Below, piece by piece: positions 1-64,000 of a stretch of DNA of 64,000 bases (positions within the stretch are counted from its first letter, which is position 1; each line of letters begins with the position of its first letter). Source of the DNA: Planctomycetales bacterium 10988. Its GTDB lineage: Bacteria; Planctomycetota; Planctomycetia; Pirellulales; Pb10988. The notes under the pieces were generated by a model, which did not search any database, had not been told where the DNA came from, and was given only the letters and a program-made list of their open reading frames with translations. The translations under genes and the position numbers were made by a program. Where the stretch lies: the NCBI GenBank assembly GCA_009664345.1, contig CP043547.1, positions 4,058,709 to 4,122,708 on the forward strand, in the 5' to 3' direction.

Positions 1-756
1 GCTGACTGGAAAAGCAACATGGGGAACGCCTATAAAATGGCCAAAGGGAAGGCCGGCTTGAGTTCATCGCTACGGACCTGTGAAGCAGGATTCGAGCGGC
101 TCGAATGGAATAAAATGGATGAAGTAGAAATGACAAAAGATTGTATGTATGAATTTGAATTTGATGCAGCAAAGCAGGAAGCACTCAATTACCATGCTCG
201 GTTTGTTAAAAATGGCTATGTAAAAATTGTCAAAAATGTTTCCGCAGCTTGTGACGTTGCAAGTAAGGAAATTGCGGACAGTAAAGTGATTCCGAAATCT
301 ACCGGGGTTCATGTAGCAAAAATTAAAAAAGAGGCTGTACGGTTTATGAAAGAATTGAATGAACTCAACAAAAGTATCGTCAAAGCCTTTGATAATCGTC
401 GAAATAGCCGCATCAAGGGGTTAAACATGGCCAAGAAAAAGCTTGTTGAAACAACTGCCAAATTTGATGCTGCCGTTAAGAAAATGGTAAAGGAAGCCGC
501 GGGAAAACACCCTGACGAACAAGCCCAACTTACCGTCTTTGATAACTTCCGCCGGGAGAATGTTCGCGGGATTGCGACCACTTTGCCATTCTTCAAGAAA
601 GATAAAGACTTTGTCCCTTCGCATACGTTCTTCAAAAAAGCTGCCAGCGATGGCTATCAACCCAAAAAGGCAAAAGAGGTTGCCGGGAAAGCAAGGGAGC
701 TGATGAGTGAAAATAAAAAGCTTCAATCGGTCATGAAAGCGAAGAAGCTTGTCTAA
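1..756 (+). CDS. Unknown alpha-helical protein, paralogue 1 (5' end outside window)
   Basis: The reading frame is open from base 1 (Ala-Asp-Trp-Lys before the first Met at 19), and those residues match the paralogue at 1190, so the true start lies upstream. The protein is rich in Lys and Ala and should be largely helical. It shares with the next gene the blocks YKMAKGKAGLS, IPKST, KKMVKEA, and an ATxLPFF segment near the C-terminus. No signal peptide or membrane segment is visible in the part present. The family is not recognised and no function is proposed. A terminator follows, so the two paralogues appear to be separate transcription units. Confidence 0.75.
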   Translation, partial: ADWKSNMGNAYKMAKGKAGLSSSLRTCEAGFERLEWNKMDEVEMTKDCMYEFEFDAAKQEALNYHARFVKNGYVKIVKNVSAACDVASKEIADSKVIPKSTGVHVAKIKKEAVRFMKELNELNKSIVKAFDNRRNSRIKGLNMAKKKLVETTAKFDAAVKKMVKEAAGKHPDEQAQLTVFDNFRRENVRGIATTLPFFKKDKDFVPSHTFFKKAASDGYQPKKAKEVAGKARELMSENKKLQSVMKAKKLV

Positions 757-786
757 TGAAGAGTTCCTTCATTTCTGACAATTAGA

Positions 787-823
787 AAAGCCCTCCGCAA
801 ATTTATTGCCGGGGGCTTTTTTA
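787..823 (+). terminator. Rho-independent terminator
   Basis: An inverted repeat (AAGCCCTCCG against CCGGGGGCTT, with a short A/T-rich loop) is followed by a run of T. It sits 30 nt after the stop codon of the first gene. Confidence 0.8.
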
Positions 824-1189
824 CTTCATATCTTTTCAATTTTTAACGGAGGAGTGTTTAAAAGACTTGCTTTTTCATATCAATATTTCATACAAGCGAT
901 TTTTGACACTTCGTTGCATTTTAAATAGAGAAACGTTTTCCTCATGCTCTATTGAAGAAAATTGCCAGCGATTACCTGATGTATTCGAGGTGTTGATTCT
1001 TCTTCATATTCTCAAAAAAACTTGTAATTACGTGTTATATTTGTCATGGTAGGCTTAGTCCGAGAGGATTGCCCAGGAATATTTCCGAAGAGAAGTACCG
1101 TTCCTGGTGTGAAGTGGTGTTCTTTGAGAAGGATGTTTTTTGCGAGATGCAAATTCTTTATTTTAATTTCTATTGAAAGGAAATTTTCG

Positions 1190-1978
1190 ATGCCGATGCC
1201 ACCCGAGTATCCGAAGTTGTTGACGGCCGCCGATTGGAAAGACAATATGGGGCTCGCTTACAAAATGGCAAAAGGAAAAGCAGGGCTAAGCAAATCGCTT
1301 CGACAGGCGGAACAATCGTACAATAAAGTTGATTGGAAAATGTTTCAGCCGATGGATCAATGTAAAACTTGCATGTATGCAGCGGATTATGAAGCGAAAA
1401 AGAAAGAAGCGATCACCTATCATACGGTTGCGGTCGGCACGCTTTATAAAATCGTAGGTTTGATCGACGGCCCTTGTAAGATTGCCATCAAGGAAATCAA
1501 AGAAAGTAGATTGATTCCCAAATCCACCCGAGAGCATGTGGCGAAGATTCAAGCCGAAGTGAAGAAATTTCAAAAGCGGCTAGAACGATTCCTGATTCAA
1601 ATTGATAAGGATTATACAAACTACGCGGCATCAAGATTGAAAAGTCTCAATGTCGCAGGTGGAATTCTAAAATCCTATGTCTCTAAGTTTGATGCGGCTC
1701 TCAAAAAGATGGTCAAGGAGGCAAGCAAGGAAAAGGAAGAAGCTAAAAAGATCAGTGTGTATGATAGCTTTCGTACAGAATATATCCGTGGCTTTGCGAC
1801 GTCCCTCCCTTTCTTTCGAAAAGATAGTGACTTCAAGCCCGCGGTATCTTGGTGGAAGACCGCCGCTCAGGATAGCGGCAATCCGAAGTCAGGCGCCGAG
1901 TTGGACAAGAAAGCGAAAGAACTGGCGAATCAGTTTAAAAAGCTGAAGGTCCTTGTTGATACCAAGTTGAAAGCTTAG
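1190..1978 (+). CDS. Unknown alpha-helical protein, paralogue 2
   Basis: About 262 residues starting MPMPPEYPKLL. The frame stays open upstream to 1046, but the ATG at 1190 is preceded by GAAAGGA at a suitable distance, and the residues before it look non-coding. It aligns along its length with the preceding gene: a DWKxNMGxAYKMAKGKAGLS segment near the N-terminus, a Cys-x-x-Cys-Met-Tyr segment, and a FATSLPFF block near the C-terminus. It is charged, Lys-rich and probably helical or coiled-coil. Family and function are not recognised. The tandem arrangement suggests local duplication followed by divergence. Confidence 0.8.
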   Translation: MPMPPEYPKLLTAADWKDNMGLAYKMAKGKAGLSKSLRQAEQSYNKVDWKMFQPMDQCKTCMYAADYEAKKKEAITYHTVAVGTLYKIVGLIDGPCKIAIKEIKESRLIPKSTREHVAKIQAEVKKFQKRLERFLIQIDKDYTNYAASRLKSLNVAGGILKSYVSKFDAALKKMVKEASKEKEEAKKISVYDSFRTEYIRGFATSLPFFRKDSDFKPAVSWWKTAAQDSGNPKSGAELDKKAKELANQFKKLKVLVDTKLKA

Positions 1979-2010
1979 AGGGTTTTTCGTCAATGACGAT
2001 TGAATCATAG

Positions 2011-2054
2011 AAAAGCCCTTGGGTTGGTTGTTTATTCCAAGGGCTTTCTTTTTT
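2011..2054. terminator. Bidirectional terminator between convergent genes
   Basis: A perfect stem AAAGCCCTTGG / CCAAGGGCTTT has T on the + side and A on the other. It lies between the paralogue gene on + and hisC on -, so it can serve both. Confidence 0.85.
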
Positions 2055-3110
2055 CTAAGTTTTCGCGATCGCAGATTTTAATTGATCAAGACAGATTTCA
2101 ATTTGATCATCACTTCCAACAGAGATACGCAGGGCATCGCCCCAGCCGGGATAGTCCATATAGCGGACCAGAACTCGCTGCGATTTCAAGGTTTCATAAA
2201 GCGGTTTGACGGGAATCTCTGGGTGGGGTGCCCAAACAAAATTCGCTTGAGAATCAACGACTTGAAAGCCAAGTTCTCGTAAACCTTCGGTCAGTCGTGT
2301 TCGAGTGGCGATGACTTTGGCCCGATTTTCTTTGAGCCAAGTTTGGTCATTGATCGCGGCCGTTGCTCCGGCAATCGAAAGAGAATCGCAGTTGTACGAA
2401 TCCCGAACTTTGTGCAATTCCGCAATGATCTGCGGTTGGGCAACGACGTAGCCGAAGCGAAGCCCGGCCAGCCCGTAGGACTTGCTCAAGGTTCGCGAGA
2501 CGAGAATCTTTTCGCATTTTTCCACGAGATGCAGGCAATTTTGCTCGGCGAAATCGACATAGGCTTCATCGACCAAGAGCGGGCAAGGAAGTTCCTCGGC
2601 GATTTCCAAAATCCGTTCCGGGGGTAAAACGGTGCCGGAAGGGCTGTTGGGATTGGGGAGGAAAGCGAGCTTCAGCCGATCCGTCGCCCGGCCAAAGTCA
2701 TTTGGCAGTGTCCAGTCGGGCAAAAAAGAAATCTCCTCACTTTCGGCCCCTTGGATCTCGGCCAAAGTCTTATAAAGGATATAGCTCGGCGTCGGCAACC
2801 GCAGGGCATCGCCTTGCCCGACGAAGGCCCGCGTCGTGATCGTGAGAATATCGTCACTCCCATTTCCGCATAAAATCCAATCCGGGTCCACTCCGAGCAC
2901 ATGAGCCGCACAATGGCGGAAGCTGGAAGCAGTCGGGTCTGGATAGCGGGTGAGTCCACTTTCCAACACTTGTTGGACGGCCAAGGCGACCTGAGGCGAG
3001 CAAGGATAAGGGTTCTCGTTCGTATTGAGCTTGATGAACTTGCCGGCTTGCGGTTGTTCGCCCGGCACGTATCCTTGCATGGCGGCGATATTCGGACGGA
3101 CGAAGGCCAT
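2055..3110 (-). CDS. hisC: Histidinol-phosphate aminotransferase
   Basis: A PLP-dependent class I/II aminotransferase that converts imidazole-acetol phosphate and glutamate to histidinol phosphate and 2-oxoglutarate in histidine biosynthesis, in the cytoplasm. The 351-residue length is normal for HisC. Visible signatures are LNTNENPY near residue 28, GNGSDD near 82, NPNSPSG near 153, DEAYVDF at 181-187, and the PLP-lysine block SRTLSKSYGLAGLRFGY with Lys about 210. A C-terminal segment ends LRISVGSDDQ. It lies 60 nt downstream of hisD on the same strand and is probably co-transcribed with it. Related aminotransferases accept other substrates, but the hisD neighbour supports this assignment. 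Confidence 0.95.
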   Translation of the reverse strand: MAFVRPNIAAMQGYVPGEQPQAGKFIKLNTNENPYPCSPQVALAVQQVLESGLTRYPDPTASSFRHCAAHVLGVDPDWILCGNGSDDILTITTRAFVGQGDALRLPTPSYILYKTLAEIQGAESEEISFLPDWTLPNDFGRATDRLKLAFLPNPNSPSGTVLPPERILEIAEELPCPLLVDEAYVDFAEQNCLHLVEKCEKILVSRTLSKSYGLAGLRFGYVVAQPQIIAELHKVRDSYNCDSLSIAGATAAINDQTWLKENRAKVIATRTRLTEGLRELGFQVVDSQANFVWAPHPEIPVKPLYETLKSQRVLVRYMDYPGWGDALRISVGSDDQIEICLDQLKSAIAKT

Positions 3111-3170
3111 GGGGTGCTGTTGCTTTCTAGTTTGATAGAGTTTTGAAGATAAACCGGAAGAGGTTTTCCA

Positions 3171-4580
3171 TTACTCCGGTAATTCGGTATCGGGTGGGAG
3201 GGGGAGTTGGCATTGTGCCTTTTGCAAGCGGACCTCGACACTTTCCCAGTGAGCAATGAGACCTTCCTTGCGGGCGATCCGTTCCACATGCGGAGCGGAG
3301 GCCAGTAAATCTTGGGGTTGGTAAGCGATCACACTATGCGGACGGAGGAAGTCATTGGCATTCAACCCATGGGCAAAGCGGGCGGTTCCGCCAGTCGGCA
3401 ACACATGAGAAGGCCCCGCAATGTAATCTCCCACGGCAACGGGGCTGAATTCACCGAGGAAAGCAGCTCCGGCATTCGGGATTTTATCGAGCGTGGCCTC
3501 GGGGTCTTGGGTCATAATGTGTAAATGTTCTGGGGCGAAATCATTGGCGATCGCGGCGGCTTCCTCTTCATCGCGGGCCAGAATCAACATGCCGAACTCT
3601 TCCAGGCTTGCCTTGGCCAAATCCCCTCGATCCGTGGCGGCGAGTTGATTCGCCAAGTGGGTGGAAACGGCCTCCCACAGCGGTTCATGCCAGGTAATAA
3701 AGACAGCGGAGCCGGGAGAATGTTCGGCTTGAGCAATCAAATCGGCGGCAATGTAGGCAGGGGGAACGGTTTCGCCAGCGACGACGACGACTTCGCTCGG
3801 TCCGGCGATGGAATCAATATCGACCGTGCCGAAAACCTTTTGCTTGGCCAGAGCCACAAAGAGATTGCCGGGGCCGACGATCTTTTGCACGGGGGCGATT
3901 CCTTCGACACCATAAGCAAGGGTCGCGACGCCCTGGGCTCCGCCGAGGCGGTAGACTTCTTTGATCCCCAATTCGCAGCAAGTCGCTAGCAGGTCCTTAT
4001 TATAGGAGCCAAACTTCGTCGGCGGGGCGACAATGGCCAACTCTTCGACGCCGGCGGCTTGAGCCGGAACCGCTGTCATCAACACCGTCGAGGGATAAGC
4101 GGCTGCCCCGCCGGGAACGACGATTCCGACACGTTTCAAAGGGCGATATCTTTCTGCTAAATATCCTCCGCCAGGGAGTTCCAAACGGGTGTTTTGGTGC
4201 AAGATGCCCGATTGAAAACGGTGAACATTGTCGCGAATTTGCCGAATCGTTTCCAAAAAGGCCGGATCGACGCTGGCGTGTGCTTCCTGAAGTTCTTCTT
4301 CGGAAACCCTCAATGTCTCAGCAGTTAGGTCCGCTCGGTCGATCTTTGACGAATAACGCAAGACCGCTTCGAGCCCTTCGGTTTGCACATCGTGGCAGAT
4401 TTTTTGCACCACCTGCGTCGGCGCGAGGGCTTCTCCAAAAACCTCCAAAGTGATCCGCCGACCGGCTTCGCTGACGATGTCGCCTTGCGGGCTGAGTTTC
4501 TCTCGCAAGGCAGCCAAGCGGGCAGGGGCATCTTCTTGATCGCATCGCAGGCGGGCAATCGCCAAAGGCTGGGCAGTCAT
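3171..4580 (-). CDS. hisD: Histidinol dehydrogenase
   Basis: Catalyses the last two steps of histidine biosynthesis, the NAD-dependent four-electron oxidation of histidinol to histidine, as a zinc enzyme in the cytoplasm. At 469 residues it is about 30 longer than the common bacterial enzyme, with the surplus at the N-terminus. Family blocks are clear: VPGGAAAYPSTVLM, LGGAQGVATLAYG, IVGPGNLFVALAK, the metal-site segment IAQAEHSPGS, the catalytic APEHLHI, and VGDYIAGPSHVLPT. hisD-hisC is the only part of the pathway here. The start ATG at 4580 follows a long non-coding region shared with the divergent gmd gene. Confidence 0.96.
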   Translation of the reverse strand: MTAQPLAIARLRCDQEDAPARLAALREKLSPQGDIVSEAGRRITLEVFGEALAPTQVVQKICHDVQTEGLEAVLRYSSKIDRADLTAETLRVSEEELQEAHASVDPAFLETIRQIRDNVHRFQSGILHQNTRLELPGGGYLAERYRPLKRVGIVVPGGAAAYPSTVLMTAVPAQAAGVEELAIVAPPTKFGSYNKDLLATCCELGIKEVYRLGGAQGVATLAYGVEGIAPVQKIVGPGNLFVALAKQKVFGTVDIDSIAGPSEVVVVAGETVPPAYIAADLIAQAEHSPGSAVFITWHEPLWEAVSTHLANQLAATDRGDLAKASLEEFGMLILARDEEEAAAIANDFAPEHLHIMTQDPEATLDKIPNAGAAFLGEFSPVAVGDYIAGPSHVLPTGGTARFAHGLNANDFLRPHSVIAYQPQDLLASAPHVERIARKEGLIAHWESVEVRLQKAQCQLPLPPDTELPE

Positions 4581-4959
4581 GGCACTTTCTGACAGAAAAG
4601 GATGAAAGAGTCGAACTTTCTTTCACAAGGCAAAAAGAAGAGTCTATTGTGACGAAAATTCTGCAAAAATAAAAGAACCGTCCGGTTTCGAGGCGTCTCA
4701 AACTTCTATCCGCAAAAGGACGATTCTAGTCCCAGCAGATCGTCTATTTTTAACATTGGATGAAAACCAGAGTGATCTTCCGCATTTCCAGAAAAAACAG
4801 TATTTTTGAGGGAATGCTTCGACTCAGGACACTAGGTAAACTTGAATTGTGGTAAAGTAAGCTACAATCGTTGACAGTAAAGAATGAGGGGTCCCGGGGA
4901 AGGGTTCTCGTTCAGATAACTCGAATTAGCGGCGGAAGTTGCGGCTTCCTTGAAACGGA
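4581..4959. other. Divergent intergenic region hisD / gmd
   Basis: About 380 nt without a plausible gene, lying between the divergent starts of hisD and gmd, so promoters for both are expected. A candidate + strand promoter is listed separately. No riboswitch or leader peptide could be identified by eye. Confidence 0.6.
4842..4868 (+). promoter_or_regulatory. Candidate sigma70-type promoter for gmd
   Basis: TTGAAT and TACAAT are separated by 15 nt, about 90 nt before the gmd start. The spacing is two bases short of ideal, so this is only a candidate. Confidence 0.3.
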
Positions 4960-5952
4960 ATGACCATGCAGAAAGTGGCACTCATCACCGGCATCACTGG
5001 GCAAGACGGCTCGTATTTGGCCGAGTTTCTTCTCGAACAAGGCTATGCCGTGCATGGCATGGTACGTCGGGCGAGTACCGAAAACTTTGAACGCATTCAA
5101 CATCTCAAAGGCCGGATCAAGCTCCATCAGGCCGATTTGCTCGATCAACTTTCCTTGGTCCGCTTAGTAGAACAACTGCAACCGCAAGAGATTTATAACT
5201 TGGCCGCGCAAAGTTTTGTGCCGACCAGTTGGGAACAACCGCTGCTCACCGGAGAGTTTACGGCCCTCGGCGTCACTCGGGTGTTGGAAGCGATCCGTCA
5301 AGTGAACCCGAAAATCCGTTTCTATCAAGCCAGTAGCAGCGAAATGTTTGGCCGTGTGCAGGAAGAGCCGCAAACGGAACGGACTCGCTTTTGGCCGCGA
5401 AGTCCTTACGGCGTCGCCAAGGTTTATGGGCACTGGATCACGGTCAATTACCGCGAAAGTTACGATATGTTCGCGGTCAGCGGGATTCTTTTCAATCATG
5501 AATCTCCGCGACGAGGGCGAGAGTTCGTCACGCGGCGGATCACCCATGGCGTGGCCCGCATCAAGCACGGCTTGCAGCAAAAGCTCCGGTTAGGGAATCT
5601 CGACGCCCAACGCGATTGGGGCTTCGCCGGCGATTATGTCAAAGCGATGTGGATGATGTTGCAACAAGAGGAACCTCAGGATTATGTGATTGCCACCGGG
5701 GAAAAACATTCCGTGCGCGAAGTGGTGGAAGTAGCTTTCGCCCGAGCGGGTTTGAATTGGGAAGATCATGTGGTGATCTCTGAGGACCTTTATCGACCGG
5801 CGGAAGTAAACACGCTCTGCGGAGATTGCTCTTTGGCGAAACAGGAACTCGGTTGGGAGCCGGAAGTCAGCTTCAAGGAACTCATTGAAATGATGGTCGA
5901 TCACGATTTGGAACGAGCGGCCCAAGAAGCCAGCCGCCAGCAAACCCTGTGA
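4960..5952 (+). CDS. gmd: GDP-mannose 4,6-dehydratase
   Basis: A short-chain dehydrogenase/reductase that converts GDP-mannose to GDP-4-keto-6-deoxymannose, the branch point to GDP-fucose, GDP-rhamnose and related sugars. The 330-residue protein has the NADP-binding [20 protein letters not shown] at the N-terminus, LAAQSFV, the SSSEMFG active-site block, [12 protein letters not shown] with the YxxxK pair, and the substrate-binding FNHESPRRG and FVTRRI segments, all diagnostic for GMD. Met1 at 4960 and Met3 at 4966 are both possible starts. It is followed by an NAD-dependent epimerase/reductase, as expected for a nucleotide-deoxysugar pathway feeding a surface polysaccharide. Confidence 0.95.
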
Positions 5953-6149
5953 TCTTTTTAACTTCGAGAAAGACCGTGCGACATGCATCCCGTTTTCACG
6001 TACAAAAGAACGTGAGCCTGGGAGCAGAAGCTTAGGCGATTGATTCCCTCTCCGTTTTGCGAACAATAGAAAGATAGTGAAATCGAACCTGAGAAGACGA
6101 CTTCCTTTGGATACATAGATATTATAGAGGTAGTAGGAGAACTTTCGCG

Positions 6150-7106
6150 TTGCGTGCGTTTATCACGGGGATTACTGGATTTGCCGGACGGCACTTGGCT
6201 CACCACCTCCTTTCTGAAGGGATGGAAGTCTGGGGCTGCGCGAATTCCGCCAAATGGCCCCAAGACACGCCGAGCGAATTGAAAGAACAAGTTCCCTTGG
6301 TTCCCTGGGATTTGCGACTTCCCGCGGAACAACATCCAGAACTCTTAGCCCAGGCTCGAGCACTCCCACCGGATCAGATTTATCATTTGGCGGCGATCAG
6401 CGTGCCGAGTGATTGTGGGCAAGAGACGATGTCGCCCTTGGCCCGCGCGGTGAATGTCGAAGGCACCCGGCACGTCATGCAATTTGCTCAGGAGCTCACT
6501 TCGCCACCGCGGCTGTTGTTTACTAGCAGTTGTTACGTTTATGACTTTGACCCAGAAAATCCGATCGTCCAAGAGGATTCGCCGCTTGGCTCCCGCAAAG
6601 GTTATGGACAGAGTAAGCTGGAAGCGGAGCGGCTCGTGCAAGACCTCGGCCAACAAAGCGGAATCGATTATGTGATCGCTCGCAGTTTTAATCATTCCGG
6701 CCCCGGCCAAGTCCCTCGCATGATGCTGCCCGAATGGGCCGAACAGTTCGCTCAGCCGAATGTTTCGCCGGTTCGCGTACGGACCTTGGATGCTTGGCTT
6801 GATTTAAGTGATGTACGTGATATTGTCAAAGCCTACCACGGCCTGTTAGAACGTGGGCATTCGCAAGGGATTTACAATGTCGGCGGCGGCAAGAATCTCC
6901 GCAGTGGCGATATCTTGCAAGCGTTGCGAGAGCTGGCCGATCCGACGCGTCCCGTGGTCGAGACGAATCCCGGATACAAACAAGAACCGATCGCCGATAT
7001 TACTCGGCTCAAAGAACATACCGGATGGGAACCCTCAATCCCACTTTCACAAACGCTGATCGACACCCTCGATGATTGGCGTCACCGCATTCGCCTTGCT
7101 TCCTGA
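6150..7106 (+). CDS. NAD-dependent sugar epimerase/reductase, probably GDP-4-keto-6-deoxymannose reductase
   Basis: An extended SDR protein of 318 residues: GITGFAGRHLAHHL (Rossmann glycine motif) at the N-terminus, LAAISVPSD, the SSCYVYD active-site block and a YGQSK (YxxxK) motif near 150. It follows gmd, so the most likely substrate is the product of Gmd, giving GDP-D-rhamnose (Rmd type). Another deoxysugar cannot be excluded. The start is TTG at 6150, preceded by TAGGAGA at good spacing, and no in-frame ATG fits the Rossmann N-terminus. About 200 nt separate it from gmd, so it may have its own promoter. Confidence 0.8.
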   Translation: MRAFITGITGFAGRHLAHHLLSEGMEVWGCANSAKWPQDTPSELKEQVPLVPWDLRLPAEQHPELLAQARALPPDQIYHLAAISVPSDCGQETMSPLARAVNVEGTRHVMQFAQELTSPPRLLFTSSCYVYDFDPENPIVQEDSPLGSRKGYGQSKLEAERLVQDLGQQSGIDYVIARSFNHSGPGQVPRMMLPEWAEQFAQPNVSPVRVRTLDAWLDLSDVRDIVKAYHGLLERGHSQGIYNVGGGKNLRSGDILQALRELADPTRPVVETNPGYKQEPIADITRLKEHTGWEPSIPLSQTLIDTLDDWRHRIRLAS

Positions 7107-7157
7107 GCCGCGGCGGCAAACGGTTGCCCCTCACTTTCAGGAATAGAGGAGCTCACG

Positions 7158-8540
7158 TTGAAGATCGTCGTTATTGGAACTGGCTACGTTGGACTCGTCA
7201 CCGGAACTTGCTTGGCGACGCCTGGCAACGACGTGACGTGTGTGGATATTGATACGGCGAAAGTCGAACGGCTCAACCATGGAGAGATTCCGATTTATGA
7301 GCCTGGTTTGGCGGAGTTAGTTCACGAACGAACCGAGGCCGGCCGACTGCATTTCACGACTGATACCCCGGCAGCTTGCGAACAGGCGGAAGTCCTCTTT
7401 CTCGCCGTCGGCACGCCGGAAGGAACGGATGGGCATGCCAACTTGAGCAGCTTTTGGAAAGCGATCGAAGGGATTGCCCCGCATCTGCACGAAGATACCT
7501 TAGTTGTCACAAAAAGCACCGTGCCGATTGGGACGAATCGCCGCATCGAACAGCGATTGCAAGAGCTGACCGGCTTGCCGATTCCGGTTGCCAGCAATCC
7601 GGAATTTTTGCGAGAAGGCTCGGCGGTCTATGATTTCTTGCATCCCGATCGCGTCGTCGTCGGCGTGCGGGAGCAGCGGGCCGGCGAGATTTTGCGAGAG
7701 CTTTATCTTCCTTTCTTGCCACGACCGGAACTCTTCGTAGTGATGTCCACTGAATCCGCCGAGATGACGAAGTACGCTTCGAATACTTTCTTGGCCGCGA
7801 AGATCAGCTTCATCAATGAGATCGCTGCGTTATGTGATTTGTCTGGAGCGAATGTCGATGAAGTCCGTCAAGGGATGGCCCTCGATGAACGGATCGGCAA
7901 TAAGTTCCTCAACCCCGGCGTCGGCTACGGCGGAAGTTGCTTTCCGAAAGACGTCCGAGCGTTGAAGGCCACCGCCCGCGAACTAGGGATGACCGCGGCG
8001 ATTTTGGAAGCGGTCGATTCGGTGAATCTTCAGCAAAAGACCTTGCTCCCTGGCCGCATCCTGCATTATTTCCGTTCGCAAGATACTTCCAAGCAGAAGC
8101 GGCACGCTCTGGCCCTTGATGATAAAATCATTGCCGTCTGGGGACTGGCCTTCAAGCCGAAAACCGATGACATTCGCGAAGCCCCGTCGTTGGTGTTGCT
8201 CGATCGTCTGCTGGAAGAAGGGGCGACGTTGCAGGTGTACGACCCGGAAGCGATGGGCAATATTCGTGCGATTTACGGTGATCAAATTGTTTATTCGCAA
8301 AGCCCGGAGGCAGCCATTCAACAAGCGGATGCCTTAGCCTTGGTAACCGAATGGCCGATCTTCCGCGAGCCCGATTGGAAGTCGATCAAAGAACAGATGC
8401 GTTCGCCGGTCGTTTTCGATGGCCGCAACATCTACGATCCGCAGGCGATGGAGGGACTCGGCTTTCATTATGAATCCGTCGGGCGTCCTTTGTCGGCGGA
8501 TCGCGAATCGATCGTGGCCAGCAGCGAATCCGATCGTTAG
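7158..8540 (+). CDS. ugd: UDP-glucose 6-dehydrogenase
   Basis: Oxidises UDP-glucose to UDP-glucuronate with two NAD molecules, supplying a precursor of polysaccharides. The 460-residue protein has GTGYVGLVTGTCLA at the N-terminus, STVPIGT, NPEFLREGSAVYDF, the Lys-containing YASNTFLAAKISFINE, the catalytic cysteine block GVGYGGSCFPKD, and WGLAFKPKTDDIREAPS in the C-terminal domain. The start is TTG at 7158 after AGAGGA. It lies 51 nt after the epimerase gene, so the two are probably one operon. GDP-mannose dehydrogenase belongs to the same family, but the sequence blocks favour UDP-glucose. Confidence 0.93.
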   Translation: MKIVVIGTGYVGLVTGTCLATPGNDVTCVDIDTAKVERLNHGEIPIYEPGLAELVHERTEAGRLHFTTDTPAACEQAEVLFLAVGTPEGTDGHANLSSFWKAIEGIAPHLHEDTLVVTKSTVPIGTNRRIEQRLQELTGLPIPVASNPEFLREGSAVYDFLHPDRVVVGVREQRAGEILRELYLPFLPRPELFVVMSTESAEMTKYASNTFLAAKISFINEIAALCDLSGANVDEVRQGMALDERIGNKFLNPGVGYGGSCFPKDVRALKATARELGMTAAILEAVDSVNLQQKTLLPGRILHYFRSQDTSKQKRHALALDDKIIAVWGLAFKPKTDDIREAPSLVLLDRLLEEGATLQVYDPEAMGNIRAIYGDQIVYSQSPEAAIQQADALALVTEWPIFREPDWKSIKEQMRSPVVFDGRNIYDPQAMEGLGFHYESVGRPLSADRESIVASSESDR

Positions 8541-8723
8541 AAGCTCTGACAAAACTGATTTAAAAAACTCAAGCACTTCATCGCAAGTGCTGTTGCACAA
8601 AAGAAGTTGGTTTTGTCCGAGCCACTAAAAAAAGCAAAAAACACTTTTCACTAGTGCTCGTCTCCCCCACATCGAGAGCACCACGTTCAAACGAGTCTTC
8701 TCTCGGAAATAGGCAAGGAAGTT

Positions 8724-9983
8724 ATGATTTCGCTGGAGCAGTTCTTGCGATCTCTCCGGGAAGCGGAGTTGATGGAAGTCGCCGCTTGGGAGGATTTGCA
8801 GGCGATTGTCGATCGAGAGGCCCCGCCGGATCGCGTGGCCCAGTGGCTGGTTCGGTGGGAGGTGTTGACCCGCTGGCAAGCTCAGCAGTTGCTCCTGGGC
8901 GGAACGAAGTTCCAGATCGGTGACTATCGTTTACTCGATGCGATTCATTTAGGCCAGGACTCGACGATCTATCTGGCCCAGCAGCCGGGCATCGAACGCC
9001 GTGTCGCGATCAAACAACAATCGCTTTCCGCCGCGGAAGACCTTTCGCAACAGCAAGACTTTTGGCAAGAATTGAAAGCGATTGCCTCCGTGGAGCATCC
9101 GCATATCGTCGCTCCGATCGATGCCGGCTTCGATGGGGAATCGGGGGCGACTTCCGAAAGCGAAGAAGATGCCGATCCCGATGCGAATCAATCGACCGGG
9201 CAACCTTACTTCGTGATGGAATGGGTCGGGGGCGGAAGGCTCGGGCAATGGATTTCGCAACAGGCCCCGCTGCCGATTCCGTGGGCGTGTGAGATCGGCT
9301 GCCAAATCGCGGATGCTTTGGCTTGTCTGCATGCGGCCGGTTGGGTGCATCGTCGGTTGGTGCCAGAGCATCTCAAAATCAAAATGGAAGAGGACGGCAC
9401 CCCTTCGGCGAAATTGCTCGGCTTTGGCCATGCCTGCCGTTTGGGCGAGACGCCGCCGGTGGACCTGCATCGCCCGATTTCCAAACTTCCCAGCGGGATT
9501 CGTTCGCTCTTTTCCCCTGAGGATCATCTTGGGCAGCCCGATACGACCGGGCAAGGCGATCTTTATTCATTGGGCGGTTTGTTGCTATGGATGCTGACCG
9601 GGCAATCGCCAGCGGAAGTGCTGACTTCGCGTTCCGCTTTGCGTTCGGGTTCTGAGGAGGAACGTTCGTTGCCCATTGCGGAACAACTCGCCCGCACGAT
9701 TCGCACTTGGCGGCCGGACCTGCCGCATGATCTCGAACGGATTCTCGCCAAATCGCTGGCCAGCCGCCGTGAGGAACGCTGGTCTTCGGCACTTCATTTG
9801 AAAGAGCAACTCGCCCCCTTTGCCCTTTCGGCTTCTGAAGAAAATCTCCCCAACGAGGCCGACCTACCGGAATTCGATACGATAGCAACCGAGGAAGTTA
9901 CTTCTTTTCCCAAGCGAAGCGTTCCGCCCCCGATGGGTTTTTCCTTTCCCGAACCGAAGTCTCCCAAGAAGCACGCTCCTTAA
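8724..9983 (+). CDS. Protein kinase-like protein, probable pseudokinase
   Basis: A 419-residue protein. Residues 1-60 form a helical segment ending LTRWQAQQLLLG, seen before the kinase fold in many planctomycete kinases. A kinase domain follows to about residue 370: VAIK carries the ATP-contacting lysine, and the C-lobe helices are recognisable. The catalytic loop reads HRRLVPEHL where active kinases have HRDxKPxN, and the DFG site reads GFG, so both catalytic aspartates are missing. Activity is therefore unlikely and a regulatory or scaffold role is more plausible. No membrane segment follows; the C-terminus is short and Pro/Lys-rich. AAGGAAG precedes the ATG. Confidence 0.8.
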   Translation: MISLEQFLRSLREAELMEVAAWEDLQAIVDREAPPDRVAQWLVRWEVLTRWQAQQLLLGGTKFQIGDYRLLDAIHLGQDSTIYLAQQPGIERRVAIKQQSLSAAEDLSQQQDFWQELKAIASVEHPHIVAPIDAGFDGESGATSESEEDADPDANQSTGQPYFVMEWVGGGRLGQWISQQAPLPIPWACEIGCQIADALACLHAAGWVHRRLVPEHLKIKMEEDGTPSAKLLGFGHACRLGETPPVDLHRPISKLPSGIRSLFSPEDHLGQPDTTGQGDLYSLGGLLLWMLTGQSPAEVLTSRSALRSGSEEERSLPIAEQLARTIRTWRPDLPHDLERILAKSLASRREERWSSALHLKEQLAPFALSASEENLPNEADLPEFDTIATEEVTSFPKRSVPPPMGFSFPEPKSPKKHAP

Positions 9984-10051
9984 AAGTGGCCCTCGTGCTT
10001 ATCATTCTTGTTTCGCTGGCGTCAAAGTGGCCAACGCAAACGAACCATGCC

Positions 10052-10423
10052 CTAACCTTTCGCTTCTTGCTTGCGTTGTTTGTGAATTTCCAGCAAGGCT
10101 TCGATCTTCTCCACGGCTAATTGCAAGGAAAGAGCTGCCATTTGGAAATTCGTGTGCGTGGAGACATCGGGCTGAATTTCTTGAAAAAGTTCGGAAGTTT
10201 TTTTCAGCTTTGTGAACTTTCGCTTGGCAGCCCGCAGAAAAGTTTCCGCATTTTGCTCATGCCACCCAGGCCCCAAGGCTAAGCAATAGTCATAAACTCC
10301 ACGGGGAATCTCCCGCAATTCTTCGTCTTCTTCCGCTTCTTCACAATGCTTTAAAAAAGTCCGCACCATCCAGAGATGGGCACATTCATTGTTGATAGCA
10401 TGCATTAATTCGTCGGGAGTCAT
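10052..10423 (-). CDS. Unknown 123-residue helical protein
   Basis: A small acidic to neutral protein beginning MTPDELMHAINNECAHLWMV and ending in a charged Lys/Gln-rich helix. It should be all-alpha, with no signal peptide or membrane segment. Codon use matches the neighbouring core genes, which supports it as real. A GAAGAGA segment lies just before the ATG at 10423. The gene stands alone on the minus strand, convergent with the pseudokinase gene. The family is not recognised. Confidence 0.7.
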   Translation of the reverse strand: MTPDELMHAINNECAHLWMVRTFLKHCEEAEEDEELREIPRGVYDYCLALGPGWHEQNAETFLRAAKRKFTKLKKTSELFQEIQPDVSTHTNFQMAALSLQLAVEKIEALLEIHKQRKQEAKG

Positions 10424-11279
10424 GATCTTCTCTTCGGTTTATTAGGGGAGGAATCGAGACAGAGACCAGATTGATCTTTCTCTAAATTCCCAAAGTTTCC
10501 TCTTTTCAAAGAGGAGCGGAAGTATCTTTCTGAAAAAGCCAGTCGGTCGCCGATTATGCGACTCGATGCTGTTGTGTGTGCTGTATGGATATTGATTTCG
10601 CGAAGGATTTTGCTTGCTGACAGGTCCTTGGTAATTTGTGGTCACTTCGCCTATTTTATTGTATTCATGGTTTAATAGTGTTTTATTGCCTTCTGTGATT
10701 GTAGGTCTAAATTGCCAGGGCTTCCTTGCTCTACAGCCCCTTCGATGGCTACAGCCCGATCCTTGCGACTCTTCCGGGCATTCCTCTATCTTTTCAAATC
10801 TTAGGTAAATTGCCTTGGCTACTTCTCTTGAGTAAACAGGAGTCTCTGATTTTTTCTTTGTAAAATCGTTAGAGCTCCTATTTTGATAGTGCTTGCTTTT
10901 TGAATGATGAAAATATATGTAAGTGATTTTATTATAGTCACTTATGGATAATTGGTTCTTTGAAGTGATCTGGTATTGCGGTTTATTCCGCTTTTATGCA
11001 GTTGGCCGAGTTTCAATTTTTCTCCAAAAATCCCGCCCGAAACGTCGATAGCAATTATACGAAAGCAATCGTTCGCAAGCACTGCATCTATTGCAAGGCT
11101 TTGCTGGCTTTTGCCTGTCTTTCTATCTTCCTGCGTTTGTGCCTCATGCCGGCACGAACAAAAAGGCGTTCATGTCGAGGATACTGGCAAGAGGCTTGTC
11201 AGTAAATGAATGCTTCTCCTCAGGAAGTTTATTTCCTTTCGGTGCAAATCGAAGGACTATCGATATTGTGGAGAAGATC
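10424..11279. other. A/T-rich intergenic stretch without a gene
   Basis: About 850 nt with low G+C compared with its flanks. Short open frames near 10976-11210 have no family signature or coding-like composition. CTACAGCCC occurs twice within 25 nt near 10730. The region presumably carries the promoter of the outer-membrane protein gene that follows and perhaps that of the minus-strand gene at 10423. Confidence 0.6.
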
Positions 11280-13736
11280 ATGCAAGGATCAAAACGAAAT
11301 CAAAGGGCCCTCGGCGTTCTCGGGATGCTACTCTGCATGCTGGGTTGCCACCTGGGGAAAGACCCTCCGAATTTATCACATCAAAAATCGGGGCCGTACC
11401 GGACGGTCTCAACGACCATTGATTATCCGGTCGCCTGCACGACACGGCGGCCAGAGATCACCGGAGCGATGCCTCCGCGGACGGTTCGCGATCCCTTCGA
11501 AGGCGATATTTGGGACCTTTCGTTAGAGGAAGCGATTCAGATCGCTCTGGCCAATAGTAAGTCCTTCCGCGATTTGGGCGGAAGTCTCGTTTCGGCTCCG
11601 CAACTGGTTGGCACGGTTTACGAACCTGCTCTGCAAGAGTCGAACCCACTCAACGGGGTCGAAGCGGCTTTGAGTGCCTTCGATGCGAACTTGGATAGTT
11701 CGATCTTCTGGGAACGCCAAGAACGCATCCAAAACTTCTTCATCCCTGGCTTTGGAGTGTCGTCTGCGGTGGTCGAGGCGGCGGCGTTCGATGCTCAATT
11801 GAGCAAGCGAACCGCGACCGGGGGTACCTTTGCAGTGACGAACAATGTTACTTATACCGGGAATAATAACCCGGCGAACCGCTTCCCTAGTGCCTATGAT
11901 GTTGATTATGCCATCACTGCCAGCCATCCGCTGTTGCGAGGAAACGGCCTCTTAGTGAACCGCGTGGTTGGTCCGATCACGCCGAATACCCTGGCTCCCG
12001 GACCGGGACAGTTTAATGGGGTGTTGATTTCTCGCATCAATACGGACATCACGTTGACCGACTTCGAAGGGGGCGTGCGTGACTTTGTGAGTGATGTGGA
12101 GAACGCCTATTGGGACCTTCTCTTTGCTTATCGAAGTTTGGAAGCGAATGTCGCTGCTCGCGATAGTGCCTTGGCGACCTGGCGGAATATTGCCGCGAAG
12201 AAAGAGATCGGAGCCCGAGGAGGGGAAGCGGATCGTGAAGCTCAGGCCCGTGCTCAGTACTTCCTTTTCTTGAGCCAAGTTCAAAGCTCATTGAGTGGAA
12301 CCCGAGGCGGATCAACGATCACCAACCCCGGCAGTGGAGCCGGTACCCTGGCAGGGGCAGGCGGGGTCTTCGCTCGTGAAGCGAACCTTCGCTTCTTGAT
12401 GGGCTTGCCACCGAACGACGGCCGATTGATTCGCCCTTCGGATGAACCGAAGCTGGCCCAAATTCAATTCGACTGGAATCATTTGGTACAAGAATCCTTG
12501 ATTCGTCGGGTGGAACTCCGCCGTCAGCGTTGGGTGATTCGTCAGTATGAATTGCAATTGGCTGCGGTCAAAACCTTCTTGTTGCCCAGTTTGGATGCAA
12601 CCGGAACCTATCGCTGGCGAGGCTTCGGGGATGACTTGATCGATCCCGAACGGAGTACTCCTCTCAACAGCGCGTATCAAAACCTGACCACCGGCGATCT
12701 GCAAGAATGGCAATTGGGACTTAATTTCTCAATGCCGATCGGATTCCGTCAAGCGAATGCCGCCGTTCGCAATGCCCAGTTGCAACTAACGCGAGCAAGG
12801 GCGGTTCATGCGGATCAGGAACTCAATATCTTGCACAACTTGAGCGGTTCGGTGCGAGACTTGGAACTTGCCTATCAGCAGTCGCAAACGAACTTTAACC
12901 GTCGTTTAGCTACGGCCCTTCAAGTGGAAGCGGTCGAAGATCAATACGACGCCGGGGTGTTGACCTTGGATGTGTTGCTGGAAGCCCAACGGGATCGGGC
13001 CGATGCGGAGATCGCGTTCTATCGTTCCTTGATCGATTACCAGCTTGCCATCAAGGCAGTCCATTACGAAAAGGGAACCTTCTTGGGCTATGCCGGAGTC
13101 TTTCTCTCGGAAGGACATTGGCCCAAGCAAGCCTACAAGGATGCGATCGAGCTGTCGAAGCATTTCCGCAAACGCCACCTCGACTATATGGTTGAGCAAG
13201 GGCCGATTACCACCAAGGGACGTGCTCCGCAAGGTTTGCCGCAAGAGGCTTGGCCTTCCGCCGAGCAAGTGCCTACGCCGGCTCCTTTGAGAGATCAAGC
13301 CTTGGAAGCAATTGAAGAAGTGCCGCCGGTTCCGCCGGAAGAGTCGTCGCCAAGTACTACAGTGCGGACAACACCGGCTCCTGTTGAGAACCCGGCCACG
13401 CCTGCGGTACCGACTCCTTCGCCCTCTTCGGAAGATGCGCTTCCCTTTGCGGGTGAGTTGAAGGAAGACCTTCCTCCCGCTCAGGATTCGGAAGACATGC
13501 CGCAAGAGCAGCCTCAGTCGTCGCCGGAACGCTTTGTCCCTCGTGAATCGGACCCTGAGCCGAATTCACCGGAGCCGTCTACTGAAACTCCCGGAGAAGG
13601 AGCACAATCGCAAAATCTCCGCCTTCAGATTGGCCACCTGCCCGTCGTTCGACCCGTTTCGGCGAAGACCTTCCCGACTCAAAAAGTCGCCGGAAATCAG
13701 TCCCTACACTTGCGTGAGATTCGCTCTGTCAAGTAA
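11280..13736 (+). CDS. TolC-family outer-membrane efflux lipoprotein
   Basis: An outer-membrane factor of the TolC type, the exit duct of a tripartite efflux or type I secretion system. Counting from the ATG at 11280 (preceded by GGAG) gives 818 residues. The frame is open further upstream, but only this start gives a lipoprotein signal peptide ending LLCMLGC, with Cys about residue 22. The TolC repeat is visible in segments such as LSLEEAIQIALANSKSFRD, VENAYWDLLFAYRSLEAN, and VEAVEDQYDAGVLTLDVLLEAQRDRADAE. After about residue 650 comes a 150-residue tail rich in Pro, Glu and Ser, unusual for the family and probably disordered. No partner pump gene is adjacent. Confidence 0.88.
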   Translation: MQGSKRNQRALGVLGMLLCMLGCHLGKDPPNLSHQKSGPYRTVSTTIDYPVACTTRRPEITGAMPPRTVRDPFEGDIWDLSLEEAIQIALANSKSFRDLGGSLVSAPQLVGTVYEPALQESNPLNGVEAALSAFDANLDSSIFWERQERIQNFFIPGFGVSSAVVEAAAFDAQLSKRTATGGTFAVTNNVTYTGNNNPANRFPSAYDVDYAITASHPLLRGNGLLVNRVVGPITPNTLAPGPGQFNGVLISRINTDITLTDFEGGVRDFVSDVENAYWDLLFAYRSLEANVAARDSALATWRNIAAKKEIGARGGEADREAQARAQYFLFLSQVQSSLSGTRGGSTITNPGSGAGTLAGAGGVFAREANLRFLMGLPPNDGRLIRPSDEPKLAQIQFDWNHLVQESLIRRVELRRQRWVIRQYELQLAAVKTFLLPSLDATGTYRWRGFGDDLIDPERSTPLNSAYQNLTTGDLQEWQLGLNFSMPIGFRQANAAVRNAQLQLTRARAVHADQELNILHNLSGSVRDLELAYQQSQTNFNRRLATALQVEAVEDQYDAGVLTLDVLLEAQRDRADAEIAFYRSLIDYQLAIKAVHYEKGTFLGYAGVFLSEGHWPKQAYKDAIELSKHFRKRHLDYMVEQGPITTKGRAPQGLPQEAWPSAEQVPTPAPLRDQALEAIEEVPPVPPEESSPSTTVRTTPAPVENPATPAVPTPSPSSEDALPFAGELKEDLPPAQDSEDMPQEQPQSSPERFVPRESDPEPNSPEPSTETPGEGAQSQNLRLQIGHLPVVRPVSAKTFPTQKVAGNQSLHLREIRSVK

Positions 13737-13769
13737 ATCTTGAAAGCCCACGGAGCGAATTCTCCACAA

Positions 13770-13815
13770 CCGTCCTGGCAGCGATCCTCGCTCGCCGCCA
13801 GGGCGGTTTTTTTAT
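13770..13815 (+). terminator. Rho-independent terminator
   Basis: The stem CCGTCCTGGC / GCCAGGGCGG (one mismatch) is followed by seven or more T, 34 nt after the stop of the TolC-type gene. Confidence 0.8.
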
Positions 13816-13905
13816 TTGAGAGTTTACTTTATAGGAAAAGGTTGCCCCCAAGTCCCGAAACCTGAACCCCGAAACCCGAAACCTCTCCTACCATTCTCAA
13901 TTCGT

Positions 13906-14898
13906 TTAACCCCGTGATTCCACGCCATTCGCGTCTTCAAACCTCTTCCCCTGCCAGGTATCCCGTTCTTCGAACCGTTTTTTGATGAGCTTATGAATAT
14001 TGGGTTTGTCCAGGCACCATTCCGGAGCGACCAAGTATTTCGGTGGGGCTTCGCCGCTGACACGCTCAATGACCATGCGTGGCGGCAAGCGTTCGATGAC
14101 ATCAACGACCATCTCGACATAATCTTCGAGTTCCATAAGTTGGACACTTCCCTCGCGAACCCAATCCGCCAGCGGGGTATGCTCGACAACATAGAGATTG
14201 TGAATCTTGACCGAATCGAGATCGAGGGCGGCAATTTTCTCCGCTGTTTCGTGCATTTCCTCGGTCGATTCGTTCGGCAAGCCTAAGATCAAATGCGTTC
14301 CGATTTCAAAACCCCGGCCGCGGCTCCGCTCGATGGCATCGTAAAAGACATCCACATGATGCCCCCGATTCATCCAATCGAGCGACTTGTCATGCATCGT
14401 TTGAATGCCATATTCAACGGCGACATAATGCTCTTGAGCGAGTTCTTCCAATAAATCCAAGACCTCATCCGGCACGCAATCGGGCCGCGTTCCGATGCAA
14501 AGTCCCGAAATCTGCGGATGTTCGAGGGCCGTTTCATATAAAGGACGCAACTTCTCGATCGGGGCATAGGTATTGGTGGCCGGTTGGAAATAGGCCAAGA
14601 AGTCATCGACCTTATACCGCATTTTCACCCGGCGAATGCCATCGTCGATTTGCCGAAAAATCTCCGTGCGGCGGACACGACGGCTGGGGCTGAAGCTTCG
14701 ATTATCACAAAAAACACATCCCCCCTTGGCCACCGTGCCATCAACATTTGGACAAGTGAACCCCCCGTCGAGGCTAATACGATGCACCCGATGTCCAAAA
14801 AGTTGTTTTAGATAAAAGCTGTACGGAAAATAACGGTATCCGGCAGCTTTCCAATCGGGCCAACTCCGTTCAGTCGAAGGCGATTGAATTGACGCCAT
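13906..14898 (-). CDS. Radical SAM protein of the TIGR01212/YhcC family
   Basis: A 330-residue radical S-adenosylmethionine protein. The N-terminal block CPNVDGTVAKGGCVFC near residues 50-66 has the spaced cysteines of the YhcC subgroup rather than the plain CxxxCxxC. Further family features are an ATNTYAP segment, LCIGTRPDCVPDE, VEYGIQTMHD and THLILGLPNES. The cellular substrate of this family has not been established to my knowledge. It is a single gene on the minus strand, divergent from rsgA, with about 210 nt between them. Confidence 0.9.
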   Translation of the reverse strand: MASIQSPSTERSWPDWKAAGYRYFPYSFYLKQLFGHRVHRISLDGGFTCPNVDGTVAKGGCVFCDNRSFSPSRRVRRTEIFRQIDDGIRRVKMRYKVDDFLAYFQPATNTYAPIEKLRPLYETALEHPQISGLCIGTRPDCVPDEVLDLLEELAQEHYVAVEYGIQTMHDKSLDWMNRGHHVDVFYDAIERSRGRGFEIGTHLILGLPNESTEEMHETAEKIAALDLDSVKIHNLYVVEHTPLADWVREGSVQLMELEDYVEMVVDVIERLPPRMVIERVSGEAPPKYLVAPEWCLDKPNIHKLIKKRFEERDTWQGKRFEDANGVESRG

Positions 14899-15108
14899 GA
14901 GGGGAACTCTCTACGATATTACAGTGGAAATTATAAGAAAAAAACAATCTAGATCTTAGACGTTCGCACGGATTGGCACAAGGGATCAAAGGTTCTTTCG
15001 AGGCCGATTCAACGAGGTCTGAAGCATCCCCTTGCAAGGATCTTTGCAACAAAAGAAGAGGGTTCGTCGGAATCTCCTATCGCCTATCTGGTTGAGGTAA
15101 AATACTTT

Positions 15109-16260
15109 ATGGCAGCGAAACGGAAAGGGAACCGAGGTCGATCCGGGAAAAAGGTTCGTTTGGAACTCCGCAAGAATCAACAAACCCGCACCCGCAAGAA
15201 CGACCTCACTCGGCATTATGAGGGAGATCAACTCGATGCCGATATGGTTCACCAAGAGCGGCTTTCGGGCAAGGGAAAACTGACGCGAAAGCGGACCGTC
15301 ATCAGCGAAACCCGTTCCGATGCCGATGGCGATCAAGAGGTCATTGTTGTCGATGAATCCCTCTGCCGGCCAGGTCGCGTTCTTCGCACCCAAGGGCTTC
15401 ATAGCATCGTCCTGTCCAAGGATGGCGAGCGGTTTCAATGTGCCACGCGAAAGCTCCTCAAAGACCTCAGCAGTGGGCAGCGGCAAGCCGTTTCCACCGG
15501 GGATCGCGTGCTCTTTCGTCTTGTGAATGAACAAGAAGGGATGATCGAACGGATCGAACCTCGCCGGCGGGTTCTCAGCCGAACCAGCAAAGGCCGCCAA
15601 CATGTCTTGGTTGCCAATGTCGATCAAATGCTAATTATCGCTAGCGTTGCCGAGCCTTATTTAAAACCAAACCTTGTCGATCGTTTTTTAATAAGTGCCG
15701 AACAAGGCAAACTCCCAGCGATCATTTGTTTAAATAAAATTGATCTCGTCGACCCTGCCGATTTACAACCTTTAATTGGTTTATACAGTCAACTTGGCCA
15801 TCGCGTAATTCCTGTCAGCGCAAAAGATGGCACAAATGTTGATTATTTAAAAAGAAACCTAACAGGCAAGGAAACCGTCGTTGCCGGGCAAAGTGGGGTA
15901 GGAAAATCTTCTTTGTTAAATGCCATTGAACCTAGTCTGACACTTCGTGAAGGGGCTGTTAGTGAAGAAAACCAAAAAGGAAAACATACGACGACCGCCG
16001 CGGAGATGTATCCGCTGGCAGGTGGCGGATATGTCGTCGATACGCCGGGGATTCGCCAATTTGAATTATGGGATGTAATTCGCGAAGAAATCCCCGCTTT
16101 TTTCCGGGATATTCGGCCCTTTATCAATCACTGCCGCTTTCCCGATTGCACGCATACGCATGAAGAAGATTGTGCCGTTAAGGATGCCGTGGCCGATCAT
16201 CTCCTCGACGCCCGCCGCTATGAAAGTTATCTCCATCTCTTCGAAGGCGACGCCGTTTAA
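15109..16260 (+). CDS. rsgA: Ribosome small-subunit maturation GTPase
   Basis: RsgA assists late 30S ribosomal subunit assembly. The 383-residue protein has a basic N-terminal tail (rich in Lys and Arg, to about residue 75), an OB-fold, then a circularly permuted GTPase with motifs in the order G4 (NKIDL, about 208), G5 (SAKDG), G1 (GQSGVGKSSLLN, about 260) and G3 (DTPGIRQF, about 305). The C-terminal zinc segment CRFPDCTHTHEEDC begins near 342. The GTPase part between about 15640 and 15960 uses noticeably more A/T-ending codons (TTA, AAT, AAA) than the rest. The start is supported by the N-terminal basic tail and a GAGGT about 15 nt upstream. Confidence 0.95.
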   Translation: MAAKRKGNRGRSGKKVRLELRKNQQTRTRKNDLTRHYEGDQLDADMVHQERLSGKGKLTRKRTVISETRSDADGDQEVIVVDESLCRPGRVLRTQGLHSIVLSKDGERFQCATRKLLKDLSSGQRQAVSTGDRVLFRLVNEQEGMIERIEPRRRVLSRTSKGRQHVLVANVDQMLIIASVAEPYLKPNLVDRFLISAEQGKLPAIICLNKIDLVDPADLQPLIGLYSQLGHRVIPVSAKDGTNVDYLKRNLTGKETVVAGQSGVGKSSLLNAIEPSLTLREGAVSEENQKGKHTTTAAEMYPLAGGGYVVDTPGIRQFELWDVIREEIPAFFRDIRPFINHCRFPDCTHTHEEDCAVKDAVADHLLDARRYESYLHLFEGDAV

Positions 16261-16326
16261 AGTTCTACTTTAAATAGAATAGATGAATGCAAAATATTTA
16301 TTGGTAAACGCAATAAATAAAAAGGC

Positions 16327-16881
16327 TTAGCGCACTCTTTCTTTTTCTAAATAAGTCGGCTGGGCATACGATTGTTTTGTGGAAACGCCACCTACAATTA
16401 AACAAAGACCGATCACCTCGACAAAAATTCCAACCGCCATCCAGCGATACCAAGCAGCCATCAGTTGTCGATGTCGGCTCAAGTTTTCATCCGGCTCGTC
16501 ATTGAGAGGGATCGATTCCATCGACCGCCATATTTCATAGGTCTCTTCAATCGACATCAACCCAACTTCTGCTTCCAGCCGATCCTTGGAGACAATTTGC
16601 GGCTGATAACGGGGCATCGTGGCGATCATGATTCCGATGGCAATCCCGGCGATAATCGCAAACAGCCCTCCAATAAAGAGCAGGGCCTGCCGTGGACCCC
16701 AGACCGGCTGCGGCTCGGGGCGCTCTTCGACGACTTCTTCAAGTTGACGAAAGCCGAGCAAGGTCGGCACTTCCACTTGGGTCGAGCAGGCTTTGCAAGG
16801 AAAATCCGTCCCTGCCTCGGTTTTATCGACAAGATGCTCCGTGCCACACTGTGGGCAAGGGAGACGATACTGCACCGCCAT
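16327..16881 (-). CDS. Membrane protein with N-terminal zinc ribbon
   Basis: From the ATG at 16881 the protein is about 184 residues and begins MAVQYRLPCPQCGTEHLV. Two CxxC pairs (CPQC, CKAC) form a probable zinc ribbon in the first 35 residues. Two hydrophobic segments follow, one of the type LLFIGGLFAIIAGIAIGIMI and one near the C-terminus (VGIFVEVIGLCLIVGG). The frame is open further upstream, but that part is unlike a protein. Function is unknown; small ribbon-plus-TM proteins of this type are common in planctomycetes. Confidence 0.7.
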   Translation of the reverse strand: MAVQYRLPCPQCGTEHLVDKTEAGTDFPCKACSTQVEVPTLLGFRQLEEVVEERPEPQPVWGPRQALLFIGGLFAIIAGIAIGIMIATMPRYQPQIVSKDRLEAEVGLMSIEETYEIWRSMESIPLNDEPDENLSRHRQLMAAWYRWMAVGIFVEVIGLCLIVGGVSTKQSYAQPTYLEKERVR

Positions 16882-17209
16882 CGCGTACCATCCAAGCCAT
16901 TGATGATCACTACTGTTCGCAACGTTGCATTGACGCTTCCATCGAACACATGGTCCGACTTCCGGCAAACAGTAGGCAAAAGTCAAAAAATATCAGCGAG
17001 TTTGCGCTTGTTCTCGGGCCAGGAACTTCAATTCGTAAACGAAGATTTCCCAGCACGATGCCGCACAAACCCCTCAAAGCGAAACCTCTAAATTACCATA
17101 CCCCTCCCACGCGAACAAGCCACGCCCGCTTGCTTTCTTCCCATCGTGAAAAGGGCTAAGATGCAATCATCACCCCTTGCCAACCCCTATTCACTTTCGA
17201 GAAAGTCCT
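16882..17209. other. Intergenic region without a gene
   Basis: About 330 nt between divergent starts of the zinc-ribbon membrane protein and yjbQ. It should hold promoters for both. Nothing else is recognisable. Confidence 0.5.
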
Positions 17210-17644
<435 letters not shown>

Positions 17645-17664
17645 CCCTTTCGCTTGCTTCACGC

Positions 17665-18204
17665 TTATCGGAGCCATTCTTGGAATTCAGTGTCAAGTTT
17701 CGAAAAGTCGAGTTCAGAGAGCGGAGTTGATGACTTGTCAAGGAAGTGATCCGGCCATTGACCGTATCCGAATGGAAACGAAATCGAGTGTTCGATATGC
17801 AAAAAGCCATCGTGTTGGTGCGGACGCCCGCCTCGTTGAAAACAGAGCAGCAACGGTTCGAAGGGGTCGGGTTCCTGAAGTTCAATGTTTCTCTCCGTGT
17901 CTTGCCACGAGTACCAACGGTGCATCCAGGGTAGCGTTCGTTTTGCTAGACGGTTCGTGACCTTTCGAACCTCGTACGGAGCCGAGGGTATAAAATCCGG
18001 GACAATACACTCCGTAAGGTCGAAAAAAGGAGGGGAGGGCTGTTTTGGAATCTTCTCTACATGTAACGTCCATCTTGCAAAGCGAATTGCCGATTCTTTC
18101 AGAAGACGAATATTTGAGCCGTAATGATCGGGTCGCTCGATACTCCAATCGATCCGCTCTACGGCGTTAACGAATTGGGTCACATTGGAAGAAGTGTTTG
18201 TCAT
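17665..18204 (-). CDS. Unknown 179-residue protein
   Basis: A soluble protein, rich in aromatic residues (many Trp, Phe and His), with no signal peptide or membrane segment. It begins MTNTSSNVTQFVNAVERIDW and ends in an acidic stretch LSELDFSKLDTEFQEWLR. The family is not recognised. It sits head-on to yjbQ and is followed on its other side by a decayed copy of the yjbQ 3' end, so it appears to have arrived together with a duplication. Small size and neighbourhood suggest an immunity-type accessory protein (inference only). Confidence 0.6.
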   Translation of the reverse strand: MTNTSSNVTQFVNAVERIDWSIERPDHYGSNIRLLKESAIRFARWTLHVEKIPKQPSPPFFDLTECIVPDFIPSAPYEVRKVTNRLAKRTLPWMHRWYSWQDTERNIELQEPDPFEPLLLCFQRGGRPHQHDGFLHIEHSISFPFGYGQWPDHFLDKSSTPLSELDFSKLDTEFQEWLR

Positions 18205-18242
18205 TGTTTAAGTTTTTTAGGGCCTCGGCAAATTCACAACCT

Positions 18243-18323
18243 GGTGGGCATGTCTCGATATTTTATTCTAGATTCGACGGCCAGCACAGAAAACTCGCTC
18301 TTGTGAAAATGAATGGTGAGTAA
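18243..18323 (+). pseudogene. Remnant of a second yjbQ 3' end
   Basis: Translated in one frame, bases 18258-18323 give IFYSRFDGQHRKLALVKMNG followed by Glu-stop, against [20 protein letters not shown]-Glu-stop at the end of intact yjbQ. Sequence similarity fades upstream of about 18243. Only the C-terminal tail is left, so this is a relic of a duplication and not a working gene. Confidence 0.85.
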
Positions 18324-18329
18324 AAATCA

Positions 18330-18845
18330 ATGAAAATCGAATGTCTTGGCGAGTTTCTTCCAGATCCAGACATTGAGGAATGGTTGGTAAGTAAACCGGT
18401 CGAAGTGCCGTATCTGGGGGGAGTCAAATTGAGCTTTATACTTCAGAGCGTTGAAGAAGACCCGAAGCCGGAGGATTTCGTCGAGGCGATCCACAATTTC
18501 TTGGCAATGACGGAAGCGGACCGGGCAACGGCATCACCCTACCTTTACAAGAACTACCGGGACTTTTTGGATGTGGTCGGCGAACAAGAGGTGCAGGTGA
18601 ACATAGAAGATGCGTCCAGCGTCTGGGACCATGTGCGGTTCTCGAAAATTTACGTCAGTAGACGACCCCGTGGCGACAAAGAAGTACATGTGCAGTTGGC
18701 GGGAAATTGCGACTGGGAGATCGAACACGGCCTTCAGATCGTGTTCCGAAGAGGCAACCTCCTGCGACGAGTAAGCGACGATGATGGCCATCTCACCTAT
18801 TGCGACGCCTATGCCGCCCCGGAAAGCCAAGACCGTATTTGCTAG
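18330..18845 (+). CDS. DUF6985-like protein, probable immunity type
   Basis: A 171-residue acidic, soluble protein. The central and C-terminal parts (VWDHVRFSKIYVSRR, then CDWEIEHGLQIVFRRGNLLRRVS and DGHLTYCDAY) resemble the DUF6985 domain, found in small proteins often encoded beside toxin or immunity genes. That family link is from memory and unverified. It starts six bases after the yjbQ-like relic, which may supply its upstream context. No signal peptide is seen. The biochemical function is unknown. Confidence 0.65.
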   Translation: MKIECLGEFLPDPDIEEWLVSKPVEVPYLGGVKLSFILQSVEEDPKPEDFVEAIHNFLAMTEADRATASPYLYKNYRDFLDVVGEQEVQVNIEDASSVWDHVRFSKIYVSRRPRGDKEVHVQLAGNCDWEIEHGLQIVFRRGNLLRRVSDDDGHLTYCDAYAAPESQDRIC

Positions 18846-18954
18846 CCGGGAAATAGGCTCAGTTAATTTGGACTTTTGTTTTTTTCAAATTCTAAAATCA
18901 AGGCATTACGGAAAATGTTTCAACAAGATTTCCACTTTCCGGAGATAAGGAAAA

Positions 18955-19371
18955 TTGAGTAATCGCACGGTGTCGGATCTTTGTTGGGACCCGTTGCTTG
19001 AAGCTTGGTTAGGAGCGATCCAGCTTGCGGAAATCGGCAATGTGGAAATTCAGATCATCCCTTCCGAACGGTCTCAGGAATTGTCCTGGATCGAGAGTCA
19101 AATCGTATTGATCGGCGAGGTGGAGAAAGAAGTTCGCAACGCGACAGCCGTGCAAGTCGCGGAGGTCTATGACGATGCGTGGCGTGGTGACTTGGAGGCG
19201 ATCACCTCTGAAGGGTTTTTCACGCTGCTGGAGTTGTGCTATATCACTCTGCATCACGCTGAGCCACCGGTTCTTTCCTACGACGTTGGGGAAGACTCTT
19301 TTGGTGGGCATCTGATCAATGTTGAACTCGACCACGCTGGAAACTTCGTTAACGCCAACCTTGTTGGGTAG
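18955..19371 (+). CDS. Unknown 138-residue protein, immunity-like
   Basis: An acidic soluble protein starting at TTG 18955, which follows GGAGATAAGG at good spacing. The C-terminus reads SFGGHLINVELDHAGNFVNA, a pattern seen in small proteins of the DUF2262/DUF2004 kind, but I cannot confirm the family. About 110 nt separate it from the preceding gene on the same strand. A role as an immunity protein is an inference from size, acidity and neighbourhood. Confidence 0.55.
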   Translation: MSNRTVSDLCWDPLLEAWLGAIQLAEIGNVEIQIIPSERSQELSWIESQIVLIGEVEKEVRNATAVQVAEVYDDAWRGDLEAITSEGFFTLLELCYITLHHAEPPVLSYDVGEDSFGGHLINVELDHAGNFVNANLVG

Positions 19372-19472
19372 TCCAAAGAAGTGGAACGGCCAGAAAGGCT
19401 TCGCACTTCTTGAATCGATCTACGGGGAGCGACCAATCCCGCTCTCTGATTCGAAAATAGAAAGGCAGAGCC

Positions 19473-19844
19473 ATGCTTCACTGGATGTATCTGGGGCATT
19501 TCTACAAAGTGAATGATGTTGTCCAGATGGAACCCATTATGGTTGATGAACATCGTTTCTATTTTCCCAAAGTTGAACAGCCGATTGATCGTGAACTTAT
19601 CAACCGTTTACTTGCGAAACGAGACCTCCCACCCGATACGTTTCCACAAGATTGGTTACTTTTCTATGAAAAGAAGGCTGAAGGGAAGTATCTGGTTTGG
19701 GAATACTGTCGCCGAGTTACTGATTCATGGCAATTTATTCTTGAATACCATGCAATTAAAAACCTATTCGGATTTATTTATATGTTGCCGGAGGATATTT
19801 TAGAACCAGACGATTTGAAAAGATTCATTGAAAGAAATGGATAG
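19473..19844 (+). CDS. Unknown 123-residue protein
   Basis: Begins MLHWMYLGHFYKVNDVVQME and ends with a helical, acidic segment. It is noticeably lower in G+C than the core genes, especially in the second half. Many aromatic residues suggest a compact alpha/beta fold. No signal peptide, membrane segment or known motif is seen. The ATG at 19473 follows AAAGGCAGAG. It lies among other orphan genes on the same strand and is probably horizontally acquired. Confidence 0.6.
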   Translation: MLHWMYLGHFYKVNDVVQMEPIMVDEHRFYFPKVEQPIDRELINRLLAKRDLPPDTFPQDWLLFYEKKAEGKYLVWEYCRRVTDSWQFILEYHAIKNLFGFIYMLPEDILEPDDLKRFIERNG

Positions 19845-19941
19845 TAAGATTTCCAAGCGGGAAAGGAAAGCTTAGGGCAATTGTTTCTACAAGGGCCTGG
19901 ATAACATTCTCTGACAGGGTTCAAGATTAGAGACAGAAAAG

Positions 19942-20343
19942 ATGAGAATGCTTCGATTCCGCAGTACCGATCCTCAATTGTCAGTTGTTAACATCTCTCA
20001 CTTGCGAAGAATCACCAGCCTGTCTATTGCAGAGATTCGAACTCGTGCCGCTGCCGGGGCACCGCTTTTTGAGATCACTCCTTTCCAAAATAGCTGGCAA
20101 GAAGACCGTCACTTGTTGGTTCATGTCGCCCACGAGATCAGCACACGGTCACTCCCCCTGACGGTTACCGAATTGTGCGATAAGGACGAATCTCCAATCT
20201 CTCCGGCGAGGTTATTCCATCTGATTCAGCAACTCCGTGGGATCGAACTCCAGGTAGAACGCGACACAATGCTGAGCCTAGGCGAAATTGGCGACCCGTC
20301 GGAGTTTTCCCCTGCTAGCGAGGATTGGACTAAGCAGAAGTAA
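19942..20343 (+). CDS. Unknown 133-residue protein with a decayed downstream paralogue
   Basis: Begins MRMLRFRSTDPQLSVVNISH. The N-terminal half is basic, and the C-terminus is acidic with the sequence EIGDPSEFSPASEDWTKQK. No recognised domain. A homologous 24-codon relic of the same C-terminus (EIGDPSEFFSASEDWTQQK) lies at 21436, beyond the opposite-strand gene at 20409-21167, and sequence similarity continues about 30 nt past both stop codons. So a paralogue once stood downstream. Function unknown. Confidence 0.6.
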   Translation: MRMLRFRSTDPQLSVVNISHLRRITSLSIAEIRTRAAAGAPLFEITPFQNSWQEDRHLLVHVAHEISTRSLPLTVTELCDKDESPISPARLFHLIQQLRGIELQVERDTMLSLGEIGDPSEFSPASEDWTKQK

Positions 20344-20408
20344 AACCATCTGCTGCCCGACGGACATTCCAGGGTTGAAATTAAAGAGATGATGAAGCCG
20401 ACAATGTT

Positions 20409-21167
20409 TCAAAAGGGTTCAAATTCCGCAGTTAGCATTTTCACCAATTGAGAAACGCCAGCCTCATCGGCGTGTTGTTCCAAATGAGAAAATCCACCCC
20501 AACGAAGGCAATGTCGGAGGTAATCCACAAAGGGGAATTGATGTGCCTCACCTGCAAAAATTGGATCGGCTCCAGAGAACGGCAGTTCAATTCCATACGG
20601 TTCACCGCCGCTAATGTTGGCCTTGTGTAGATCGTCCGGCGCCAACTCAAGGTAGAAGGGGCCAAGCAATTCAGGGGGTGTATCTTCAATCGCATCTTCC
20701 CATTCGTCGAACTGCCACTCGATGTTTGATGGTGAGATTATTGCAAGGGGATCGAGGACATCGAGTTCAAGCTCTACGCTGGAAAGTAGCTGTGGTGGAT
20801 TTTCTCCCGAGACGTAATTCCAGACCAGATCGACGCCGCCGACAACTTGCCAAAAAGCCAACAAGCTGGTGGGAATAGGACCCTTGGTTATCCTCTCGAT
20901 CTCAGAAAATATACGAACATCCTCCGGATCAGGTAGGGTTCTTAAGTCTTCTGTTAAAGGCTGCCACCCTTTTGCCCCAAGTCGTGCCGCCAACAGATCG
21001 ACGTTGTGAGCAACTCGCTGCATGGTTTCATGTGCGACAGTTTCCACTTCCTTGCGTAGGTCATCCTCAAGCACCTCAAATGCCCGGATTTCTTGCCACA
21101 CGGAGATAAAATCCCCGGCTTTGTAGCGGGTAACAAGGTCGCCAAATGCTTTCGAGCGTTGTTTCAT
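20409..21167 (-). CDS. Unknown 252-residue protein, possibly SUKH-like immunity
   Basis: Two parts are visible: an N-terminal helical region (residues 1-75) and a C-terminal alpha/beta region containing IPTSLLAFWQVVGGVDLVWN, YGIELPFSGADPIF and VDYLRHCLRWGGF. The FWxxVGGV element is reminiscent of SMI1/KNR4 (SUKH) proteins, which act as immunity proteins against nuclease toxins, but the resemblance is weak. It is inserted on the minus strand between a gene and that gene's decayed second copy, the same layout as at 17.2-18.3 kb. No toxin gene is visible nearby. Confidence 0.55.
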   Translation of the reverse strand: MKQRSKAFGDLVTRYKAGDFISVWQEIRAFEVLEDDLRKEVETVAHETMQRVAHNVDLLAARLGAKGWQPLTEDLRTLPDPEDVRIFSEIERITKGPIPTSLLAFWQVVGGVDLVWNYVSGENPPQLLSSVELELDVLDPLAIISPSNIEWQFDEWEDAIEDTPPELLGPFYLELAPDDLHKANISGGEPYGIELPFSGADPIFAGEAHQFPFVDYLRHCLRWGGFSHLEQHADEAGVSQLVKMLTAEFEPF

Positions 21168-21631
21168 TTCGTGAGGATTTCCTGTGTCCGAGTCGACAGG
21201 GTGCCATTTCGAAAATCACTAGATTATTAGAACGTAAAACGTTTCGAGCTGACCTTCCAAGTAAAGAGTCAGTCTTTAGAACCCTTAAAGTACATCATAT
21301 CTGGACGAGGCGACTACCGCATTCCTTTGAACATAAATAATCAAACAGCTTGTCTTCTGACATTCGCATCGTTCAGAATGGTAGTCTAGCTTGCCCCGTT
21401 TTAGTTACCATTCCCAAATTAGACACGACCTTTTTCTAGACTTAACTGAGATTGGTGACCCGTCGGAGTTTTTCTCGGCTAGCGAGGATTGGACTCAGCA
21501 GAAGTAAAATCACCCGCTGCCCGACGGACATTCCAGGTGATGGCATTGTCAGAGATGAACCATGCTTCCCTACTGCTGTCCTGTAAAAGAGGCTTTCTTT
21601 AAAACAATACACATGCCGGGAAGGGATTCCT
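21168..21631. other. Gene-free stretch holding a relic of the 19942 paralogue
   Basis: About 460 nt. Apart from the relic at 21436-21507 and its conserved 3' flank to about 21537, it contains no plausible gene. The first 150 nt presumably include the promoter of the minus-strand gene at 21167. Confidence 0.6.
21436..21507 (+). pseudogene. 3' relic of a paralogue of the 19942-20343 gene
   Basis: Encodes LDLTEIGDPSEFFSASEDWT-Gln-Gln-Lys-stop. This matches the C-terminus of the protein at 19942 with few changes, and the DNA similarity runs on to about 21537. No in-frame start or remaining upstream part is seen. Confidence 0.85.
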
Positions 21632-22120
21632 ATGACACATCAATCGCTGCCGAATCTTCGAGGCGAGACAGAGTCACAATGGCTGGATCGTTTGGATTCC
21701 TTGGTGAATTTGCTGGCGGAGGCTACTTCTTCGTGTATCCATACCGGTACCTATTGGATACATGACGAACCTGGGCATGCCGATGCCGGACTTGTGGCGA
21801 GAGTGCGATCAAAGTCAAGGCTTCGGGGCATCGAATCCGATTCTTGGGAAGCTATTATTGGCTACTCAACCAGTGAAGAAAGAGTGTTTTCCGATACGAT
21901 CATATTTCCCTTTTTGCGGGGTTCTCCTAACCTTCGCCGTGGCAGGCTGGCTGATCTATCGCCAGCAGAAGAGGTCGATGAATTCCGCAGGTTTGAGTAC
22001 CAGGAGGGACAGTTTGTAGACTGTGGTTGGTCCTATCCAGATGGGCCCGGCGAATGGGGAGGGGTGGTAGAACCTGGAATGATCTATAGTCATAACCTTA
22101 AAATTGTCCCCTTGGAATGA
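21632..22120 (+). CDS. Unknown 162-residue protein
   Basis: Begins MTHQSLPNLRGETESQWLDR and contains several Trp and Gly near the C-terminus (WSYPDGPGEWGGVVEPGMIY). Acidic and soluble, with no signal peptide or membrane segment. The ATG follows AAGGGATTCCT. Family not recognised. A small frame in the other phase begins inside its last codons. Confidence 0.55.
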   Translation: MTHQSLPNLRGETESQWLDRLDSLVNLLAEATSSCIHTGTYWIHDEPGHADAGLVARVRSKSRLRGIESDSWEAIIGYSTSEERVFSDTIIFPFLRGSPNLRRGRLADLSPAEEVDEFRRFEYQEGQFVDCGWSYPDGPGEWGGVVEPGMIYSHNLKIVPLE

Positions 22121-22337
22121 GCGACCACCTCGGCCCAATTCTCGGCATGCTCTCACATCAACAGATTTTAAGATAAAACAAAACACCATTGAGCTGGACC
22201 TTGCAAAAATCAATCTCCGTGGAGGCTGGATTCCTGGCCGTTATCATCTTGCCCTGAGAACGCAAAACTTCCACAAAGGAACCAGTTGGACCTATACTTC
22301 TGAAATTTCCGAACCATTCAAGATTGAAGTAAGATAA
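22104..22337 (+). CDS. Short possible gene or fragment, 77 residues
   Basis: The frame overlaps the end of the previous gene. Its second half (IELDLAKINLRGGWIPGRYH and on to EISEPFKIEV) reads like the last strands of a beta-sandwich domain with an intact stop, while the first 20 residues look non-coding. The most likely explanation is a 3' fragment of a larger decayed gene. A short real protein cannot be ruled out. Confidence 0.35.
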   Translation: MSPWNERPPRPNSRHALTSTDFKIKQNTIELDLAKINLRGGWIPGRYHLALRTQNFHKGTSWTYTSEISEPFKIEVR

Positions 22338-22433
22338 AGTTCTTAACAACGATCCTTATGATAATTTTCCGGTTGATAGAAAGAAATCTATAAGTTTACA
22401 AAGTATTAAAAGTGTTGTTTCATAGGTGCAAAT

Positions 22434-22781
22434 ATGAAAAAGTTCGAACAGTTTTCTTGGAACTACTTGGAGAAAGTCCTGGCGAGCGGGAATGAGCCAC
22501 ACTGGTGGACGGTGTTGGAATTGTTGAAAGAAGAATATGCGGAAGAGGTCACTGCCTGCCCACATTGTAACACACCTGCCAATGATTTGACGTGGATTTC
22601 GGTTGAGACGTGCGAAGAGTCATGGGAAGCACGTCAGGGAGCTTCCGGGTATTTGACAGTTTGTTTTCCTTGCCATCGGCAAGTAGACTTTTTGCTCGAA
22701 CCAACCTTAACCGAGATTGAAGCTGACGTCCGTGCAGATGGAGGCTCCTCTTCCGGAATCACCTGGAGACGTGATTCTTAA
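22434..22781 (+). CDS. Small protein with zinc-ribbon cysteines
   Basis: A 115-residue protein beginning MKKFEQFSWNYLEKVLASGN. CPHC near residue 42 and CFPC near residue 76 form two CxxC pairs that could bind one zinc ion. A Trp-rich region lies between them. No DNA-binding helix is recognisable. It sits among orphan genes on the same strand. Function unknown. Confidence 0.6.
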   Translation: MKKFEQFSWNYLEKVLASGNEPHWWTVLELLKEEYAEEVTACPHCNTPANDLTWISVETCEESWEARQGASGYLTVCFPCHRQVDFLLEPTLTEIEADVRADGGSSSGITWRRDS

Positions 22782-22918
22782 GATGTGTAAGATATTGATC
22801 TTTGGTTTTATTTATAAAACTCAAGATTCAATCTAATAGACATTTACTGCAATGGGAAAATAAAGAAATCGTTAAGTGTAAGGAGCAAAATTAATTTTAA
22901 AGGAGTTGGGCAGAACAG

Positions 22919-23470
22919 ATGAAATCTCCGAAATTCTCGCAATTTGAAAAAGTGGTAGTTGTTGAGGTGATTCAAGAAAACAGCGATCTTAAAGGGGAGA
23001 AGGGCGTTATACTGTGGAAAGACTTCATCACTGCTGGACGAAAGCCGCAACAATGGGCATACATTGTAGAATTTTCCTCGAAAAAAATGTGTAGGACAGT
23101 TTTAGAATCACAGCTAGAAACACAGGGAGATTTCAGCACTGAAAGTGCTTTTCTTGGAAAGGGATATGAGATCAGTTTCGATATGTCTCTCGAAGAGGAG
23201 AATGATTTTATTGAAGGGACTTATCGTCTTCCTGGAAGATTTTGGGAAGTCTTAATTATGACAAAAAAAGAGGTGCCCAATCTTAATCATGAAATGACAA
23301 CCTGGGAGAGCGGAATTACTGGAGCAGTTTTTAAAGTGCCTAATGATGCAAAACTAAATAAAGATTATGTAATGAAAGCGATGGAAAAAACTTTTGGAGC
23401 CGAAGATTGGAAGATTGTTATCGGTCCGGATTCGATGCTCGTTAGAGCGTGTTTGCGAATTGACATTTGA
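22919..23470 (+). pseudogene. Unknown gene interrupted by an IS5-family element
   Basis: The frame reads about 175 native residues, then enters the IS left end and picks up eight foreign codons before a stop. Removing the element and one copy of the TTA duplication joins base 23444 to 24356 and restores a frame ending at TAG 24412-24414, with C-terminus GIALGILKQEEEENGLPG. The restored protein is about 195 residues. The first part (FEKVVVVEVIQENSDLKGEKGVI) resembles a small SH3-like fold seen in some immunity proteins, tentatively. Loss of the last 20 residues may or may not abolish function. Confidence 0.8.
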
Positions 23471-24352
23471 CAAAAAAATCGGTACGACCCCTTGTGAATT
23501 CACCACAAAACCATAACCAAGGAGCCGCACCGATGTCACGACCTCACGATTACACCGACCTCAGCGATCGTCAATGGCGTTTGATTCGTCCCCTGCTGCC
23601 GCCACCGGCGAAGGTCGGAGCGAAGCGGCAGCTTGATTCCCTCGAAGTGGTCAACGCGATTTTCTACGTCCTGCGGTCGGGCTGTCCGTGGCGGTTGTTG
23701 CCGCATGATTTTCCCAACTGGAATTCGGTTTACCACCTGTTTTGGGCGTGGCGGAACCTCGGCGGGCGGGAGAAAATGCACCGTAAACTTCGAGCGAAAA
23801 TACGAACAAAAGAGGAGCGATCCGCGAAGCCCTCGGCGGCGATTCTCGACAGTCAATCGGTCAAAACCACCGAGGCGGGCGGGCCTCGTGGGTACGACGC
23901 CGGCAAGAAAATCAACGGGAGAAAACGGCATTTACTCGTCGATACGCTGGGCTTGGTGCTGGCGATCGTGGTGCATTCGGCGGGCCTTCAGGATCAGGAG
24001 GGAGCCCGCTTGGTGTTGCAAAAAGCGAAGCGAGACGTTCCTCGGCTTCGGGTGATTTTCGCGGACGGTGCGTACGCTCGTAGCGGGCTGCCGGCGTGGG
24101 TGAGAAATACCTTCCACTGGACACTGGAAATCGTCAAACGCGTGTCAGGCCGAGGCGGTTTTGAGGTGTTGCCGAAGCGGTGGATCGTCGAGCGAACCTT
24201 CGGTTGGCTGGGTCGCAGCCGCCGGTTGAGCAAGGATGATGAACGGGAACCTTCCACTAGTGAAGCGATGATACAAATCAGCATGATTCACTTAATGCTC
24301 AAACGTCTGTGTCCTTAAAAAAGGGAAACTTTGGGGATTCGCAAACACGCTC
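23445..24352 (+). mobile_element. IS5-family insertion sequence, 908 bp
   Basis: Perfect 16-bp terminal inverted repeats (GAGCGTGTTTGCGAAT at 23445-23460 and its complement at 24337-24352) are flanked by a 3-bp direct repeat TTA (23442-23444 and 24353-24355). A TNA duplication and this length fit the IS1031-like group of IS5. One intact transposase gene fills the element. Identical ends and an intact gene point to recent insertion. Confidence 0.93.
23533..24318 (+). CDS. IS5-family DDE transposase
   Basis: A 261-residue transposase, complete within the inverted repeats. It begins MSRPHDYTDLSDRQWRLIRP, a DUF4096-type N-terminus, with SGCPWRLLPHDFPNW after about residue 50. The catalytic DDE residues are in ILDSQSVKTTE, FADGAYA and VERTFGWLGRSRRLSKD. 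The frame is open from 23467, but the ATG at 23533 after AAGGAG gives the usual family N-terminus. It is a single frame with no programmed frameshift. Confidence 0.95.
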   Translation: MSRPHDYTDLSDRQWRLIRPLLPPPAKVGAKRQLDSLEVVNAIFYVLRSGCPWRLLPHDFPNWNSVYHLFWAWRNLGGREKMHRKLRAKIRTKEERSAKPSAAILDSQSVKTTEAGGPRGYDAGKKINGRKRHLLVDTLGLVLAIVVHSAGLQDQEGARLVLQKAKRDVPRLRVIFADGAYARSGLPAWVRNTFHWTLEIVKRVSGRGGFEVLPKRWIVERTFGWLGRSRRLSKDDEREPSTSEAMIQISMIHLMLKRLCP

Positions 24353-24589
24353 TTATCGGAATTGCGCTAGGGATTCTAAAACAAGAAGAGGAAGAAAACG
24401 GCCTGCCGGGGTAGACTTTTGTGAACTAAGGATGAATAATAGAGTGTTCTACCTTTAGAGTTTGTGATCAACAGTAGCTTGGGTAATACCTTTTTCAGGT
24501 GTTTACTTGATTCTGAAGGGTTTTCGATCACCGGCTCTTACTTTCCTGATTCTGTTCGAATCAAGGCTCGTTTCCCAAAGCGAAACAAC

Positions 24590-24944
24590 GGGGGCGAACT
24601 GGTATCGACCGGACAGTCAAAGTAATGGTGGCGTGTCGTGGTTGGTCAGCGGGCCACGTAAAAAGCTGACTGGCAAAATTATCTGCCGAAGATCAACTTG
24701 TTTTGGCTGCCTAACATAGGTAGTCCCGACACTTCTTCCAGGTCGGAGGGAGGATTTGTTGGACAGCATCTCCGACTCGCTTCTTCTCACGTTGAGCACG
24801 GAAGCAGTTAAATAAAGTTCTCATCTAGCAAGGCGAGGACCCTGTTCTGAGGGGCCTGCTGAGCGAAATTTAAAATCAGAACTACACACGTAGAAGCTAT
24901 TATGGCGTTGTCACGGGACGCGGGTTCGATTCCCGCCGCCTCCA
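24590..24944 (+). ncRNA. ssrA: Transfer-messenger RNA
   Basis: One-piece tmRNA that rescues stalled ribosomes and tags nascent chains. The 5' end GGGGGCG pairs with CGCCTCC near the 3' end, with the G3-U alanine identity pair; the discriminator is A and CCA is not encoded. The T-arm reads GGGTTCGATTCCC. The tag frame starts at GCA 24673 and encodes AKLSAEDQLVLAA with TAA at 24712-24714. The LAA end is the usual protease signal. The 3' end is a classical integration target, and an integrase gene lies 200 nt downstream. Confidence 0.95.
24921..24944 (+). other. Probable attachment site (attL) in the tmRNA 3' end
   Basis: The T-arm and acceptor segment of ssrA is followed by a terminator, iterons and a tyrosine recombinase gene. 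Islands commonly use this segment as attB and restore the gene. The second copy expected at the other end is not inside the window, so the core limits are unproven. Confidence 0.55.
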
Positions 24945-24945
24945 T

Positions 24946-24983
24946 AAACAGCCGCTTGCTAGAAAATCGCAAGCGGCTGTTTT
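24946..24983 (+). terminator. Rho-independent terminator of ssrA
   Basis: A perfect stem AAACAGCCGCTTGC / GCAAGCGGCTGTTT with a short loop and T-run begins two bases after the tmRNA. Confidence 0.92.
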
Positions 24984-25035
24984 CATTGAGGTTAAGACAT
25001 TTCTGCTGTCCCATTTTGGCCTCATGAATGCCCTC

Positions 25036-25120
25036 TGGATCGGATAAATAGCCTGTTTTGGATCGGATTAGCGGGCCTTTTGGATCGGATGAGCGTACAA
25101 TTCTGGCGTTATCCGATCCA
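25036..25120. repeat. Iterons: three direct copies and one inverted copy of TGGATCGGAT
   Basis: Copies lie at 25036-25045, 25059-25068 and 25081-25090, spaced 23 and 22 bp, two DNA turns apart. The inverse copy ATCCGATCCA is at 25111-25120. They lie between the tmRNA attachment site and the integrase start, so arm-type integrase sites or excisionase/repressor sites are likely. Confidence 0.8.
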
Positions 25121-25143
25121 CGAATCCACTTGGAGACAGGACA

Positions 25144-26895
25144 GTGGGCCAGCGAAAGAGGAAACTCAGAAAGCCTGACAAAAGAGGACGCATCCCCGCC
25201 GATGTTGGCTGGAAGCAGAACGACCGGGGAAAGTGGGTTCAGCACACTTTCTACCTCGGTTCGGATGAGAACGAAGCCAAGCGCCGTCTAATGAGACTGG
25301 ACGAGTTTTGGGACCGCATCGAGTACCAGCACAATATCACCCAGTACCCTGACGAGTTACCCAAGCCAGAGAAGCCAACATGGACCCAGTTCACACTTGG
25401 CATCGCCCTTCAGCTTGCCGCAGGTGAGTTGCAGATTCCGGTTGAGCGTGGCACAAGCGACCCCGATGGCTACGCCACAAAGATTCACGCCCTTTCTCGG
25501 AAGTACCCGTCGATCAACTTCGTCCCATCTGATGAAGACGCCTATTCTGACGGCGCAGCGTCCGCCCGTGACCGAGCCAACGACCGGATGGAAGCTGCCC
25601 GGTGGATAGCCCGATCTCAAGGCGAGCTTCCGCCACGAGAGATCGCCACGCTTGATCCACACAACCTCTTCGACGCCCTCGACGCTTATGTTGAATACGT
25701 CAAGCAGAAGTACCGGCTTGATGGAGAGACGGTGACGCCTTACGGAGCAGGCAAGCTCGCTATGATCGAGAGGTTCAAGGAGAGGCACGACAATATGCCT
25801 CTCGCTTCCCTAACCTTTGATGGCTGCCAGTCGCTAATTCGTCTTTGGCAGAATCGTCCAAAGGTGAAGGGACGACAGAAGGCCGTCACTAGAAAGACAG
25901 CGCAGAACCATATCGCCGAGTGGATGTGCTTCTTTCGATGGCTAAATCGGACTAACCAGTTCGATTGGCGTAAGCCCCTCGACTTCGACGAGATCGAAAC
26001 CCAAGTCCCCGAAACGGCTGATGACAAACGAAGGAAGGTCCGCCCCAATCAGGTCGAGACCTACGGGATCGATGAACTCAGGCTCCTCAATGAGTACGCC
26101 ACGCCACTTGAACGAGTCCTCTTCCTCTTGGGCTTGAATTGCGGATTTGGAGGTGCCGAACAGGGGTCGATCCACCTGCAAGAGATTTCGCTCTGCCAGC
26201 CGCATCCCTTCGCCGATGTTCTCGGCTTTCAGACTTCACCGGACGATTCGTTCATTAAACGTGTCCGCCTGAAAAGCGGCGTGTATGGCGAGCATCTGCT
26301 TTGGCCCCAGACTGCCGAGGTTGTCAGATGGGCAATCAACCGGCGACAGAAGCAGGGAGACGCAACGCCTGACGCCTTTCTGCTGCTGACCGATGAGGGA
26401 AATCCGTTCTTTCGTCGCACCGAGGGGAACAATCCGGGGAGAACCTTCCAGAACAAGTGGAATGGGCCGACACGGAGGATTCAGGCGGACTACCCGGAGT
26501 TTCCGTGGCTCTCCTTCGGCAAGTTGAGAAAGACGGCTGGCAATCTCGTGCGTCGTCACGCTGGCGGGGAAGTTGCTAGGATTTTTCTGTGCCACGGCAA
26601 GCCCGTCCCTTCCGACGAGTTGCTTGATCTGTACACGAACCGTCCATTCGGCGAGGTGTTCGAGGCTCTGCGGTCCTTGCAGGAACAGTTGCAACCTGTT
26701 TTCGACTCCGCTCCGAAGGACTTGTGGAAGCAGCCGAAGCAGCAATACACGGGGCTGAAGAAGGTCAAGCGGATCAAGCAGTTGAAGGACGACGGTAAGA
26801 GCATCCGTGAGATCGCCGAGATGGTTGGACTTTCCAAGACCACTGTGGGAAGACATCTCGTAGCGATGGAGAAAGAAGAGGCTGAAGCTTCCTAG
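25144..26895 (+). CDS. Divergent tyrosine recombinase (probable island integrase)
   Basis: A 583-residue protein starting at GTG 25144 after GGAGA. A core-binding-like helical region (residues about 150-300) includes a TPYGAGKLAMIERF stretch. A catalytic-like region follows: FLLGLNCGFGGAEQGSI where the first catalytic Arg is usually found, LRKTAGNLVRRHAGG, a CHGKP segment and LYTNRPF with the probable Tyr nucleophile. The usual Arg in the first box is not evident, so activity is uncertain. A C-terminal helix-turn-helix reads SIREIAEMVGLSKTTVGRHL. Its place beside ssrA makes it the best candidate integrase. The stop codon overlaps the island motif. Confidence 0.7.
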   Translation: MGQRKRKLRKPDKRGRIPADVGWKQNDRGKWVQHTFYLGSDENEAKRRLMRLDEFWDRIEYQHNITQYPDELPKPEKPTWTQFTLGIALQLAAGELQIPVERGTSDPDGYATKIHALSRKYPSINFVPSDEDAYSDGAASARDRANDRMEAARWIARSQGELPPREIATLDPHNLFDALDAYVEYVKQKYRLDGETVTPYGAGKLAMIERFKERHDNMPLASLTFDGCQSLIRLWQNRPKVKGRQKAVTRKTAQNHIAEWMCFFRWLNRTNQFDWRKPLDFDEIETQVPETADDKRRKVRPNQVETYGIDELRLLNEYATPLERVLFLLGLNCGFGGAEQGSIHLQEISLCQPHPFADVLGFQTSPDDSFIKRVRLKSGVYGEHLLWPQTAEVVRWAINRRQKQGDATPDAFLLLTDEGNPFFRRTEGNNPGRTFQNKWNGPTRRIQADYPEFPWLSFGKLRKTAGNLVRRHAGGEVARIFLCHGKPVPSDELLDLYTNRPFGEVFEALRSLQEQLQPVFDSAPKDLWKQPKQQYTGLKKVKRIKQLKDDGKSIREIAEMVGLSKTTVGRHLVAMEKEEAEAS

Positions 26896-26905
26896 GCACC
26901 TGCTA
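26893..26905 (+). promoter_or_regulatory. Island motif copy 1 (TAGGCACCTGCTA)
   Basis: Lies 38 nt before the start at 26944 and overlaps the integrase stop codon. Confidence 0.7.
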
Positions 26906-26943
26906 CTGGTCCCAGTTTTCAATCTCGAACTGGGAGATCGCAA

Positions 26944-27411
26944 ATGTCCAAGAGCAACGCCACCGAAGTCATCGCACGATTCTGGATCATCGGGTTTCTG
27001 ATCTCATTGCCCTTCAGTTTGCCAGCGATCCTTGCTGGAGTCCTCTCTCTTCCCTTCGTGGCTTTCATCGCCCTCATCGTCGCCCTGTTCTACAACGGGG
27101 GCCAATGGCTCGGTCATCGCCTCCTCTTCGACGGGACTCCCGAGTACGAGGACTTTAAGGCTCAAGGCAAGGACGCATGGTTCGATCATTCGGCTCCGTG
27201 GCCGTTCCGACCCGACGACGAGTTTCTCGCATCTTCAGAAGTCGAGCCACGAGCGAGATGGCGGTGCGAAGTCTGCCACGCTGAGGTTGTTGATCTCGAC
27301 CAGCCGTGCTGGAACTGTGGTGTCGAGTGGCTGTGCCCGAACTGTCACGCTCCCGTGGCCGACGAGTTTGCAGTTTGCGGTCGGTGTGGGAACAACCCTC
27401 TCGGAAAGTAG
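26944..27411 (+). CDS. Membrane protein with C-terminal double zinc ribbon
   Basis: 155 residues. One long or two short hydrophobic segments fill residues 12-55 (FWIIGFLISLPF, FVAFIALIVALFY). A cytosolic-looking C-terminus carries four CxxC pairs (CEVC, CWNC, CPNC, CGRC) that should bind two zinc ions. GGGAGAT precedes the ATG. It is the first gene after the integrase on the same strand, with its own motif copy. Function unknown. Confidence 0.75.
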   Translation: MSKSNATEVIARFWIIGFLISLPFSLPAILAGVLSLPFVAFIALIVALFYNGGQWLGHRLLFDGTPEYEDFKAQGKDAWFDHSAPWPFRPDDEFLASSEVEPRARWRCEVCHAEVVDLDQPCWNCGVEWLCPNCHAPVADEFAVCGRCGNNPLGK

Positions 27412-27421
27412 GCACCTGCTA
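27409..27421 (+). promoter_or_regulatory. Island motif copy 2 (TAGGCACCTGCTA)
   Basis: Lies 50 nt before the start at 27472. Its TAG is the stop codon of the preceding gene. Confidence 0.7.
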
Positions 27422-27471
27422 GTCAGGAAGCGCTTTGTGCCTCAAACATTCCAACGAGAGGAGATTGTCCC

Positions 27472-27717
27472 ATGAAGATGGATGTCACCGACTGCGAAGT
27501 TCTCAGCCTCGATACCGGAGTGATCGACTGCCCAGCGACCGGCGAAAAAGTGCCAGTCCTGTTTATGACAGTGCGGATCACCGGCCAAGGGATTGTCAAT
27601 CTGGCGATCAGAAACCCACGGCGACTGAAGCACGACGTGCCGCTCGTCATTCGGCGGTCCACCGTTCTGAACGGTGGGAAGTTCGTTCCCGAGCATCCAG
27701 AAGGAGAAGTTGAATGA
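27472..27717 (+). CDS. Unknown 81-residue protein
   Basis: A small beta-rich looking protein starting MKMDVTDCEVLSLDTGVIDC. No known motif. GAGAGGAGA gives a strong ribosome site before the ATG. Its stop overlaps the next start by four bases (ATGA), so the two genes are translationally coupled. Confidence 0.65.
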   Translation: MKMDVTDCEVLSLDTGVIDCPATGEKVPVLFMTVRITGQGIVNLAIRNPRRLKHDVPLVIRRSTVLNGGKFVPEHPEGEVE

Positions 27718-28112
27718 GCAAAGACATTCCGATGATCTCTCTTGTTCGGAAGGGGACCAACAACTATCCGAGGTACGTCTTGATGAAGGCGGACACACTC
27801 AGGAACCCAAGCTATTGGACTGGTCTTGGATGGAGCGTGAATGAAACTGCTGCCCTCCTGTTCGATGACTTGAATGACGCAGCTTGGGTCTACCACGACT
27901 TGATGACCGATGCCTTGAGCGACCGTCCTTGCCATCGCTTCATCGCACCGCTCTACATCGAGATGTACGGGGACCGACCAGACTTGGCCGATCTCCGGTC
28001 TTGGTTGGAGAAGGCCGTCAGGGTCGTAGTGGACGCTCCGAGTCATGGATCGGGTCCACAAGATTCTGTTGTCATCATGATTCTGGACACGGAGGACACG
28101 AAGCCCGTCTGA
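27714..28112 (+). CDS. Unknown 132-residue protein
   Basis: Starts MSKDIPMISLVRKGTNNYPR; acidic and soluble, with no membrane segment or known motif. Coupled to the preceding gene by an ATGA overlap. After it, a TCCAACTTTTGTA element lies in the short gap before the HEAT-repeat gene. Confidence 0.65.
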   Translation: MSKDIPMISLVRKGTNNYPRYVLMKADTLRNPSYWTGLGWSVNETAALLFDDLNDAAWVYHDLMTDALSDRPCHRFIAPLYIEMYGDRPDLADLRSWLEKAVRVVVDAPSHGSGPQDSVVIMILDTEDTKPV

Positions 28113-28124
28113 GAGTTCAGCCAT

Positions 28125-28137
28125 TCCAACTTTTGTA
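28125..28137. promoter_or_regulatory. Imperfect dyad TCCAACTTTTGTA
   Basis: One-mismatch relative of TACAA-N3-TTGTA found at 37263 and 31698. It sits 35 nt before the HEAT-repeat gene. Possible operator. Confidence 0.35.
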
Positions 28138-28171
28138 TCGATGGCGGTAACTACTACTAGAGAACATCGTC

Positions 28172-28763
28172 ATGCAGGACCACAGACAACTCATCGACAA
28201 CCTTCGCACTTTCGCTCATCGAACTGACATCGAGCGAGTCAAGGAGGCCGTCCAATCCTTACGACCGTTTGGTGACGAAGCGGTCCTTGGTTTGGCAGAC
28301 GCTCTCGAAGATGACGACGACTACGTTCGGGTCATGGTCCTCGAAATCTTGTACGAGTGGGAAGGCGACGCCTCGGCGGTCCTGAACTTAGTCATCAGAT
28401 CGCTGGACGACGCTGACAGGATCGTCCGCATCTGCGCAGCTTCGGTGGTCTCCCAGCACGTTGAGAGAGCAGAAGATGCTCTGCCGGTCCTTCTGAGGTG
28501 GTTGGATACCGACGACGAACACAGCCGCCTCACCGCTGCCGCCCTGATCTTGCGAATCGCCCAGTCAGCATGACGAGATGATGGCGGTCTTGGCTGAGGG
28601 CACGAAGTTCGACGACTCGACGATCCGCTGTCTGACCGCATGGCTGCTCACGGGGCTTCGTGACGTGACACCCGAAGTCATTCCCCTGTTGCAGCAGATG
28701 CTCACGGACCCAGATGAGCTTGTGCGGTCAGTGGTTGAAGAAGAGTTGGGGTCACTCGGATGA
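28172..28763 (+). pseudogene. HEAT-repeat protein, apparently frameshifted
   Basis: The first frame (28172-28573) encodes about five HEAT-like helical repeats such as DDDDYVRVMVLEILYEWEGD and ends at TGA. A second frame, shifted by +1 and usable from about 28560 (internal ATG at 28578), carries on with VIPLLQQMLTDPDELVRSVV to 28763. Together they make one protein of about 197 residues. Either the gene is broken or two coupled parts are made. A paralogue at 40274 is split at an equivalent place. Confidence 0.7.
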
Positions 28764-29138
28764 GTCGATCTCTGCGGTCAAGTCTGCGGCGTGGTCCAAA
28801 GTTTGTAATGAACGAGAAGCCGACTGCGGCCCGAAGGCTAAAGACGGCTCGATGTCACCAACCTTGTTCCTGCGGAACACAATGTCCGGTGACACGTCAT
28901 CTGGCACAGGCCCAGAGATGTCGATTTTTTCGACCTCGTGCGGTCGTACATCCACTGAGTCCCATCCGTCACCGTAATCGTGAGCAAGTCGAGTCAACTT
29001 TGCCGAGTCAAGGTCGGCGAGACGGGAGGCATCCCAGTCAGACGGTGCTTCGATCACGAGCCGCTTACGCCACACGACCGTTTCCTCTTGCCAGAGATCG
29101 ACAAAGTGCTTCGTTGTTTGTTCTGTTGCATCAGACAT
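28752..29138 (-). CDS. Unknown 128-residue protein
   Basis: Starts MSDATEQTTKHFVDLWQEET. The frame is open further upstream, but ATG 29138 after AGGGAAT is the sensible start. The middle, LAHDYGDGWDSVDVRPHEVE, is acidic. No domain recognised. It converges on the HEAT gene, overlapping its end by 12 bases. Confidence 0.6.
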   Translation of the reverse strand: MSDATEQTTKHFVDLWQEETVVWRKRLVIEAPSDWDASRLADLDSAKLTRLAHDYGDGWDSVDVRPHEVEKIDISGPVPDDVSPDIVFRRNKVGDIEPSLAFGPQSASRSLQTLDHAADLTAEIDSSE

Positions 29139-29323
29139 GGTTCGGATTCCCTTCCTTGGTCGGTGCAACCGTCGTGCGGTGCTACCGAAGCGAGATGGCG
29201 GCATTTTACCACGATGAAGGGAATAGCGCAAATCGCCGCTCGGTTTGTTTCCACAGACCAGCCCACCGTTTTCTGTCACGAAATCGTGGCCTCCTCACTC
29301 TGATAGGTGCGGAGGACTTTTCT

Positions 29324-29638
29324 ATGACAGACGACACACTTCTCACATCCGCACTTCAGAATTTCGGCCCCAAACTCTTCACCCGCATCTCACAGTCGGA
29401 GATGTGTGAAGCCTTGGGACTTTTGGACCAAAAACAATTGGCGGCTCGGCTGGGTCTCAGCTACGACGCATTCCGGTGGCGGGTGTCAAAGGGCAGACTG
29501 CCGAAGCCCACGGTGAGATTAAGTCGGCGTGCGTACTACACCGCCGAGCAAGTGGACGCTCTTGAAATGCAGGAGGCTCAGTCAAACAATTCGGCAGCCA
29601 AAAGCAAGGAGGACAACAATGGCTCGTCGAAAAAGTAA
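29324..29638 (+). CDS. Small helix-turn-helix protein (MerR/excisionase-like)
   Basis: 104 residues. QLAARLGLSYDAFRWRVSKG looks like a helix-turn-helix followed by a wing (LPKPTVRLSRRAYYTAEQVDALE) of the kind in MerR-like or excisionase proteins. GGAGGA precedes the ATG. It overlaps the start of the primase-like gene by 20 bases, so it probably regulates or accompanies it. Confidence 0.7.
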   Translation: MTDDTLLTSALQNFGPKLFTRISQSEMCEALGLLDQKQLAARLGLSYDAFRWRVSKGRLPKPTVRLSRRAYYTAEQVDALEMQEAQSNNSAAKSKEDNNGSSKK

Positions 29639-31616
29639 ACCGCAAGTATTCAGTCGATGGAAGGATGTGCCAAGCACGTTGGCTACTCGAAACAGTTGGA
29701 AACTGCGTGGCAGAAAGGTCAACGCCAATGCGGAACCGGCTGCGACTATCGAGCAAGTTGAAGAACGACAAATGACGGTCATCGACCACACGGCAAAGAT
29801 CGTCAAGGTCATTCACCTGTACCACGAGAACCAAACCACGCCTACCAACGTATCCCCGCTGGAACGTGCCAAGCAAAGTTTCTTTCGGGCGTTCGTGAAG
29901 CCAGCCAACCGCAGGAGACTCATCAAGCGCTGCAAAGGTGCGTATGTCACTGACTCCGCAGACGAACGGTTTTGGGATTCTTCGATTGACGAGGAAGGCT
30001 GGCGGACCTTCAAGGAGTCAATGACGCTCCAGCGTACCGAGAGCCATCTTTCAGGCCGAGAAGAATACGGCATCTTCGGAGGTGAGAACTCATGCCACCT
30101 GATGATCGATCTCGACTTGCACAACGTGCCATACTCACTGTTCCTTCGACGCCTCAATGTCTTGTTGGACCATTTTCATGGGAAGTACCGTTGTCATGTT
30201 CAGGTGGCTGAGCGAGATGCTCGTGGCGTTCACATGATTCTCTTCTTCGGTAACAAGTCACCACTCAAGACTCGCCGGAAGTGGTTGAAAGAAGAATTCC
30301 AAAAGTTGGAACGGAAGCACCCTGACATTTATCTGACGGCTGACAGGATCAATGCTCTTCCCCGAGAGGAACGTAACGGCATCAAGCCAGTCGAAGTGTT
30401 TCCCGCTCGCCAGTTTGGTCAACGCCTACCGTTGGCAAGAGGCCGCATCGTCCTGCCGGACAAGCCACTGCACTTTATCTGGCGACGAGGAAAACTTCGG
30501 CAGGATGTCGAAGGCTACATGGATTGGCTGATCGACCGGGACCGACAATACATGGACAAGGATACGGTCCTGTCATTCGTGATGGAGCGTCTCGATCTGA
30601 GTTGCGCCGCTGAGAACAGTGGCAATGATGCTGCATCGCAGGTTCGAGTACCGGCGAAGCAGGCCGCCACCAAGAAGAGCCATAAGAAAGGCAAGCTGCG
30701 GGGGAAGACTCGTGGCGAGTTGGTCAAGCTGTGGAACGATGCAGACCTTGGCTTGTTTGCCAACTTCAACGCAGGAATCTACATCACGCTGAGTGTGTTA
30801 CACGCTCAAGGCGACTCTGAGGTTGATGCCGTCGAAACCGTGATGCGTTTCGTTGATGAGTTGCCAGATGTCTCAATTTGTTCTCGATTGCCGGATCAAC
30901 GAGAGAAGGTGGACACGGACATTCGGAGAATTGCTCGTGGCGTTTGGCAGGACGAGCCGTCGTACACTTGGCAGGTCGTGTCGGCGGAATGGGAGAAGAT
31001 CGGATTCCGGTTGTCTGACAAGACGACTTGGGATGCTCGACGTGACGCTCCCCCGCCCGTGGTCCCTTCAGATGTTGAGATCACGTTCACCGACGAGGAG
31101 AAGCAGGCGTTAGTTGAGAAGTTGGCTCCCATTGTGTTCGGTGAGAAACAGGCAAAGAAACCTGAGAAGCAAGAGCGATTGTTTCAAGCGATGGCCCTCT
31201 TCCTGCGGTACATCAAAGGCTGTGATCGTGAGCTACCTGTTTCAGCGTTACCCGCCATTCTCGAAAGTTTCGGACTGAAAGTTCGGAATCACGACAAACA
31301 GACCGCCTTCTTCAACTGTCTGCGTGAAATCGAGTGGTTGTACGTTTCTGTCGATTACGACCACCCCCGAAAGAGTGGCGGCGGCGTAACGCATCGGGCA
31401 AGGCGATACGGCATCGGAAAGGCAATGGCGTACAAGTTCGGCGAACCTGCTCCGTCTCTCTCTTTCTTATACCCCCCACAACAAATGGAACTATATTCTG
31501 TCTCCCGTTTTCGACGGGCAGACCCGAGACTGGATGAAATCCCCAGTTTTGAGGACCAAATCGACGATATCGGTGAAGTTCAGGCCGGAACCTCAACCAA
31601 GCCAGACAACGAATGA
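29619..31616 (+). CDS. Primase-like replication protein (archaeo-eukaryotic primase fold)
   Basis: From ATG 29619, after AGGAGG, the protein has 665 residues. A basic N-terminus leads to a primase-type core: CHLMIDLDLHNVP near residue 160 gives an acidic DxD pair, and RDARGVHMILFFG near 203 gives the sxH-like segment and a strand, as in archaeo-eukaryotic primases of mobile elements. A WRRGKLRQDVEGYMDWL region and a long helical C-terminus follow; no helicase motif is seen. Likely role: replication initiation or priming of the island when mobile. The first 30 residues of the longer open frame are not needed. Confidence 0.65.
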   Translation: MARRKSKPQVFSRWKDVPSTLATRNSWKLRGRKVNANAEPAATIEQVEERQMTVIDHTAKIVKVIHLYHENQTTPTNVSPLERAKQSFFRAFVKPANRRRLIKRCKGAYVTDSADERFWDSSIDEEGWRTFKESMTLQRTESHLSGREEYGIFGGENSCHLMIDLDLHNVPYSLFLRRLNVLLDHFHGKYRCHVQVAERDARGVHMILFFGNKSPLKTRRKWLKEEFQKLERKHPDIYLTADRINALPREERNGIKPVEVFPARQFGQRLPLARGRIVLPDKPLHFIWRRGKLRQDVEGYMDWLIDRDRQYMDKDTVLSFVMERLDLSCAAENSGNDAASQVRVPAKQAATKKSHKKGKLRGKTRGELVKLWNDADLGLFANFNAGIYITLSVLHAQGDSEVDAVETVMRFVDELPDVSICSRLPDQREKVDTDIRRIARGVWQDEPSYTWQVVSAEWEKIGFRLSDKTTWDARRDAPPPVVPSDVEITFTDEEKQALVEKLAPIVFGEKQAKKPEKQERLFQAMALFLRYIKGCDRELPVSALPAILESFGLKVRNHDKQTAFFNCLREIEWLYVSVDYDHPRKSGGGVTHRARRYGIGKAMAYKFGEPAPSLSFLYPPQQMELYSVSRFRRADPRLDEIPSFEDQIDDIGEVQAGTSTKPDNE

Positions 31617-31995
31617 ACGGCGTCGGATTTCAACAGGAGTCCCAACTTCATTCAGGCAACGACCAGTCCACCAGCACGGCCACATCCAAGCAACGAATAC
31701 AACTTTTGCAACAAGGCTGAGTGGGCGACCCTGCCAGCCAGCGGATTTCAGGCGGCGGCGATTTTCAAAATCGCAGATTCGGTGTTGCCTTCAGCCCTGT
31801 GGAGAGAAACGAGACGGGGTAGGAATAACAAAAAGGTGGGCGTATGGTTGATAGCAAGCCCACCCCCGCCAGTTTCGACCGGGGGAAAACGGACAAAGTT
31901 TCTCGGTTTCGAACTTTGCAACCCAATTTCTTCGGCCCGAATCGACTCTCCGATTGGAAGCATCGCTCGGTCGGTCGTTCTTAGCATGAGCATCA
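31617..31995. other. Gene-free region between convergent units
   Basis: About 380 nt. It contains the near-dyad TACAACTTTTGCA at 31698-31710 and a short palindrome GATTTTCAAAATC near 31760. A minus-strand open frame (31748-31996) starts at the end of a motif copy but looks non-coding. No gene is called. Confidence 0.5.
31698..31710. promoter_or_regulatory. Near-dyad TACAACTTTTGCA
   Basis: Differs by one base from the perfect dyad TACAACTTTTGTA (other strand of 37263-37275). Located 80 nt after the primase-like gene. Confidence 0.3.
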
Positions 31996-32006
31996 AGCAG
32001 GTGCCT
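31996..32006 (-). promoter_or_regulatory. Island motif copy 3 (AGGCACCTGCT)
   Basis: Follows the stop of the 32010 gene. No convincing gene lies downstream, so it may serve a lost gene. Confidence 0.55.
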
Positions 32007-32009
32007 CGA

Positions 32010-32300
32010 TCAGTTCTCCCACACCGGACCCGTTGCCTGCATTACTTCGGACACGCTTCTGATCGAAGGGATCAGTCGATCATCAACCGGCACGCCCAAC
32101 TCCCGCAACTTGGCAGCCAGTTCCGGGTGATCTGCGACTAAAAGCCCACGCTCCTCGGCGATCTCGACGTACTCTTGGGAGTCGTCCACCGGCTCGGCCT
32201 CGCCGTCGAACAGCTTAACAATGGCGTCGGCGGGATCATCGGCTTCGACACGATAGGTCATGACGTGCAATTCGTACTGTTCGATCTCGTAGCTTGGCAT
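32010..32300 (-). CDS. Unknown 96-residue acidic protein
   Basis: Starts MPSYEIEQYELHVMTYRVEA at ATG 32300; a GTG at 32312 would add four residues. Acidic; residues 1-35 look like an alpha/beta hairpin, with a helical remainder. No known motif. It is the last gene of the minus-strand series, separated from the previous one by a strong terminator, so it needs its own promoter; the motif copy at 32339 lies in that gap. Confidence 0.6.
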   Translation of the reverse strand: MPSYEIEQYELHVMTYRVEADDPADAIVKLFDGEAEPVDDSQEYVEIAEERGLLVADHPELAAKLRELGVPVDDRLIPSIRSVSEVMQATGPVWEN

Positions 32301-32338
32301 GGTTGTACTCACGGTTGGGTATGATGTTGCTGCTCTGT

Positions 32339-32350
32339 TAGCAGGTGCCT
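32339..32350 (-). promoter_or_regulatory. Island motif copy 4 (AGGCACCTGCTA)
   Basis: Lies 38 nt before the start at 32300 and downstream of a terminator. Confidence 0.75.
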
Positions 32351-32360
32351 GTTCGCTTCA

Positions 32361-32403
32361 AACAAAACCAGCCCCGATCCCGCATGAGCGAGACCGAGGC
32401 TGG
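32361..32403 (-). terminator. Rho-independent terminator, minus strand
   Basis: In the minus-strand transcript a 16-bp stem (with G-U pairs) closes on the loop UCAU and is followed by UUUUGUUU. It ends the transcript of the 32420-32662 gene. Confidence 0.85.
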
Positions 32404-32419
32404 CACGGAGACCTTCCCG

Positions 32420-32662
32420 TCAATCTTCCTGCCATCCGAAGTAATACCTCGGGTCATGGGAGAACATTAGCGTTCCTCGCTTCCCGTCCGACTTTCGCCG
32501 ACAGACGACGAAGGGGCTGAGAAATCCTTCGACCGTGTAGCGATCTTGCATTTCACTTGTTGTCAGAACTTCGCCGTACTTCTCTTCGAGTGTGGCTCGC
32601 TCGGCATCTTGGTTGACTTCTTGGACGAGTTCTCGTCTCGCATTCTCTGTTGGGTCCGACAT
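32420..32662 (-). CDS. Unknown 80-residue protein
   Basis: Starts MSDPTENARRELVQEVNQDA. Helical acidic N-terminus, then a basic beta-rich part (VVCRRKSDGKRGTLMFSHDP). No known family. CAGGAGACC precedes the ATG, the shared ribosome-site wording of this gene series. Confidence 0.65.
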   Translation of the reverse strand: MSDPTENARRELVQEVNQDAERATLEEKYGEVLTTSEMQDRYTVEGFLSPFVVCRRKSDGKRGTLMFSHDPRYYFGWQED

Positions 32663-32707
32663 CTGTTGGTCTCCTGTGAAATGAAGTGTGTTGTTCTGAC
32701 GATGGAC

Positions 32708-32719
32708 TAGCAGGTGCCT
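32708..32719 (-). promoter_or_regulatory. Island motif copy 5 (AGGCACCTGCTA)
   Basis: Lies 45 nt before the start at 32662. Confidence 0.7.
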
Positions 32720-32730
32720 TGTTGGGCGGA

Positions 32731-33018
32731 TCAGTATTCGTCCGGTCGAAGAACGCAAGAACTGCTGCGATCTGCTTCGGTGATGATCCAAAGCCTTTCG
32801 TCGAGTTTTGTGCGATACGAACTGAGGATGCGGGTGCCGTCCTCCAACGCTTGCTCGTTGGCCTCAGCGTCTTCCTCGCATACGTCACCCCAATCGCCAC
32901 GAACATGTCGAGTGATGAATTCAAGTGGGGTTTGCCCAGCTTGCTCCAAGGCTTCAAGTGCGCCCGGCGTTGCGACGACCTGTCCAAGAGGGAACAGTGG
33001 TTTGCGTTCGTCGTTCAT
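32731..33018 (-). CDS. Plasmid-type small protein of unknown function
   Basis: 95 residues from ATG 33018 after CAGGAGACC. PLFPLGQVVATPGALEALEQ at the N-terminus and LDERLWIITEADRSSSCVLR near the end match a small protein common on plasmids and integrative elements, often mislabelled as a restriction-system subunit. Its function is unknown to me. The frame is open further upstream but overlaps the next gene. Confidence 0.75.
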   Translation of the reverse strand: MNDERKPLFPLGQVVATPGALEALEQAGQTPLEFITRHVRGDWGDVCEEDAEANEQALEDGTRILSSYRTKLDERLWIITEADRSSSCVLRPDEY

Positions 33019-33059
33019 TTGGTCTCCTGTCTGAGTGAGTGACGATGTTGATGCGGAAG

Positions 33060-33071
33060 TAGCAGGTGCCT
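33060..33071 (-). promoter_or_regulatory. Island motif copy 6 (AGGCACCTGCTA)
   Basis: Lies 41 nt before the start at 33018; overlaps the stop of the preceding gene. Confidence 0.7.
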
Positions 33072-33493
33072 CACCCATAAACAGAAAGCACCGCTTCACG
33101 AACACGCTCCCACTCCCGCTCGCCAAGCTCTTCACGCTTGGTTTCGGGCAGGGGCGTGACATAGGCGTTCTGAATGGCGTCGGGATCGTCGCCGTTGAAT
33201 GAGATGGCTGGTGCCCAACCGAATCCGAAGCCCGGAGCGCCGAGGCTCCCCATCGTTTGCACGTCTTCGGCAATCAGACCGCAGCGCTCGACGAACTCAT
33301 CGAACTGCTCACGGTCGAGGATGGCGCACCACTTCCGGTGCGATCCGTTCTCCCAGCAACCTTCGAGATAGCTGTACTCGTAGCACGAGTCGTCTTCGGT
33401 CTGGTCCCAAAGCTCATCAACTTGTGGAGGTGCGAAGTCCTCGATGTCGATGCCTTCGGGAACGTCGGCGCTGTAGATGATAGAAAACTGCAT
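33071..33493 (-). CDS. Unknown 140-residue protein
   Basis: Starts MQFSIIYSADVPEGIDIEDF. Acidic, with many aromatic residues and a Gly-rich GAPGFGFGWAPAISFN stretch. No membrane segment and no recognised family, though it resembles small plasmid-borne proteins. The ATG at 33493 is chosen because CAGGAG lies upstream; the longer frame would run into the motif copy. Confidence 0.65.
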   Translation of the reverse strand: MQFSIIYSADVPEGIDIEDFAPPQVDELWDQTEDDSCYEYSYLEGCWENGSHRKWCAILDREQFDEFVERCGLIAEDVQTMGSLGAPGFGFGWAPAISFNGDDPDAIQNAYVTPLPETKREELGEREWERVREAVLSVYG

Positions 33494-33536
33494 GGGCACG
33501 GCTCCTGAGTGTGGTGATGTAGTTCCAACGCTCAGG

Positions 33537-33548
33537 TAGCAGGTGCCC
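33537..33548 (-). promoter_or_regulatory. Island motif copy 7 (GGGCACCTGCTA)
   Basis: Lies 43 nt before the start at 33493. Confidence 0.7.
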
Positions 33549-33561
33549 ATGCTCGGGCAGG

Positions 33562-33981
33562 TCAGGCCGTTGTTCGCTTCGCTCGCTTCTCAGCACGTCG
33601 GCGGTGATGTTCTGCCACGGTTTCACGCCATTCGGCGTTACCTCCGTACTGATCGAGTGGGACGGCTTCGAGATACGACAACGGACAGGAGTAGTAGAAC
33701 GGCCCCATTGACTCCTCCATCGGTTTGTAGCCCCATTCGCCTTGGTCGCAGCGCAGCAGGTCGCATTGAATCCAACGATGAGTTGATTGCACTGCCTTGC
33801 CGTCCTTGGTGAAGGTCCGCTCCCAAACACTCTACAGAACGCCGCTGAAGACGTTGCCTCGGTAGCAATGGCGAAGGCAAGTGCTTGTCACCAGCATCTC
33901 GCCAGTGTCACGCTCCCAGCCTTCAACACGCTGAGCGATGAGTTCCTTGCGGTTTACGCTGTGCGGGTAATACCAGCCCAT
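33562..33981 (-). pseudogene. DUF6927-like plasmid protein with an internal amber codon
   Basis: Reading from ATG 33981 (after CAGGAGACC) the frame begins MGWYYPHSVNRKELIAQRVE and runs 139 codons to 33562 without a shift, broken only by one TAG, around codon 52, between VFSGVL and SVWERTF. Downstream it continues through WGYKPMEESMGPFYYSCPLSY. The ends fit a small protein family frequent on plasmids and islands (DUF6927-like, from memory). A TGG-to-TAG change in an LWSVWE-like block would explain it. Both halves look under coding constraint, so the change is recent or the codon is read through. Confidence 0.75.
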
Positions 33982-34026
33982 GTTTGGTCTCCTGCTTCTT
34001 GGGTGAAAGTTGTTTGGTGCCCAAAA

Positions 34027-34038
34027 AGCAGGTGCCTA
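34027..34038 (-). promoter_or_regulatory. Island motif copy 8 (TAGGCACCTGCT)
   Basis: Lies 45 nt before the start at 33981; its TAG is the stop of the preceding gene. Confidence 0.7.
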
Positions 34039-34590
34039 CTCAACATCATGCTGCGATTGTCGTCGCTGCAAATCTCTCCGAAGTGATGAATTGGACGGCA
34101 CTCTGATTGGTGCGTCCAGCAGGCGAGTTCTCTGCTCGTCTGTGATTGGTGAACCATCACACGGCATCACGAGCATGAGGTGGTTCCTAAACCGAGCGTA
34201 TTCGACACCGAGTTCTTCAGCGGCCTCACGCATGGTGAACTGCTTGCCGGTTCGCCAATTGGTGGACTTGTAGACCCGCAAGAAGAGTGCGCCTTCTGCC
34301 ACCGGACTCAACTTCTCATTGCGAAGTCGCTCTTTGGCTTCTGCGATTTCGTCGTTTCGGTACTGCTGACGTGCTGGCTCCAGATCGATCAAATGCGTTG
34401 GTTGATCGTCGTTGACATCGGCCCACACGAGCAACACAAGCCGACCGTCACGATGTTCCAGCCGCACAAGATCATCGTGGAAGCCGTGGCCATCTGCACG
34501 GACCTGAAACGCCGAACCATCGCAGCGGCATTTGACGATCTGCTCCGAGTTGTCGTCGTTGGACAGGCAAAATGTGGCATGGTCATTCAT
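34036..34590 (-). CDS. Unknown 184-residue protein
   Basis: Starts MNDHATFCLSNDDNSEQIVK. The N-terminal 70 residues look beta-rich (CRCDGSAFQVRADG, LVLLVWADV); the C-terminal half is helical with FTMREAAEELGVEYARFRNH, which could be a helix-turn-helix. No family recognised. Thirteen bases separate it from the gene upstream, so both share a transcript. Confidence 0.6.
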   Translation of the reverse strand: MNDHATFCLSNDDNSEQIVKCRCDGSAFQVRADGHGFHDDLVRLEHRDGRLVLLVWADVNDDQPTHLIDLEPARQQYRNDEIAEAKERLRNEKLSPVAEGALFLRVYKSTNWRTGKQFTMREAAEELGVEYARFRNHLMLVMPCDGSPITDEQRTRLLDAPIRVPSNSSLRRDLQRRQSQHDVE

Positions 34591-34603
34591 CTCTTGACTC
34601 CGA

Positions 34604-34909
34604 TCATAGGGGAATCACGTCGTACTCGGTGTCTTCGCCACGTTCGAGTTTGGAGATGGCCTCGAACGACTTCATCTCCCGTTCGAGATTCATTCTGCAC
34701 AAACTGTTCAACTTGCTGACGAAGGCGATGGCCACTGGATGGTTGATGAGATCATCACCGGCGACACCGCTCCGATGAAGAGCAAGCAGGTGCCTGTGAA
34801 AGCAGCCGACGACGGCAACGAGATTACAGGCATCCTGAACGGCGTTGGCGTCAGCGGCAGCATTCTGAACCGTCTCATCTTGGCCGTTGGCGATTGCGGT
34901 CTTGGACAT
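34604..34909 (-). CDS. Unknown 101-residue protein
   Basis: Starts MSKTAIANGQDETVQNAAAD; Ala-rich N-terminus, then a helical part. It contains an internal copy of the island motif, read as Arg-His-Leu-Leu. CGGAGAAACCAC precedes the ATG. Family not recognised. Confidence 0.6.
   Translation of the reverse strand: MSKTAIANGQDETVQNAAADANAVQDACNLVAVVGCFHRHLLALHRSGVAGDDLINHPVAIAFVSKLNSLCRMNLEREMKSFEAISKLERGEDTEYDVIPL
34785..34795 (-). repeat. Island motif copy 9, inside a coding region
   Basis: AGGCACCTGCT read as Arg-His-Leu-Leu within the 34604-34909 gene. No start codon follows at the usual distance. Confidence 0.6.
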
Positions 34910-34950
34910 GTGGTTTCTCCGAGAGAACGTTTCGTGATTGTTCCCTCGGT

Positions 34951-34962
34951 TAGCAGGTGCCC
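34951..34962 (-). promoter_or_regulatory. Island motif copy 10 (GGGCACCTGCTA)
   Basis: Lies 41 nt before the start at 34909. Confidence 0.7.
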
Positions 34963-34969
34963 AAGTCGA

Positions 34970-35695
34970 TCAGAGATCGGCCTTTTTCATGGCGTCTTGA
35001 TACTTCTCTTCAAGGTCGCCATCGAGAGCGATGTTTTGGTAGATCGCCAGCGTTTCTCGCCGGGCGTGGCCGGTGATGAGTTGAAGCTCAGCATCGGCCA
35101 AACCTGAATTCCGTGTGAGCCATGTGATCGCCTGATGACGGAAGGTGTGCGGCGTGGCTTTCACGCCAGCTTTCTCAGCGAAGTCCTTCACGATCTGCTG
35201 GACCCTGCGAGTTGAATACTTTGTGTTCCGACGAGTCTGGAACAGCCAGCGGTTTTTCGGGTGAGCGGCTATGTGCGTCCGCAGCGCCGTGGCGAATGTC
35301 TTGCCGAACAGGACGTATCGATCCTTTGATCCTTTCCCCTGATTGATCCTGATTTTGCAATTCTCAAGGTCCACCTCGGCAATCTGCATGTTGCACAGTT
35401 CGCTGACCCTAACGCCGGTATAGAACAGCAGACGCAACATGAGCGAGTGCTGAACGTCGTCAGCCTGATCGACGATCTTGTAGAACCGGCGAAAGTCGTC
35501 GGCGTTCAGCACCTTGGGCAGTTTCTTCGGCTTTTTGGCCGGTCGAAGCTCGCACTTCTGTCGCACTCGCTTGCTGACGTATCGCCAGTCATCGTATGTC
35601 AGGCCGTGCTTGCGAACGATCCGGGCGATCTGCGACACGATTTCCGATTTCGCTTTTCCGTTTTGGGATGCGCCATTGGCGTTGTTTTCGGTCAT
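34970..35695 (-). CDS. Tyrosine recombinase (XerD-like integrase)
   Basis: 241 residues. The catalytic set is complete: TGVRVSELCNM (first Arg), the Lys-bearing beta-hairpin around RINQGKGSKDRYV, HTFRHQAITWL (HxxR), ITGHARRETLAIY (His and the Tyr nucleophile). The N-terminal core-binding domain is short but present. It should perform site-specific strand exchange, either island excision, multimer resolution or cassette exchange. It differs from the divergent recombinase at 25144, so the island carries two of them. Confidence 0.9.
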   Translation of the reverse strand: MTENNANGASQNGKAKSEIVSQIARIVRKHGLTYDDWRYVSKRVRQKCELRPAKKPKKLPKVLNADDFRRFYKIVDQADDVQHSLMLRLLFYTGVRVSELCNMQIAEVDLENCKIRINQGKGSKDRYVLFGKTFATALRTHIAAHPKNRWLFQTRRNTKYSTRRVQQIVKDFAEKAGVKATPHTFRHQAITWLTRNSGLADAELQLITGHARRETLAIYQNIALDGDLEEKYQDAMKKADL

Positions 35696-35757
35696 TTCAG
35701 GACTCTCCAGAGGGTGAAAGTGGCGATTCTATTTCGTGAACCGCTTGTTCTGCGAAA

Positions 35758-35770
35758 TAGCAGGTGCCTA
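35758..35770 (-). promoter_or_regulatory. Island motif copy 11 (TAGGCACCTGCTA)
   Basis: Lies 62 nt before the integrase start at 35695; its TAG is the stop of the preceding gene. Confidence 0.7.
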
Positions 35771-36205
35771 CTTCTTCTGCTGAAGATGGAGGAACACTTG
35801 CCGGACCCGCTGGCCTTCATCCACATCGGCCCAGCCGGAAGGAAACAGTTCACGCAGTGCGCCGTCCACGGCCTCGGCGGTCGCCTGCAATCCCAAGGAC
35901 TTGAGAGCGTCCAGCAGATCGGTGTGATCGCTGGTCAGCTTGGGTCGTTGTTTCTTGGCGGTCGCCTTGCTCTTTCGGTTGAACAGGACGGGACCGTTCA
36001 AGCCGATCCCGGTACGGCGAATGTCGAGACATTTCTGCTGAAGTTCCAAATCGTAAACAGGACGCTTGCAGGTCTCAGTTCGGATCGGTCGAGGAAACAC
36101 GCCGTCTTTCACGAGTGCAAAGAAGCGGCTCCTCGAAAGCTGACACATGGCGGCAATTTCCACAGAAGAAACAACCGCCTTTGTGGGCTTTTCTGGGATG
36201 CTCAT
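35768..36205 (-). CDS. AlpA/MerR-like helix-turn-helix protein
   Basis: 145 residues from ATG 36205 after GAGGAA. VSSVEIAAMCQLSRSRFFAL followed by a DGVFPRPIR wing matches the winged helix-turn-helix of AlpA/excisionase-type regulators. The basic middle (NRKSKATAKKQRPK) may contact DNA, and the C-terminus is acidic. Directly upstream of the integrase gene on the same strand, so a role in integrase control or excision is reasonable (inference). A longer open frame upstream overlaps the RuvB-like gene and is not preferred. Confidence 0.7.
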   Translation of the reverse strand: MSIPEKPTKAVVSSVEIAAMCQLSRSRFFALVKDGVFPRPIRTETCKRPVYDLELQQKCLDIRRTGIGLNGPVLFNRKSKATAKKQRPKLTSDHTDLLDALKSLGLQATAEAVDGALRELFPSGWADVDEGQRVRQVFLHLQQKK

Positions 36206-36281
36206 GGGATGATTCCTCAAAGAAAACAGGACTGTTTTGAGCGACTTGTAGGCAGCATTTGAGATGTTTCCTGCCGTCGAG

Positions 36282-37262
36282 TCAGACGGTTTCGAACTCG
36301 ATTTCAGCCAGATGCTCTCGTCCAAGCTGGCTCAACTGCCTCAGTCCGCTGTCAGATTTCACGACAAGACCCGAGCGCAGAAGGAACGGCTCGACGGTCG
36401 CCGTCACAACTTTCGTGCTGACGCCCAACATGGAGGCAAGGACGTTGAGACGCTGGCTCGAAGGACCGAGAAGTCGGACGTACTTCTGCTGGAAGTTATC
36501 GAGACCACGGGACGAGATTCTTTCGATCTGACAAGCATGTAGCAGGTGCCTTACTTCGATCCTGTTTTCACCCTGAGCCACGGCCACACGACGAGCCGCA
36601 GCAAGCAGACGCAGGGCGATCCGAGGAGTCTGCCTCGCTCGCTGAGCGATCTCACTGAGAAGTTCAGGCTGATGATCCCATCGAAGCGTGGCACAACGCT
36701 GGTGAACGATCTTCCCCAGTTCTTCGTCGCTGTAGTAGTCAAGATGAAGGACCATCTTGAATCGATCCACGAGCGGAGGGATGAGGCCATCGGGATCGGT
36801 CGTTGCTCCGATCAAGGTGAACGGCGCAACGGGGATCGACTGCACGGACTTGCCGCCGCTAAGAAAAATGCGGCGTTTGTCCAGCACGATCAGCAAGGCG
36901 TGCTGCTGAGTCGGATGAAGCAGATGAATCTCATCCAAAAACAAGATGCCCTCTGAAGCACTGAGCAGAACTGAATTCAGTTCGGCAGCATTCGATACTG
37001 ACTGTGCGAGAACTTCGGTGAATGGAACGCACTTCTCATCCGCCAAAACTTGGACGAGCGCCGTCTTGCCAAGACCGGGCGGACCACACAAGAGAATTTC
37101 ATCGAGACGAGTGTTCTCGTGAAAGCTGTAGTCAACGGCGATCTGCAACGCCTGTTTGACGTGATCCTGACCGATGACGTGCGAGAAGCTCGAAGGCCGA
37201 ACATCTCGCAATTCGGTCGGCGTCTGTTCCTGTTCGTCGAAGTCCACGAAGTTTACTCCCAT
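36282..37262 (-). CDS. RuvB-like AAA+ branch-migration ATPase
   Basis: About 326 residues from ATG 37262. It has every RuvB landmark: RPSSFSHVIGQDHVKQAL, Walker A GPPGLGKT at 60-67, Walker B ILFLDEIH around 105-112, the sensor TLIGATTDPDGL, the arginine-finger region PLVDRFKM and a winged-helix C-terminus. RuvB drives Holliday-junction migration with RuvA, yet no ruvA or ruvC is nearby, so this is an island-borne version distinct from the chromosomal one. The island motif occurs inside it at 36540. A perfect TACAA-N3-TTGTA dyad abuts the start codon, and no good ribosome site is seen. Confidence 0.9.
   Translation of the reverse strand: MGVNFVDFDEQEQTPTELRDVRPSSFSHVIGQDHVKQALQIAVDYSFHENTRLDEILLCGPPGLGKTALVQVLADEKCVPFTEVLAQSVSNAAELNSVLLSASEGILFLDEIHLLHPTQQHALLIVLDKRRIFLSGGKSVQSIPVAPFTLIGATTDPDGLIPPLVDRFKMVLHLDYYSDEELGKIVHQRCATLRWDHQPELLSEIAQRARQTPRIALRLLAAARRVAVAQGENRIEVRHLLHACQIERISSRGLDNFQQKYVRLLGPSSQRLNVLASMLGVSTKVVTATVEPFLLRSGLVVKSDSGLRQLSQLGREHLAEIEFETV
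36540..36551 (-). repeat. Island motif copy 12, inside the RuvB-like gene
   Basis: AGGCACCTGCTA read as Arg-His-Leu-Leu in VRHLLHAC. Same reading phase as the copy at 34785. Confidence 0.65.
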
Positions 37263-37275
37263 TACAAAAGTTGTA
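37263..37275. promoter_or_regulatory. Perfect dyad TACAA-AAG-TTGTA at the RuvB-like start
   Basis: An inverted repeat with 5-bp arms immediately upstream of the ATG. Likely operator that also masks initiation. Two one-mismatch relatives exist at 28125 and 31698. Confidence 0.5.
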
Positions 37276-37290
37276 TTGCTGATGTCCTGA

Positions 37291-37303
37291 TAGCAGGTGC
37301 CTA
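37291..37303 (-). promoter_or_regulatory. Island motif copy 13 (TAGGCACCTGCTA)
   Basis: Lies 28 nt before the RuvB-like start; its TAG is the stop of the preceding gene. Confidence 0.7.
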
Positions 37304-37924
37304 GCTGCACGCTGCTTCAACTTGCTCGTACCCGAGCGATTCGAAGGCCGCACGAAGGTCGTCTTCGTCCGGCCAGCCGCCCTGATCGTCCACGTTCTCA
37401 AGAGCGCTGCATCGGTGGTTGCTCAACCAGTCGTAGACTTGCTCGGCCCAGTCGTCGGGAAGGTCGTAATCGTCCTTCAGGCCGATAGCGGCGAGAGGAA
37501 TGTTCTCGAAGGTGGCTTCGAGTTCCATCTCGCTGTAGTGAGACTCGTCCAAGATGCAGTAATCCTCAAGCTGCTCCAGCAATCCGTGCAGCACCTTGAA
37601 CGCCTCAGTGATCTCGCCGTCTCGATGCACGAGAACCGACCACCCTTTAATCCAGCCGCAAACCCAGTGGTGGTGATCCTCTTCGATCACATCGGGATCG
37701 TCGGTGTCGGCGTCGATAAACGGCTGCAACGCCTTGCCGATCTGAATGCTGTTGCTTTGGTCAAGCAGGCCCGAGTCACGGTGATGCCCGTAATAGATGA
37801 ACCAGTCCTCGGGTCGCTCCAGTTCGCTGTCTCGGAACCATGCGAACGAGTCCCATCGTCGCCAGTTTCCAGCCGCTTCCTTCGCTGCTTGCTCAAGTTC
37901 GAGTTCGCCAAGTCGGTTGCTCAT
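37301..37924 (-). CDS. Unknown 207-residue acidic protein
   Basis: Starts MSNRLGELELEQAAKEAAGN. Trp-rich middle (EDHHHWVCGWIKGWSVLV) with helical ends; no membrane segment. It resembles unnamed plasmid proteins that carry an HxWVG-type stretch, but I cannot name the family. GACGGAGACC precedes the ATG. One of the minus-strand series with its own motif copy. Confidence 0.65.
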   Translation of the reverse strand: MSNRLGELELEQAAKEAAGNWRRWDSFAWFRDSELERPEDWFIYYGHHRDSGLLDQSNSIQIGKALQPFIDADTDDPDVIEEDHHHWVCGWIKGWSVLVHRDGEITEAFKVLHGLLEQLEDYCILDESHYSEMELEATFENIPLAAIGLKDDYDLPDDWAEQVYDWLSNHRCSALENVDDQGGWPDEDDLRAAFESLGYEQVEAACS

Positions 37925-37965
37925 TTCAGGTCTCCGTCAGTGGGTGGTGAAGTTGTCTGGCGGAC

Positions 37966-37977
37966 TAGCAGGTGCCT
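37966..37977 (-). promoter_or_regulatory. Island motif copy 14 (AGGCACCTGCTA)
   Basis: Lies 41 nt before the start at 37924. Confidence 0.7.
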
Positions 37978-38024
37978 GAAACAAGCAAGAACGGCACTCC
38001 TTTGCCGCCCTTCTCAACCACCAC

Positions 38025-38477
38025 TCACGCAGCTTCAACGACCAGCGGTTCCTCGTCCGACGACAGCGCCAACAATTCGATGTTCAGATTCTTCGTGTCG
38101 AGACGACCCACACGGGGCATCTTTGGCAACGTGGCAATCAAATCGGTCTTCACAGCCTTGATCGCAGATTCCACGTCCTCAATCCGCTTCTTCACGGCGG
38201 CGTCTTCCTTTTCGCCATTGGTCATCGCCTCGTGGATTGCGTCACGGAGCATGGTGAGGGCAGCGTCACGTTCGATTCCGGCCCGTTCCCAGAAGTAAGC
38301 CAACACGCTGACCAGCGGGATGCTCACGGTCGGCGAGATCATCTGGTCCGTGTGTTTCTCAACATGGCCACGGACACGGACGAGCAAAGTCTCGTCAATT
38401 TCGTGACGACCGACCGACAGATCGGCGGACTCGTTCTTCCACGATTTGGCGAGAAGGGCTTTCGCATTTGCGAACAT
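38025..38477 (-). CDS. Unknown 150-residue helical protein
   Basis: Starts MFANAKALLAKSWKNESADL at ATG 38477 after CAGGAGAC. Mostly helical, with a coiled-coil-like stretch in the middle (KKRIEDVESAIKAVKTDLIA). The longer frame upstream is not needed. No known domain. Confidence 0.65.
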   Translation of the reverse strand: MFANAKALLAKSWKNESADLSVGRHEIDETLLVRVRGHVEKHTDQMISPTVSIPLVSVLAYFWERAGIERDAALTMLRDAIHEAMTNGEKEDAAVKKRIEDVESAIKAVKTDLIATLPKMPRVGRLDTKNLNIELLALSSDEEPLVVEAA

Positions 38478-38547
38478 GGTTTGTCTCCTGTGATGGTGGT
38501 GGGTGAGTAAGAACACCGAGCAGGACCGCAGGTGACAGCAAGGGATG

Positions 38548-38582
38548 CTGGGGTCTCCGTGTGTTGTGCAGGAAGACCCCAG
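38548..38582 (-). promoter_or_regulatory. Leader hairpin upstream of the 38477 gene
   Basis: A perfect 9-bp stem CTGGGGTCT / AGACCCCAG around a 17-nt loop, in the 147-nt leader between the motif and the start codon. No T-run, so not a typical terminator. Confidence 0.5.
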
Positions 38583-38624
38583 ATCGTCAGTGTCCACCGG
38601 CTGATTCCTGCTCGGCTGGCAAAC

Positions 38625-38637
38625 TAGCAGGTGCCTA
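38625..38637 (-). promoter_or_regulatory. Island motif copy 15 (TAGGCACCTGCTA)
   Basis: Lies 147 nt before the start at 38477, with a hairpin in between; its TAG is the stop of the preceding gene. Confidence 0.65.
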
Positions 38638-38982
38638 CTCATCGCCGAGCAGTTGCCGCACCTTGTCGGTCACGTCGGCCTCGAAAGCGTCAGCGGCGAG
38701 ATCGGTGAAAGGGAACTCGGCGTTGCGAGCGTATTGGTTGGCTGCAAATGTGCCGTCGAGGAATCCTGCGCAAGCGTTGTTCGAGTACCGTAACGTGTGG
38801 ATACAGAGATCATTTCCAATGACGTACTCGTGCTGGTCACACTTCTCTGCGATTAGGTGAGACAGGCATTCGTCTTGGTCGTCTTCGTCGGCGTCTTTTA
38901 GATCGGCAACCACGTTGTCGGCCACGTCGGTAACTGCCGCCCAGTAGTCGTCGTTCTCTCGTTTGGCTTGCTGTCGGCACAT
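38635..38982 (-). CDS. Unknown 115-residue acidic protein
   Basis: Starts MCRQQAKRENDDYWAAVTDV. Strongly acidic, with several Cys and His (CDQHEYVIGNDLCIHTLRYS). Helical ends. Could be a DNA-mimic type, but there is no direct evidence. CTGGAGAAAGC precedes the ATG. Family unknown. Confidence 0.6.
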   Translation of the reverse strand: MCRQQAKRENDDYWAAVTDVADNVVADLKDADEDDQDECLSHLIAEKCDQHEYVIGNDLCIHTLRYSNNACAGFLDGTFAANQYARNAEFPFTDLAADAFEADVTDKVRQLLGDE

Positions 38983-39195
38983 GCTTTCTCCAGTGCAAAG
39001 TTGGATTGAAGGACCGAGAGAGCCGCCCGTCAGTGATCCACCAAAGGCATCGAGGCTTCACAGATGCAGTGGGTTTCGTTGCACGCTGCGCAGTCCGTTG
39101 CAACGATCCTGCTGAGTGTTGGGCGTCAAAGCCAAAGCGTCGGTGCGATCACTTCGTGGTGGCTCAACTCGGTTGTCCCGATCAGGACTGGCTGA

Positions 39196-40101
39196 CTAGC
39201 AGGTGCCTAATTCCTCGGTGACGGGCTGCTGTTCGGACTGGCGGACATGGCTCAGCAAGAAGTCCACCGCCTTCGATGCGGTGGCAGCGGCCTTAAAGAT
39301 GAACTTTGTGTCCCCCTTCATCGCCTTCAGCCAATGGTCAAGGTAGCTGGTGCAGTTCTCAGCGTTCTCATTGGCAGGCAATCCAAGTTCGGCCATCAGG
39401 AACGACGCTCCCAGTTCGGCGACCAATTCACCAAGGGCGTAAGCGTGATCTTCATTCGCCCGATCAAACCCGATGCGCTTCTCGCTCCAATGGGTCATCT
39501 CGTGTGCGAGCGTCTGGTAGTACCCTTCGCTCGTCTCGAACTGATGGCGATGCGGCATTTGGATAAAGTCGCCACCGGGCGAGTAGAATGCTCGGTTTCC
39601 ACCATGTCGCAGGTTGACACCGGCAGCAACGACCAGCCGGTCCATCGCCTCGAACCGCTCGAAGATCGTGCCGGACGGCTGAGCGAAGCCGACTCGGAAC
39701 TGGTCGAGACCTGTGGTTTGTTCCGCATTAAAGACGTTGAAAGTACGCATCACGAGGAACTTGTCTTCAACTTGCTCCCCTTTTTCGTTCGTGCGTTCAC
39801 GGGAGACAGGGCGATACAGGACCACTTGAATGGACTTCTCACCCTTCGTGACGCTGGCACCAGCTTGTTTGATTTGCTGGAACGTGCCGAACCATTTGCT
39901 CTGGTAGCCGTACTTCATTGCCACAACTTGCAAGAGCAACTGGTTGATGCCGTTGTACGGCTTGCCGGTACTGAGCGATGTGGCCAGCCCGAGGCCGTTG
40001 GGGTCTGCTGCCCAAGGCCGTCGCCATGCGGGGACGCCGCCAGCTTCCAAACTCTCAATGATTGTGTTGGTGATATTCGTGCGGATGTCGTTTGCGTTCA
40101 T
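39196..40101 (-). CDS. ArdC-type antirestriction protein
   Basis: 301 residues. The N-terminal ssDNA-binding domain begins MNANDIRTNITNTIIESLEA and includes VPAWRRPW. A C-terminal zincin-like domain carries LAHEMTHWSE near residue 198 (HExxH) and an ELVAELGASFL helix with the third metal ligand. ArdC-like proteins protect incoming DNA from restriction during transfer of plasmids and integrative elements. GGAGACGACC precedes the ATG. It marks the 5' end of the minus-strand series and supports the island being transferable. Confidence 0.9.
   Translation of the reverse strand: MNANDIRTNITNTIIESLEAGGVPAWRRPWAADPNGLGLATSLSTGKPYNGINQLLLQVVAMKYGYQSKWFGTFQQIKQAGASVTKGEKSIQVVLYRPVSRERTNEKGEQVEDKFLVMRTFNVFNAEQTTGLDQFRVGFAQPSGTIFERFEAMDRLVVAAGVNLRHGGNRAFYSPGGDFIQMPHRHQFETSEGYYQTLAHEMTHWSEKRIGFDRANEDHAYALGELVAELGASFLMAELGLPANENAENCTSYLDHWLKAMKGDTKFIFKAAATASKAVDFLLSHVRQSEQQPVTEELGTC
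39197..39209 (-). promoter_or_regulatory. Island motif copy 16 (TAGGCACCTGCTA)
   Basis: Overlaps the end of the ArdC-type gene, which stops inside it. The next start is 214 nt away. Confidence 0.65.
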
Positions 40102-40141
40102 GGTCGTCTCCGTTGAGGTGTGTGATCGGAACGACGACCTT

Positions 40142-40152
40142 GCAGGTGCCTA
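40142..40152 (-). promoter_or_regulatory. Island motif copy 17 (TAGGCACCTGC)
   Basis: Lies 40 nt before the ArdC-type start; no gene ends here, so it belongs to the start side. Confidence 0.75.
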
Positions 40153-40204
40153 AGCCACCTTCGAAAACGCCCAATACAGCCTTTGGATTGACGGCGGCGT
40201 GGAG

Positions 40205-40216
40205 AGGCACCTGCTA
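40205..40216 (+). promoter_or_regulatory. Island motif copy 18 (AGGCACCTGCTA)
   Basis: Lies 57 nt before the + strand start at 40274, mirror-image to copy 17. Confidence 0.75.
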
Positions 40217-40273
40217 TGGAGCGGCAAAGAGAAAACGGCGACAATCAAGCACGCAAGGAGAGTAAATACGCCG

Positions 40274-40773
40274 ATGCCAACCCTCGACGAGATCAAAGAC
40301 GTGCTGTGGCTTTTCAGCACTCACGAGCAGCATCCATCTCAGGTGAATGAGGCCCACGTTGCGCTTGGAGACGACGATCTCGTTGTTAATGGGCTGATCT
40401 GGGCGCTACGGCAGGATGACGTGGACCTGAAGTTGCTGGTCCTGCAATTGCTCCAAGAACATTACAGTGAAGCTGAGAGTGCGTTGCCTGCCGTGCGGTC
40501 CCTGATCTCGGACGACGAAGACAGGCTCGTGCGAGTGACTGCCATTCATATCATACGCTTCAGGTCATGGGCGACACGAGCGACGACCTGATCCCGCTGC
40601 TGACCCCACGACTCGAATCCAAAGACCATTTCGAGCGAATCGTATCGGCGGCGAACCTGTGGCGGCTTCGCCGGTCAGAAGATGCGTACTTCGTGCTGCG
40701 GCGAGAGGCGGCTCGGGAGGGATCGCTGATGGCAGAGATGGCGGCAGGGTATCTGGAAGAGGCGGACAGATGA
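40274..40773 (+). pseudogene. HEAT-repeat protein, frameshifted paralogue
   Basis: The first frame, from ATG 40274 after AGGAGAG, encodes HEAT-like repeats (DDVDLKLLVLQLLQEHYSEA, DDEDRLVRVTAIHII) and ends at 40591. A second frame takes over around 40560 (internal ATG 40567) with DDLIPLLTPRLES and further repeats to 40773. The parts together resemble the 28172 gene and are split at a comparable repeat, though the shift is in the other direction. Probably a decayed gene; a coupled two-part product is possible. Confidence 0.65.
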
Positions 40774-40783
40774 CAGCCATCAT

Positions 40784-41515
40784 TCAATCGAAGCACTGGC
40801 TCGCCAACTGCTCAACGAGCGTTTTCCGAAGGTCGTCGTCCTGTTGCTCAATGGCGTCAAATAATTCCCGGTGCATCCGAAGATAGCCAGCGCCCGGTTC
40901 GGACAACTGACCTGCGGTGCAGTCACTCACACGCCGTTGAGCAGTTGAAAGTGCGACTGAGAGACTGTTGAAGACGGTGTATGACTGCACCAACCGTTGA
41001 TCCGCCTGCGAGAACACTTCAATTGAATCCAGTGCCGCTAACGAAAGTAATCGCCCCGGAAGCGACTCGGCCAGAATCAGGATTTCCTGCACCTCGTCTG
41101 TCATCATCACATCATAGTCGTTGTAATGTTTGAATTCCGGCTCCGTGCTGTTTCTCAGAGATCGTCCTACGTTTACAGATGCACCCCAAACCGGACTGGT
41201 CATTAGCGACAGGCATTCTTCTGAGTCGAATCGCAATACAACGTGCGGGTAGCATCGCCACACTGCCCCCTTCTTGCGATTGCCTCGAATCTTGTTGACC
41301 AACAGGTTGTTCATCGGCCCTCGCTTCTGATAAAGCAGAACACAATCAGCCACTCGGCTTCCGTTCAGTCCGGCAAGAGGTTGATCGTCAAATTCCCTGC
41401 TTGATTCCCGTCGAGGCAGCCCAGCAGTTGAAACGTCTGCACCGCAGACCAGCCCTCCTCGGTCAACAATGTTGGGCAAATGGAACAGAGGGGCGACGTG
41501 ATACCAGTGTCGCAC
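40784..41515 (-). CDS. Unknown protein, possibly DarT-like (DUF4433 type)
   Basis: 243 residues. The N-terminus RHWYHVAPLFHLPNIVDRGG resembles the start of DarT-like ADP-ribosyltransferases (a His near the N-terminus and a 'his-val-x-asn-leu-pro-ile' pattern). VADCVLLYQKRGPMNNLL resembles their RSPM block, and DEVQEILILAESLPG their substrate loop. The match is loose and I could not identify a catalytic Glu with certainty. No macrodomain (DarG) partner is adjacent. Borders the defence block on the minus strand. Confidence 0.45.
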   Translation of the reverse strand: MRHWYHVAPLFHLPNIVDRGGLVCGADVSTAGLPRRESSREFDDQPLAGLNGSRVADCVLLYQKRGPMNNLLVNKIRGNRKKGAVWRCYPHVVLRFDSEECLSLMTSPVWGASVNVGRSLRNSTEPEFKHYNDYDVMMTDEVQEILILAESLPGRLLSLAALDSIEVFSQADQRLVQSYTVFNSLSVALSTAQRRVSDCTAGQLSEPGAGYLRMHRELFDAIEQQDDDLRKTLVEQLASQCFD

Positions 41516-41518
41516 TTC

Positions 41519-42001
41519 TCACCCCTTGTCATTATGGAGTTTGGCGAGTTGCTCACACGCTTCCAACATCGCCTTCAGCGGTTCCGTATCGGCAAGGCGA
41601 TGATCGTTACCGATTTCGATGAGTGCTTCGTGTGGCAATCCGCTGTTGGCCAGTAGTTCCTCCGAGTCGCCGAAAGGGATCACGTCGTCTGCTAGGCTGT
41701 GAAGGATCACCGAGTTGGGTTTGATCGTCGTGGCCGTGCCCCAATTCTTCCAAGCCGGGCAGAGCAAGACGAGAGGCGTTTCACTGCTGTCGATATTCAT
41801 GGCGACTGCGCCGCCACGAGAAGAGCCGACGATCACATCGGGCTTGTGCTGGTCGAACTCAGACTGAGCGACCCTGACTGCTTCGTCGAAGTCGTCATCC
41901 GGCAGTGCGGGATTCAGAACGTCGTGGCCAGCGTCTTTGAGATAGGTCGGCTTACGACCGCCCGGCACGCTGGTCCAGCCGTGGAAGAAAAGTAACTTCA
42001 T
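41519..42001 (-). CDS. Small alpha/beta hydrolase
   Basis: 160 residues with a minimal alpha/beta hydrolase fold: FFHGW near the N-terminus (oxyanion segment), the nucleophile elbow GSSRGG near residue 60, an acidic residue in SLADDVIPF and the catalytic His in GNDHRLAD near the C-terminus. RBBP9-like size. Its start codon overlaps the stop of the HEPN-type gene (ATGA), so the two are translationally coupled and may act together. Substrate unknown. Confidence 0.8.
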   Translation of the reverse strand: MKLLFFHGWTSVPGGRKPTYLKDAGHDVLNPALPDDDFDEAVRVAQSEFDQHKPDVIVGSSRGGAVAMNIDSSETPLVLLCPAWKNWGTATTIKPNSVILHSLADDVIPFGDSEELLANSGLPHEALIEIGNDHRLADTEPLKAMLEACEQLAKLHNDKG

Positions 42002-43419
42002 GATGTAGCTCGGAAGAAACGAGCGGTTCGTGCAGCTACCGCCTTAGCCGCATCCCCAATGTCTTGTGCCGCCAGCAGTTGTTCCCACTGACTATGGTTC
42101 CGCTCCCAGCGACCGATTGCTTCGCCGTCTTCCGAATCGGCTCCTTGAAACAACTCGTGTGCTGCGGCGATGTCTTCGGCGTTGTTTGCTGCTCTTCCAG
42201 CCTCTCCAAAAATCGCAGCCATAGTTTTTAAGACTTCGCACACTTTCTTCGGATCAGCTTTACCTTTCATCGCCTGCCAGTCATGTCCGTTGAGGTATGA
42301 GCAGCACAGTTCGATGAAATCGTCATGGTCTTTGCCAGTAAAGGCACGAATCGTGTCAACAGACTTCGACTGTGTGAAGACCTTCACGATCTCACTCCAA
42401 ATCTCCTCGGAGAAAAAGAACTTCCGCAGCATTGTGCGAGTGGGACTCATTAGACGAGCAAGCTCACGCTTCGCACTGTCGAGAGATTCTTGAAGTTGCT
42501 CTTTGATTACGTCCAGACAGAGCTTCCTCAACACGTCCCAATTCAGTGACCGCTGGCGAAACTCTGCCAGTGCCCGAACACGATCATCCGGGCTGTCCAA
42601 TGTGGGTTCCGACGAGACGCCGTGGTTGAAAACGGATCGCTCTGAATAAAGCCCCTTTATCCACCGCTCAAGTTTCGTGTGTTTTCCGTAAATCTCCGCA
42701 AGCTTGTCAGAAAGCTCTTTGGAATAGTCCGGCCCTGTCACATCGAGTGACGCTTCCAGACAGGCGCAGTACGCTGAGAAGTCCTGCTCCGATGGCGCTA
42801 CCACGGGGTTGTCGAATTGACTGCGAAACAGGTGATAGCACGCCACGGTAAGACGGTCGTATGGATTCGAGTCGAATCGGCGAATGAGTTCGGCATGTTT
42901 CTCATCACGAAGATTTACTCGAAAGGAAGTCGGGACGCCCCGGAGTTCAAGCGGTGGAAGTAGCTGGAGTGAACGAAGGTCTTCGGTCTTGCCCCCACTC
43001 TTGGTGAATAGCGTGACCAGATCATGTGGCTGCTCTGTGGCCTTGAACGCAGAGTATTGGAATGCGTCGGCGGGGACTTGCCACTGCGACTCGTCCAACC
43101 CCAAGGTGTACACTACTGCGATCAAGCGGGAGACGTGCTTCCTGAGCCATTCCTCATCGTCTGAAATGATGAGCGTGCCGTGGGCGGGTTCGGCTGGCTC
43201 TTCGGAATGCAGATACGGGAACTGACGATAAATGTTGAGCCAGTCTGGGCGGGGAAGCTGAATAACCTCAGCCCACGAGGACGGTTCATCGGGCAGAAAG
43301 TTGGCTTGTGAAATGGCGAATCGCTCTTCACGGTACGCCGTCCCCGATAACCGAATTCTGGGTAGAACGTAGACCAGCTTGCTAGGTCTGACAGGTTGTG
43401 CGTCAGCGCTTGTGGTCAT
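41998..43419 (-). CDS. HEPN-domain protein (Apea-like)
   Basis: 473 residues. The central part has LERWIKGLYSERSVFNHGVS near residues 250-268, containing RSVFNH, an R-x4-H signature of HEPN ribonuclease domains in a setting like Apea-type HEPN. Flanking regions are mostly helical; no membrane segment is present. HEPN proteins are frequent effectors in defence and toxin systems. Divergent from the BREX operon with 149 nt between, sharing a regulatory region with a dyad, and coupled to a small hydrolase. It could be an abortive-infection partner of BREX (inference). Confidence 0.65.
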   Translation of the reverse strand: MTTSADAQPVRPSKLVYVLPRIRLSGTAYREERFAISQANFLPDEPSSWAEVIQLPRPDWLNIYRQFPYLHSEEPAEPAHGTLIISDDEEWLRKHVSRLIAVVYTLGLDESQWQVPADAFQYSAFKATEQPHDLVTLFTKSGGKTEDLRSLQLLPPLELRGVPTSFRVNLRDEKHAELIRRFDSNPYDRLTVACYHLFRSQFDNPVVAPSEQDFSAYCACLEASLDVTGPDYSKELSDKLAEIYGKHTKLERWIKGLYSERSVFNHGVSSEPTLDSPDDRVRALAEFRQRSLNWDVLRKLCLDVIKEQLQESLDSAKRELARLMSPTRTMLRKFFFSEEIWSEIVKVFTQSKSVDTIRAFTGKDHDDFIELCCSYLNGHDWQAMKGKADPKKVCEVLKTMAAIFGEAGRAANNAEDIAAAHELFQGADSEDGEAIGRWERNHSQWEQLLAAQDIGDAAKAVAARTARFFRATS

Positions 43420-43499
43420 TTCGTCTCCCTCAACCGCAAGTTTCCAATTTCTCGCTCTTCTGAATCACCCCTCCACCTGTTCGACAATCATAACGCACT

Positions 43500-43516
43500 T
43501 TGGTAAGGTTTACCAA
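43500..43516. promoter_or_regulatory. Dyad TTGGTAA-GGT-TTACCAA, candidate operator
   Basis: A perfect 7-bp inverted repeat between the divergent HEPN gene and the MerR-type gene, 53 nt before the latter's start. Typical of an autoregulator site. Confidence 0.55.
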
Positions 43517-43568
43517 GGCTGCCGTCCCCATTTGTCGAGTGGATCGAAAGAGACCGAGGAGTCAGGCT

Positions 43569-43775
43569 GTGGAAAACCTACGGGACTTCCTTCGCATTTC
43601 AGAAGCCGCTGAGTATCTCGGGGTCTCGCCGAACACTCTCCGCAACTGGGAGAACGCTGGCAAGATCGCCGCCCACCGCCATCCGGTGAACGGCTATCGA
43701 CTCTTCAAGAAGGAAGAACTAGATGCCTTGCTTCGTCAGTTGCAAGAGCCGCCCGATACGCAGAGGAAAGGTTGA
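43569..43775 (+). CDS. Small MerR-type helix-turn-helix regulator
   Basis: 68 residues from GTG 43569 after GAGGAG. RISEAAEYLGVSPNTLRNWE followed by AHRHPVNGYRLFKKEELDAL is a complete MerR-type winged helix-turn-helix without an effector domain, as in small excisionase or regulator proteins. It sits 38 nt before pglW on the same strand and next to a dyad, so it is likely the regulator of the defence operon and of the divergent HEPN gene. It is not the WYL-type BrxR regulator known from other BREX loci. Confidence 0.75.
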   Translation: MENLRDFLRISEAAEYLGVSPNTLRNWENAGKIAAHRHPVNGYRLFKKEELDALLRQLQEPPDTQRKG

Positions 43776-43813
43776 GCAAGCCGGACGCAGCAAGTTGAGG
43801 GTCAGGGAAACAA

Positions 43814-46800
43814 ATGGAATCTCCACGTTGGAACATCATCACGCCATCCCAGTACGAATGGGAACGGCGTGGGCTGGACTTCATTCGGGCGGGTCTGCCC
43901 AATCATGACCCGTACCGTGCGTGGGCCAATTTCGAATTCCAAACGCCGGACGGGGCGATCTACGAAGTCGATCTACTCGTTCTCACTAAGCAGGGCTTCT
44001 GGCTGGTCGAGATCAAAAGCTGGCCCGGTCGTGTCCGTGGCGATGCTGGAACGTGGACCCGCACCCACGAAGGCCGCACCGTCTCCGAAGACAACCCGGT
44101 CATGCTGGCCAACCGCAAGGCCAAGGCGCTCGTCTCACTGCTAAAGTCCCAACAGGCGGTCAAGAAGGTGAGAGTCCCGTGGCTCGATGCGCTCGTGTTT
44201 CTGTCTGCCGATGAACTTCAGTGCGACCTGAGTGGTCCGGCTCGGAACCGAGTCCTTCTGCAAGATCGTCCAGTGGAAGAATCACGCCCCGAACGAAAGG
44301 GCATCCTCGCCGCTCTTCTGAACCGTGAAGGACCGGGCATCGATCCCGATTGTCGCAGCCTGATCGACAGCAAAGTGGCAAAAGCACTCTCCCGTGCCGT
44401 CGAGCAGTCGGGAATTCGACCTTCCCAGCGATCTCGTCGAGTCGGCGATTATGTTTTGGGCAAGCTGCTCGCCGATGGTCCCGGCTACCAAGACCGGCTG
44501 GCCAAACATGCGTCATTCGACGACGTGCATTGTCGAGTTCGGCAGTACACCGTAGCCCAAGCATCTTCGGAAGAAGACCGCCAGCGTCTCAAACGGGCGG
44601 CGGCTCGTGAATTCCAGATCATCCAGTCGCTCAACCACCCCAACATCTTGCCGGTGCTGGACTACAAAGAGCATGAGCTTGGTCCGGCTTTGCTGTTCCG
44701 TTACCTCGATCCCGAGGCGAGCCAGTTCGATCACTACCTCGCTACCAACTGCCATAAACTGACCACCGAGCAACGGCTCGACATGCTGCGGCAGATCGCC
44801 GACGCCATCCGCTACGCTCATCGAAAACGAGTCACCCACCGGGCGCTGGGTCCACAGAGCATTCTGGTGACGGATGCCGAATCAAAGTCGCCAACGCTTC
44901 AGGTCTACAACTGGCAAGTCGGCGTCCGTGACACCAGTACGTCGTCAGGTCGAGTCACCAACGTCGAAGATTTGGTGGAAGCCCAGTCGTTCGTTTACAT
45001 GTCGCCCGAGGCCATCTCTGACCAGCGAAAGGTGACGGAAGCGTCGGACGTGTTCTCGCTCGGGGCAATCGGATACCACCTGTTCGCCTCCCGGCCACCG
45101 GCTGGCAGTCCTTCGGAGTTGGCGAAGACTCTGCGAGAGAACAAGGGGCTTAGTCTATCCGCCGTGATTGATGGAGTCGGACCAAAGCTGGAAGAGATGA
45201 TCCAGTGGTGTACTCACCCGGATGTGAATACCCGAGTCGGATCGGTCGAGGACTTCCTCTCACTGCTGGATGATGTCGAGGACGAACTGACCGCCCCCGA
45301 AGAAGCGTTCGTCCCCGATCCATTGCAAGCCAAGCGTGGGGACCGGCTCGAAGGTGGCTACGTCGTCGAGAAGGAACTCGGGCAAGGAGCAACGGCCAAG
45401 GCCCTGTTGGTCACGAAAGAAGATCAGCAGTTCGTGTTGAAGGTCGCTCTGACCGAAGATGACAACACCCGGCTCCACGATGAGGCCGAAGCACTGCGGT
45501 CGATCCATAGCGAGTTCATCGTTGCCATCCACGATGAGATTGAGATGGCCGGTCACACGGTTCTGGTGTTACAGAAGGCCGGTGATGAAACGCTGGCCGG
45601 GCTGCTCAGGAAAGAAGGTGTCCCCAGCTTCGATCTGCTCTCCCGTTACGGCGACGATCTGCTGTCGGCCTTGGCCTCGCTGGAACGACATGGCGTGGCT
45701 CACCGGGACATCAAGCCGGACAACATCGGCATCCGCTCGCTCACCAAGCAACGCAATCAACTGATCCTGTTCGACTTCTCGTTGACAGGTGCCCCGCTCG
45801 ACAACATCCGAGTTGGAACGCCGGGATACATCGATCCCTTTCTGGCGAATCGGAAACCGCAGCGCTGGGACTTGGCGGCAGAAAGATATTCTGCTGGTGT
45901 CACGTTGTACGAGATGTCGGCTGGGCTGGGCGTGCTGCCTCAATGGGGCGATGACAAATCCGATCCCTCTGTGACCGACTGTGAGTTGGTCATCGATGCC
46001 GAAAAGTTTGACTCCAGCGTCCGAGAGGGTCTGACGGAGTTCTTTCACTCGGCCCTGCATCGTGATCCCAAGAAGCGGTTCGATAACGCCAAGGAAATGG
46101 CATGGGCTTGGGAGCAAGTCTTCCGAGAGGCCGAGCAGCGCAAGGTCCGAACTCCCACTGGTGAAGAAGTCGATCTCAGCGTCACGCTCGATCAGGTTGA
46201 TCTCAAGACCCCGATTGCCGCACTCGGCCTCAGCACCCGTGCCCGGAATGCTTTGGAACGTGCCAACATCCTGACCGTGCGTGACCTGCTGCTGTATCCG
46301 GTGTTCGAACTCCACTTGATGCGTGGCGTCGGCAACCAGACTCGGCAGGAGATCATTCGCTTCGTGGCCGAGCTTCGGGATCGGTTTCCCGACATCGAAG
46401 CTGTTCGGCCACCTTCGTCCACGACCGACGACGATCAGACCGGCATTGCTGCACTCGAACTTTTGGAGCAGCGGGTACTCGGGTCACGCAGTGCGAAGAA
46501 GGAAGCGGAGTGGCGGATTCGCTGCGCCTTGCTCGGAACCAGCGCCCCGGAAGGTCAGGCCGCAGACTTGTGGCCTAGCCAGTCGGAAGTCGCCGACGCC
46601 CTGTCGCTCACTCGTGCCCGTGTGGGGCAGGTGTTGAAGGCGGATCGCAACCGCTGGGCCAAAGACCCGCTGCTCAATTCTCTGCGTGGCGATCTCTACG
46701 AACAGATTCAGCGTCTTGGTGGCGTGGTCACGATTGGCGAGTTGATCGAACTGACCAATCTCATCCGGCCTGCTGCCGACACGCTCGATACCGACAAGCA

Positions 46801-48067
46801 ACAACGCATGGCGTCGGCCATCGCACGGGCGATTGTCGAAACGGAAACCTCATTGGCGGAACCTCGCTTCCAGCTTCGACGTGTCGGAGGCAAAGCCGTA
46901 GTTGCTTGCACGCAGGAGTTGGCAACGTATGCCGAGAAGCTCGGTCAGGTGGCGGACGAACTCGCTCAGGCCGATCCACTGCTGCCTCCGCTGCGAGTCT
47001 TCCAAGAGTTGTTCGATGTTGCGCAGCCATCGCTGCCGGAAGGATGTCAGCCATTCAATAACGAACGGCTTCTGCGGCTGGCGGCGGCGATGAGTAGCTC
47101 GGCGGCGGTGTCGGCCAAGCAGGAACTTTACCCTTGCGGGATGGCTGCCGAGCGAGCATTGCGGTTGGGCATCGGCGCACTCACGGGGTTGGGGCTGGGT
47201 GACAACGAAGGCGGCTTCTCTATCGACCAGATTCGGTCCCGAGTGGAAAGCCGTTATCCCGAAGCGGAGAGCTTGCCGGATCGCCCGGAACTGGATGCTC
47301 TGTTGGAGCGTGTCGGTCTTGATGTGCGCTGGAACCCGGAGACCACGACCTACCATCGGCGAGAATCGTCGATCATGTACACGTCGGGGTCGTCGATGCC
47401 CCGGCGTCGGACCACGGCGACCAGTACCCGTCAGGTTGAAGTCACGCCCGACATGGCGGATGCCCGGCAGTTCGAGGAACGGCTCCAGCACGCTCACGAT
47501 GAAGGCGGCTTCCTCGTGCTGACGGTTCGGCCCAGTCGGATGCGTGCCTGCGAAGCCAATCTGCTGAAACGGTTCAACGAGGATGGTCGCACGATCCAGC
47601 GGCTTTCGTTCGACGATCTCCTGTTTGACTCTCTGCGTGCCGAGGCGCAGGAACTCGATGTGAATTGGAACGTGGTCGAGCAAGCCGATGGCAGTGATCC
47701 GGGCAGTCAGGATTGGAAGAACCTGCTGCATCTGGTGAGCATGGCTCAGCCCAAGATCGAAGAGTCCCTGCTGAATCGGGACGAGCATCTGCTGCTCGTG
47801 CATCCGGGGCTGATTGCTCGCTACGACATGATGTCGCTGTTGGAAACACTGCGGGACCGCACTGGCCACGATGTGCCGTGCCCCGGTGTCTGGGTGCTGG
47901 TGGCGACCGACGAACAGAGCGACATGCCGTTCCTTGATGATGCGGAGATTCCGCTGATCTCACCGGGACAGCGAGCCAAGGTCTCCGAGCCGTGGATCGA
48001 CAATCTGCATCGGGGGCGGTCTCCCAAACTGGCGACAACGGAATCAATGGAAGCGGGTGGGAAGTAA
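43814..48067 (+). CDS. pglW: PglW-type kinase of type 2 BREX, with NERD domain
   Basis: 1417 residues. A NERD nuclease-related domain (about 10-125) has EVDLLVLTKQGFWLVEIKSW with the conserved Asp, Glu and Lys. A degenerate kinase (about 210-480) has HRALGPQS in place of HRDxKPxN and no DFG. A second, intact kinase (about 510-790) has GQGATAKA, LKVA, HRDIKPDN and DFS. A helix-hairpin segment near 806-860 (STRARNALERANILTVRDLL) follows, then a long helical C-terminus. PglW is the kinase of phage-growth-limitation BREX. ATG overlaps the previous context by none; its stop is three bases before pglX. Confidence 0.9.
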   Translation: MESPRWNIITPSQYEWERRGLDFIRAGLPNHDPYRAWANFEFQTPDGAIYEVDLLVLTKQGFWLVEIKSWPGRVRGDAGTWTRTHEGRTVSEDNPVMLANRKAKALVSLLKSQQAVKKVRVPWLDALVFLSADELQCDLSGPARNRVLLQDRPVEESRPERKGILAALLNREGPGIDPDCRSLIDSKVAKALSRAVEQSGIRPSQRSRRVGDYVLGKLLADGPGYQDRLAKHASFDDVHCRVRQYTVAQASSEEDRQRLKRAAAREFQIIQSLNHPNILPVLDYKEHELGPALLFRYLDPEASQFDHYLATNCHKLTTEQRLDMLRQIADAIRYAHRKRVTHRALGPQSILVTDAESKSPTLQVYNWQVGVRDTSTSSGRVTNVEDLVEAQSFVYMSPEAISDQRKVTEASDVFSLGAIGYHLFASRPPAGSPSELAKTLRENKGLSLSAVIDGVGPKLEEMIQWCTHPDVNTRVGSVEDFLSLLDDVEDELTAPEEAFVPDPLQAKRGDRLEGGYVVEKELGQGATAKALLVTKEDQQFVLKVALTEDDNTRLHDEAEALRSIHSEFIVAIHDEIEMAGHTVLVLQKAGDETLAGLLRKEGVPSFDLLSRYGDDLLSALASLERHGVAHRDIKPDNIGIRSLTKQRNQLILFDFSLTGAPLDNIRVGTPGYIDPFLANRKPQRWDLAAERYSAGVTLYEMSAGLGVLPQWGDDKSDPSVTDCELVIDAEKFDSSVREGLTEFFHSALHRDPKKRFDNAKEMAWAWEQVFREAEQRKVRTPTGEEVDLSVTLDQVDLKTPIAALGLSTRARNALERANILTVRDLLLYPVFELHLMRGVGNQTRQEIIRFVAELRDRFPDIEAVRPPSSTTDDDQTGIAALELLEQRVLGSRSAKKEAEWRIRCALLGTSAPEGQAADLWPSQSEVADALSLTRARVGQVLKADRNRWAKDPLLNSLRGDLYEQIQRLGGVVTIGELIELTNLIRPAADTLDTDKQQRMASAIARAIVETETSLAEPRFQLRRVGGKAVVACTQELATYAEKLGQVADELAQADPLLPPLRVFQELFDVAQPSLPEGCQPFNNERLLRLAAAMSSSAAVSAKQELYPCGMAAERALRLGIGALTGLGLGDNEGGFSIDQIRSRVESRYPEAESLPDRPELDALLERVGLDVRWNPETTTYHRRESSIMYTSGSSMPRRRTTATSTRQVEVTPDMADARQFEERLQHAHDEGGFLVLTVRPSRMRACEANLLKRFNEDGRTIQRLSFDDLLFDSLRAEAQELDVNWNVVEQADGSDPGSQDWKNLLHLVSMAQPKIEESLLNRDEHLLLVHPGLIARYDMMSLLETLRDRTGHDVPCPGVWVLVATDEQSDMPFLDDAEIPLISPGQRAKVSEPWIDNLHRGRSPKLATTESMEAGGK

Positions 48068-48070
48068 TTC

Positions 48071-51000
48071 ATGCTGGACATCAAGACCTTACTGCCCGAA
48101 CTGAAGAAGCTGGTCACGGACCTGTCCGAAGACTTGCTCGCTCGCAGTACGGCCAAGAACGACCCACACAGTGCCGAAGTCGATGCCGGATTACGAGAGG
48201 CGTATCAGCAGATCGAGAAAGGTGGCCGCACGGCGCAGGCGTTTGAAGTCTGGCGAGAGGACTATCTCGATCAAGTCTCCGTGGCGTGGGTGCTGGGCTG
48301 CGTCTTCGTGCGGTTTATGGAAGACAACCATCTGATCGATGAGTGCTGGTTGGCTGGGAACGGCGACCGTCGCAAGCTGGCTGAGGACACCCAGGAGCTT
48401 TACTTCCGAGAGCATCCGCACGAATCCGACCGGGAATACTTCGAGCATGTCTTCCACGAAGTCGGCAAAATCCCCGCCTGCCGTGATTTGTTTGCCAAAG
48501 GCAAGACGCCCCTTTGGGCTGTGGGGCCAAGCGGTGACATGGCTATGAAACTGCTGGCGTTCTGGCGAGAAGTGGTCCCCGAGACGGGTGAACTCCAGCG
48601 GTCGTTCGAAGTCGAAAACGGTGACACACGATTTCTGGGCGACCTGTACCAAGACCTGTCTGAGCGTGCCCGAAAGAAGTACGCCCTGCTCCAAACGCCG
48701 GTCTTCGTGGAAGAGTTCATTCTCGACCGCACGCTCAATCCAGCCATCGACGAGTTTGGTCTCGATGATGTGCGAATGATTGATCCGACTTGCGGTTCGG
48801 GGCACTTCCTGCTCGGTAGCTTTGCCCGGCTATTCGAAATGTGGATCAAGCGGGAAGACAACGAGGTTGTTGCGGCGCAGAAGGCCCTCGACGGAGTATG
48901 GGGTTGTGACATCAATCCGTTTGCCGTGGCGATTGCACGGTTTCGTTTGATAGTGGCGGCACTACGGGCGTGCGGGGTCAAGCGATTGAAGAGAGCGCCT
49001 GCATGGAACATCCATTTGGCGACTGGCGACAGTCTACTCTTCGGCAGTCGTTGGGACCGGGAAGGAAAGAAACAGTCTGAACAGCAGTTCCTCGGCACGG
49101 AAGAAGAAAGCTGGGCACCGGAGATTTACGCCTGTGAAGACAAGGACGCCATCGCTGAAGTGCTGGGACAGCAGTACCACGCTGTTGTTGGCAATCCTCC
49201 ATACATCATTGTCCGAGATCGCAGCCTAAACCAAGCCTACCGAGATCGTTATTCCTCTTGTCACCAAAAGTATTCCCTTTCGGTGCCATTTGCAGAACGA
49301 TTTTTCGACATAGCCCTGTATTCGGCAAATGGTCGAAGTGGGTTCGTTGGCCAGATCACAGCAAACTCTTTTATGAAGCGTGAGTTTGGTAAGAAGCTGA
49401 TCGAGGATTTCTTCCCCGGCGTTGATCTGTCGTGTGTTATCGACACGTCGGGAGCATACATTCCCGGTCACGGCACTCCAACTGTAATCCTCTTTGGACG
49501 AAATAGATCACCTGCCAACGACTCCATTCGAGCAATTCTCGGTATTAAAGGTGAACCTAGCACACCAGAATTCCCTTCTCAGGGACTTGTGTGGCAATCA
49601 ATACTTCGCCACGTCGATGTTTCGTCTTCCGAAGACGACTTCACTTCCTCATCAGATGTTGACCGCTCTCAGTTCGCCAAACATCCGTGGAGTATTGGAG
49701 GCGGTGGAGCCTCCGAACTGAAAGAGAAGATCGAGGATGGCTGCAAAAAACGGGTGGATGACGTTGCTCACTCGATTGGTTTCGCAAGTTTCCCCGGTCT
49801 CGACGATGCCTTTGTAATGGATCAAGCCACTTGCCATAGAAAGGCAATCGAAGGCGACCTTGTAAAGCGTTTTATCGAAGGTGAAGTGGTACGGGACTGG
49901 TGCATTGCGCCAACTGTGTCTTCTTTCGTGCCATACAGCGACTACCGCAGCGTTATTGAATTGGATACGTCATCGGCGTGGTTTCGTCATCTTTGGGCGT
50001 TTCGTACTTGCCTCGAAAACATAGTGTCTTTTGGTAGGCAGACTCGAAAGGAACTCGGAGAGAAATGGTGGGCTTGGTATCGCTGGATTCCCGAGAAGTA
50101 CGCTGTACCCCTCTCGGTTACTTTCAGTGAAGTGGCAACACATACCCATTTCGTGTTGGACCGTGGAGGACGTGTTTTCAAGAACTCGGCCCCGGTCATC
50201 AAATTGCCGAAAGAGAGTGCCCTCGACGATCATTTGGCATTGATTGCCTGCTTGAACAGTTCAGTAGTGTGCTTCTGGCTCAAACAAGTGTGCCACAACA
50301 AGGGCAGCACAGTTGACCAGCATGGCGCACGACAACGCACGAACCCTTTCGAAGACTTCTACGCTTTTAATTCGACACGAGTGGGACACATTCCACTGCC
50401 TCCACAAACTGGCGTGGAATACGGGCGGCGGTTGGATTTGCTCGGGGCAACACTGCGAACCGTGTCACCGGATTCTATTGTCATTCAGCCATCGAATCTT
50501 GAGAAACAACTGAATGAGGTGAAGCAAGTATGGGGCCACACCCTGAGTGATATGAGAGCGTGTCAAGAAGAACTCGACTGGGCGTACTGTCGCCTCTATG
50601 GGCTTTTCGAAGATGATCTCTGCTACCCCGGTGACGACTTGCCGGGTATCGAATTGGGGCAACGTGCATTCGAGATTGTGATGGCTCGGCAGATGGCCAA
50701 CGGCGACCTTCAGACGACTTGGTTCGAGCGACATACCTCCAAGCCAATTACTGAAATCCCGGCACATTGGCCCGAAGCCTACCGAAAGCTGGTCGAACGC
50801 CGGATCGAATTAATCGAAACAAACAAAGAGATCGGCCTCATCGAGAAGCCCGAGTACAAGAGGCGATGGAACACGGAAAGCTGGGAAGATCAAGAGCGTC
50901 GTGCCCTTCGAAAATGGTTGCTCGAACGCCTTGAGTCGCAGCACTACTGGCCTGATCCTTCTCAACAAGAGCCACGTTTACAATCTGTCGCCGAGATGTC

Positions 51001-51667
51001 CGACAAGGCCAGCGGTGACAAGGAGTTCCTTCAAGTCGCCGGGCGTTATCGAGGTCGCAGTGACTTCGACGTTGCGACACTTGTTTCGGAACTCGTTGAA
51101 CCAGAGTCAGTCCCGTTCTTGCCGTGCCTCCGATATAAGCCGTCCGGTCTTCGCAAAAGAAATGTGTGGGAAACGACATGGGGACTTCAACGCCGAGAAG
51201 ATACTGGCGAGAAGGTTGGCAAGATCAAGGTGCCACCAAAATATGCGGGTGGTGATTTCCAGAAGACAGAATACTACAAGTTGCGTGGCAAGCTCGACGT
51301 ACCCAAGGAACGCTGGATCAGCTTTCCACACTGTGAAACCGAAAGCAATCCATCACTCGTCGTTGGCTGGGCAGGCTGGGACCATTTGCAACAAGCTACG
51401 GCGATCATTGGCTACTACGACGCTCGCAAGCGTGAAGGCTTGGACGCCAAGCGCCTGACGCCGCTGCTGGCCGGTCTCGATCAACTGCTGCCGTGGATTC
51501 ACCAATGGCACCCCGAAGTCGATCCCGAGTTCGGCGAGACCGCAGGCCAGTCGTTTGAGACGATGCTCAAGGCCGATGCTCATGAACTTGGCCTGACCAT
51601 CGACGAAATCCGTGCGTGGGAGCCACCCAAGAAAACGAAGACCCGTCGCAAGAGGAAGACGAAATAA
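48071..51667 (+). CDS. pglX: PglX adenine-specific DNA methyltransferase
   Basis: 1198 residues. Methyltransferase motif I, IDPTCGSGHFLLGSFARLFE, is near residue 237 and motif IV, VVGNPPYIIVRD, near 373, so N6-adenine methylation is expected. It marks host DNA at the BREX site and is needed for phage exclusion. Middle and C-terminal target-recognition regions are less conserved. Its TAA shares its last base with the ATG of pglY (TAATG). No homopolymer tract suggesting phase variation was seen in a visual pass. Confidence 0.95.
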   Translation: MLDIKTLLPELKKLVTDLSEDLLARSTAKNDPHSAEVDAGLREAYQQIEKGGRTAQAFEVWREDYLDQVSVAWVLGCVFVRFMEDNHLIDECWLAGNGDRRKLAEDTQELYFREHPHESDREYFEHVFHEVGKIPACRDLFAKGKTPLWAVGPSGDMAMKLLAFWREVVPETGELQRSFEVENGDTRFLGDLYQDLSERARKKYALLQTPVFVEEFILDRTLNPAIDEFGLDDVRMIDPTCGSGHFLLGSFARLFEMWIKREDNEVVAAQKALDGVWGCDINPFAVAIARFRLIVAALRACGVKRLKRAPAWNIHLATGDSLLFGSRWDREGKKQSEQQFLGTEEESWAPEIYACEDKDAIAEVLGQQYHAVVGNPPYIIVRDRSLNQAYRDRYSSCHQKYSLSVPFAERFFDIALYSANGRSGFVGQITANSFMKREFGKKLIEDFFPGVDLSCVIDTSGAYIPGHGTPTVILFGRNRSPANDSIRAILGIKGEPSTPEFPSQGLVWQSILRHVDVSSSEDDFTSSSDVDRSQFAKHPWSIGGGGASELKEKIEDGCKKRVDDVAHSIGFASFPGLDDAFVMDQATCHRKAIEGDLVKRFIEGEVVRDWCIAPTVSSFVPYSDYRSVIELDTSSAWFRHLWAFRTCLENIVSFGRQTRKELGEKWWAWYRWIPEKYAVPLSVTFSEVATHTHFVLDRGGRVFKNSAPVIKLPKESALDDHLALIACLNSSVVCFWLKQVCHNKGSTVDQHGARQRTNPFEDFYAFNSTRVGHIPLPPQTGVEYGRRLDLLGATLRTVSPDSIVIQPSNLEKQLNEVKQVWGHTLSDMRACQEELDWAYCRLYGLFEDDLCYPGDDLPGIELGQRAFEIVMARQMANGDLQTTWFERHTSKPITEIPAHWPEAYRKLVERRIELIETNKEIGLIEKPEYKRRWNTESWEDQERRALRKWLLERLESQHYWPDPSQQEPRLQSVAEMSDKASGDKEFLQVAGRYRGRSDFDVATLVSELVEPESVPFLPCLRYKPSGLRKRNVWETTWGLQRREDTGEKVGKIKVPPKYAGGDFQKTEYYKLRGKLDVPKERWISFPHCETESNPSLVVGWAGWDHLQQATAIIGYYDARKREGLDAKRLTPLLAGLDQLLPWIHQWHPEVDPEFGETAGQSFETMLKADAHELGLTIDEIRAWEPPKKTKTRRKRKTK

Positions 51668-54600
51668 TGGACAAGCTCATCAGCGACATCCTCGAACTCC
51701 CCGATAAGGTGCGGAAGGGCGATTTCGTCCTCAACCTGTCGAAAGGGGTCAACGAGCCGGGAAAGACGCTCGAACAGTATGTGGTCACGCCGCAACTGGT
51801 CGCCAGCTTCGATGATGCGCTGGGCTTCATCCGTTCTGCCGTCGATGCGTCCAACAGCAAGGCGTGTTATCTGCACGGCAGCTTCGGTTCTGGTAAGTCG
51901 CACTTCATGGCCGTGCTGCACCTGTTGCTCCAGCACAATTCCGAGGTGCGGTCGATCCCCGAACTGGCATCAGTCTGCGACAAGAACCAATGGGTCGAGG
52001 ACAAGAAGTTCCTGCTGGTCCCGTACCACATGATCGGCTCCCGCAGTATGGAGTCGGCGATCCTCGGCGGCTACGTCGATTACGTTCAGGACCAACATGC
52101 CGGTGCGCCGCTGCCCGGCGTTTATCTGGCCGACGAAATCTTCGAGAACGCCAAGCAGCTTCGGGAGCGGCTCGGCGATGAGAAGTTCTTCGAAGACTTG
52201 AATAAAGGCGGGTCCGGGGGAGGCGGCGGCTGGGGCAAACTGGAAGGCTGGAATGCTGAACGATTCGACGCCGCTATCGAAGCGCCTCCCAAGAGTAAAG
52301 AACGCAGCCAACTGGTCGGCAAGCTGGTCGAGAACATCTTTACGGCGTTCCGTGGGATCGCTCAGGGGAAGGACGAAGCCTACGTCGATCTGGATGAAGG
52401 TTTGGCGATCATCAGCGAACACGCCAAGACGCTCGGCTACGACGGCCTGATCCTGTTCCTCGATGAACTGATCCTCTGGCTGGCCACGCACTCGGCGGAC
52501 CTGAACTTCGTCCAGACCGAAGGGAACAAACTGGCCAAACTGGTCGAGTCTCGCAAGGCCGAACGCCCCGTGCCGATCATCAGCTTCGTGGCTCGTCAGA
52601 GAGACCTGCGTGATCTGATCGGCGAGAACGTAACCGGCGTGGAGAGCCTGAACTTCTCTGATGTGTTGTCCCACTGGGAAGGACGGTTCCACACGATCGC
52701 GCTTGAAGACCGCAACCTGCCGGTGATCGCTCAGAAGCGTGTGCTGAAGCCCAAGGACGATGCGTGCAAGGCCGAACTTGAGCAGGCATTCGAGCAGACG
52801 GCCAAGGTGCGGCAGGAGATCATGGAAGTCCTGCTGACTCGGGAGGCCGACCGTGCGATGTTCAAGCAGGTGTACCCGTTCAGCCCGGCGTTGATCCAAG
52901 CACTGGTGGCCGTGTCGAGTGCCCTTCAGCGGGAACGGACGGCCCTGAAGATCATGCTGCAACTGCTGGTCAACCGGCGTGATACTTTGCGGCTGGGTGA
53001 CGTGATTCCTCTTGGTGATCTGTGGGATGTGGTGGCGCACGGTGACGAGGCGTTTACCGACGTAATGCGGGTCCGCTTCGAGAACGCCAAGAAGCTCTAC
53101 CAGAACAAACTGCGGCCCATGCTGGAGCAGCAGCACGAGATCGACTTCGAAGTCGATAAGCAGCGAGCCAAAGAGAACGAGGAGATTGCCGACCGGCTGG
53201 CTCGCTTCGAGAACGATGACCGGCTTGTGAAGAGCATGTTGCTGTCATCGCTCGTGCAGGGCGTGGATGCCCTCAAGAACATGACCTGCACCCGACTGGC
53301 GGCACTGAACCACGGCACGATCCGTTCTCGTATTCCGGGCCGGGAACATCAGGTTGTCGCCCAGAAGCTCCGCACATGGGCAGGCATCTGTGGTGAACTG
53401 CGAGTCGAAGGCGATCCGGCCAATCCCACGGTGTCGCTCGAACTGGAGGGAGTCGATACCGAGAGCCTGATCGAAGCGGCCCGAGTCTTCGACAACCCCG
53501 GCAACCGGCAGTCTCGCATTCGTGGAATGCTGTTCCAATCGCTCGGTATTCCCGATCAAGACGAGATGTTCATAGGCCACAACTTCGTCTGGCGTGGCAG
53601 CCGTCGTTCCTGCGATGTGCTGTTCTCCAACGTTCGGGCACTGCCGGATGAGTCGCTGCGATCATCGGACGAGTGGAAGCTGATCCTCGACTTCCCCTTC
53701 GATTCCGAAGGTCACACGCCCATCGAGGACTTGGACCGTCTGAATCAGTTCCGAGACAAGAACGAAGCCCATCGCACTATCGTCTGGCTCCCGTCCTTCT
53801 TCTCGACACGCACGCAGGGTGAACTGGGCAAGCTGGTCATCATCGATCATCTGTTGCGTGGCAGTAACCTCGACCAGTACGCCAAGCACCTCTCGATGCA
53901 GGACCGGGAGACGGCGAGGCTACTGCTGAAGAACCAGCAAAGCGCCCTTCAGTCTCGGATCAATCAAGTCGTCGAAGCAGCGTATGCCATTCGGAGCGAA
54001 CCGACGCCGGGATCGTTGGATAGTGCGTATGACATGTCGGAGTCGCACTTCCAGTCATTGTTTCCCTCGCTGATGCTGCAACGTCCCGTGGGAGCGAATC
54101 TGGGCGAGGCGCTGGAGCATCTGCTCGATCAGGCGTTGTCGCACCAGTATCCAAAGCATCCGAAGTTTGGTCAGGAGATCAAACTCGGTAAGGACTTGAA
54201 GCAGGTGCTTGCAGCCTGCCAAGAGGCGGCACGCACACAGGATGGCCGCATCATCGTCGATGACAAGTCCGTTCGTCCAAAGTTGCGGAACATCTGCAAT
54301 CCGCTCGATCTGGGCCAGATGCACGAGACACCGTTCGTCTTGGGCACGTTTTGGAAGACTCACTTCAACCGGATGCTGGCTCAGTCCGGCCAGCCCCATC
54401 CAACGGTGGCCGATCTGAGACGCTGGATGGACCAGCCTGATGAGCGTGGGTTGCCTCGTGAGATTCAGAACTTGCTGGTCTTGGTCTACGCCGACCAGAC
54501 GAATCGGTCCTTCGTGCGCTACGGCGGCAACTGCTCGCCCACGTTGGACGACATGCCGAATGAACTGGAGCTTGTCGAACAGCAGCTTCCCGATGTGAAA

Positions 54601-55344
54601 GATTGGGAAACCGCAGTTCAACGAGTCTCGGAAGTTTTTGGCTTGGCGATCTCACGGCTGCTGAATGCGTCGAACTTGACGATGTTGGCCTCCAAGGTGG
54701 AAGAGAGCGTCGGCGATCTGAAGTCCGACTGCGACATGCTGCCGGATCGTCTGCAACTGATCCTGAAGAATTTGGGCATTGCCGAAATTGAAATCGGGAA
54801 GGCCGACCGAGTACGCACGGCGAAGGCAGTCCGCAAGCTGCTTGAAGACTGCGAAGGGAAGGAAGCCACCGCTCTCGTGGGTGCGATTGCTTCAGCCTCG
54901 GTGGAAACCTCGGGAACGGCAATGGGCCGCAGCTTCAAGTCGGCGACTTCCGTTCTCGACTGTTTGCGGAACACCAAGTGGGATTTGTTCGAAGGCGTTT
55001 CCCATCTGGCCGATGAGCGAAAGACGCAGGCCGACATGCTGATTCAGGACGTGCAATCGGCGTTGTGTACTGATGAGTTGGCGTTGGCTGGCGGGTTAGC
55101 CTCGAAATTGTCTGAGGCTGAAAGTCGAGCGGTCAAACTGCTGACGCCGCCCAAACCCAAGCCCGATGATCCGCCACCTCCACCGCCGCCGAAGCAGGGC
55201 TGGAAGCAAGTTGGGACCGGCAGTCGTTCCCGCTTGAGTCACGACGAATCTCTGGAAGAGGCTCAAGGTCTAATCCAAAAGTTGGAACAGAACGACAAGC
55301 TCAGGCTCACGATCCACTGGACGTTGGAGGAGGAGTCTGAATGA
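51667..55344 (+). CDS. pglY: PglY-type P-loop ATPase of type 2 BREX
   Basis: 1225 residues from ATG 51667. Walker A reads LHGSFGSGKSHFMAVL near residues 69-84 and a Walker B-like YDGLILFLDELILWL near 259. A Gly-rich loop (GGSGGGGGWGK) near 180 follows. A Pro-rich linker of about 20 residues sits near the C-terminus. Family members of about 1200 residues are found in type 2 BREX in this exact position. The start overlaps the pglX stop by one base and its stop overlaps pglZ (ATGA). Confidence 0.92.
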   Translation: MDKLISDILELPDKVRKGDFVLNLSKGVNEPGKTLEQYVVTPQLVASFDDALGFIRSAVDASNSKACYLHGSFGSGKSHFMAVLHLLLQHNSEVRSIPELASVCDKNQWVEDKKFLLVPYHMIGSRSMESAILGGYVDYVQDQHAGAPLPGVYLADEIFENAKQLRERLGDEKFFEDLNKGGSGGGGGWGKLEGWNAERFDAAIEAPPKSKERSQLVGKLVENIFTAFRGIAQGKDEAYVDLDEGLAIISEHAKTLGYDGLILFLDELILWLATHSADLNFVQTEGNKLAKLVESRKAERPVPIISFVARQRDLRDLIGENVTGVESLNFSDVLSHWEGRFHTIALEDRNLPVIAQKRVLKPKDDACKAELEQAFEQTAKVRQEIMEVLLTREADRAMFKQVYPFSPALIQALVAVSSALQRERTALKIMLQLLVNRRDTLRLGDVIPLGDLWDVVAHGDEAFTDVMRVRFENAKKLYQNKLRPMLEQQHEIDFEVDKQRAKENEEIADRLARFENDDRLVKSMLLSSLVQGVDALKNMTCTRLAALNHGTIRSRIPGREHQVVAQKLRTWAGICGELRVEGDPANPTVSLELEGVDTESLIEAARVFDNPGNRQSRIRGMLFQSLGIPDQDEMFIGHNFVWRGSRRSCDVLFSNVRALPDESLRSSDEWKLILDFPFDSEGHTPIEDLDRLNQFRDKNEAHRTIVWLPSFFSTRTQGELGKLVIIDHLLRGSNLDQYAKHLSMQDRETARLLLKNQQSALQSRINQVVEAAYAIRSEPTPGSLDSAYDMSESHFQSLFPSLMLQRPVGANLGEALEHLLDQALSHQYPKHPKFGQEIKLGKDLKQVLAACQEAARTQDGRIIVDDKSVRPKLRNICNPLDLGQMHETPFVLGTFWKTHFNRMLAQSGQPHPTVADLRRWMDQPDERGLPREIQNLLVLVYADQTNRSFVRYGGNCSPTLDDMPNELELVEQQLPDVKDWETAVQRVSEVFGLAISRLLNASNLTMLASKVEESVGDLKSDCDMLPDRLQLILKNLGIAEIEIGKADRVRTAKAVRKLLEDCEGKEATALVGAIASASVETSGTAMGRSFKSATSVLDCLRNTKWDLFEGVSHLADERKTQADMLIQDVQSALCTDELALAGGLASKLSEAESRAVKLLTPPKPKPDDPPPPPPPKQGWKQVGTGSRSRLSHDESLEEAQGLIQKLEQNDKLRLTIHWTLEEESE

Positions 55345-58040
55345 ACGTCGGCATGTTGAGTTCACAGCAAGTGCGTTCCCTCGTGGAAGACAAGTGGCAG
55401 CGTGACATCGACGCCGTGGCTGTGGGTCTGCACGTTGCATCCTCGATGCAGGGACCGGGCGAAGTCGAATTTGAATTCGGCAACGCCAAGGTCGTTCGTG
55501 CGGATACCGTATTCGAAGTTCGTGAAGCACTTCTGGGTGCCGAGAAAGACAATACTCGAATCGTCGTTCTAACCGGGCTTCAGCAGAACGATCTTGGGCA
55601 CGATGTCGTTGGTCGTTTGGCTCGCAGCCGATTGTTCCCTGTCGATCACTGGGCCAGTCTGTGTTCGCTGTTCAAGGCGAAGGAACTGGATCGTTCGATT
55701 TGCGAACCGGCTATCGCACAGGCGTTGATGGAATACGCTCCGCCTGACGGTTATCCGCCCGTGTCGGCTGGGCTGCTGGATGGCGGAACGGTCTGGCGAG
55801 CGATCTGTCGTCACGTCTTTGATATGGGCGAGCGGGAACCCGATCTCGTGTCGTTGTTGCTATGGGCGTCATCGGAGAAAGGCACGAAGCGGTACGAGAA
55901 GGCGGGTGAAGAGATTGGTGCCAGTCTCCGTCGTCGGCTGGTCCACAATCTCGGCGATGCTGCGGATTCCATCCTGAACTTCATCGAAAGCAAGTCCGGG
56001 CCGGATGCTTTGGCGCTGGCTGTCGTGTGTCAGGTCGTGTTCGGGGCCGGTGATTATTCCACCCTCGACGCCGCTGCCGCTCGGATGGAGCAGTACCACG
56101 GGAACAAACCCATTCCCAAGACCGTGGGACGCACATTGGGCAAGATTGCCGTGGATGCGATTGCCGATCTCGACCGGCATGATGATCCCCGAATCGCCCA
56201 ACAGCATTTGCAGCGAGCCGATGAACTCATCAAACAGTTTCTCTGTGAAGACCACGCCCATCGCAACACGCTTTCCCGATTGTCGTTCGAACAAAGACTG
56301 GGACGCCTCGGCCACGCCATTAAAACGGCAGTCGAAGAGACGACCGAGGACAAAATCACGGCCTGCGAAGTGCGACTGGAAGAGATCGCCGAACACCGAA
56401 TGGCGAAACTGGGACGCAACAAAGATCAAGTCTCCAAAGCGGAGATGGCGGTGCGGCTGGTCCGTTGGCTGAAGCAGAAACCCGGCAAGCACACTTCGTT
56501 CGCCGATCAAGCCAACTACCACATTAAAGAGATGTCGTTCGTGGACTGGGCACGGGAGCCGCTGTGCCGTGGCGAAGACGTGGCCGATCTGTCAGCGGCC
56601 TATCAGCTTCTCGACCAAACAGTCCTCAAGATTCGTGAAGAGAGAAGCCACGCTTTCGCCAAGTCGTTGGCCGACTGGACGGCAGTAGGTTCAAAGCAGG
56701 CTGGCGTGCTTGGCGTCGAGGATGTGCTGAGCAGCGTTGTCAGCAAGGTCGTCGAAGCAGGCAACAAAGTTCTGCTGGTCGTGCTGGATGGAATGAGTTG
56801 GGCTGTCTGCCATGAATTGCTGGAAGACATCCGGCAAGACCATTGGTTTGAATCGACGCTGGACGAGTCCGGCGCACCGCCTGCGCCAGTGATCGCAACT
56901 ATCCCCAGCGTGACCAATTATTCCCGAGCAACCTTGTTGTCTGGCAAACTCACGCATGGGGCACAGAACGTTGAAGATCGGAACTTCAGGGAACACAAAG
57001 CACTCGTAGAGGCTTGTGACAAACGATATCCGCCCGTGTTGTTCCACAAGAAGGACATCACGGAAGGCAATCGAGGAGCAGTCTCCGAAGAGCTTTCCAA
57101 GAAGGTGCTTTCGCAGGTCTATAAGGCGGTCGGGGTTGTCATCAATGCCATCGATGATCGTCTCGCCAATGCCCAGCAGGTGATCGATCACTGGTCGCTG
57201 AGTCGCATCAATCCTCTACGGGCTTTGCTGCGACTGGCACGAGACTCAGGCCGGGTCGTCATCCTCGCCAGCGATCACGGACACGTTTGGCATCGGCCTG
57301 ACGGCACCAATCGTCGCCACGACGACAGCAGCCGTTGGCGCATGAACGATGGCAAGTGCATGGAAGATGAAATCGTCATCGAAGGTGAGCGAGTTGTCGC
57401 TGGTGAGAAGTCGATCATCGTGCCGTGGTCGGAAGGTGTTTACTACAAGGTCCAGCACAACGGCTACCACGGAGGGGCGACCCCGCAGGAAATGGTCTGT
57501 CCCTTAATCTTGTTGACCGACAAGACCAGTGCCTACACCGGACTGGTACGCTGCGAGTACCCCAAGCCCGATTGGTGGTCGGCAGCCCCCGTCGCTACGC
57601 CCAAAGTCGAAGAGCCACAAGTCACGATTACCGTGCCTCAAAAAGTTGGTCCTCCGACCCTCTTCGATATGGAGCCGGAAGAGAAACCGGCTTCGAAGCC
57701 CGAGGCGGAAGCGAAGCCTACGGCAGACGGAGCCAATTGGATCGTGGCGCTGCTGAAGTCACAGGCTTACAAAGACCAGAAAGCGATGATCCGCCGACAC
57801 CCGGTCGAGAACGATGTCATGCAGGCATGTCTGTCGGCATTGGCTGCGAGCGGTGGGATCATGACTCCGACTGCCTTCGCCAAGGCTGCGGAGGTGTCGA
57901 TGGCTCGACTGGACGGATTGGTCGTGAAGATGCAGCGTGTCCTCAACGTCGATGGATACGAGATTCTCACCTTGGATCGGAACGAGAACCGTGTGGAACT
58001 GAATGTTGGCAAATTGAAACGCCAATTCGATTTGGATTGA
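55341..58040 (+). CDS. pglZ: PglZ, alkaline phosphatase superfamily protein of BREX
   Basis: 899 residues. The PglZ domain shows KVLLVVLDGMSWAVCHELLE near 477 with the metal-binding Asp and a SDHGHVW segment near 643, both typical of the alkaline phosphatase fold. PglZ is the signature protein of all BREX types. The C-terminus has an acidic/Pro linker and a helical end. Translationally coupled to pglY by an ATGA overlap, and 7 nt before brxD. Confidence 0.95.
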   Translation: MNVGMLSSQQVRSLVEDKWQRDIDAVAVGLHVASSMQGPGEVEFEFGNAKVVRADTVFEVREALLGAEKDNTRIVVLTGLQQNDLGHDVVGRLARSRLFPVDHWASLCSLFKAKELDRSICEPAIAQALMEYAPPDGYPPVSAGLLDGGTVWRAICRHVFDMGEREPDLVSLLLWASSEKGTKRYEKAGEEIGASLRRRLVHNLGDAADSILNFIESKSGPDALALAVVCQVVFGAGDYSTLDAAAARMEQYHGNKPIPKTVGRTLGKIAVDAIADLDRHDDPRIAQQHLQRADELIKQFLCEDHAHRNTLSRLSFEQRLGRLGHAIKTAVEETTEDKITACEVRLEEIAEHRMAKLGRNKDQVSKAEMAVRLVRWLKQKPGKHTSFADQANYHIKEMSFVDWAREPLCRGEDVADLSAAYQLLDQTVLKIREERSHAFAKSLADWTAVGSKQAGVLGVEDVLSSVVSKVVEAGNKVLLVVLDGMSWAVCHELLEDIRQDHWFESTLDESGAPPAPVIATIPSVTNYSRATLLSGKLTHGAQNVEDRNFREHKALVEACDKRYPPVLFHKKDITEGNRGAVSEELSKKVLSQVYKAVGVVINAIDDRLANAQQVIDHWSLSRINPLRALLRLARDSGRVVILASDHGHVWHRPDGTNRRHDDSSRWRMNDGKCMEDEIVIEGERVVAGEKSIIVPWSEGVYYKVQHNGYHGGATPQEMVCPLILLTDKTSAYTGLVRCEYPKPDWWSAAPVATPKVEEPQVTITVPQKVGPPTLFDMEPEEKPASKPEAEAKPTADGANWIVALLKSQAYKDQKAMIRRHPVENDVMQACLSALAASGGIMTPTAFAKAAEVSMARLDGLVVKMQRVLNVDGYEILTLDRNENRVELNVGKLKRQFDLD

Positions 58041-58047
58041 GTGCATC

Positions 58048-59364
58048 ATGGAAATCAGCCCGGAACGACGCCGAGAGATCATCGCAGCCTTGCGAAAAGG
58101 CACGGTGCCACAACGTGGACTCGATTTCCTCGCTGTCGGCCTTCAACGTTTTGACAGCGTGATTGCCGAAGAACTGACAGACGTGGCTCAGGGGAGTGCA
58201 ATCTTCAAGGCCGTTCGTGGTGAGTACGGTTGCGGCAAGACGTTCTTTGCTCGCTGGGTGCAGGAGTTTGCCAAGAAGCAGGGATTTGCGACCGCTGAAG
58301 TTCAGATTTCCGAGACAGAAACTCCGCTGCACCGATTGGAAACCGTTTATCGCCGAGCGATGGAGCAGCTTTCAACACCCGACTGTTTCCTCGGGGCGTT
58401 TCGTTCGATCCTCGACGGATGGTTCTACGGACTCGAAGAAGATGTGTTGGCCGAGGGGACCATCGATCCAAGTGATGAAAAAGCTCTGGCGGATCGAGCG
58501 GATGAACTGTTGGAGCAACGACTCGTCGAGATCACTCGGGCGACACCACAGTTTGCTGCCGCACTCCGGTCCTATCGCACCTCACAGCGAAATGGAGACC
58601 ACGCCACCGCCGAAGGTCTTGCCGGTTGGTTGGCCGGGCAACCACATGTCGCCGCCTCGATCAAACGAGAAGCGGGGATCAAGGGAGACGTGGACCACTT
58701 TGCAGCGCTGAGTTTCCTGCGAGGACTGTTGCTGATCCTAAAGGATTCCGGGTTCTCTGGGCTGGTGCTGGTGCTGGACGAGATCGAAACGATCCAACGT
58801 GTTCGTTCGGACGTGCGTGAGAAGGGTCTAAACGCACTGCGCCAGTTGCTTGACGACATCGATGGTGGTCGGTTTCCCGGCCTGTACTTGGTCATCACTG
58901 GCACGCCTGCCTTTTACGACGGACCACAGGGAATTCAGCGCCTTGAACCTTTGGCTCAACGCCTGCATGTGGATTTTCCGAGCAATGCGCAGTTCGACAA
59001 TCCACGGGCGGTGCAGTTGCGATTGACGACCTTCGACCATGATCGATTGGTGGAAGTCGGAACCAAGGTCCGAGATTTGTTTGCCGCTGACTGCAAGGCT
59101 CCCGAAAGGGTGCGTTCGCTGGCCAATACCGAGTACATCGACACGCTCGCCCGATCAATGACTGGCAAGCTTGGCGGCAAGGTTGGAATCACGCCCCGGC
59201 TGTTTCTCAAGAAGCTCGTCGTCAATGTGCTGGACACAATCGATTTGCATGACTCGTTTGACCCTCGAAAAGACTACGAATTGACGCTGAGCAGCAACGA
59301 GATGACCCCCGTGGAGCGAGAAGCTCAGGCCCAGAATGTGGATGACATTGAGTTAGATTTGTGA
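58048..59364 (+). CDS. brxD: BrxD-type ATPase (DUF2791)
   Basis: 438 residues. Starts MEISPERRREIIAALRKGTV. Walker A GEYGCGKTFFARW at about 57, Walker B LVLVLDEIET near 240, and a VITGTPAFYDG segment near 290 typical of BREX ATP-binding protein BrxD. It is expected to accompany the helicase BrxHI in type 2 systems. The next gene begins at GTG 59361, overlapping the TGA stop. Confidence 0.93.
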   Translation: MEISPERRREIIAALRKGTVPQRGLDFLAVGLQRFDSVIAEELTDVAQGSAIFKAVRGEYGCGKTFFARWVQEFAKKQGFATAEVQISETETPLHRLETVYRRAMEQLSTPDCFLGAFRSILDGWFYGLEEDVLAEGTIDPSDEKALADRADELLEQRLVEITRATPQFAAALRSYRTSQRNGDHATAEGLAGWLAGQPHVAASIKREAGIKGDVDHFAALSFLRGLLLILKDSGFSGLVLVLDEIETIQRVRSDVREKGLNALRQLLDDIDGGRFPGLYLVITGTPAFYDGPQGIQRLEPLAQRLHVDFPSNAQFDNPRAVQLRLTTFDHDRLVEVGTKVRDLFAADCKAPERVRSLANTEYIDTLARSMTGKLGGKVGITPRLFLKKLVVNVLDTIDLHDSFDPRKDYELTLSSNEMTPVEREAQAQNVDDIELDL

Positions 59365-61451
59365 ATGCCTTTGACCGACTACATCCTGCACTCCAACATC
59401 ACATCGTGAACTCGCTCGGATGGCGAGACTTGCGAGAAGTGCAGTCGTTGTCGATTGAGGCGTACCTTACCGGAGCGAATCTGGTCATTCTTGCGCCGAC
59501 CGCTGGCGGGAAAACTGAATCGGCGTTCTTTCCAGTCATTTCCCAGATGCTCGATGAGTCGTGGTCCGGCGTTTCGATTCTCTATGTCAGCCCGATCAAA
59601 GCCCTGCTCAACAATCAGGAGCAGCGGCTCGACAAATACATGCGGTTGGTTGGTCGGCGAGCCGCACTTTGGCATGGGGACACGTCACAGAGTGAGCGTA
59701 AGCAGATACTCGCCGAGCAGCCAGACTGCCTGCTGACGACGCCCGAGTCTTTGGAAGTCCTGTTGGTTTCACAGAAGGTGGATCATCACCAGTTCTTCAG
59801 CAACGTGAAAGTTGTCGTGATCGATGAACTTCACGCCTTTGCGGGTGATGATCGTGGCTGGCACTTGCTGTCGGTATTCTCCCGTATCGGCAAGATCGCC
59901 AAGCAAGATATTCAGCGGATTGGGCTGTCCGCCACGGTCGGCAATCCCCAAGAGATGCTGGAATGGCTCTCATCAGGTTCCGAGCGACCACAGGAAGTCG
60001 TCTGGCCGAAGGGGAGTGATTCCCAGACCCCCGACGTACAACTCGACTTCGTGGGTTCGCTCGCCAATGCCGCCAAGGTTATCAGCCTGCTTCATCAAGG
60101 TGAGAAGCGACTGGTGTTCTGCGACAGCCGCTCACGGGTCGAACAATTGGCGGTCTCGCTTCGACAGCATGGCATCGACACGTTTGTTTCCCACAGTTCG
60201 CTCGGCATCGATGAACGTCGGCAGGCTGAAGAAGCATTTGCACAGCGTCAGAACTGCGTCATCGTTGCAACAAGTTCCTTGGAACTTGGCCTCGATGTCG
60301 GCGATCTCGACCGGGTGATTCAAATAGATGCTCCCGGCACGGTGTCGTCGTTTCTGCAACGCATGGGGCGCACAGGGCGTCGTTCGGGCACAAGCCGGAA
60401 CTGCTTGTTCCTTGCGACCAATGACGAAGGACTTCTACGAGCAGCGGCCCTGATCGAGCTTTGGCAGCGTGGCTATGTTGAGCCGGTCCAAGCGCCGCCG
60501 TGCCCTTATCACATCCTCGCTCAGCAGTTGATGGCTCTGATCCTTCAGGAACGGGGCATCGGGCAGTCGCAATGGCTTCCGTGGTTAGAAAACGTCTCTG
60601 GCTTCTCTGAGATGTCAAAAGAGAAGATCACTGAACTCGTCGAGTTCATGGTCGCCAAAGGCATCTTGTGGAGTGACAACGGCATCTTGGCGTTTGCCCC
60701 GGAAGGCGAGAACACTTTTGGTCGGCGAAACTTCATGGACATCCTCTCCGTGTTTACTTCGCCGCCGTTGTTCAAGGTGATGTCTGGTCAGAAGGAACTC
60801 GGCAACGTCCACGAGTCCACGTTCTATAAGCGAGAAGAAGGTCCGGCGATCTTGGTGCTGGCTGGGCGAAGCTGGAAGACGAAGCATCTGGACTGGAAAC
60901 GCCGGATTGCTCATGTCGAGCCAACCGACGAAAAGGGGCGATCACGTTGGCTTGGTGAGGGCCAGATGCTCAGCCATGCGGTCTGCCAGAGTATTCGCCG
61001 CATCCTCGCCACAGACGATGACGACCCAGCTTGGTCCCGACGAGCCGTGCAACAGTTTAACGAGATTCGAGACGACCACCCGTGGGTTTCACCAGATGCC
61101 ACCAGCCTTGTTCATCAACCAAACGGAGAAATTCGTTGGTGGACCTTCGCTGGGGGAGTCGCCAACGCACTTCTGGCGGACCACCTGAAATCTCATTGCG
61201 ACGTGAAAGCCGACAATCTCTGCCTGAGTTTTCCCACGGCTTCGTCACTCGAAAACGTGTCCGAATACATTGAGGGCGTCCAACCCGAGGCCGTCCAGCC
61301 GATCCCGAACATTGATGCGATGGAGAATTTGAAGTTCTCCGAATGCCTTTCTCCCGAGATTGCCGCTGAGGTTTTCACGTCTCGGTTCGATGATCGAAGA
61401 GCAGTCGCTCAAGCCATTGAGGAACGAAGGCGGGTAGTGGTACAGAACTGA
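59361..61451 (+). CDS. brxHI: BrxHI, Lhr-like helicase of type 2 BREX
   Basis: 696 residues from GTG 59361. Superfamily 2 helicase: VILAPTAGGKTESAFFP (motif I, near 45), VIDELHAF (motif II, near 153), GLSATVGN (motif III), and QRMGRTGRRSGTSRN (motif VI, near 335), then a winged-helix and accessory C-terminal region of the Lhr type. This is the sixth and last classical type 2 BREX gene. A short gap of 10 nt leads to the next gene, so the operon probably continues. Confidence 0.93.
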   Translation: MNAFDRLHPALQHHIVNSLGWRDLREVQSLSIEAYLTGANLVILAPTAGGKTESAFFPVISQMLDESWSGVSILYVSPIKALLNNQEQRLDKYMRLVGRRAALWHGDTSQSERKQILAEQPDCLLTTPESLEVLLVSQKVDHHQFFSNVKVVVIDELHAFAGDDRGWHLLSVFSRIGKIAKQDIQRIGLSATVGNPQEMLEWLSSGSERPQEVVWPKGSDSQTPDVQLDFVGSLANAAKVISLLHQGEKRLVFCDSRSRVEQLAVSLRQHGIDTFVSHSSLGIDERRQAEEAFAQRQNCVIVATSSLELGLDVGDLDRVIQIDAPGTVSSFLQRMGRTGRRSGTSRNCLFLATNDEGLLRAAALIELWQRGYVEPVQAPPCPYHILAQQLMALILQERGIGQSQWLPWLENVSGFSEMSKEKITELVEFMVAKGILWSDNGILAFAPEGENTFGRRNFMDILSVFTSPPLFKVMSGQKELGNVHESTFYKREEGPAILVLAGRSWKTKHLDWKRRIAHVEPTDEKGRSRWLGEGQMLSHAVCQSIRRILATDDDDPAWSRRAVQQFNEIRDDHPWVSPDATSLVHQPNGEIRWWTFAGGVANALLADHLKSHCDVKADNLCLSFPTASSLENVSEYIEGVQPEAVQPIPNIDAMENLKFSECLSPEIAAEVFTSRFDDRRAVAQAIEERRRVVVQN

Positions 61452-61461
61452 AAGGTGAATC

Positions 61462-62730
61462 GTGTCAGCAATTGGATGGGTCGATTTTTCATCAGAGCAT
61501 CGTGAGAAGGTCAAGTCGGTCATCGACCTGCTCTCCACTCCCGGTGTGGTTGATGAGCTTGGAATTGGCGTCATCCGTGATTCCTTCTCGGACTCGCTCT
61601 TTCCGGGCATCTCCACAATCCAGACACGAGCCAAATACTTCCTGACCGTTCCACGCATTTTCAAGGACTACGAAAAGCTGCCTGCCCACAAGCGGCGACG
61701 GCGAAAGCTGGCGGACTACCTGAACGATCATGAAAACCAGTGCATGGAGTGGATGGTCGAGAATCACTACGAAGACCCGCAGGATGGGATCATCGGCGAG
61801 TCCTTCGCCAATAAGCAAGGCGAGGTGCAGCGAAAGCCATCTTCTGCCTACTGGACCGGCATTCGACAGTTCGGATTGATCCGAACCAACCTTTCTCTTC
61901 AAGTCTTCTGCCGAAGATTCGCCAACCCGGATCAACCATTACGGGACTTGGTTGAGGGAAACGACAAACTGAAGGGCGATGATCCTGATGCGTCGGAGCA
62001 GGCGAACGAGACCATCAATGGACCGGATTACGAGGATGATTGGATCGAAGACCTGACGATCCACTTGTCGCATGAGGAGTCGTCATTTCTTTCTCGGCAG
62101 ATCGAGGCTCGTGTCCCGTTGAGTTTGCTGGGACAGATTCTTCTCGACAGCGACGTGCGACGGAAGTTCCTCGATCTGCCAAGCGATTGGAACTTCACGA
62201 CGCTTGCCGATGAAGCGGGTTTCATTGCCCAGTTTCCTGAAGAACTTCAGCGGACAATTGCCACGGCACGAGACTTCTGGCAACTCATGAATGGTGCGCA
62301 CATTCGCTACAACTGCCTCCTCCAAGAGAAGCACGGGACGAGCGGTTTGCGGGACGAGTTTGAAGGTAAGTGGGATGAATGGCTGGCCGAGTTGCAGTCC
62401 TTCCCGTGGCAGCGATGGGATACGGGGCGTCTTTGGGAGCAGACAAAGCTCCACCATCGGCGGGTCAAAGAATACACGATTGACTTTGTGCAGTCGTGGA
62501 TCGATGGCGTGTGCGAAAGCGCTGACACTGACCACCTCGACAATCTGGTCACGAAGCAAGAGCGGTTCAACAAGAAAGGACGTGCCCGGCTCCAGCCCAC
62601 GGCGGACGAGAGTGTCGGCAAGTGGATTGGCATTGCTGATCTGAATTACCGGCTGACGCAGGCACGGACCATCATCCGTGACATCGACCGAGGACTCGCA
62701 GCATCGGAGGGCGACGATGCTGGATATTAA
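61462..62730 (+). CDS. DUF6361-like protein linked to BREX
   Basis: 422 residues from GTG 61462, with GAAAGGTGA upstream. The start, GWVDFSSEHREKVKSVIDLL, then VDELGIGVIRDSF and STIQTRAKYFLTVPRI, match the DUF6361 family as I remember it, a family found beside defence and phospholipase-D genes. A basic KRRRRKLADYL stretch and a helical C-terminus follow. No known catalytic motif. It is translationally coupled to the PLD-like gene (14-base overlap). Role unknown. Confidence 0.8.
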   Translation: MSAIGWVDFSSEHREKVKSVIDLLSTPGVVDELGIGVIRDSFSDSLFPGISTIQTRAKYFLTVPRIFKDYEKLPAHKRRRRKLADYLNDHENQCMEWMVENHYEDPQDGIIGESFANKQGEVQRKPSSAYWTGIRQFGLIRTNLSLQVFCRRFANPDQPLRDLVEGNDKLKGDDPDASEQANETINGPDYEDDWIEDLTIHLSHEESSFLSRQIEARVPLSLLGQILLDSDVRRKFLDLPSDWNFTTLADEAGFIAQFPEELQRTIATARDFWQLMNGAHIRYNCLLQEKHGTSGLRDEFEGKWDEWLAELQSFPWQRWDTGRLWEQTKLHHRRVKEYTIDFVQSWIDGVCESADTDHLDNLVTKQERFNKKGRARLQPTADESVGKWIGIADLNYRLTQARTIIRDIDRGLAASEGDDAGY

Positions 62731-64000
62731 GAAGCACCGGCTCGACTACGGTGCCATGCTGATTCCGCCCTCTGGATATCGACTCGCCAAGGCTGTCGCC
62801 GCCACCTACACGCTGGACCTGAACACGCTGCTTTCGATTCCGGTGGCGTTGTTCTTTTCACAAACCTTGGAAGGTAACTTTGAGACCGAACGGGTCCAAT
62901 TACTCGAAGCCATCCAGCGCTGCCCGGACGTGCTGCGGATTTACCATCAGAAGGGCAAGATTCATGTTCCTCGCAAGCACAACCGGCTCTATGGGCTGCT
63001 CGAACCATGCGTCGTCGGGATTCTGCCCGAGGACGCCTACACCGCATTTCATCCGAAGGTCTGGGTTCTTCGATACGAGCATGACGAGGAACCGACGATG
63101 TACCGAGTCATCGTCCTCAGTCGCAATCTAACCTACGACCGAAGTTGGGATATTGCCGCACATCTTGACGGCGAAGTCACGGACACACGACAGCGAAAGA
63201 ACCAGCCGCTCGTGTCATTCGTGCAGCACCTCCTCTCACATGAAGGCTTCGACGGGGACCGTAAGTTCGTGTCCGATCTACGAAAAGTCGAGTTTCAGAC
63301 GCCCATTGGATTCAACAACAACTTCGTCTTTCATCCTGTCGGCATCGACGGCCACGAGAACCCCATCGTGACCCAAGAAGGCAGTCGGGCCATCTGCGTC
63401 AGCCCATTTCTTCATGACGAAGCCGTCCACACCGTTTGGGAGAACGTCTCGGATGAGTTGCTGCTGTTCGGCTGTCGGGAAGAACTGAAACGACTCCAGC
63501 CAGAGACGCTCGAAGATGTTCGGGCCTTCTGTATCTCGGATCTGATCGTTGACGGCGAAAGCCTTGAAACGGGCGAGGATGGCGAAGGCGAGCAGTTGGA
63601 GCAAAATCTTCACGCCAAGTTGTATGTCTATCAAGGGGATTCGACTCGAACACTCTGGTTCCTTGGATCGGCCAATGCCACAAAAGCTGCGTTCGAGCGA
63701 AATATCGAATTCATCTTGGAACTTCGAGGACGCAGCGGTGTCGTACAGCTTGATCGACTGAAAGAGGAATTGCTCGGCAAGAATGAACAGGGCGGGATTT
63801 TCCAGCCCTACGAGCCGCCTGATGAGCCGATTGACGACAGTGAGCGCAAGAAGCTGGAAGAAAAGCTCCGTCTGCTTGAGTTCGATCTGCTCCGATACTT
63901 GGACATCAAGCAGGCGGAAGTCACGCCATCCGAAAATGAGGCGAACTTCGACCTGCATCTCATTCTTGATCCCGGCTCCCGCAAGTGGAAGGGCTTCAGC
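62717..64000 (+). CDS. Phospholipase-D-like protein, 3' end outside window
   Basis: Open from ATG 62717 to the end of the window, at least 428 residues. Two HxK-type motifs are visible: FHPKVWVLR near 111 with SRNLTYD after it, and HAKLYVYQ near 298 followed by GSANATKAAF and a Glu-containing strand, the layout of PLD-family phosphodiesterases or nucleases. The start, MLDIKKHRLDYGAMLIPPSG, overlaps the DUF6361-like gene by 14 bases. Possible nuclease arm of the defence operon (inference). A C-terminal domain probably follows outside the window. Confidence 0.8.
   Translation, partial: MLDIKKHRLDYGAMLIPPSGYRLAKAVAATYTLDLNTLLSIPVALFFSQTLEGNFETERVQLLEAIQRCPDVLRIYHQKGKIHVPRKHNRLYGLLEPCVVGILPEDAYTAFHPKVWVLRYEHDEEPTMYRVIVLSRNLTYDRSWDIAAHLDGEVTDTRQRKNQPLVSFVQHLLSHEGFDGDRKFVSDLRKVEFQTPIGFNNNFVFHPVGIDGHENPIVTQEGSRAICVSPFLHDEAVHTVWENVSDELLLFGCREELKRLQPETLEDVRAFCISDLIVDGESLETGEDGEGEQLEQNLHAKLYVYQGDSTRTLWFLGSANATKAAFERNIEFILELRGRSGVVQLDRLKEELLGKNEQGGIFQPYEPPDEPIDDSERKKLEEKLRLLEFDLLRYLDIKQAEVTPSENEANFDLHLILDPGSRKWKGFS

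Follow-up and report, generated by a model that had tools for sequence, protein, structure and literature searches.

A short repeat that precedes nearly all genes of a planctomycete genomic island as the probable core of an element-specific promoter

The window analysed here, a stretch of 64,000 nucleotides from Planctomycetales bacterium 10988, contains an island that adjoins a tmRNA gene and includes genes for a tyrosine integrase, a RuvB-like protein, ArdC and several small proteins (Table 1). The island of G087 is bordered on its far side by a copy, 16 bases long, of the 3' end of the tmRNA. The MGWYYPH gene has a reading frame of 49 aa in the window, and its homology to relatives spans 126 aa. 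The repeat GGCACCTGC occurs in 18 exact copies, all within positions 26895-40214 (13.3 kb), and nowhere else in the window; our recount agrees with the original prediction, and because shuffled sequences contained a mean of 0.54 copies and a maximum of 3, chance is excluded. Sixteen copies are intergenic, and the remaining two, which lie within genes, both read RHLL in frame, as judged by eye, and were therefore taken as coding coincidences. The copies end in CTA (14), CTT (3) or CAA (1), so that the CT or CTA ending attributed to 16 copies is found in 17 of the 18 (T at position 10), and the base before the motif is A in 87% of the 31 copies in both islands of the host genome. Beyond these two islands, the host genome contains only 2 copies of GGCACCTGCTA.

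A plausible start codon lies downstream of 15 of the 16 intergenic copies, the exception being the copy at 32005, and all 15 have the orientation of their gene, as had been claimed. Measured from the first base of the motif to the first base of the start codon, the distance is 49-56 nt for 10 copies, and 61, 68, 73, 158 and 225 nt for the others. The preceding gene's stop codon, which was said often to double as part of the motif, frequently overlaps it but can also be tens of nucleotides away. Since the next start follows within a narrow range of distances (mode 52) while the distance to the preceding stop varies, the motif belongs to the start side, in line with the original prediction, and the divergent pair that had been put forward as lacking a nearby gene end was upheld.

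Table 1. Copies of the motif and other features of the window
Feature	Position	Strand	Context
tmRNA gene	24590..24947	+	adjoins island
Promoter motif (predicted)	26895..26903	+	49 nt upstream of 155-aa zinc-ribbon gene (26944)
Promoter motif (predicted)	27411..27419	+	61 nt upstream of 81-aa gene (27472)
Motif copy, array tail	31997..32005	-	without convincing downstream gene
Promoter motif (predicted)	32341..32349	-	49 nt upstream of 96-aa gene (32300)
Promoter motif (predicted)	32710..32718	-	56 nt upstream of 80-aa gene (32662)
Promoter motif (predicted)	33062..33070	-	52 nt upstream of 95-aa gene (33018)
Promoter motif (predicted)	33539..33547	-	54 nt upstream of 140-aa gene (33493)
Promoter motif (predicted)	34028..34036	-	55 nt upstream of MGWYYPH gene (33981)
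Exact motif word, coding (RHLL), outside system	34786..34794	-	inside 101-aa gene (34604-34909)
Promoter motif (predicted)	34953..34961	-	52 nt upstream of 101-aa gene (34909)
Promoter motif (predicted)	35760..35768	-	73 nt upstream of tyrosine integrase (35695)
Exact motif word, coding (RHLL), outside system	36542..36550	-	inside RuvB-like gene (36282-37247)
Promoter motif (predicted)	37293..37301	-	54 nt upstream of RuvB-like gene (37247, GTG)
Promoter motif (predicted)	37968..37976	-	52 nt upstream of 207-aa gene (37924)
Second structured RNA, long imperfect hairpin	38500..38617	-	begins at predicted start site
Promoter motif (predicted)	38627..38635	-	precedes second structured RNA leader and 150-aa gene (38477)
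Structured RNA, ~180 nt, leader of 115-aa gene	39010..39189	-	lower border approximate; first hairpin at predicted start site
Promoter motif (predicted)	39199..39207	-	precedes covarying structured RNA and 115-aa gene (38982)
Promoter motif (predicted)	40142..40150	-	49 nt upstream of ardC (40101); divergent pair, left half
Promoter motif (predicted)	40206..40214	+	68 nt upstream of 105-aa gene (40274); divergent pair, right half

The array recurs in the host's second island, and other planctomycetes have it in homologous islands, which have many genes in common, in the same order, but spell the motif in their own way. The word is uniform inside one island and different from island to island, with eight spellings around CACC across 15 islands; an array on contig NZ_VWOX01000029 of Roseiconus nitratireducens is of class TGACACCCGCTTG. 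In class A, 62 of 67 copies lie at 46-61 nt from the start codon (mode 52, 15 copies), the 67 being those with a start within 30-90 nt, a range in which 29 of the 96 copies have none. Measured from CACC, the start codon follows at 48-56 nt in class D (11 of 11 sites), 47-54 nt in class C' (8 of 16), 44-55 nt in class E (6 of 10) and 43-52 nt in class B'' (6 of 8), no start having been found for the other sites of the last three. The repeat CGGACACC of G220 (L100), with 30 copies that share the strand of the island gene versus 2 on the other and 1.0 expected, belongs to the motif family, and GGACC words are present in G062, G587, G344 and G191b. There is no such repeat in the homologous loci L077, L078, L097, L098 and L178, several of which are short or decayed. 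The three matches of G296 proved to be a lysine-rich coding repeat, and TGACACGATGTCA of G311a is a palindrome unlinked to genes. The idea of a mobile leader was dropped as well: the motif is absent between two genes in W, but G191 and I2 retain it with one mismatch, which shows that the W copy has decayed. In viral collections, the class A pattern and the GACACC form of class B matched 29 and 33 contigs, respectively, once each and without an array, and the 101-aa protein, used for a profile scan, had no relative among 73 pattern matches. Plasmids had no match to the 101-aa or the 138-aa protein; the 95-aa protein matched 177 plasmid records, all below 60% identity, and as a widespread mobile-element gene it is no guide to the motif.

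A weak second block had been proposed to follow the motif and is partly confirmed, its constant part being a pyrimidine-purine step at motif +17/+18. Counted from CACC, this step peaks at +15 in every class except class C, in which it peaks at +14 (4 of 6). It is found at CACC+15 in 29 of 45 leaders of class A and 18 of 20 of class B, against a background of 24-27%. For the classes discovered after the CACC+15 rule had been fixed, the counts were 9/11 (D), 7/8 (C'), 6/6 (E) and 5/6 (B''), or 27/31 pooled versus a background of about 25%, and the G220 copies, analysed last as the fifth later class, had the step in 16 of 30 versus 24%. Leaders free of hairpins also have the step (class A, 21/32; class B, 10/11), but the hairpin leaders of class A have it exactly at +17/+18 in only 5 of 10, and at +16 to +18 in 9 of 10.

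The same site coincides with the beginning of structured RNAs. In the leader of the 115-aa gene, 16 of 41 base pairs had substitutions in both partners (8.1 on average in shuffles, none of 500 reaching 16), and in all seven aligned islands, which represent classes A, B and C, the structure begins no more than one base away from the predicted +1. This covarying RNA, which matched no Rfam family, is undescribed and is a separate find that marks the predicted start site. The first hairpin of the structured RNAs begins at CACC+15 to +17, and the motif itself lies outside them.

Start-side placement, narrow spacing, a step at constant distance, RNAs that start there and the change of the word by class all argue for a promoter, and we consider it probable, from sequence comparison, that the repeat forms the core of a promoter specific to the element, present in a single copy before almost every island gene and read by a factor acting in trans. 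CACC would be located at -16 to -13, followed by a nearly invariant C at -10, and the -12/-11 bases and the flanks would be specific to each island class. Transcription would start at the purine of the pyrimidine-purine step, 16 nt past the first base of CACC, and the +1 would be followed by an A/C-rich leader of about 34 nt with a Shine-Dalgarno site. The motif may be read by a divergent sigma factor, an RNA polymerase or a protein that appropriates RNA polymerase, the gene for which would be carried by the element or a helper, so that each island type would switch on its whole set of genes with its own password.

Known promoter elements were sought around 102 sites. The sigma-70 -10 pattern TAnnnT occurred in fewer than 6 of them at every position from -18 to +44, the -35 pattern TTG reached 7 only at CACC +7, +10 and +14 and nowhere upstream, and the sigma-54 pattern GG-N10-GC was found in 5, so that neither sigma-70 nor sigma-54 elements fit. 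The information content of class A was at most 0.32 bits at every position between -40 and -2. An AT-rich melting region at -10 is absent, which counts against the promoter reading, as do the terminator-like hairpins that, on visual inspection, separate the motif from the 96-aa family gene in two class-B leaders, because a hairpin located there would also cut the gene's own transcript.

Known systems provide partial parallels. T7-group promoters are a contiguous block upstream of +1 that is constant within a phage and different between phages; in contrast, the island block is GC-rich, its predicted +1 is A or G, and no T7-group single-subunit RNA polymerase was found among the island proteins scanned. 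T4 late promoters resemble the island motif in having a single short block near -10 and one consensus for the whole element. However, the island block is GC-rich (CACCnnC) and stands before nearly every gene, no gp55-like sigma factor was found among the proteins scanned, and the T4 late block, given as TATAAATA in a figure legend of PMC3014915, is not matched. The start-associated sequences of Cluster K mycobacteriophages are, as described in PMC3203893, 13-bp repeats that typically have one orientation, precede many genes, adjoin inverted repeats in about half of the cases, are separated from the start codon by 3-7 bp and include the Shine-Dalgarno core AGGAG, whereas the island motif is about 40 nt further upstream and has no such core. 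AcaCD, for which PMC4207636 describes a single activator motif that precedes many units both in IncA/C plasmids and in unrelated islands, including SGI1, that borrow it, could be a model for a factor supplied by a helper, but its behaviour is that expected of a class 2 activator cooperating with the promoter, whereas the island motif would itself span -18 to -7.

No sigma-like candidate reached the curated cut-off among the island proteins submitted to Pfam, NCBIfam or PHROGs, and no gene common to the islands was found whose type tracks motif class. The types of RuvB, AlpA, integrase and ardC do not correspond to class, and the RuvB-like, AlpA-like and integrase proteins were rejected as the trans factor on this ground. 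The 81-aa, 132-aa, zinc-ribbon and 115-aa genes, still candidates, scored highest in class A and were weak or missing in the other classes, where the fetched flanks may end short, and their proteins gave no convincing DNA-binding family. A small antisense RNA was also rejected, since the structured RNA complements its island's own motif by at most 6-7 bases and, in L076, not at all. The original proposal of an island promoter or operator read by a sigma factor or regulator is backed for the promoter by spacing, step, RNAs and class change, but no factor was found in the proteins scanned.

Alternatively, the copies might be an operator or stoperator array, in which one island repressor, bound to every copy, would block initiation or elongation, silence the island and set immunity between related islands; we consider this unlikely. 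The Cluster A mycobacteriophage stoperators, as described in PMC6550527, are repressor-bound 13-bp sites that occur by the tens per element, mostly in one orientation and with a group-specific consensus, and the island copies are likewise short, asymmetric, of one orientation, numerous and element-specific in consensus. The class-specific bases could also be the repressor's part, and CACC and the initiator the promoter's. However, stoperators are described there as mostly away from promoters, whereas the island motif stays close to starts, as the class A copies do, at nearly constant distances to start codon and step, and no repressor gene that follows class was found. Improbable as well is a two-block promoter in which G-K-Y-R-T-C-A (CACC+13 to +19) is an ECF-like -10 element and the true start lies about 10 bases downstream. 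GGCACC is near the ECF -35 GGAACC, and the ECF -10 CGTC is present at CACC+15 in 12 of the 102 sites, but the gap of 11 nt appears too short for the spacing of about 16 nt expected between sigma-2 and sigma-4 contacts, and the first hairpin of the structured RNA would be cut off.

That the motif is a recombination site delimiting mobile gene cassettes in an integron-like array is very unlikely, even though G087 lacks one gene unit of G100, the gap running exactly between two motifs with both flanks kept (one case), unit phylogeny shifts at the borders of units (triple tests concordant in 269 of 273 between halves of one unit versus 98 of 113 between neighbouring units, eight islands), and G087 contains three tandem gene-free units of 60-76 bp. 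Compact packing places most borders at the motif anyway, gene order is conserved across islands and not variable as in integron arrays, and related ardC alleles are preceded by different words (79% identity between W and G738, 68% between G100 and G299). Within -10 to +60 of CACC, the attC core GTTRRRY was found at only 4 of 102 sites and RYYYAAC at 14, with no fixed place, and the initiator step and the narrow leader length would be unexplained. A leader RNA element acting on translation or RNA processing, which could account for the narrow distance to the start codon, the overlap with the preceding stop and the hairpins that take in the Shine-Dalgarno site in a subset of leaders, is hardly credible, since the motif is outside the structured RNAs, also precedes divergent first genes, and changes by island, which makes rRNA pairing unlikely.

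If the motif is a promoter, some leaders may have a further role. In a minority of them, bases just before +1 could pair with the Shine-Dalgarno site, so that read-through RNA would be poorly translated and RNA from the gene's own promoter would be spared. A comparable arrangement is described for T4 gene e in PMC3014915: the longer early RNA masks its ribosome site in a hairpin, the 5' part of which is left out of the late promoter RNA; some island leaders could likewise hide the site in read-through RNA only. Leaders with an anti-Shine-Dalgarno 5-mer numbered 16 of 65, inside the shuffle range (mean 9.7, maximum 17), and 15 of 65 under a position limit chosen after the data had been seen (swap mean 4.5, none of 500 as high), so that their position and not their number is notable. 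The new classes alone had 6 of 31 versus 3.6 (70 of 500), which is not significant, and pooling without the limit resulted in 22 of 98 (mean 14.5, maximum 23).

It is possible, although we regard it as doubtful, that CACCnnC and the initiator define a promoter type outside the known bacterial sigma factors, with at least eight passwords and an undiscovered factor, and that promoter class is an identity barrier between mobile elements. If this is true, genes swapped between classes would land behind the local password, from which such a barrier would follow. A shared private start signal that changes as a set would imply that initiation has a dedicated factor and that at least eight orthogonal promoter classes exist as a natural series. 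Such a signal would provide a handle on how these poorly known planctomycete islands are switched on and how they exchange modules without loss of control, and may offer an orthogonal promoter set for use in planctomycetes.

The original prediction confined the repeat to the island, and this was confirmed: all 18 copies of GGCACCTGC in the window lie within 26895-40214, while shuffled versions of the window (n = 100) contained a mean of 0.54 copies and at most 3. When up to one mismatch was allowed, 32 matches were found window-wide, 24 of them in the island, and therefore only 6 island matches are variants of the 18 exact copies. Two exact copies are intragenic, at 36542-36550 in the RuvB-like gene and at 34786-34794 in the gene for a 101-aa protein, and both encode RHLL as read by eye. 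The motif is also not equally dense across the host genome, a single contig of 6.65 Mb. A search with GGCACCTGCTA yielded 24 copies versus 5 for the reversed control, and 22 of the 24 are in two islands (14 in the window and 8 at 535.8-585.6 kb, within a second island, with 2 elsewhere). The second island is homologous to that of the window, with gene order kept. The window island contains ardC and genes for a RuvB-like ATPase, a tyrosine integrase, an AlpA-like protein (E 0.0058, under the Pfam cut-off), and many small proteins without a family. At 33832-33981 (-), a homologue of a 140-aa protein has a frame of only 49 aa, and the homology runs past this frame. In another island-bearing genome, G087, a 16-base repeat of the tmRNA end was found 36.2 kb off, past the island's last motif; neither the window with 20 kb on each side nor 40 kb of the related genome G100 contained such a repeat.

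A motif search in related islands had been proposed as a check, and homologous arrays were found there, the word being uniform within an island and differing between island classes, for a total of eight words over 15 distinct islands (G358, whose contig is as long as that of Roseiconus, was not counted separately). Of the 396 genomes searched in the order, 44 had at least one match to AGGCACCTGCTA, and more than three were present only in the host genome G000 (20), G087 (16), G100 (16), and G191 (10). The three matches in G296 belong to a coding repeat. The decisive step was to search by protein in place of motif. Among 191 candidate stretches, the profile of the 101-aa protein gave five named loci; it matched 10 of 396 genomes, including the window's own, and the profile of a 138-aa protein, used across the phylum, matched 9 of 392 genomes, again including that of the window. 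Of five named relatives found for an island gene, four are from planctomycetes and the fifth is on a contig titled Bacteroidales (L074); this contig carries a class A island, a class seen elsewhere only in planctomycetes, and may reflect misbinning or recent transfer. The G220 word has 30 copies on the same strand as the island gene and 2 on the opposite strand, with 1.0 expected. No CACC arrays were found in the homologous loci of G062 and G587, where GGACC lies 44-60 nt upstream of gene starts in 6/9 and 4/4 cases, respectively, the expectation for each gene being about 0.02. Of the three genes without it, two are integrase genes whose start is uncertainly placed. Words containing TCGGACC occur in four or five copies on the island-gene strand in G344 and G191b. 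The GGACC words may be a ninth word and another promoter class. No repeat was seen in the homologous loci L077, L078, L097, L098, and L178, and the repeat in L094 was unrelated.

Features of the islands, islands grouped by the spelling of the word (classes), and types of the RuvB/AlpA/integrase genes
Feature	Location or members	Strand	Word
Covarying structured RNA, ~180 nt, between ardC and next gene	window 39010-39189	(-)	
tmRNA gene	window 24590-24947		
IS4/5-type transposase gene, adjoining tmRNA gene	window 23467-24318	(+)	
Second island, same family and class, partly decayed	G000 C1:535806-585600 (L028-L031)		
Class A	window island, second island, G100, G087, G191, L074		
Class B	L076 (Roseiconus nitratireducens)		TGACACCCGCTTG
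Class B	G299, G311b		TAACACCCGCTTG
Class C	L075		GGACACCGGCCAG
Class D	G738		AGGCACCCCCTA
Class C'	G630		AGGACACCGGCAA
Class E	G698		GGACACCAACTA
Class B''	G031		ACACCCGCAA
G220 island	G220		CGGACACC
Loci with GGACC words, without CACC words	L172 (G587), L174 (G062), L095 (G344), L096 (G191b)		
RuvB/AlpA/integrase type	window island, L074 (integrase also L075)		
RuvB/AlpA/integrase type	second island, G100, G087		
RuvB/AlpA/integrase type	G191, L076, G299		

The motif keeps a narrow distance to the genes that follow it. From motif start to start codon this is 49-56 nt for 10 window copies, and in class A it has a mode of 52 nt (15/67) and lies at 46-61 nt in 62/67; the search for start codons covered 30-90 nt downstream, a range in which 29 of the 96 copies had none. 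In class B it is 46-61 nt in 16/23 (9 of 32 copies without a start), and from CACC to the start codon it is 48-56 nt in D, 47-54 in C', 44-55 in E, and 43-52 in B''; in G220 the spacing is looser (42-60 in 11/22). Upstream of class A motifs, information content stayed at or below 0.32 bits at every position between 40 and 2 nt before the motif. Downstream, the single fixed feature is found at motif +17/+18, where a pyrimidine is followed by a purine. This pyrimidine-purine step was present in 26/42 deduplicated leaders of class A and 15/17 of class B, and one base earlier in class C (6/8). Classes D, C', E, and B'' were discovered after the step had been defined in A-C and were used as a test set, in which it was found in 9/11, 7/8, 6/6, and 5/6 sites, respectively (27/31 in total, versus about 25%). 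With CACC-based sites the counts were 29/45 for A, 18/20 for B, and 4/6 for C (at +14), and in G220, for sites not selected for a start codon, 16/30 versus 24%, again the peak position. The form shared across classes is R-CACC-NN-C-(T/A)(A/T)-N6-Y-R, with NN mostly TG, CG, GG, CC, or AA according to class; G220 retains only its word and a weak C. Signatures of sigma-70 and sigma-54 promoters were absent from the motif sites, and the spacing fits an ECF-like promoter poorly.

The purine of the step was taken as the predicted transcription start (+1), which is supported by RNA structure beginning there. The motif at 39207 is followed by a gene-free stretch of about 200 nt and then by a 115-aa gene, and the structured RNA of the window is also found in L067, L071, L074, L075, L076, and L093, being kept across three motif classes. 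When the seven islands (classes A, B, and C) were cut at the predicted +1, the hairpin GUCC(UGAU)CGGGAC or its covariants began at +1 or +2, with two of the five pairs broken in L075. RNAalifold gave 41 pairs, 16 of which have changes on both sides, a number reached by none of 500 shuffles (mean 8.1), which do not preserve relatedness. When the partners were slid by 1-3 columns, paired cells fell from 87% to 29-44%, a comparison that favours the structure because it came from the same alignment. No Rfam family matches this RNA. A matching opening hairpin was seen by eye at the equal position in D, C', E, B'', and G220. A second RNA, a single long hairpin with few informative changes (3/37 pairs), follows the motif at 38635; in five islands its first base lies at +1 to +3.

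Some leaders contain a complement to the Shine-Dalgarno region. A complementary 5-mer was found in 16/65 leaders of classes A-C, a number within the range of shuffles (mean 9.7, maximum 17), with its start always at motif +11 to +18, a position that is unusual; 6-mers were above shuffles (9 versus 2.1, maximum 6). In 15 leaders the 5-mer starts at +11 to +15, limits chosen post hoc on data already seen, compared with a mean of 4.5 and a maximum of 10 for swapped Shine-Dalgarno sequences (0/500). In the new classes alone the complement was not significant (6/31 versus 3.6; 70/500), and the pooled counts were 22/98 5-mers without a position limit (14.5, maximum 23) and 11 6-mers (3.6, maximum 10). 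If transcription began at the step, the gene's own RNA would lack most of the complementary arm, which would be carried only by RNA from upstream and could thereby block read-through translation in a minority of genes. This arrangement would resemble that of T4 gene e, in which a hairpin arm is missing from the RNA of the gene's own promoter and present in a longer RNA (PMC3014915). Two class B islands have, by eye, a terminator-like hairpin and a T run between the motif and the start of a 96-aa-family gene (L076 11725 and L093 11679); these hairpins, past the predicted start, are unexplained by the promoter reading.

An unlikely alternative is that the motif travels as a recombination site. 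The alleles form a patchwork over the islands. In the first eight islands and G299, the RuvB/AlpA/integrase genes fall into three types that do not respect the motif classes. For ardC, the G100 allele shares 68% identity with that of class B G299 and 36% with that of the window, and the window allele is 79% identical to ardC of class D G738. Nearest relatives agreed in 269/273 triple tests for halves of one unit and 98/113 for neighbouring units, when only differences above 10 points were counted and with triples that are not independent. One unit is absent from G087, the gap running exactly from motif to motif. The word is constant within an island while the alleles vary, which argues against a motif travelling as a recombination site and suggests that it is read by something that belongs to the island type. 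Gene-free motifs were also observed after the integrase gene, four in tandem 60-76 bp apart in G087 (C1:3649005-3649315, L068) and one in G100 (C24:89163-89265, L066), with an inverted motif about 100 bp beyond each; the gene-free unit contains AAAGGAGGTG, a near-perfect Shine-Dalgarno word, and no evident reading frame.

As for the factor that would read the word, islands within the genus g30 differ in class (G031 versus G087, G100, and G191), making a host factor shared by the whole genus less likely. A gene following the motif classes was sought among the genes common to the islands and none was found; a few genes were highest in class A and may be candidates. A helper phage as the source of the factor stays a guess, since a scan of a viral collection with two words found no array. 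In literature searches whose coverage excluded most subscription journals, the matches listed for four words looked like chance or primer sequence, and none of the listed titles or abstracts on planctomycete islands and promoters described such a repeat. The original prediction of an island-specific promoter is thus supported and extended by the narrow start spacing, the initiator-like step, and the classes by island. Judged from sequence, the motif probably marks a dedicated family of promoters whose classes are specific to island types and whose start site is predicted, and crossing over at or near such a short shared promoter may have produced the patchwork of alleles.
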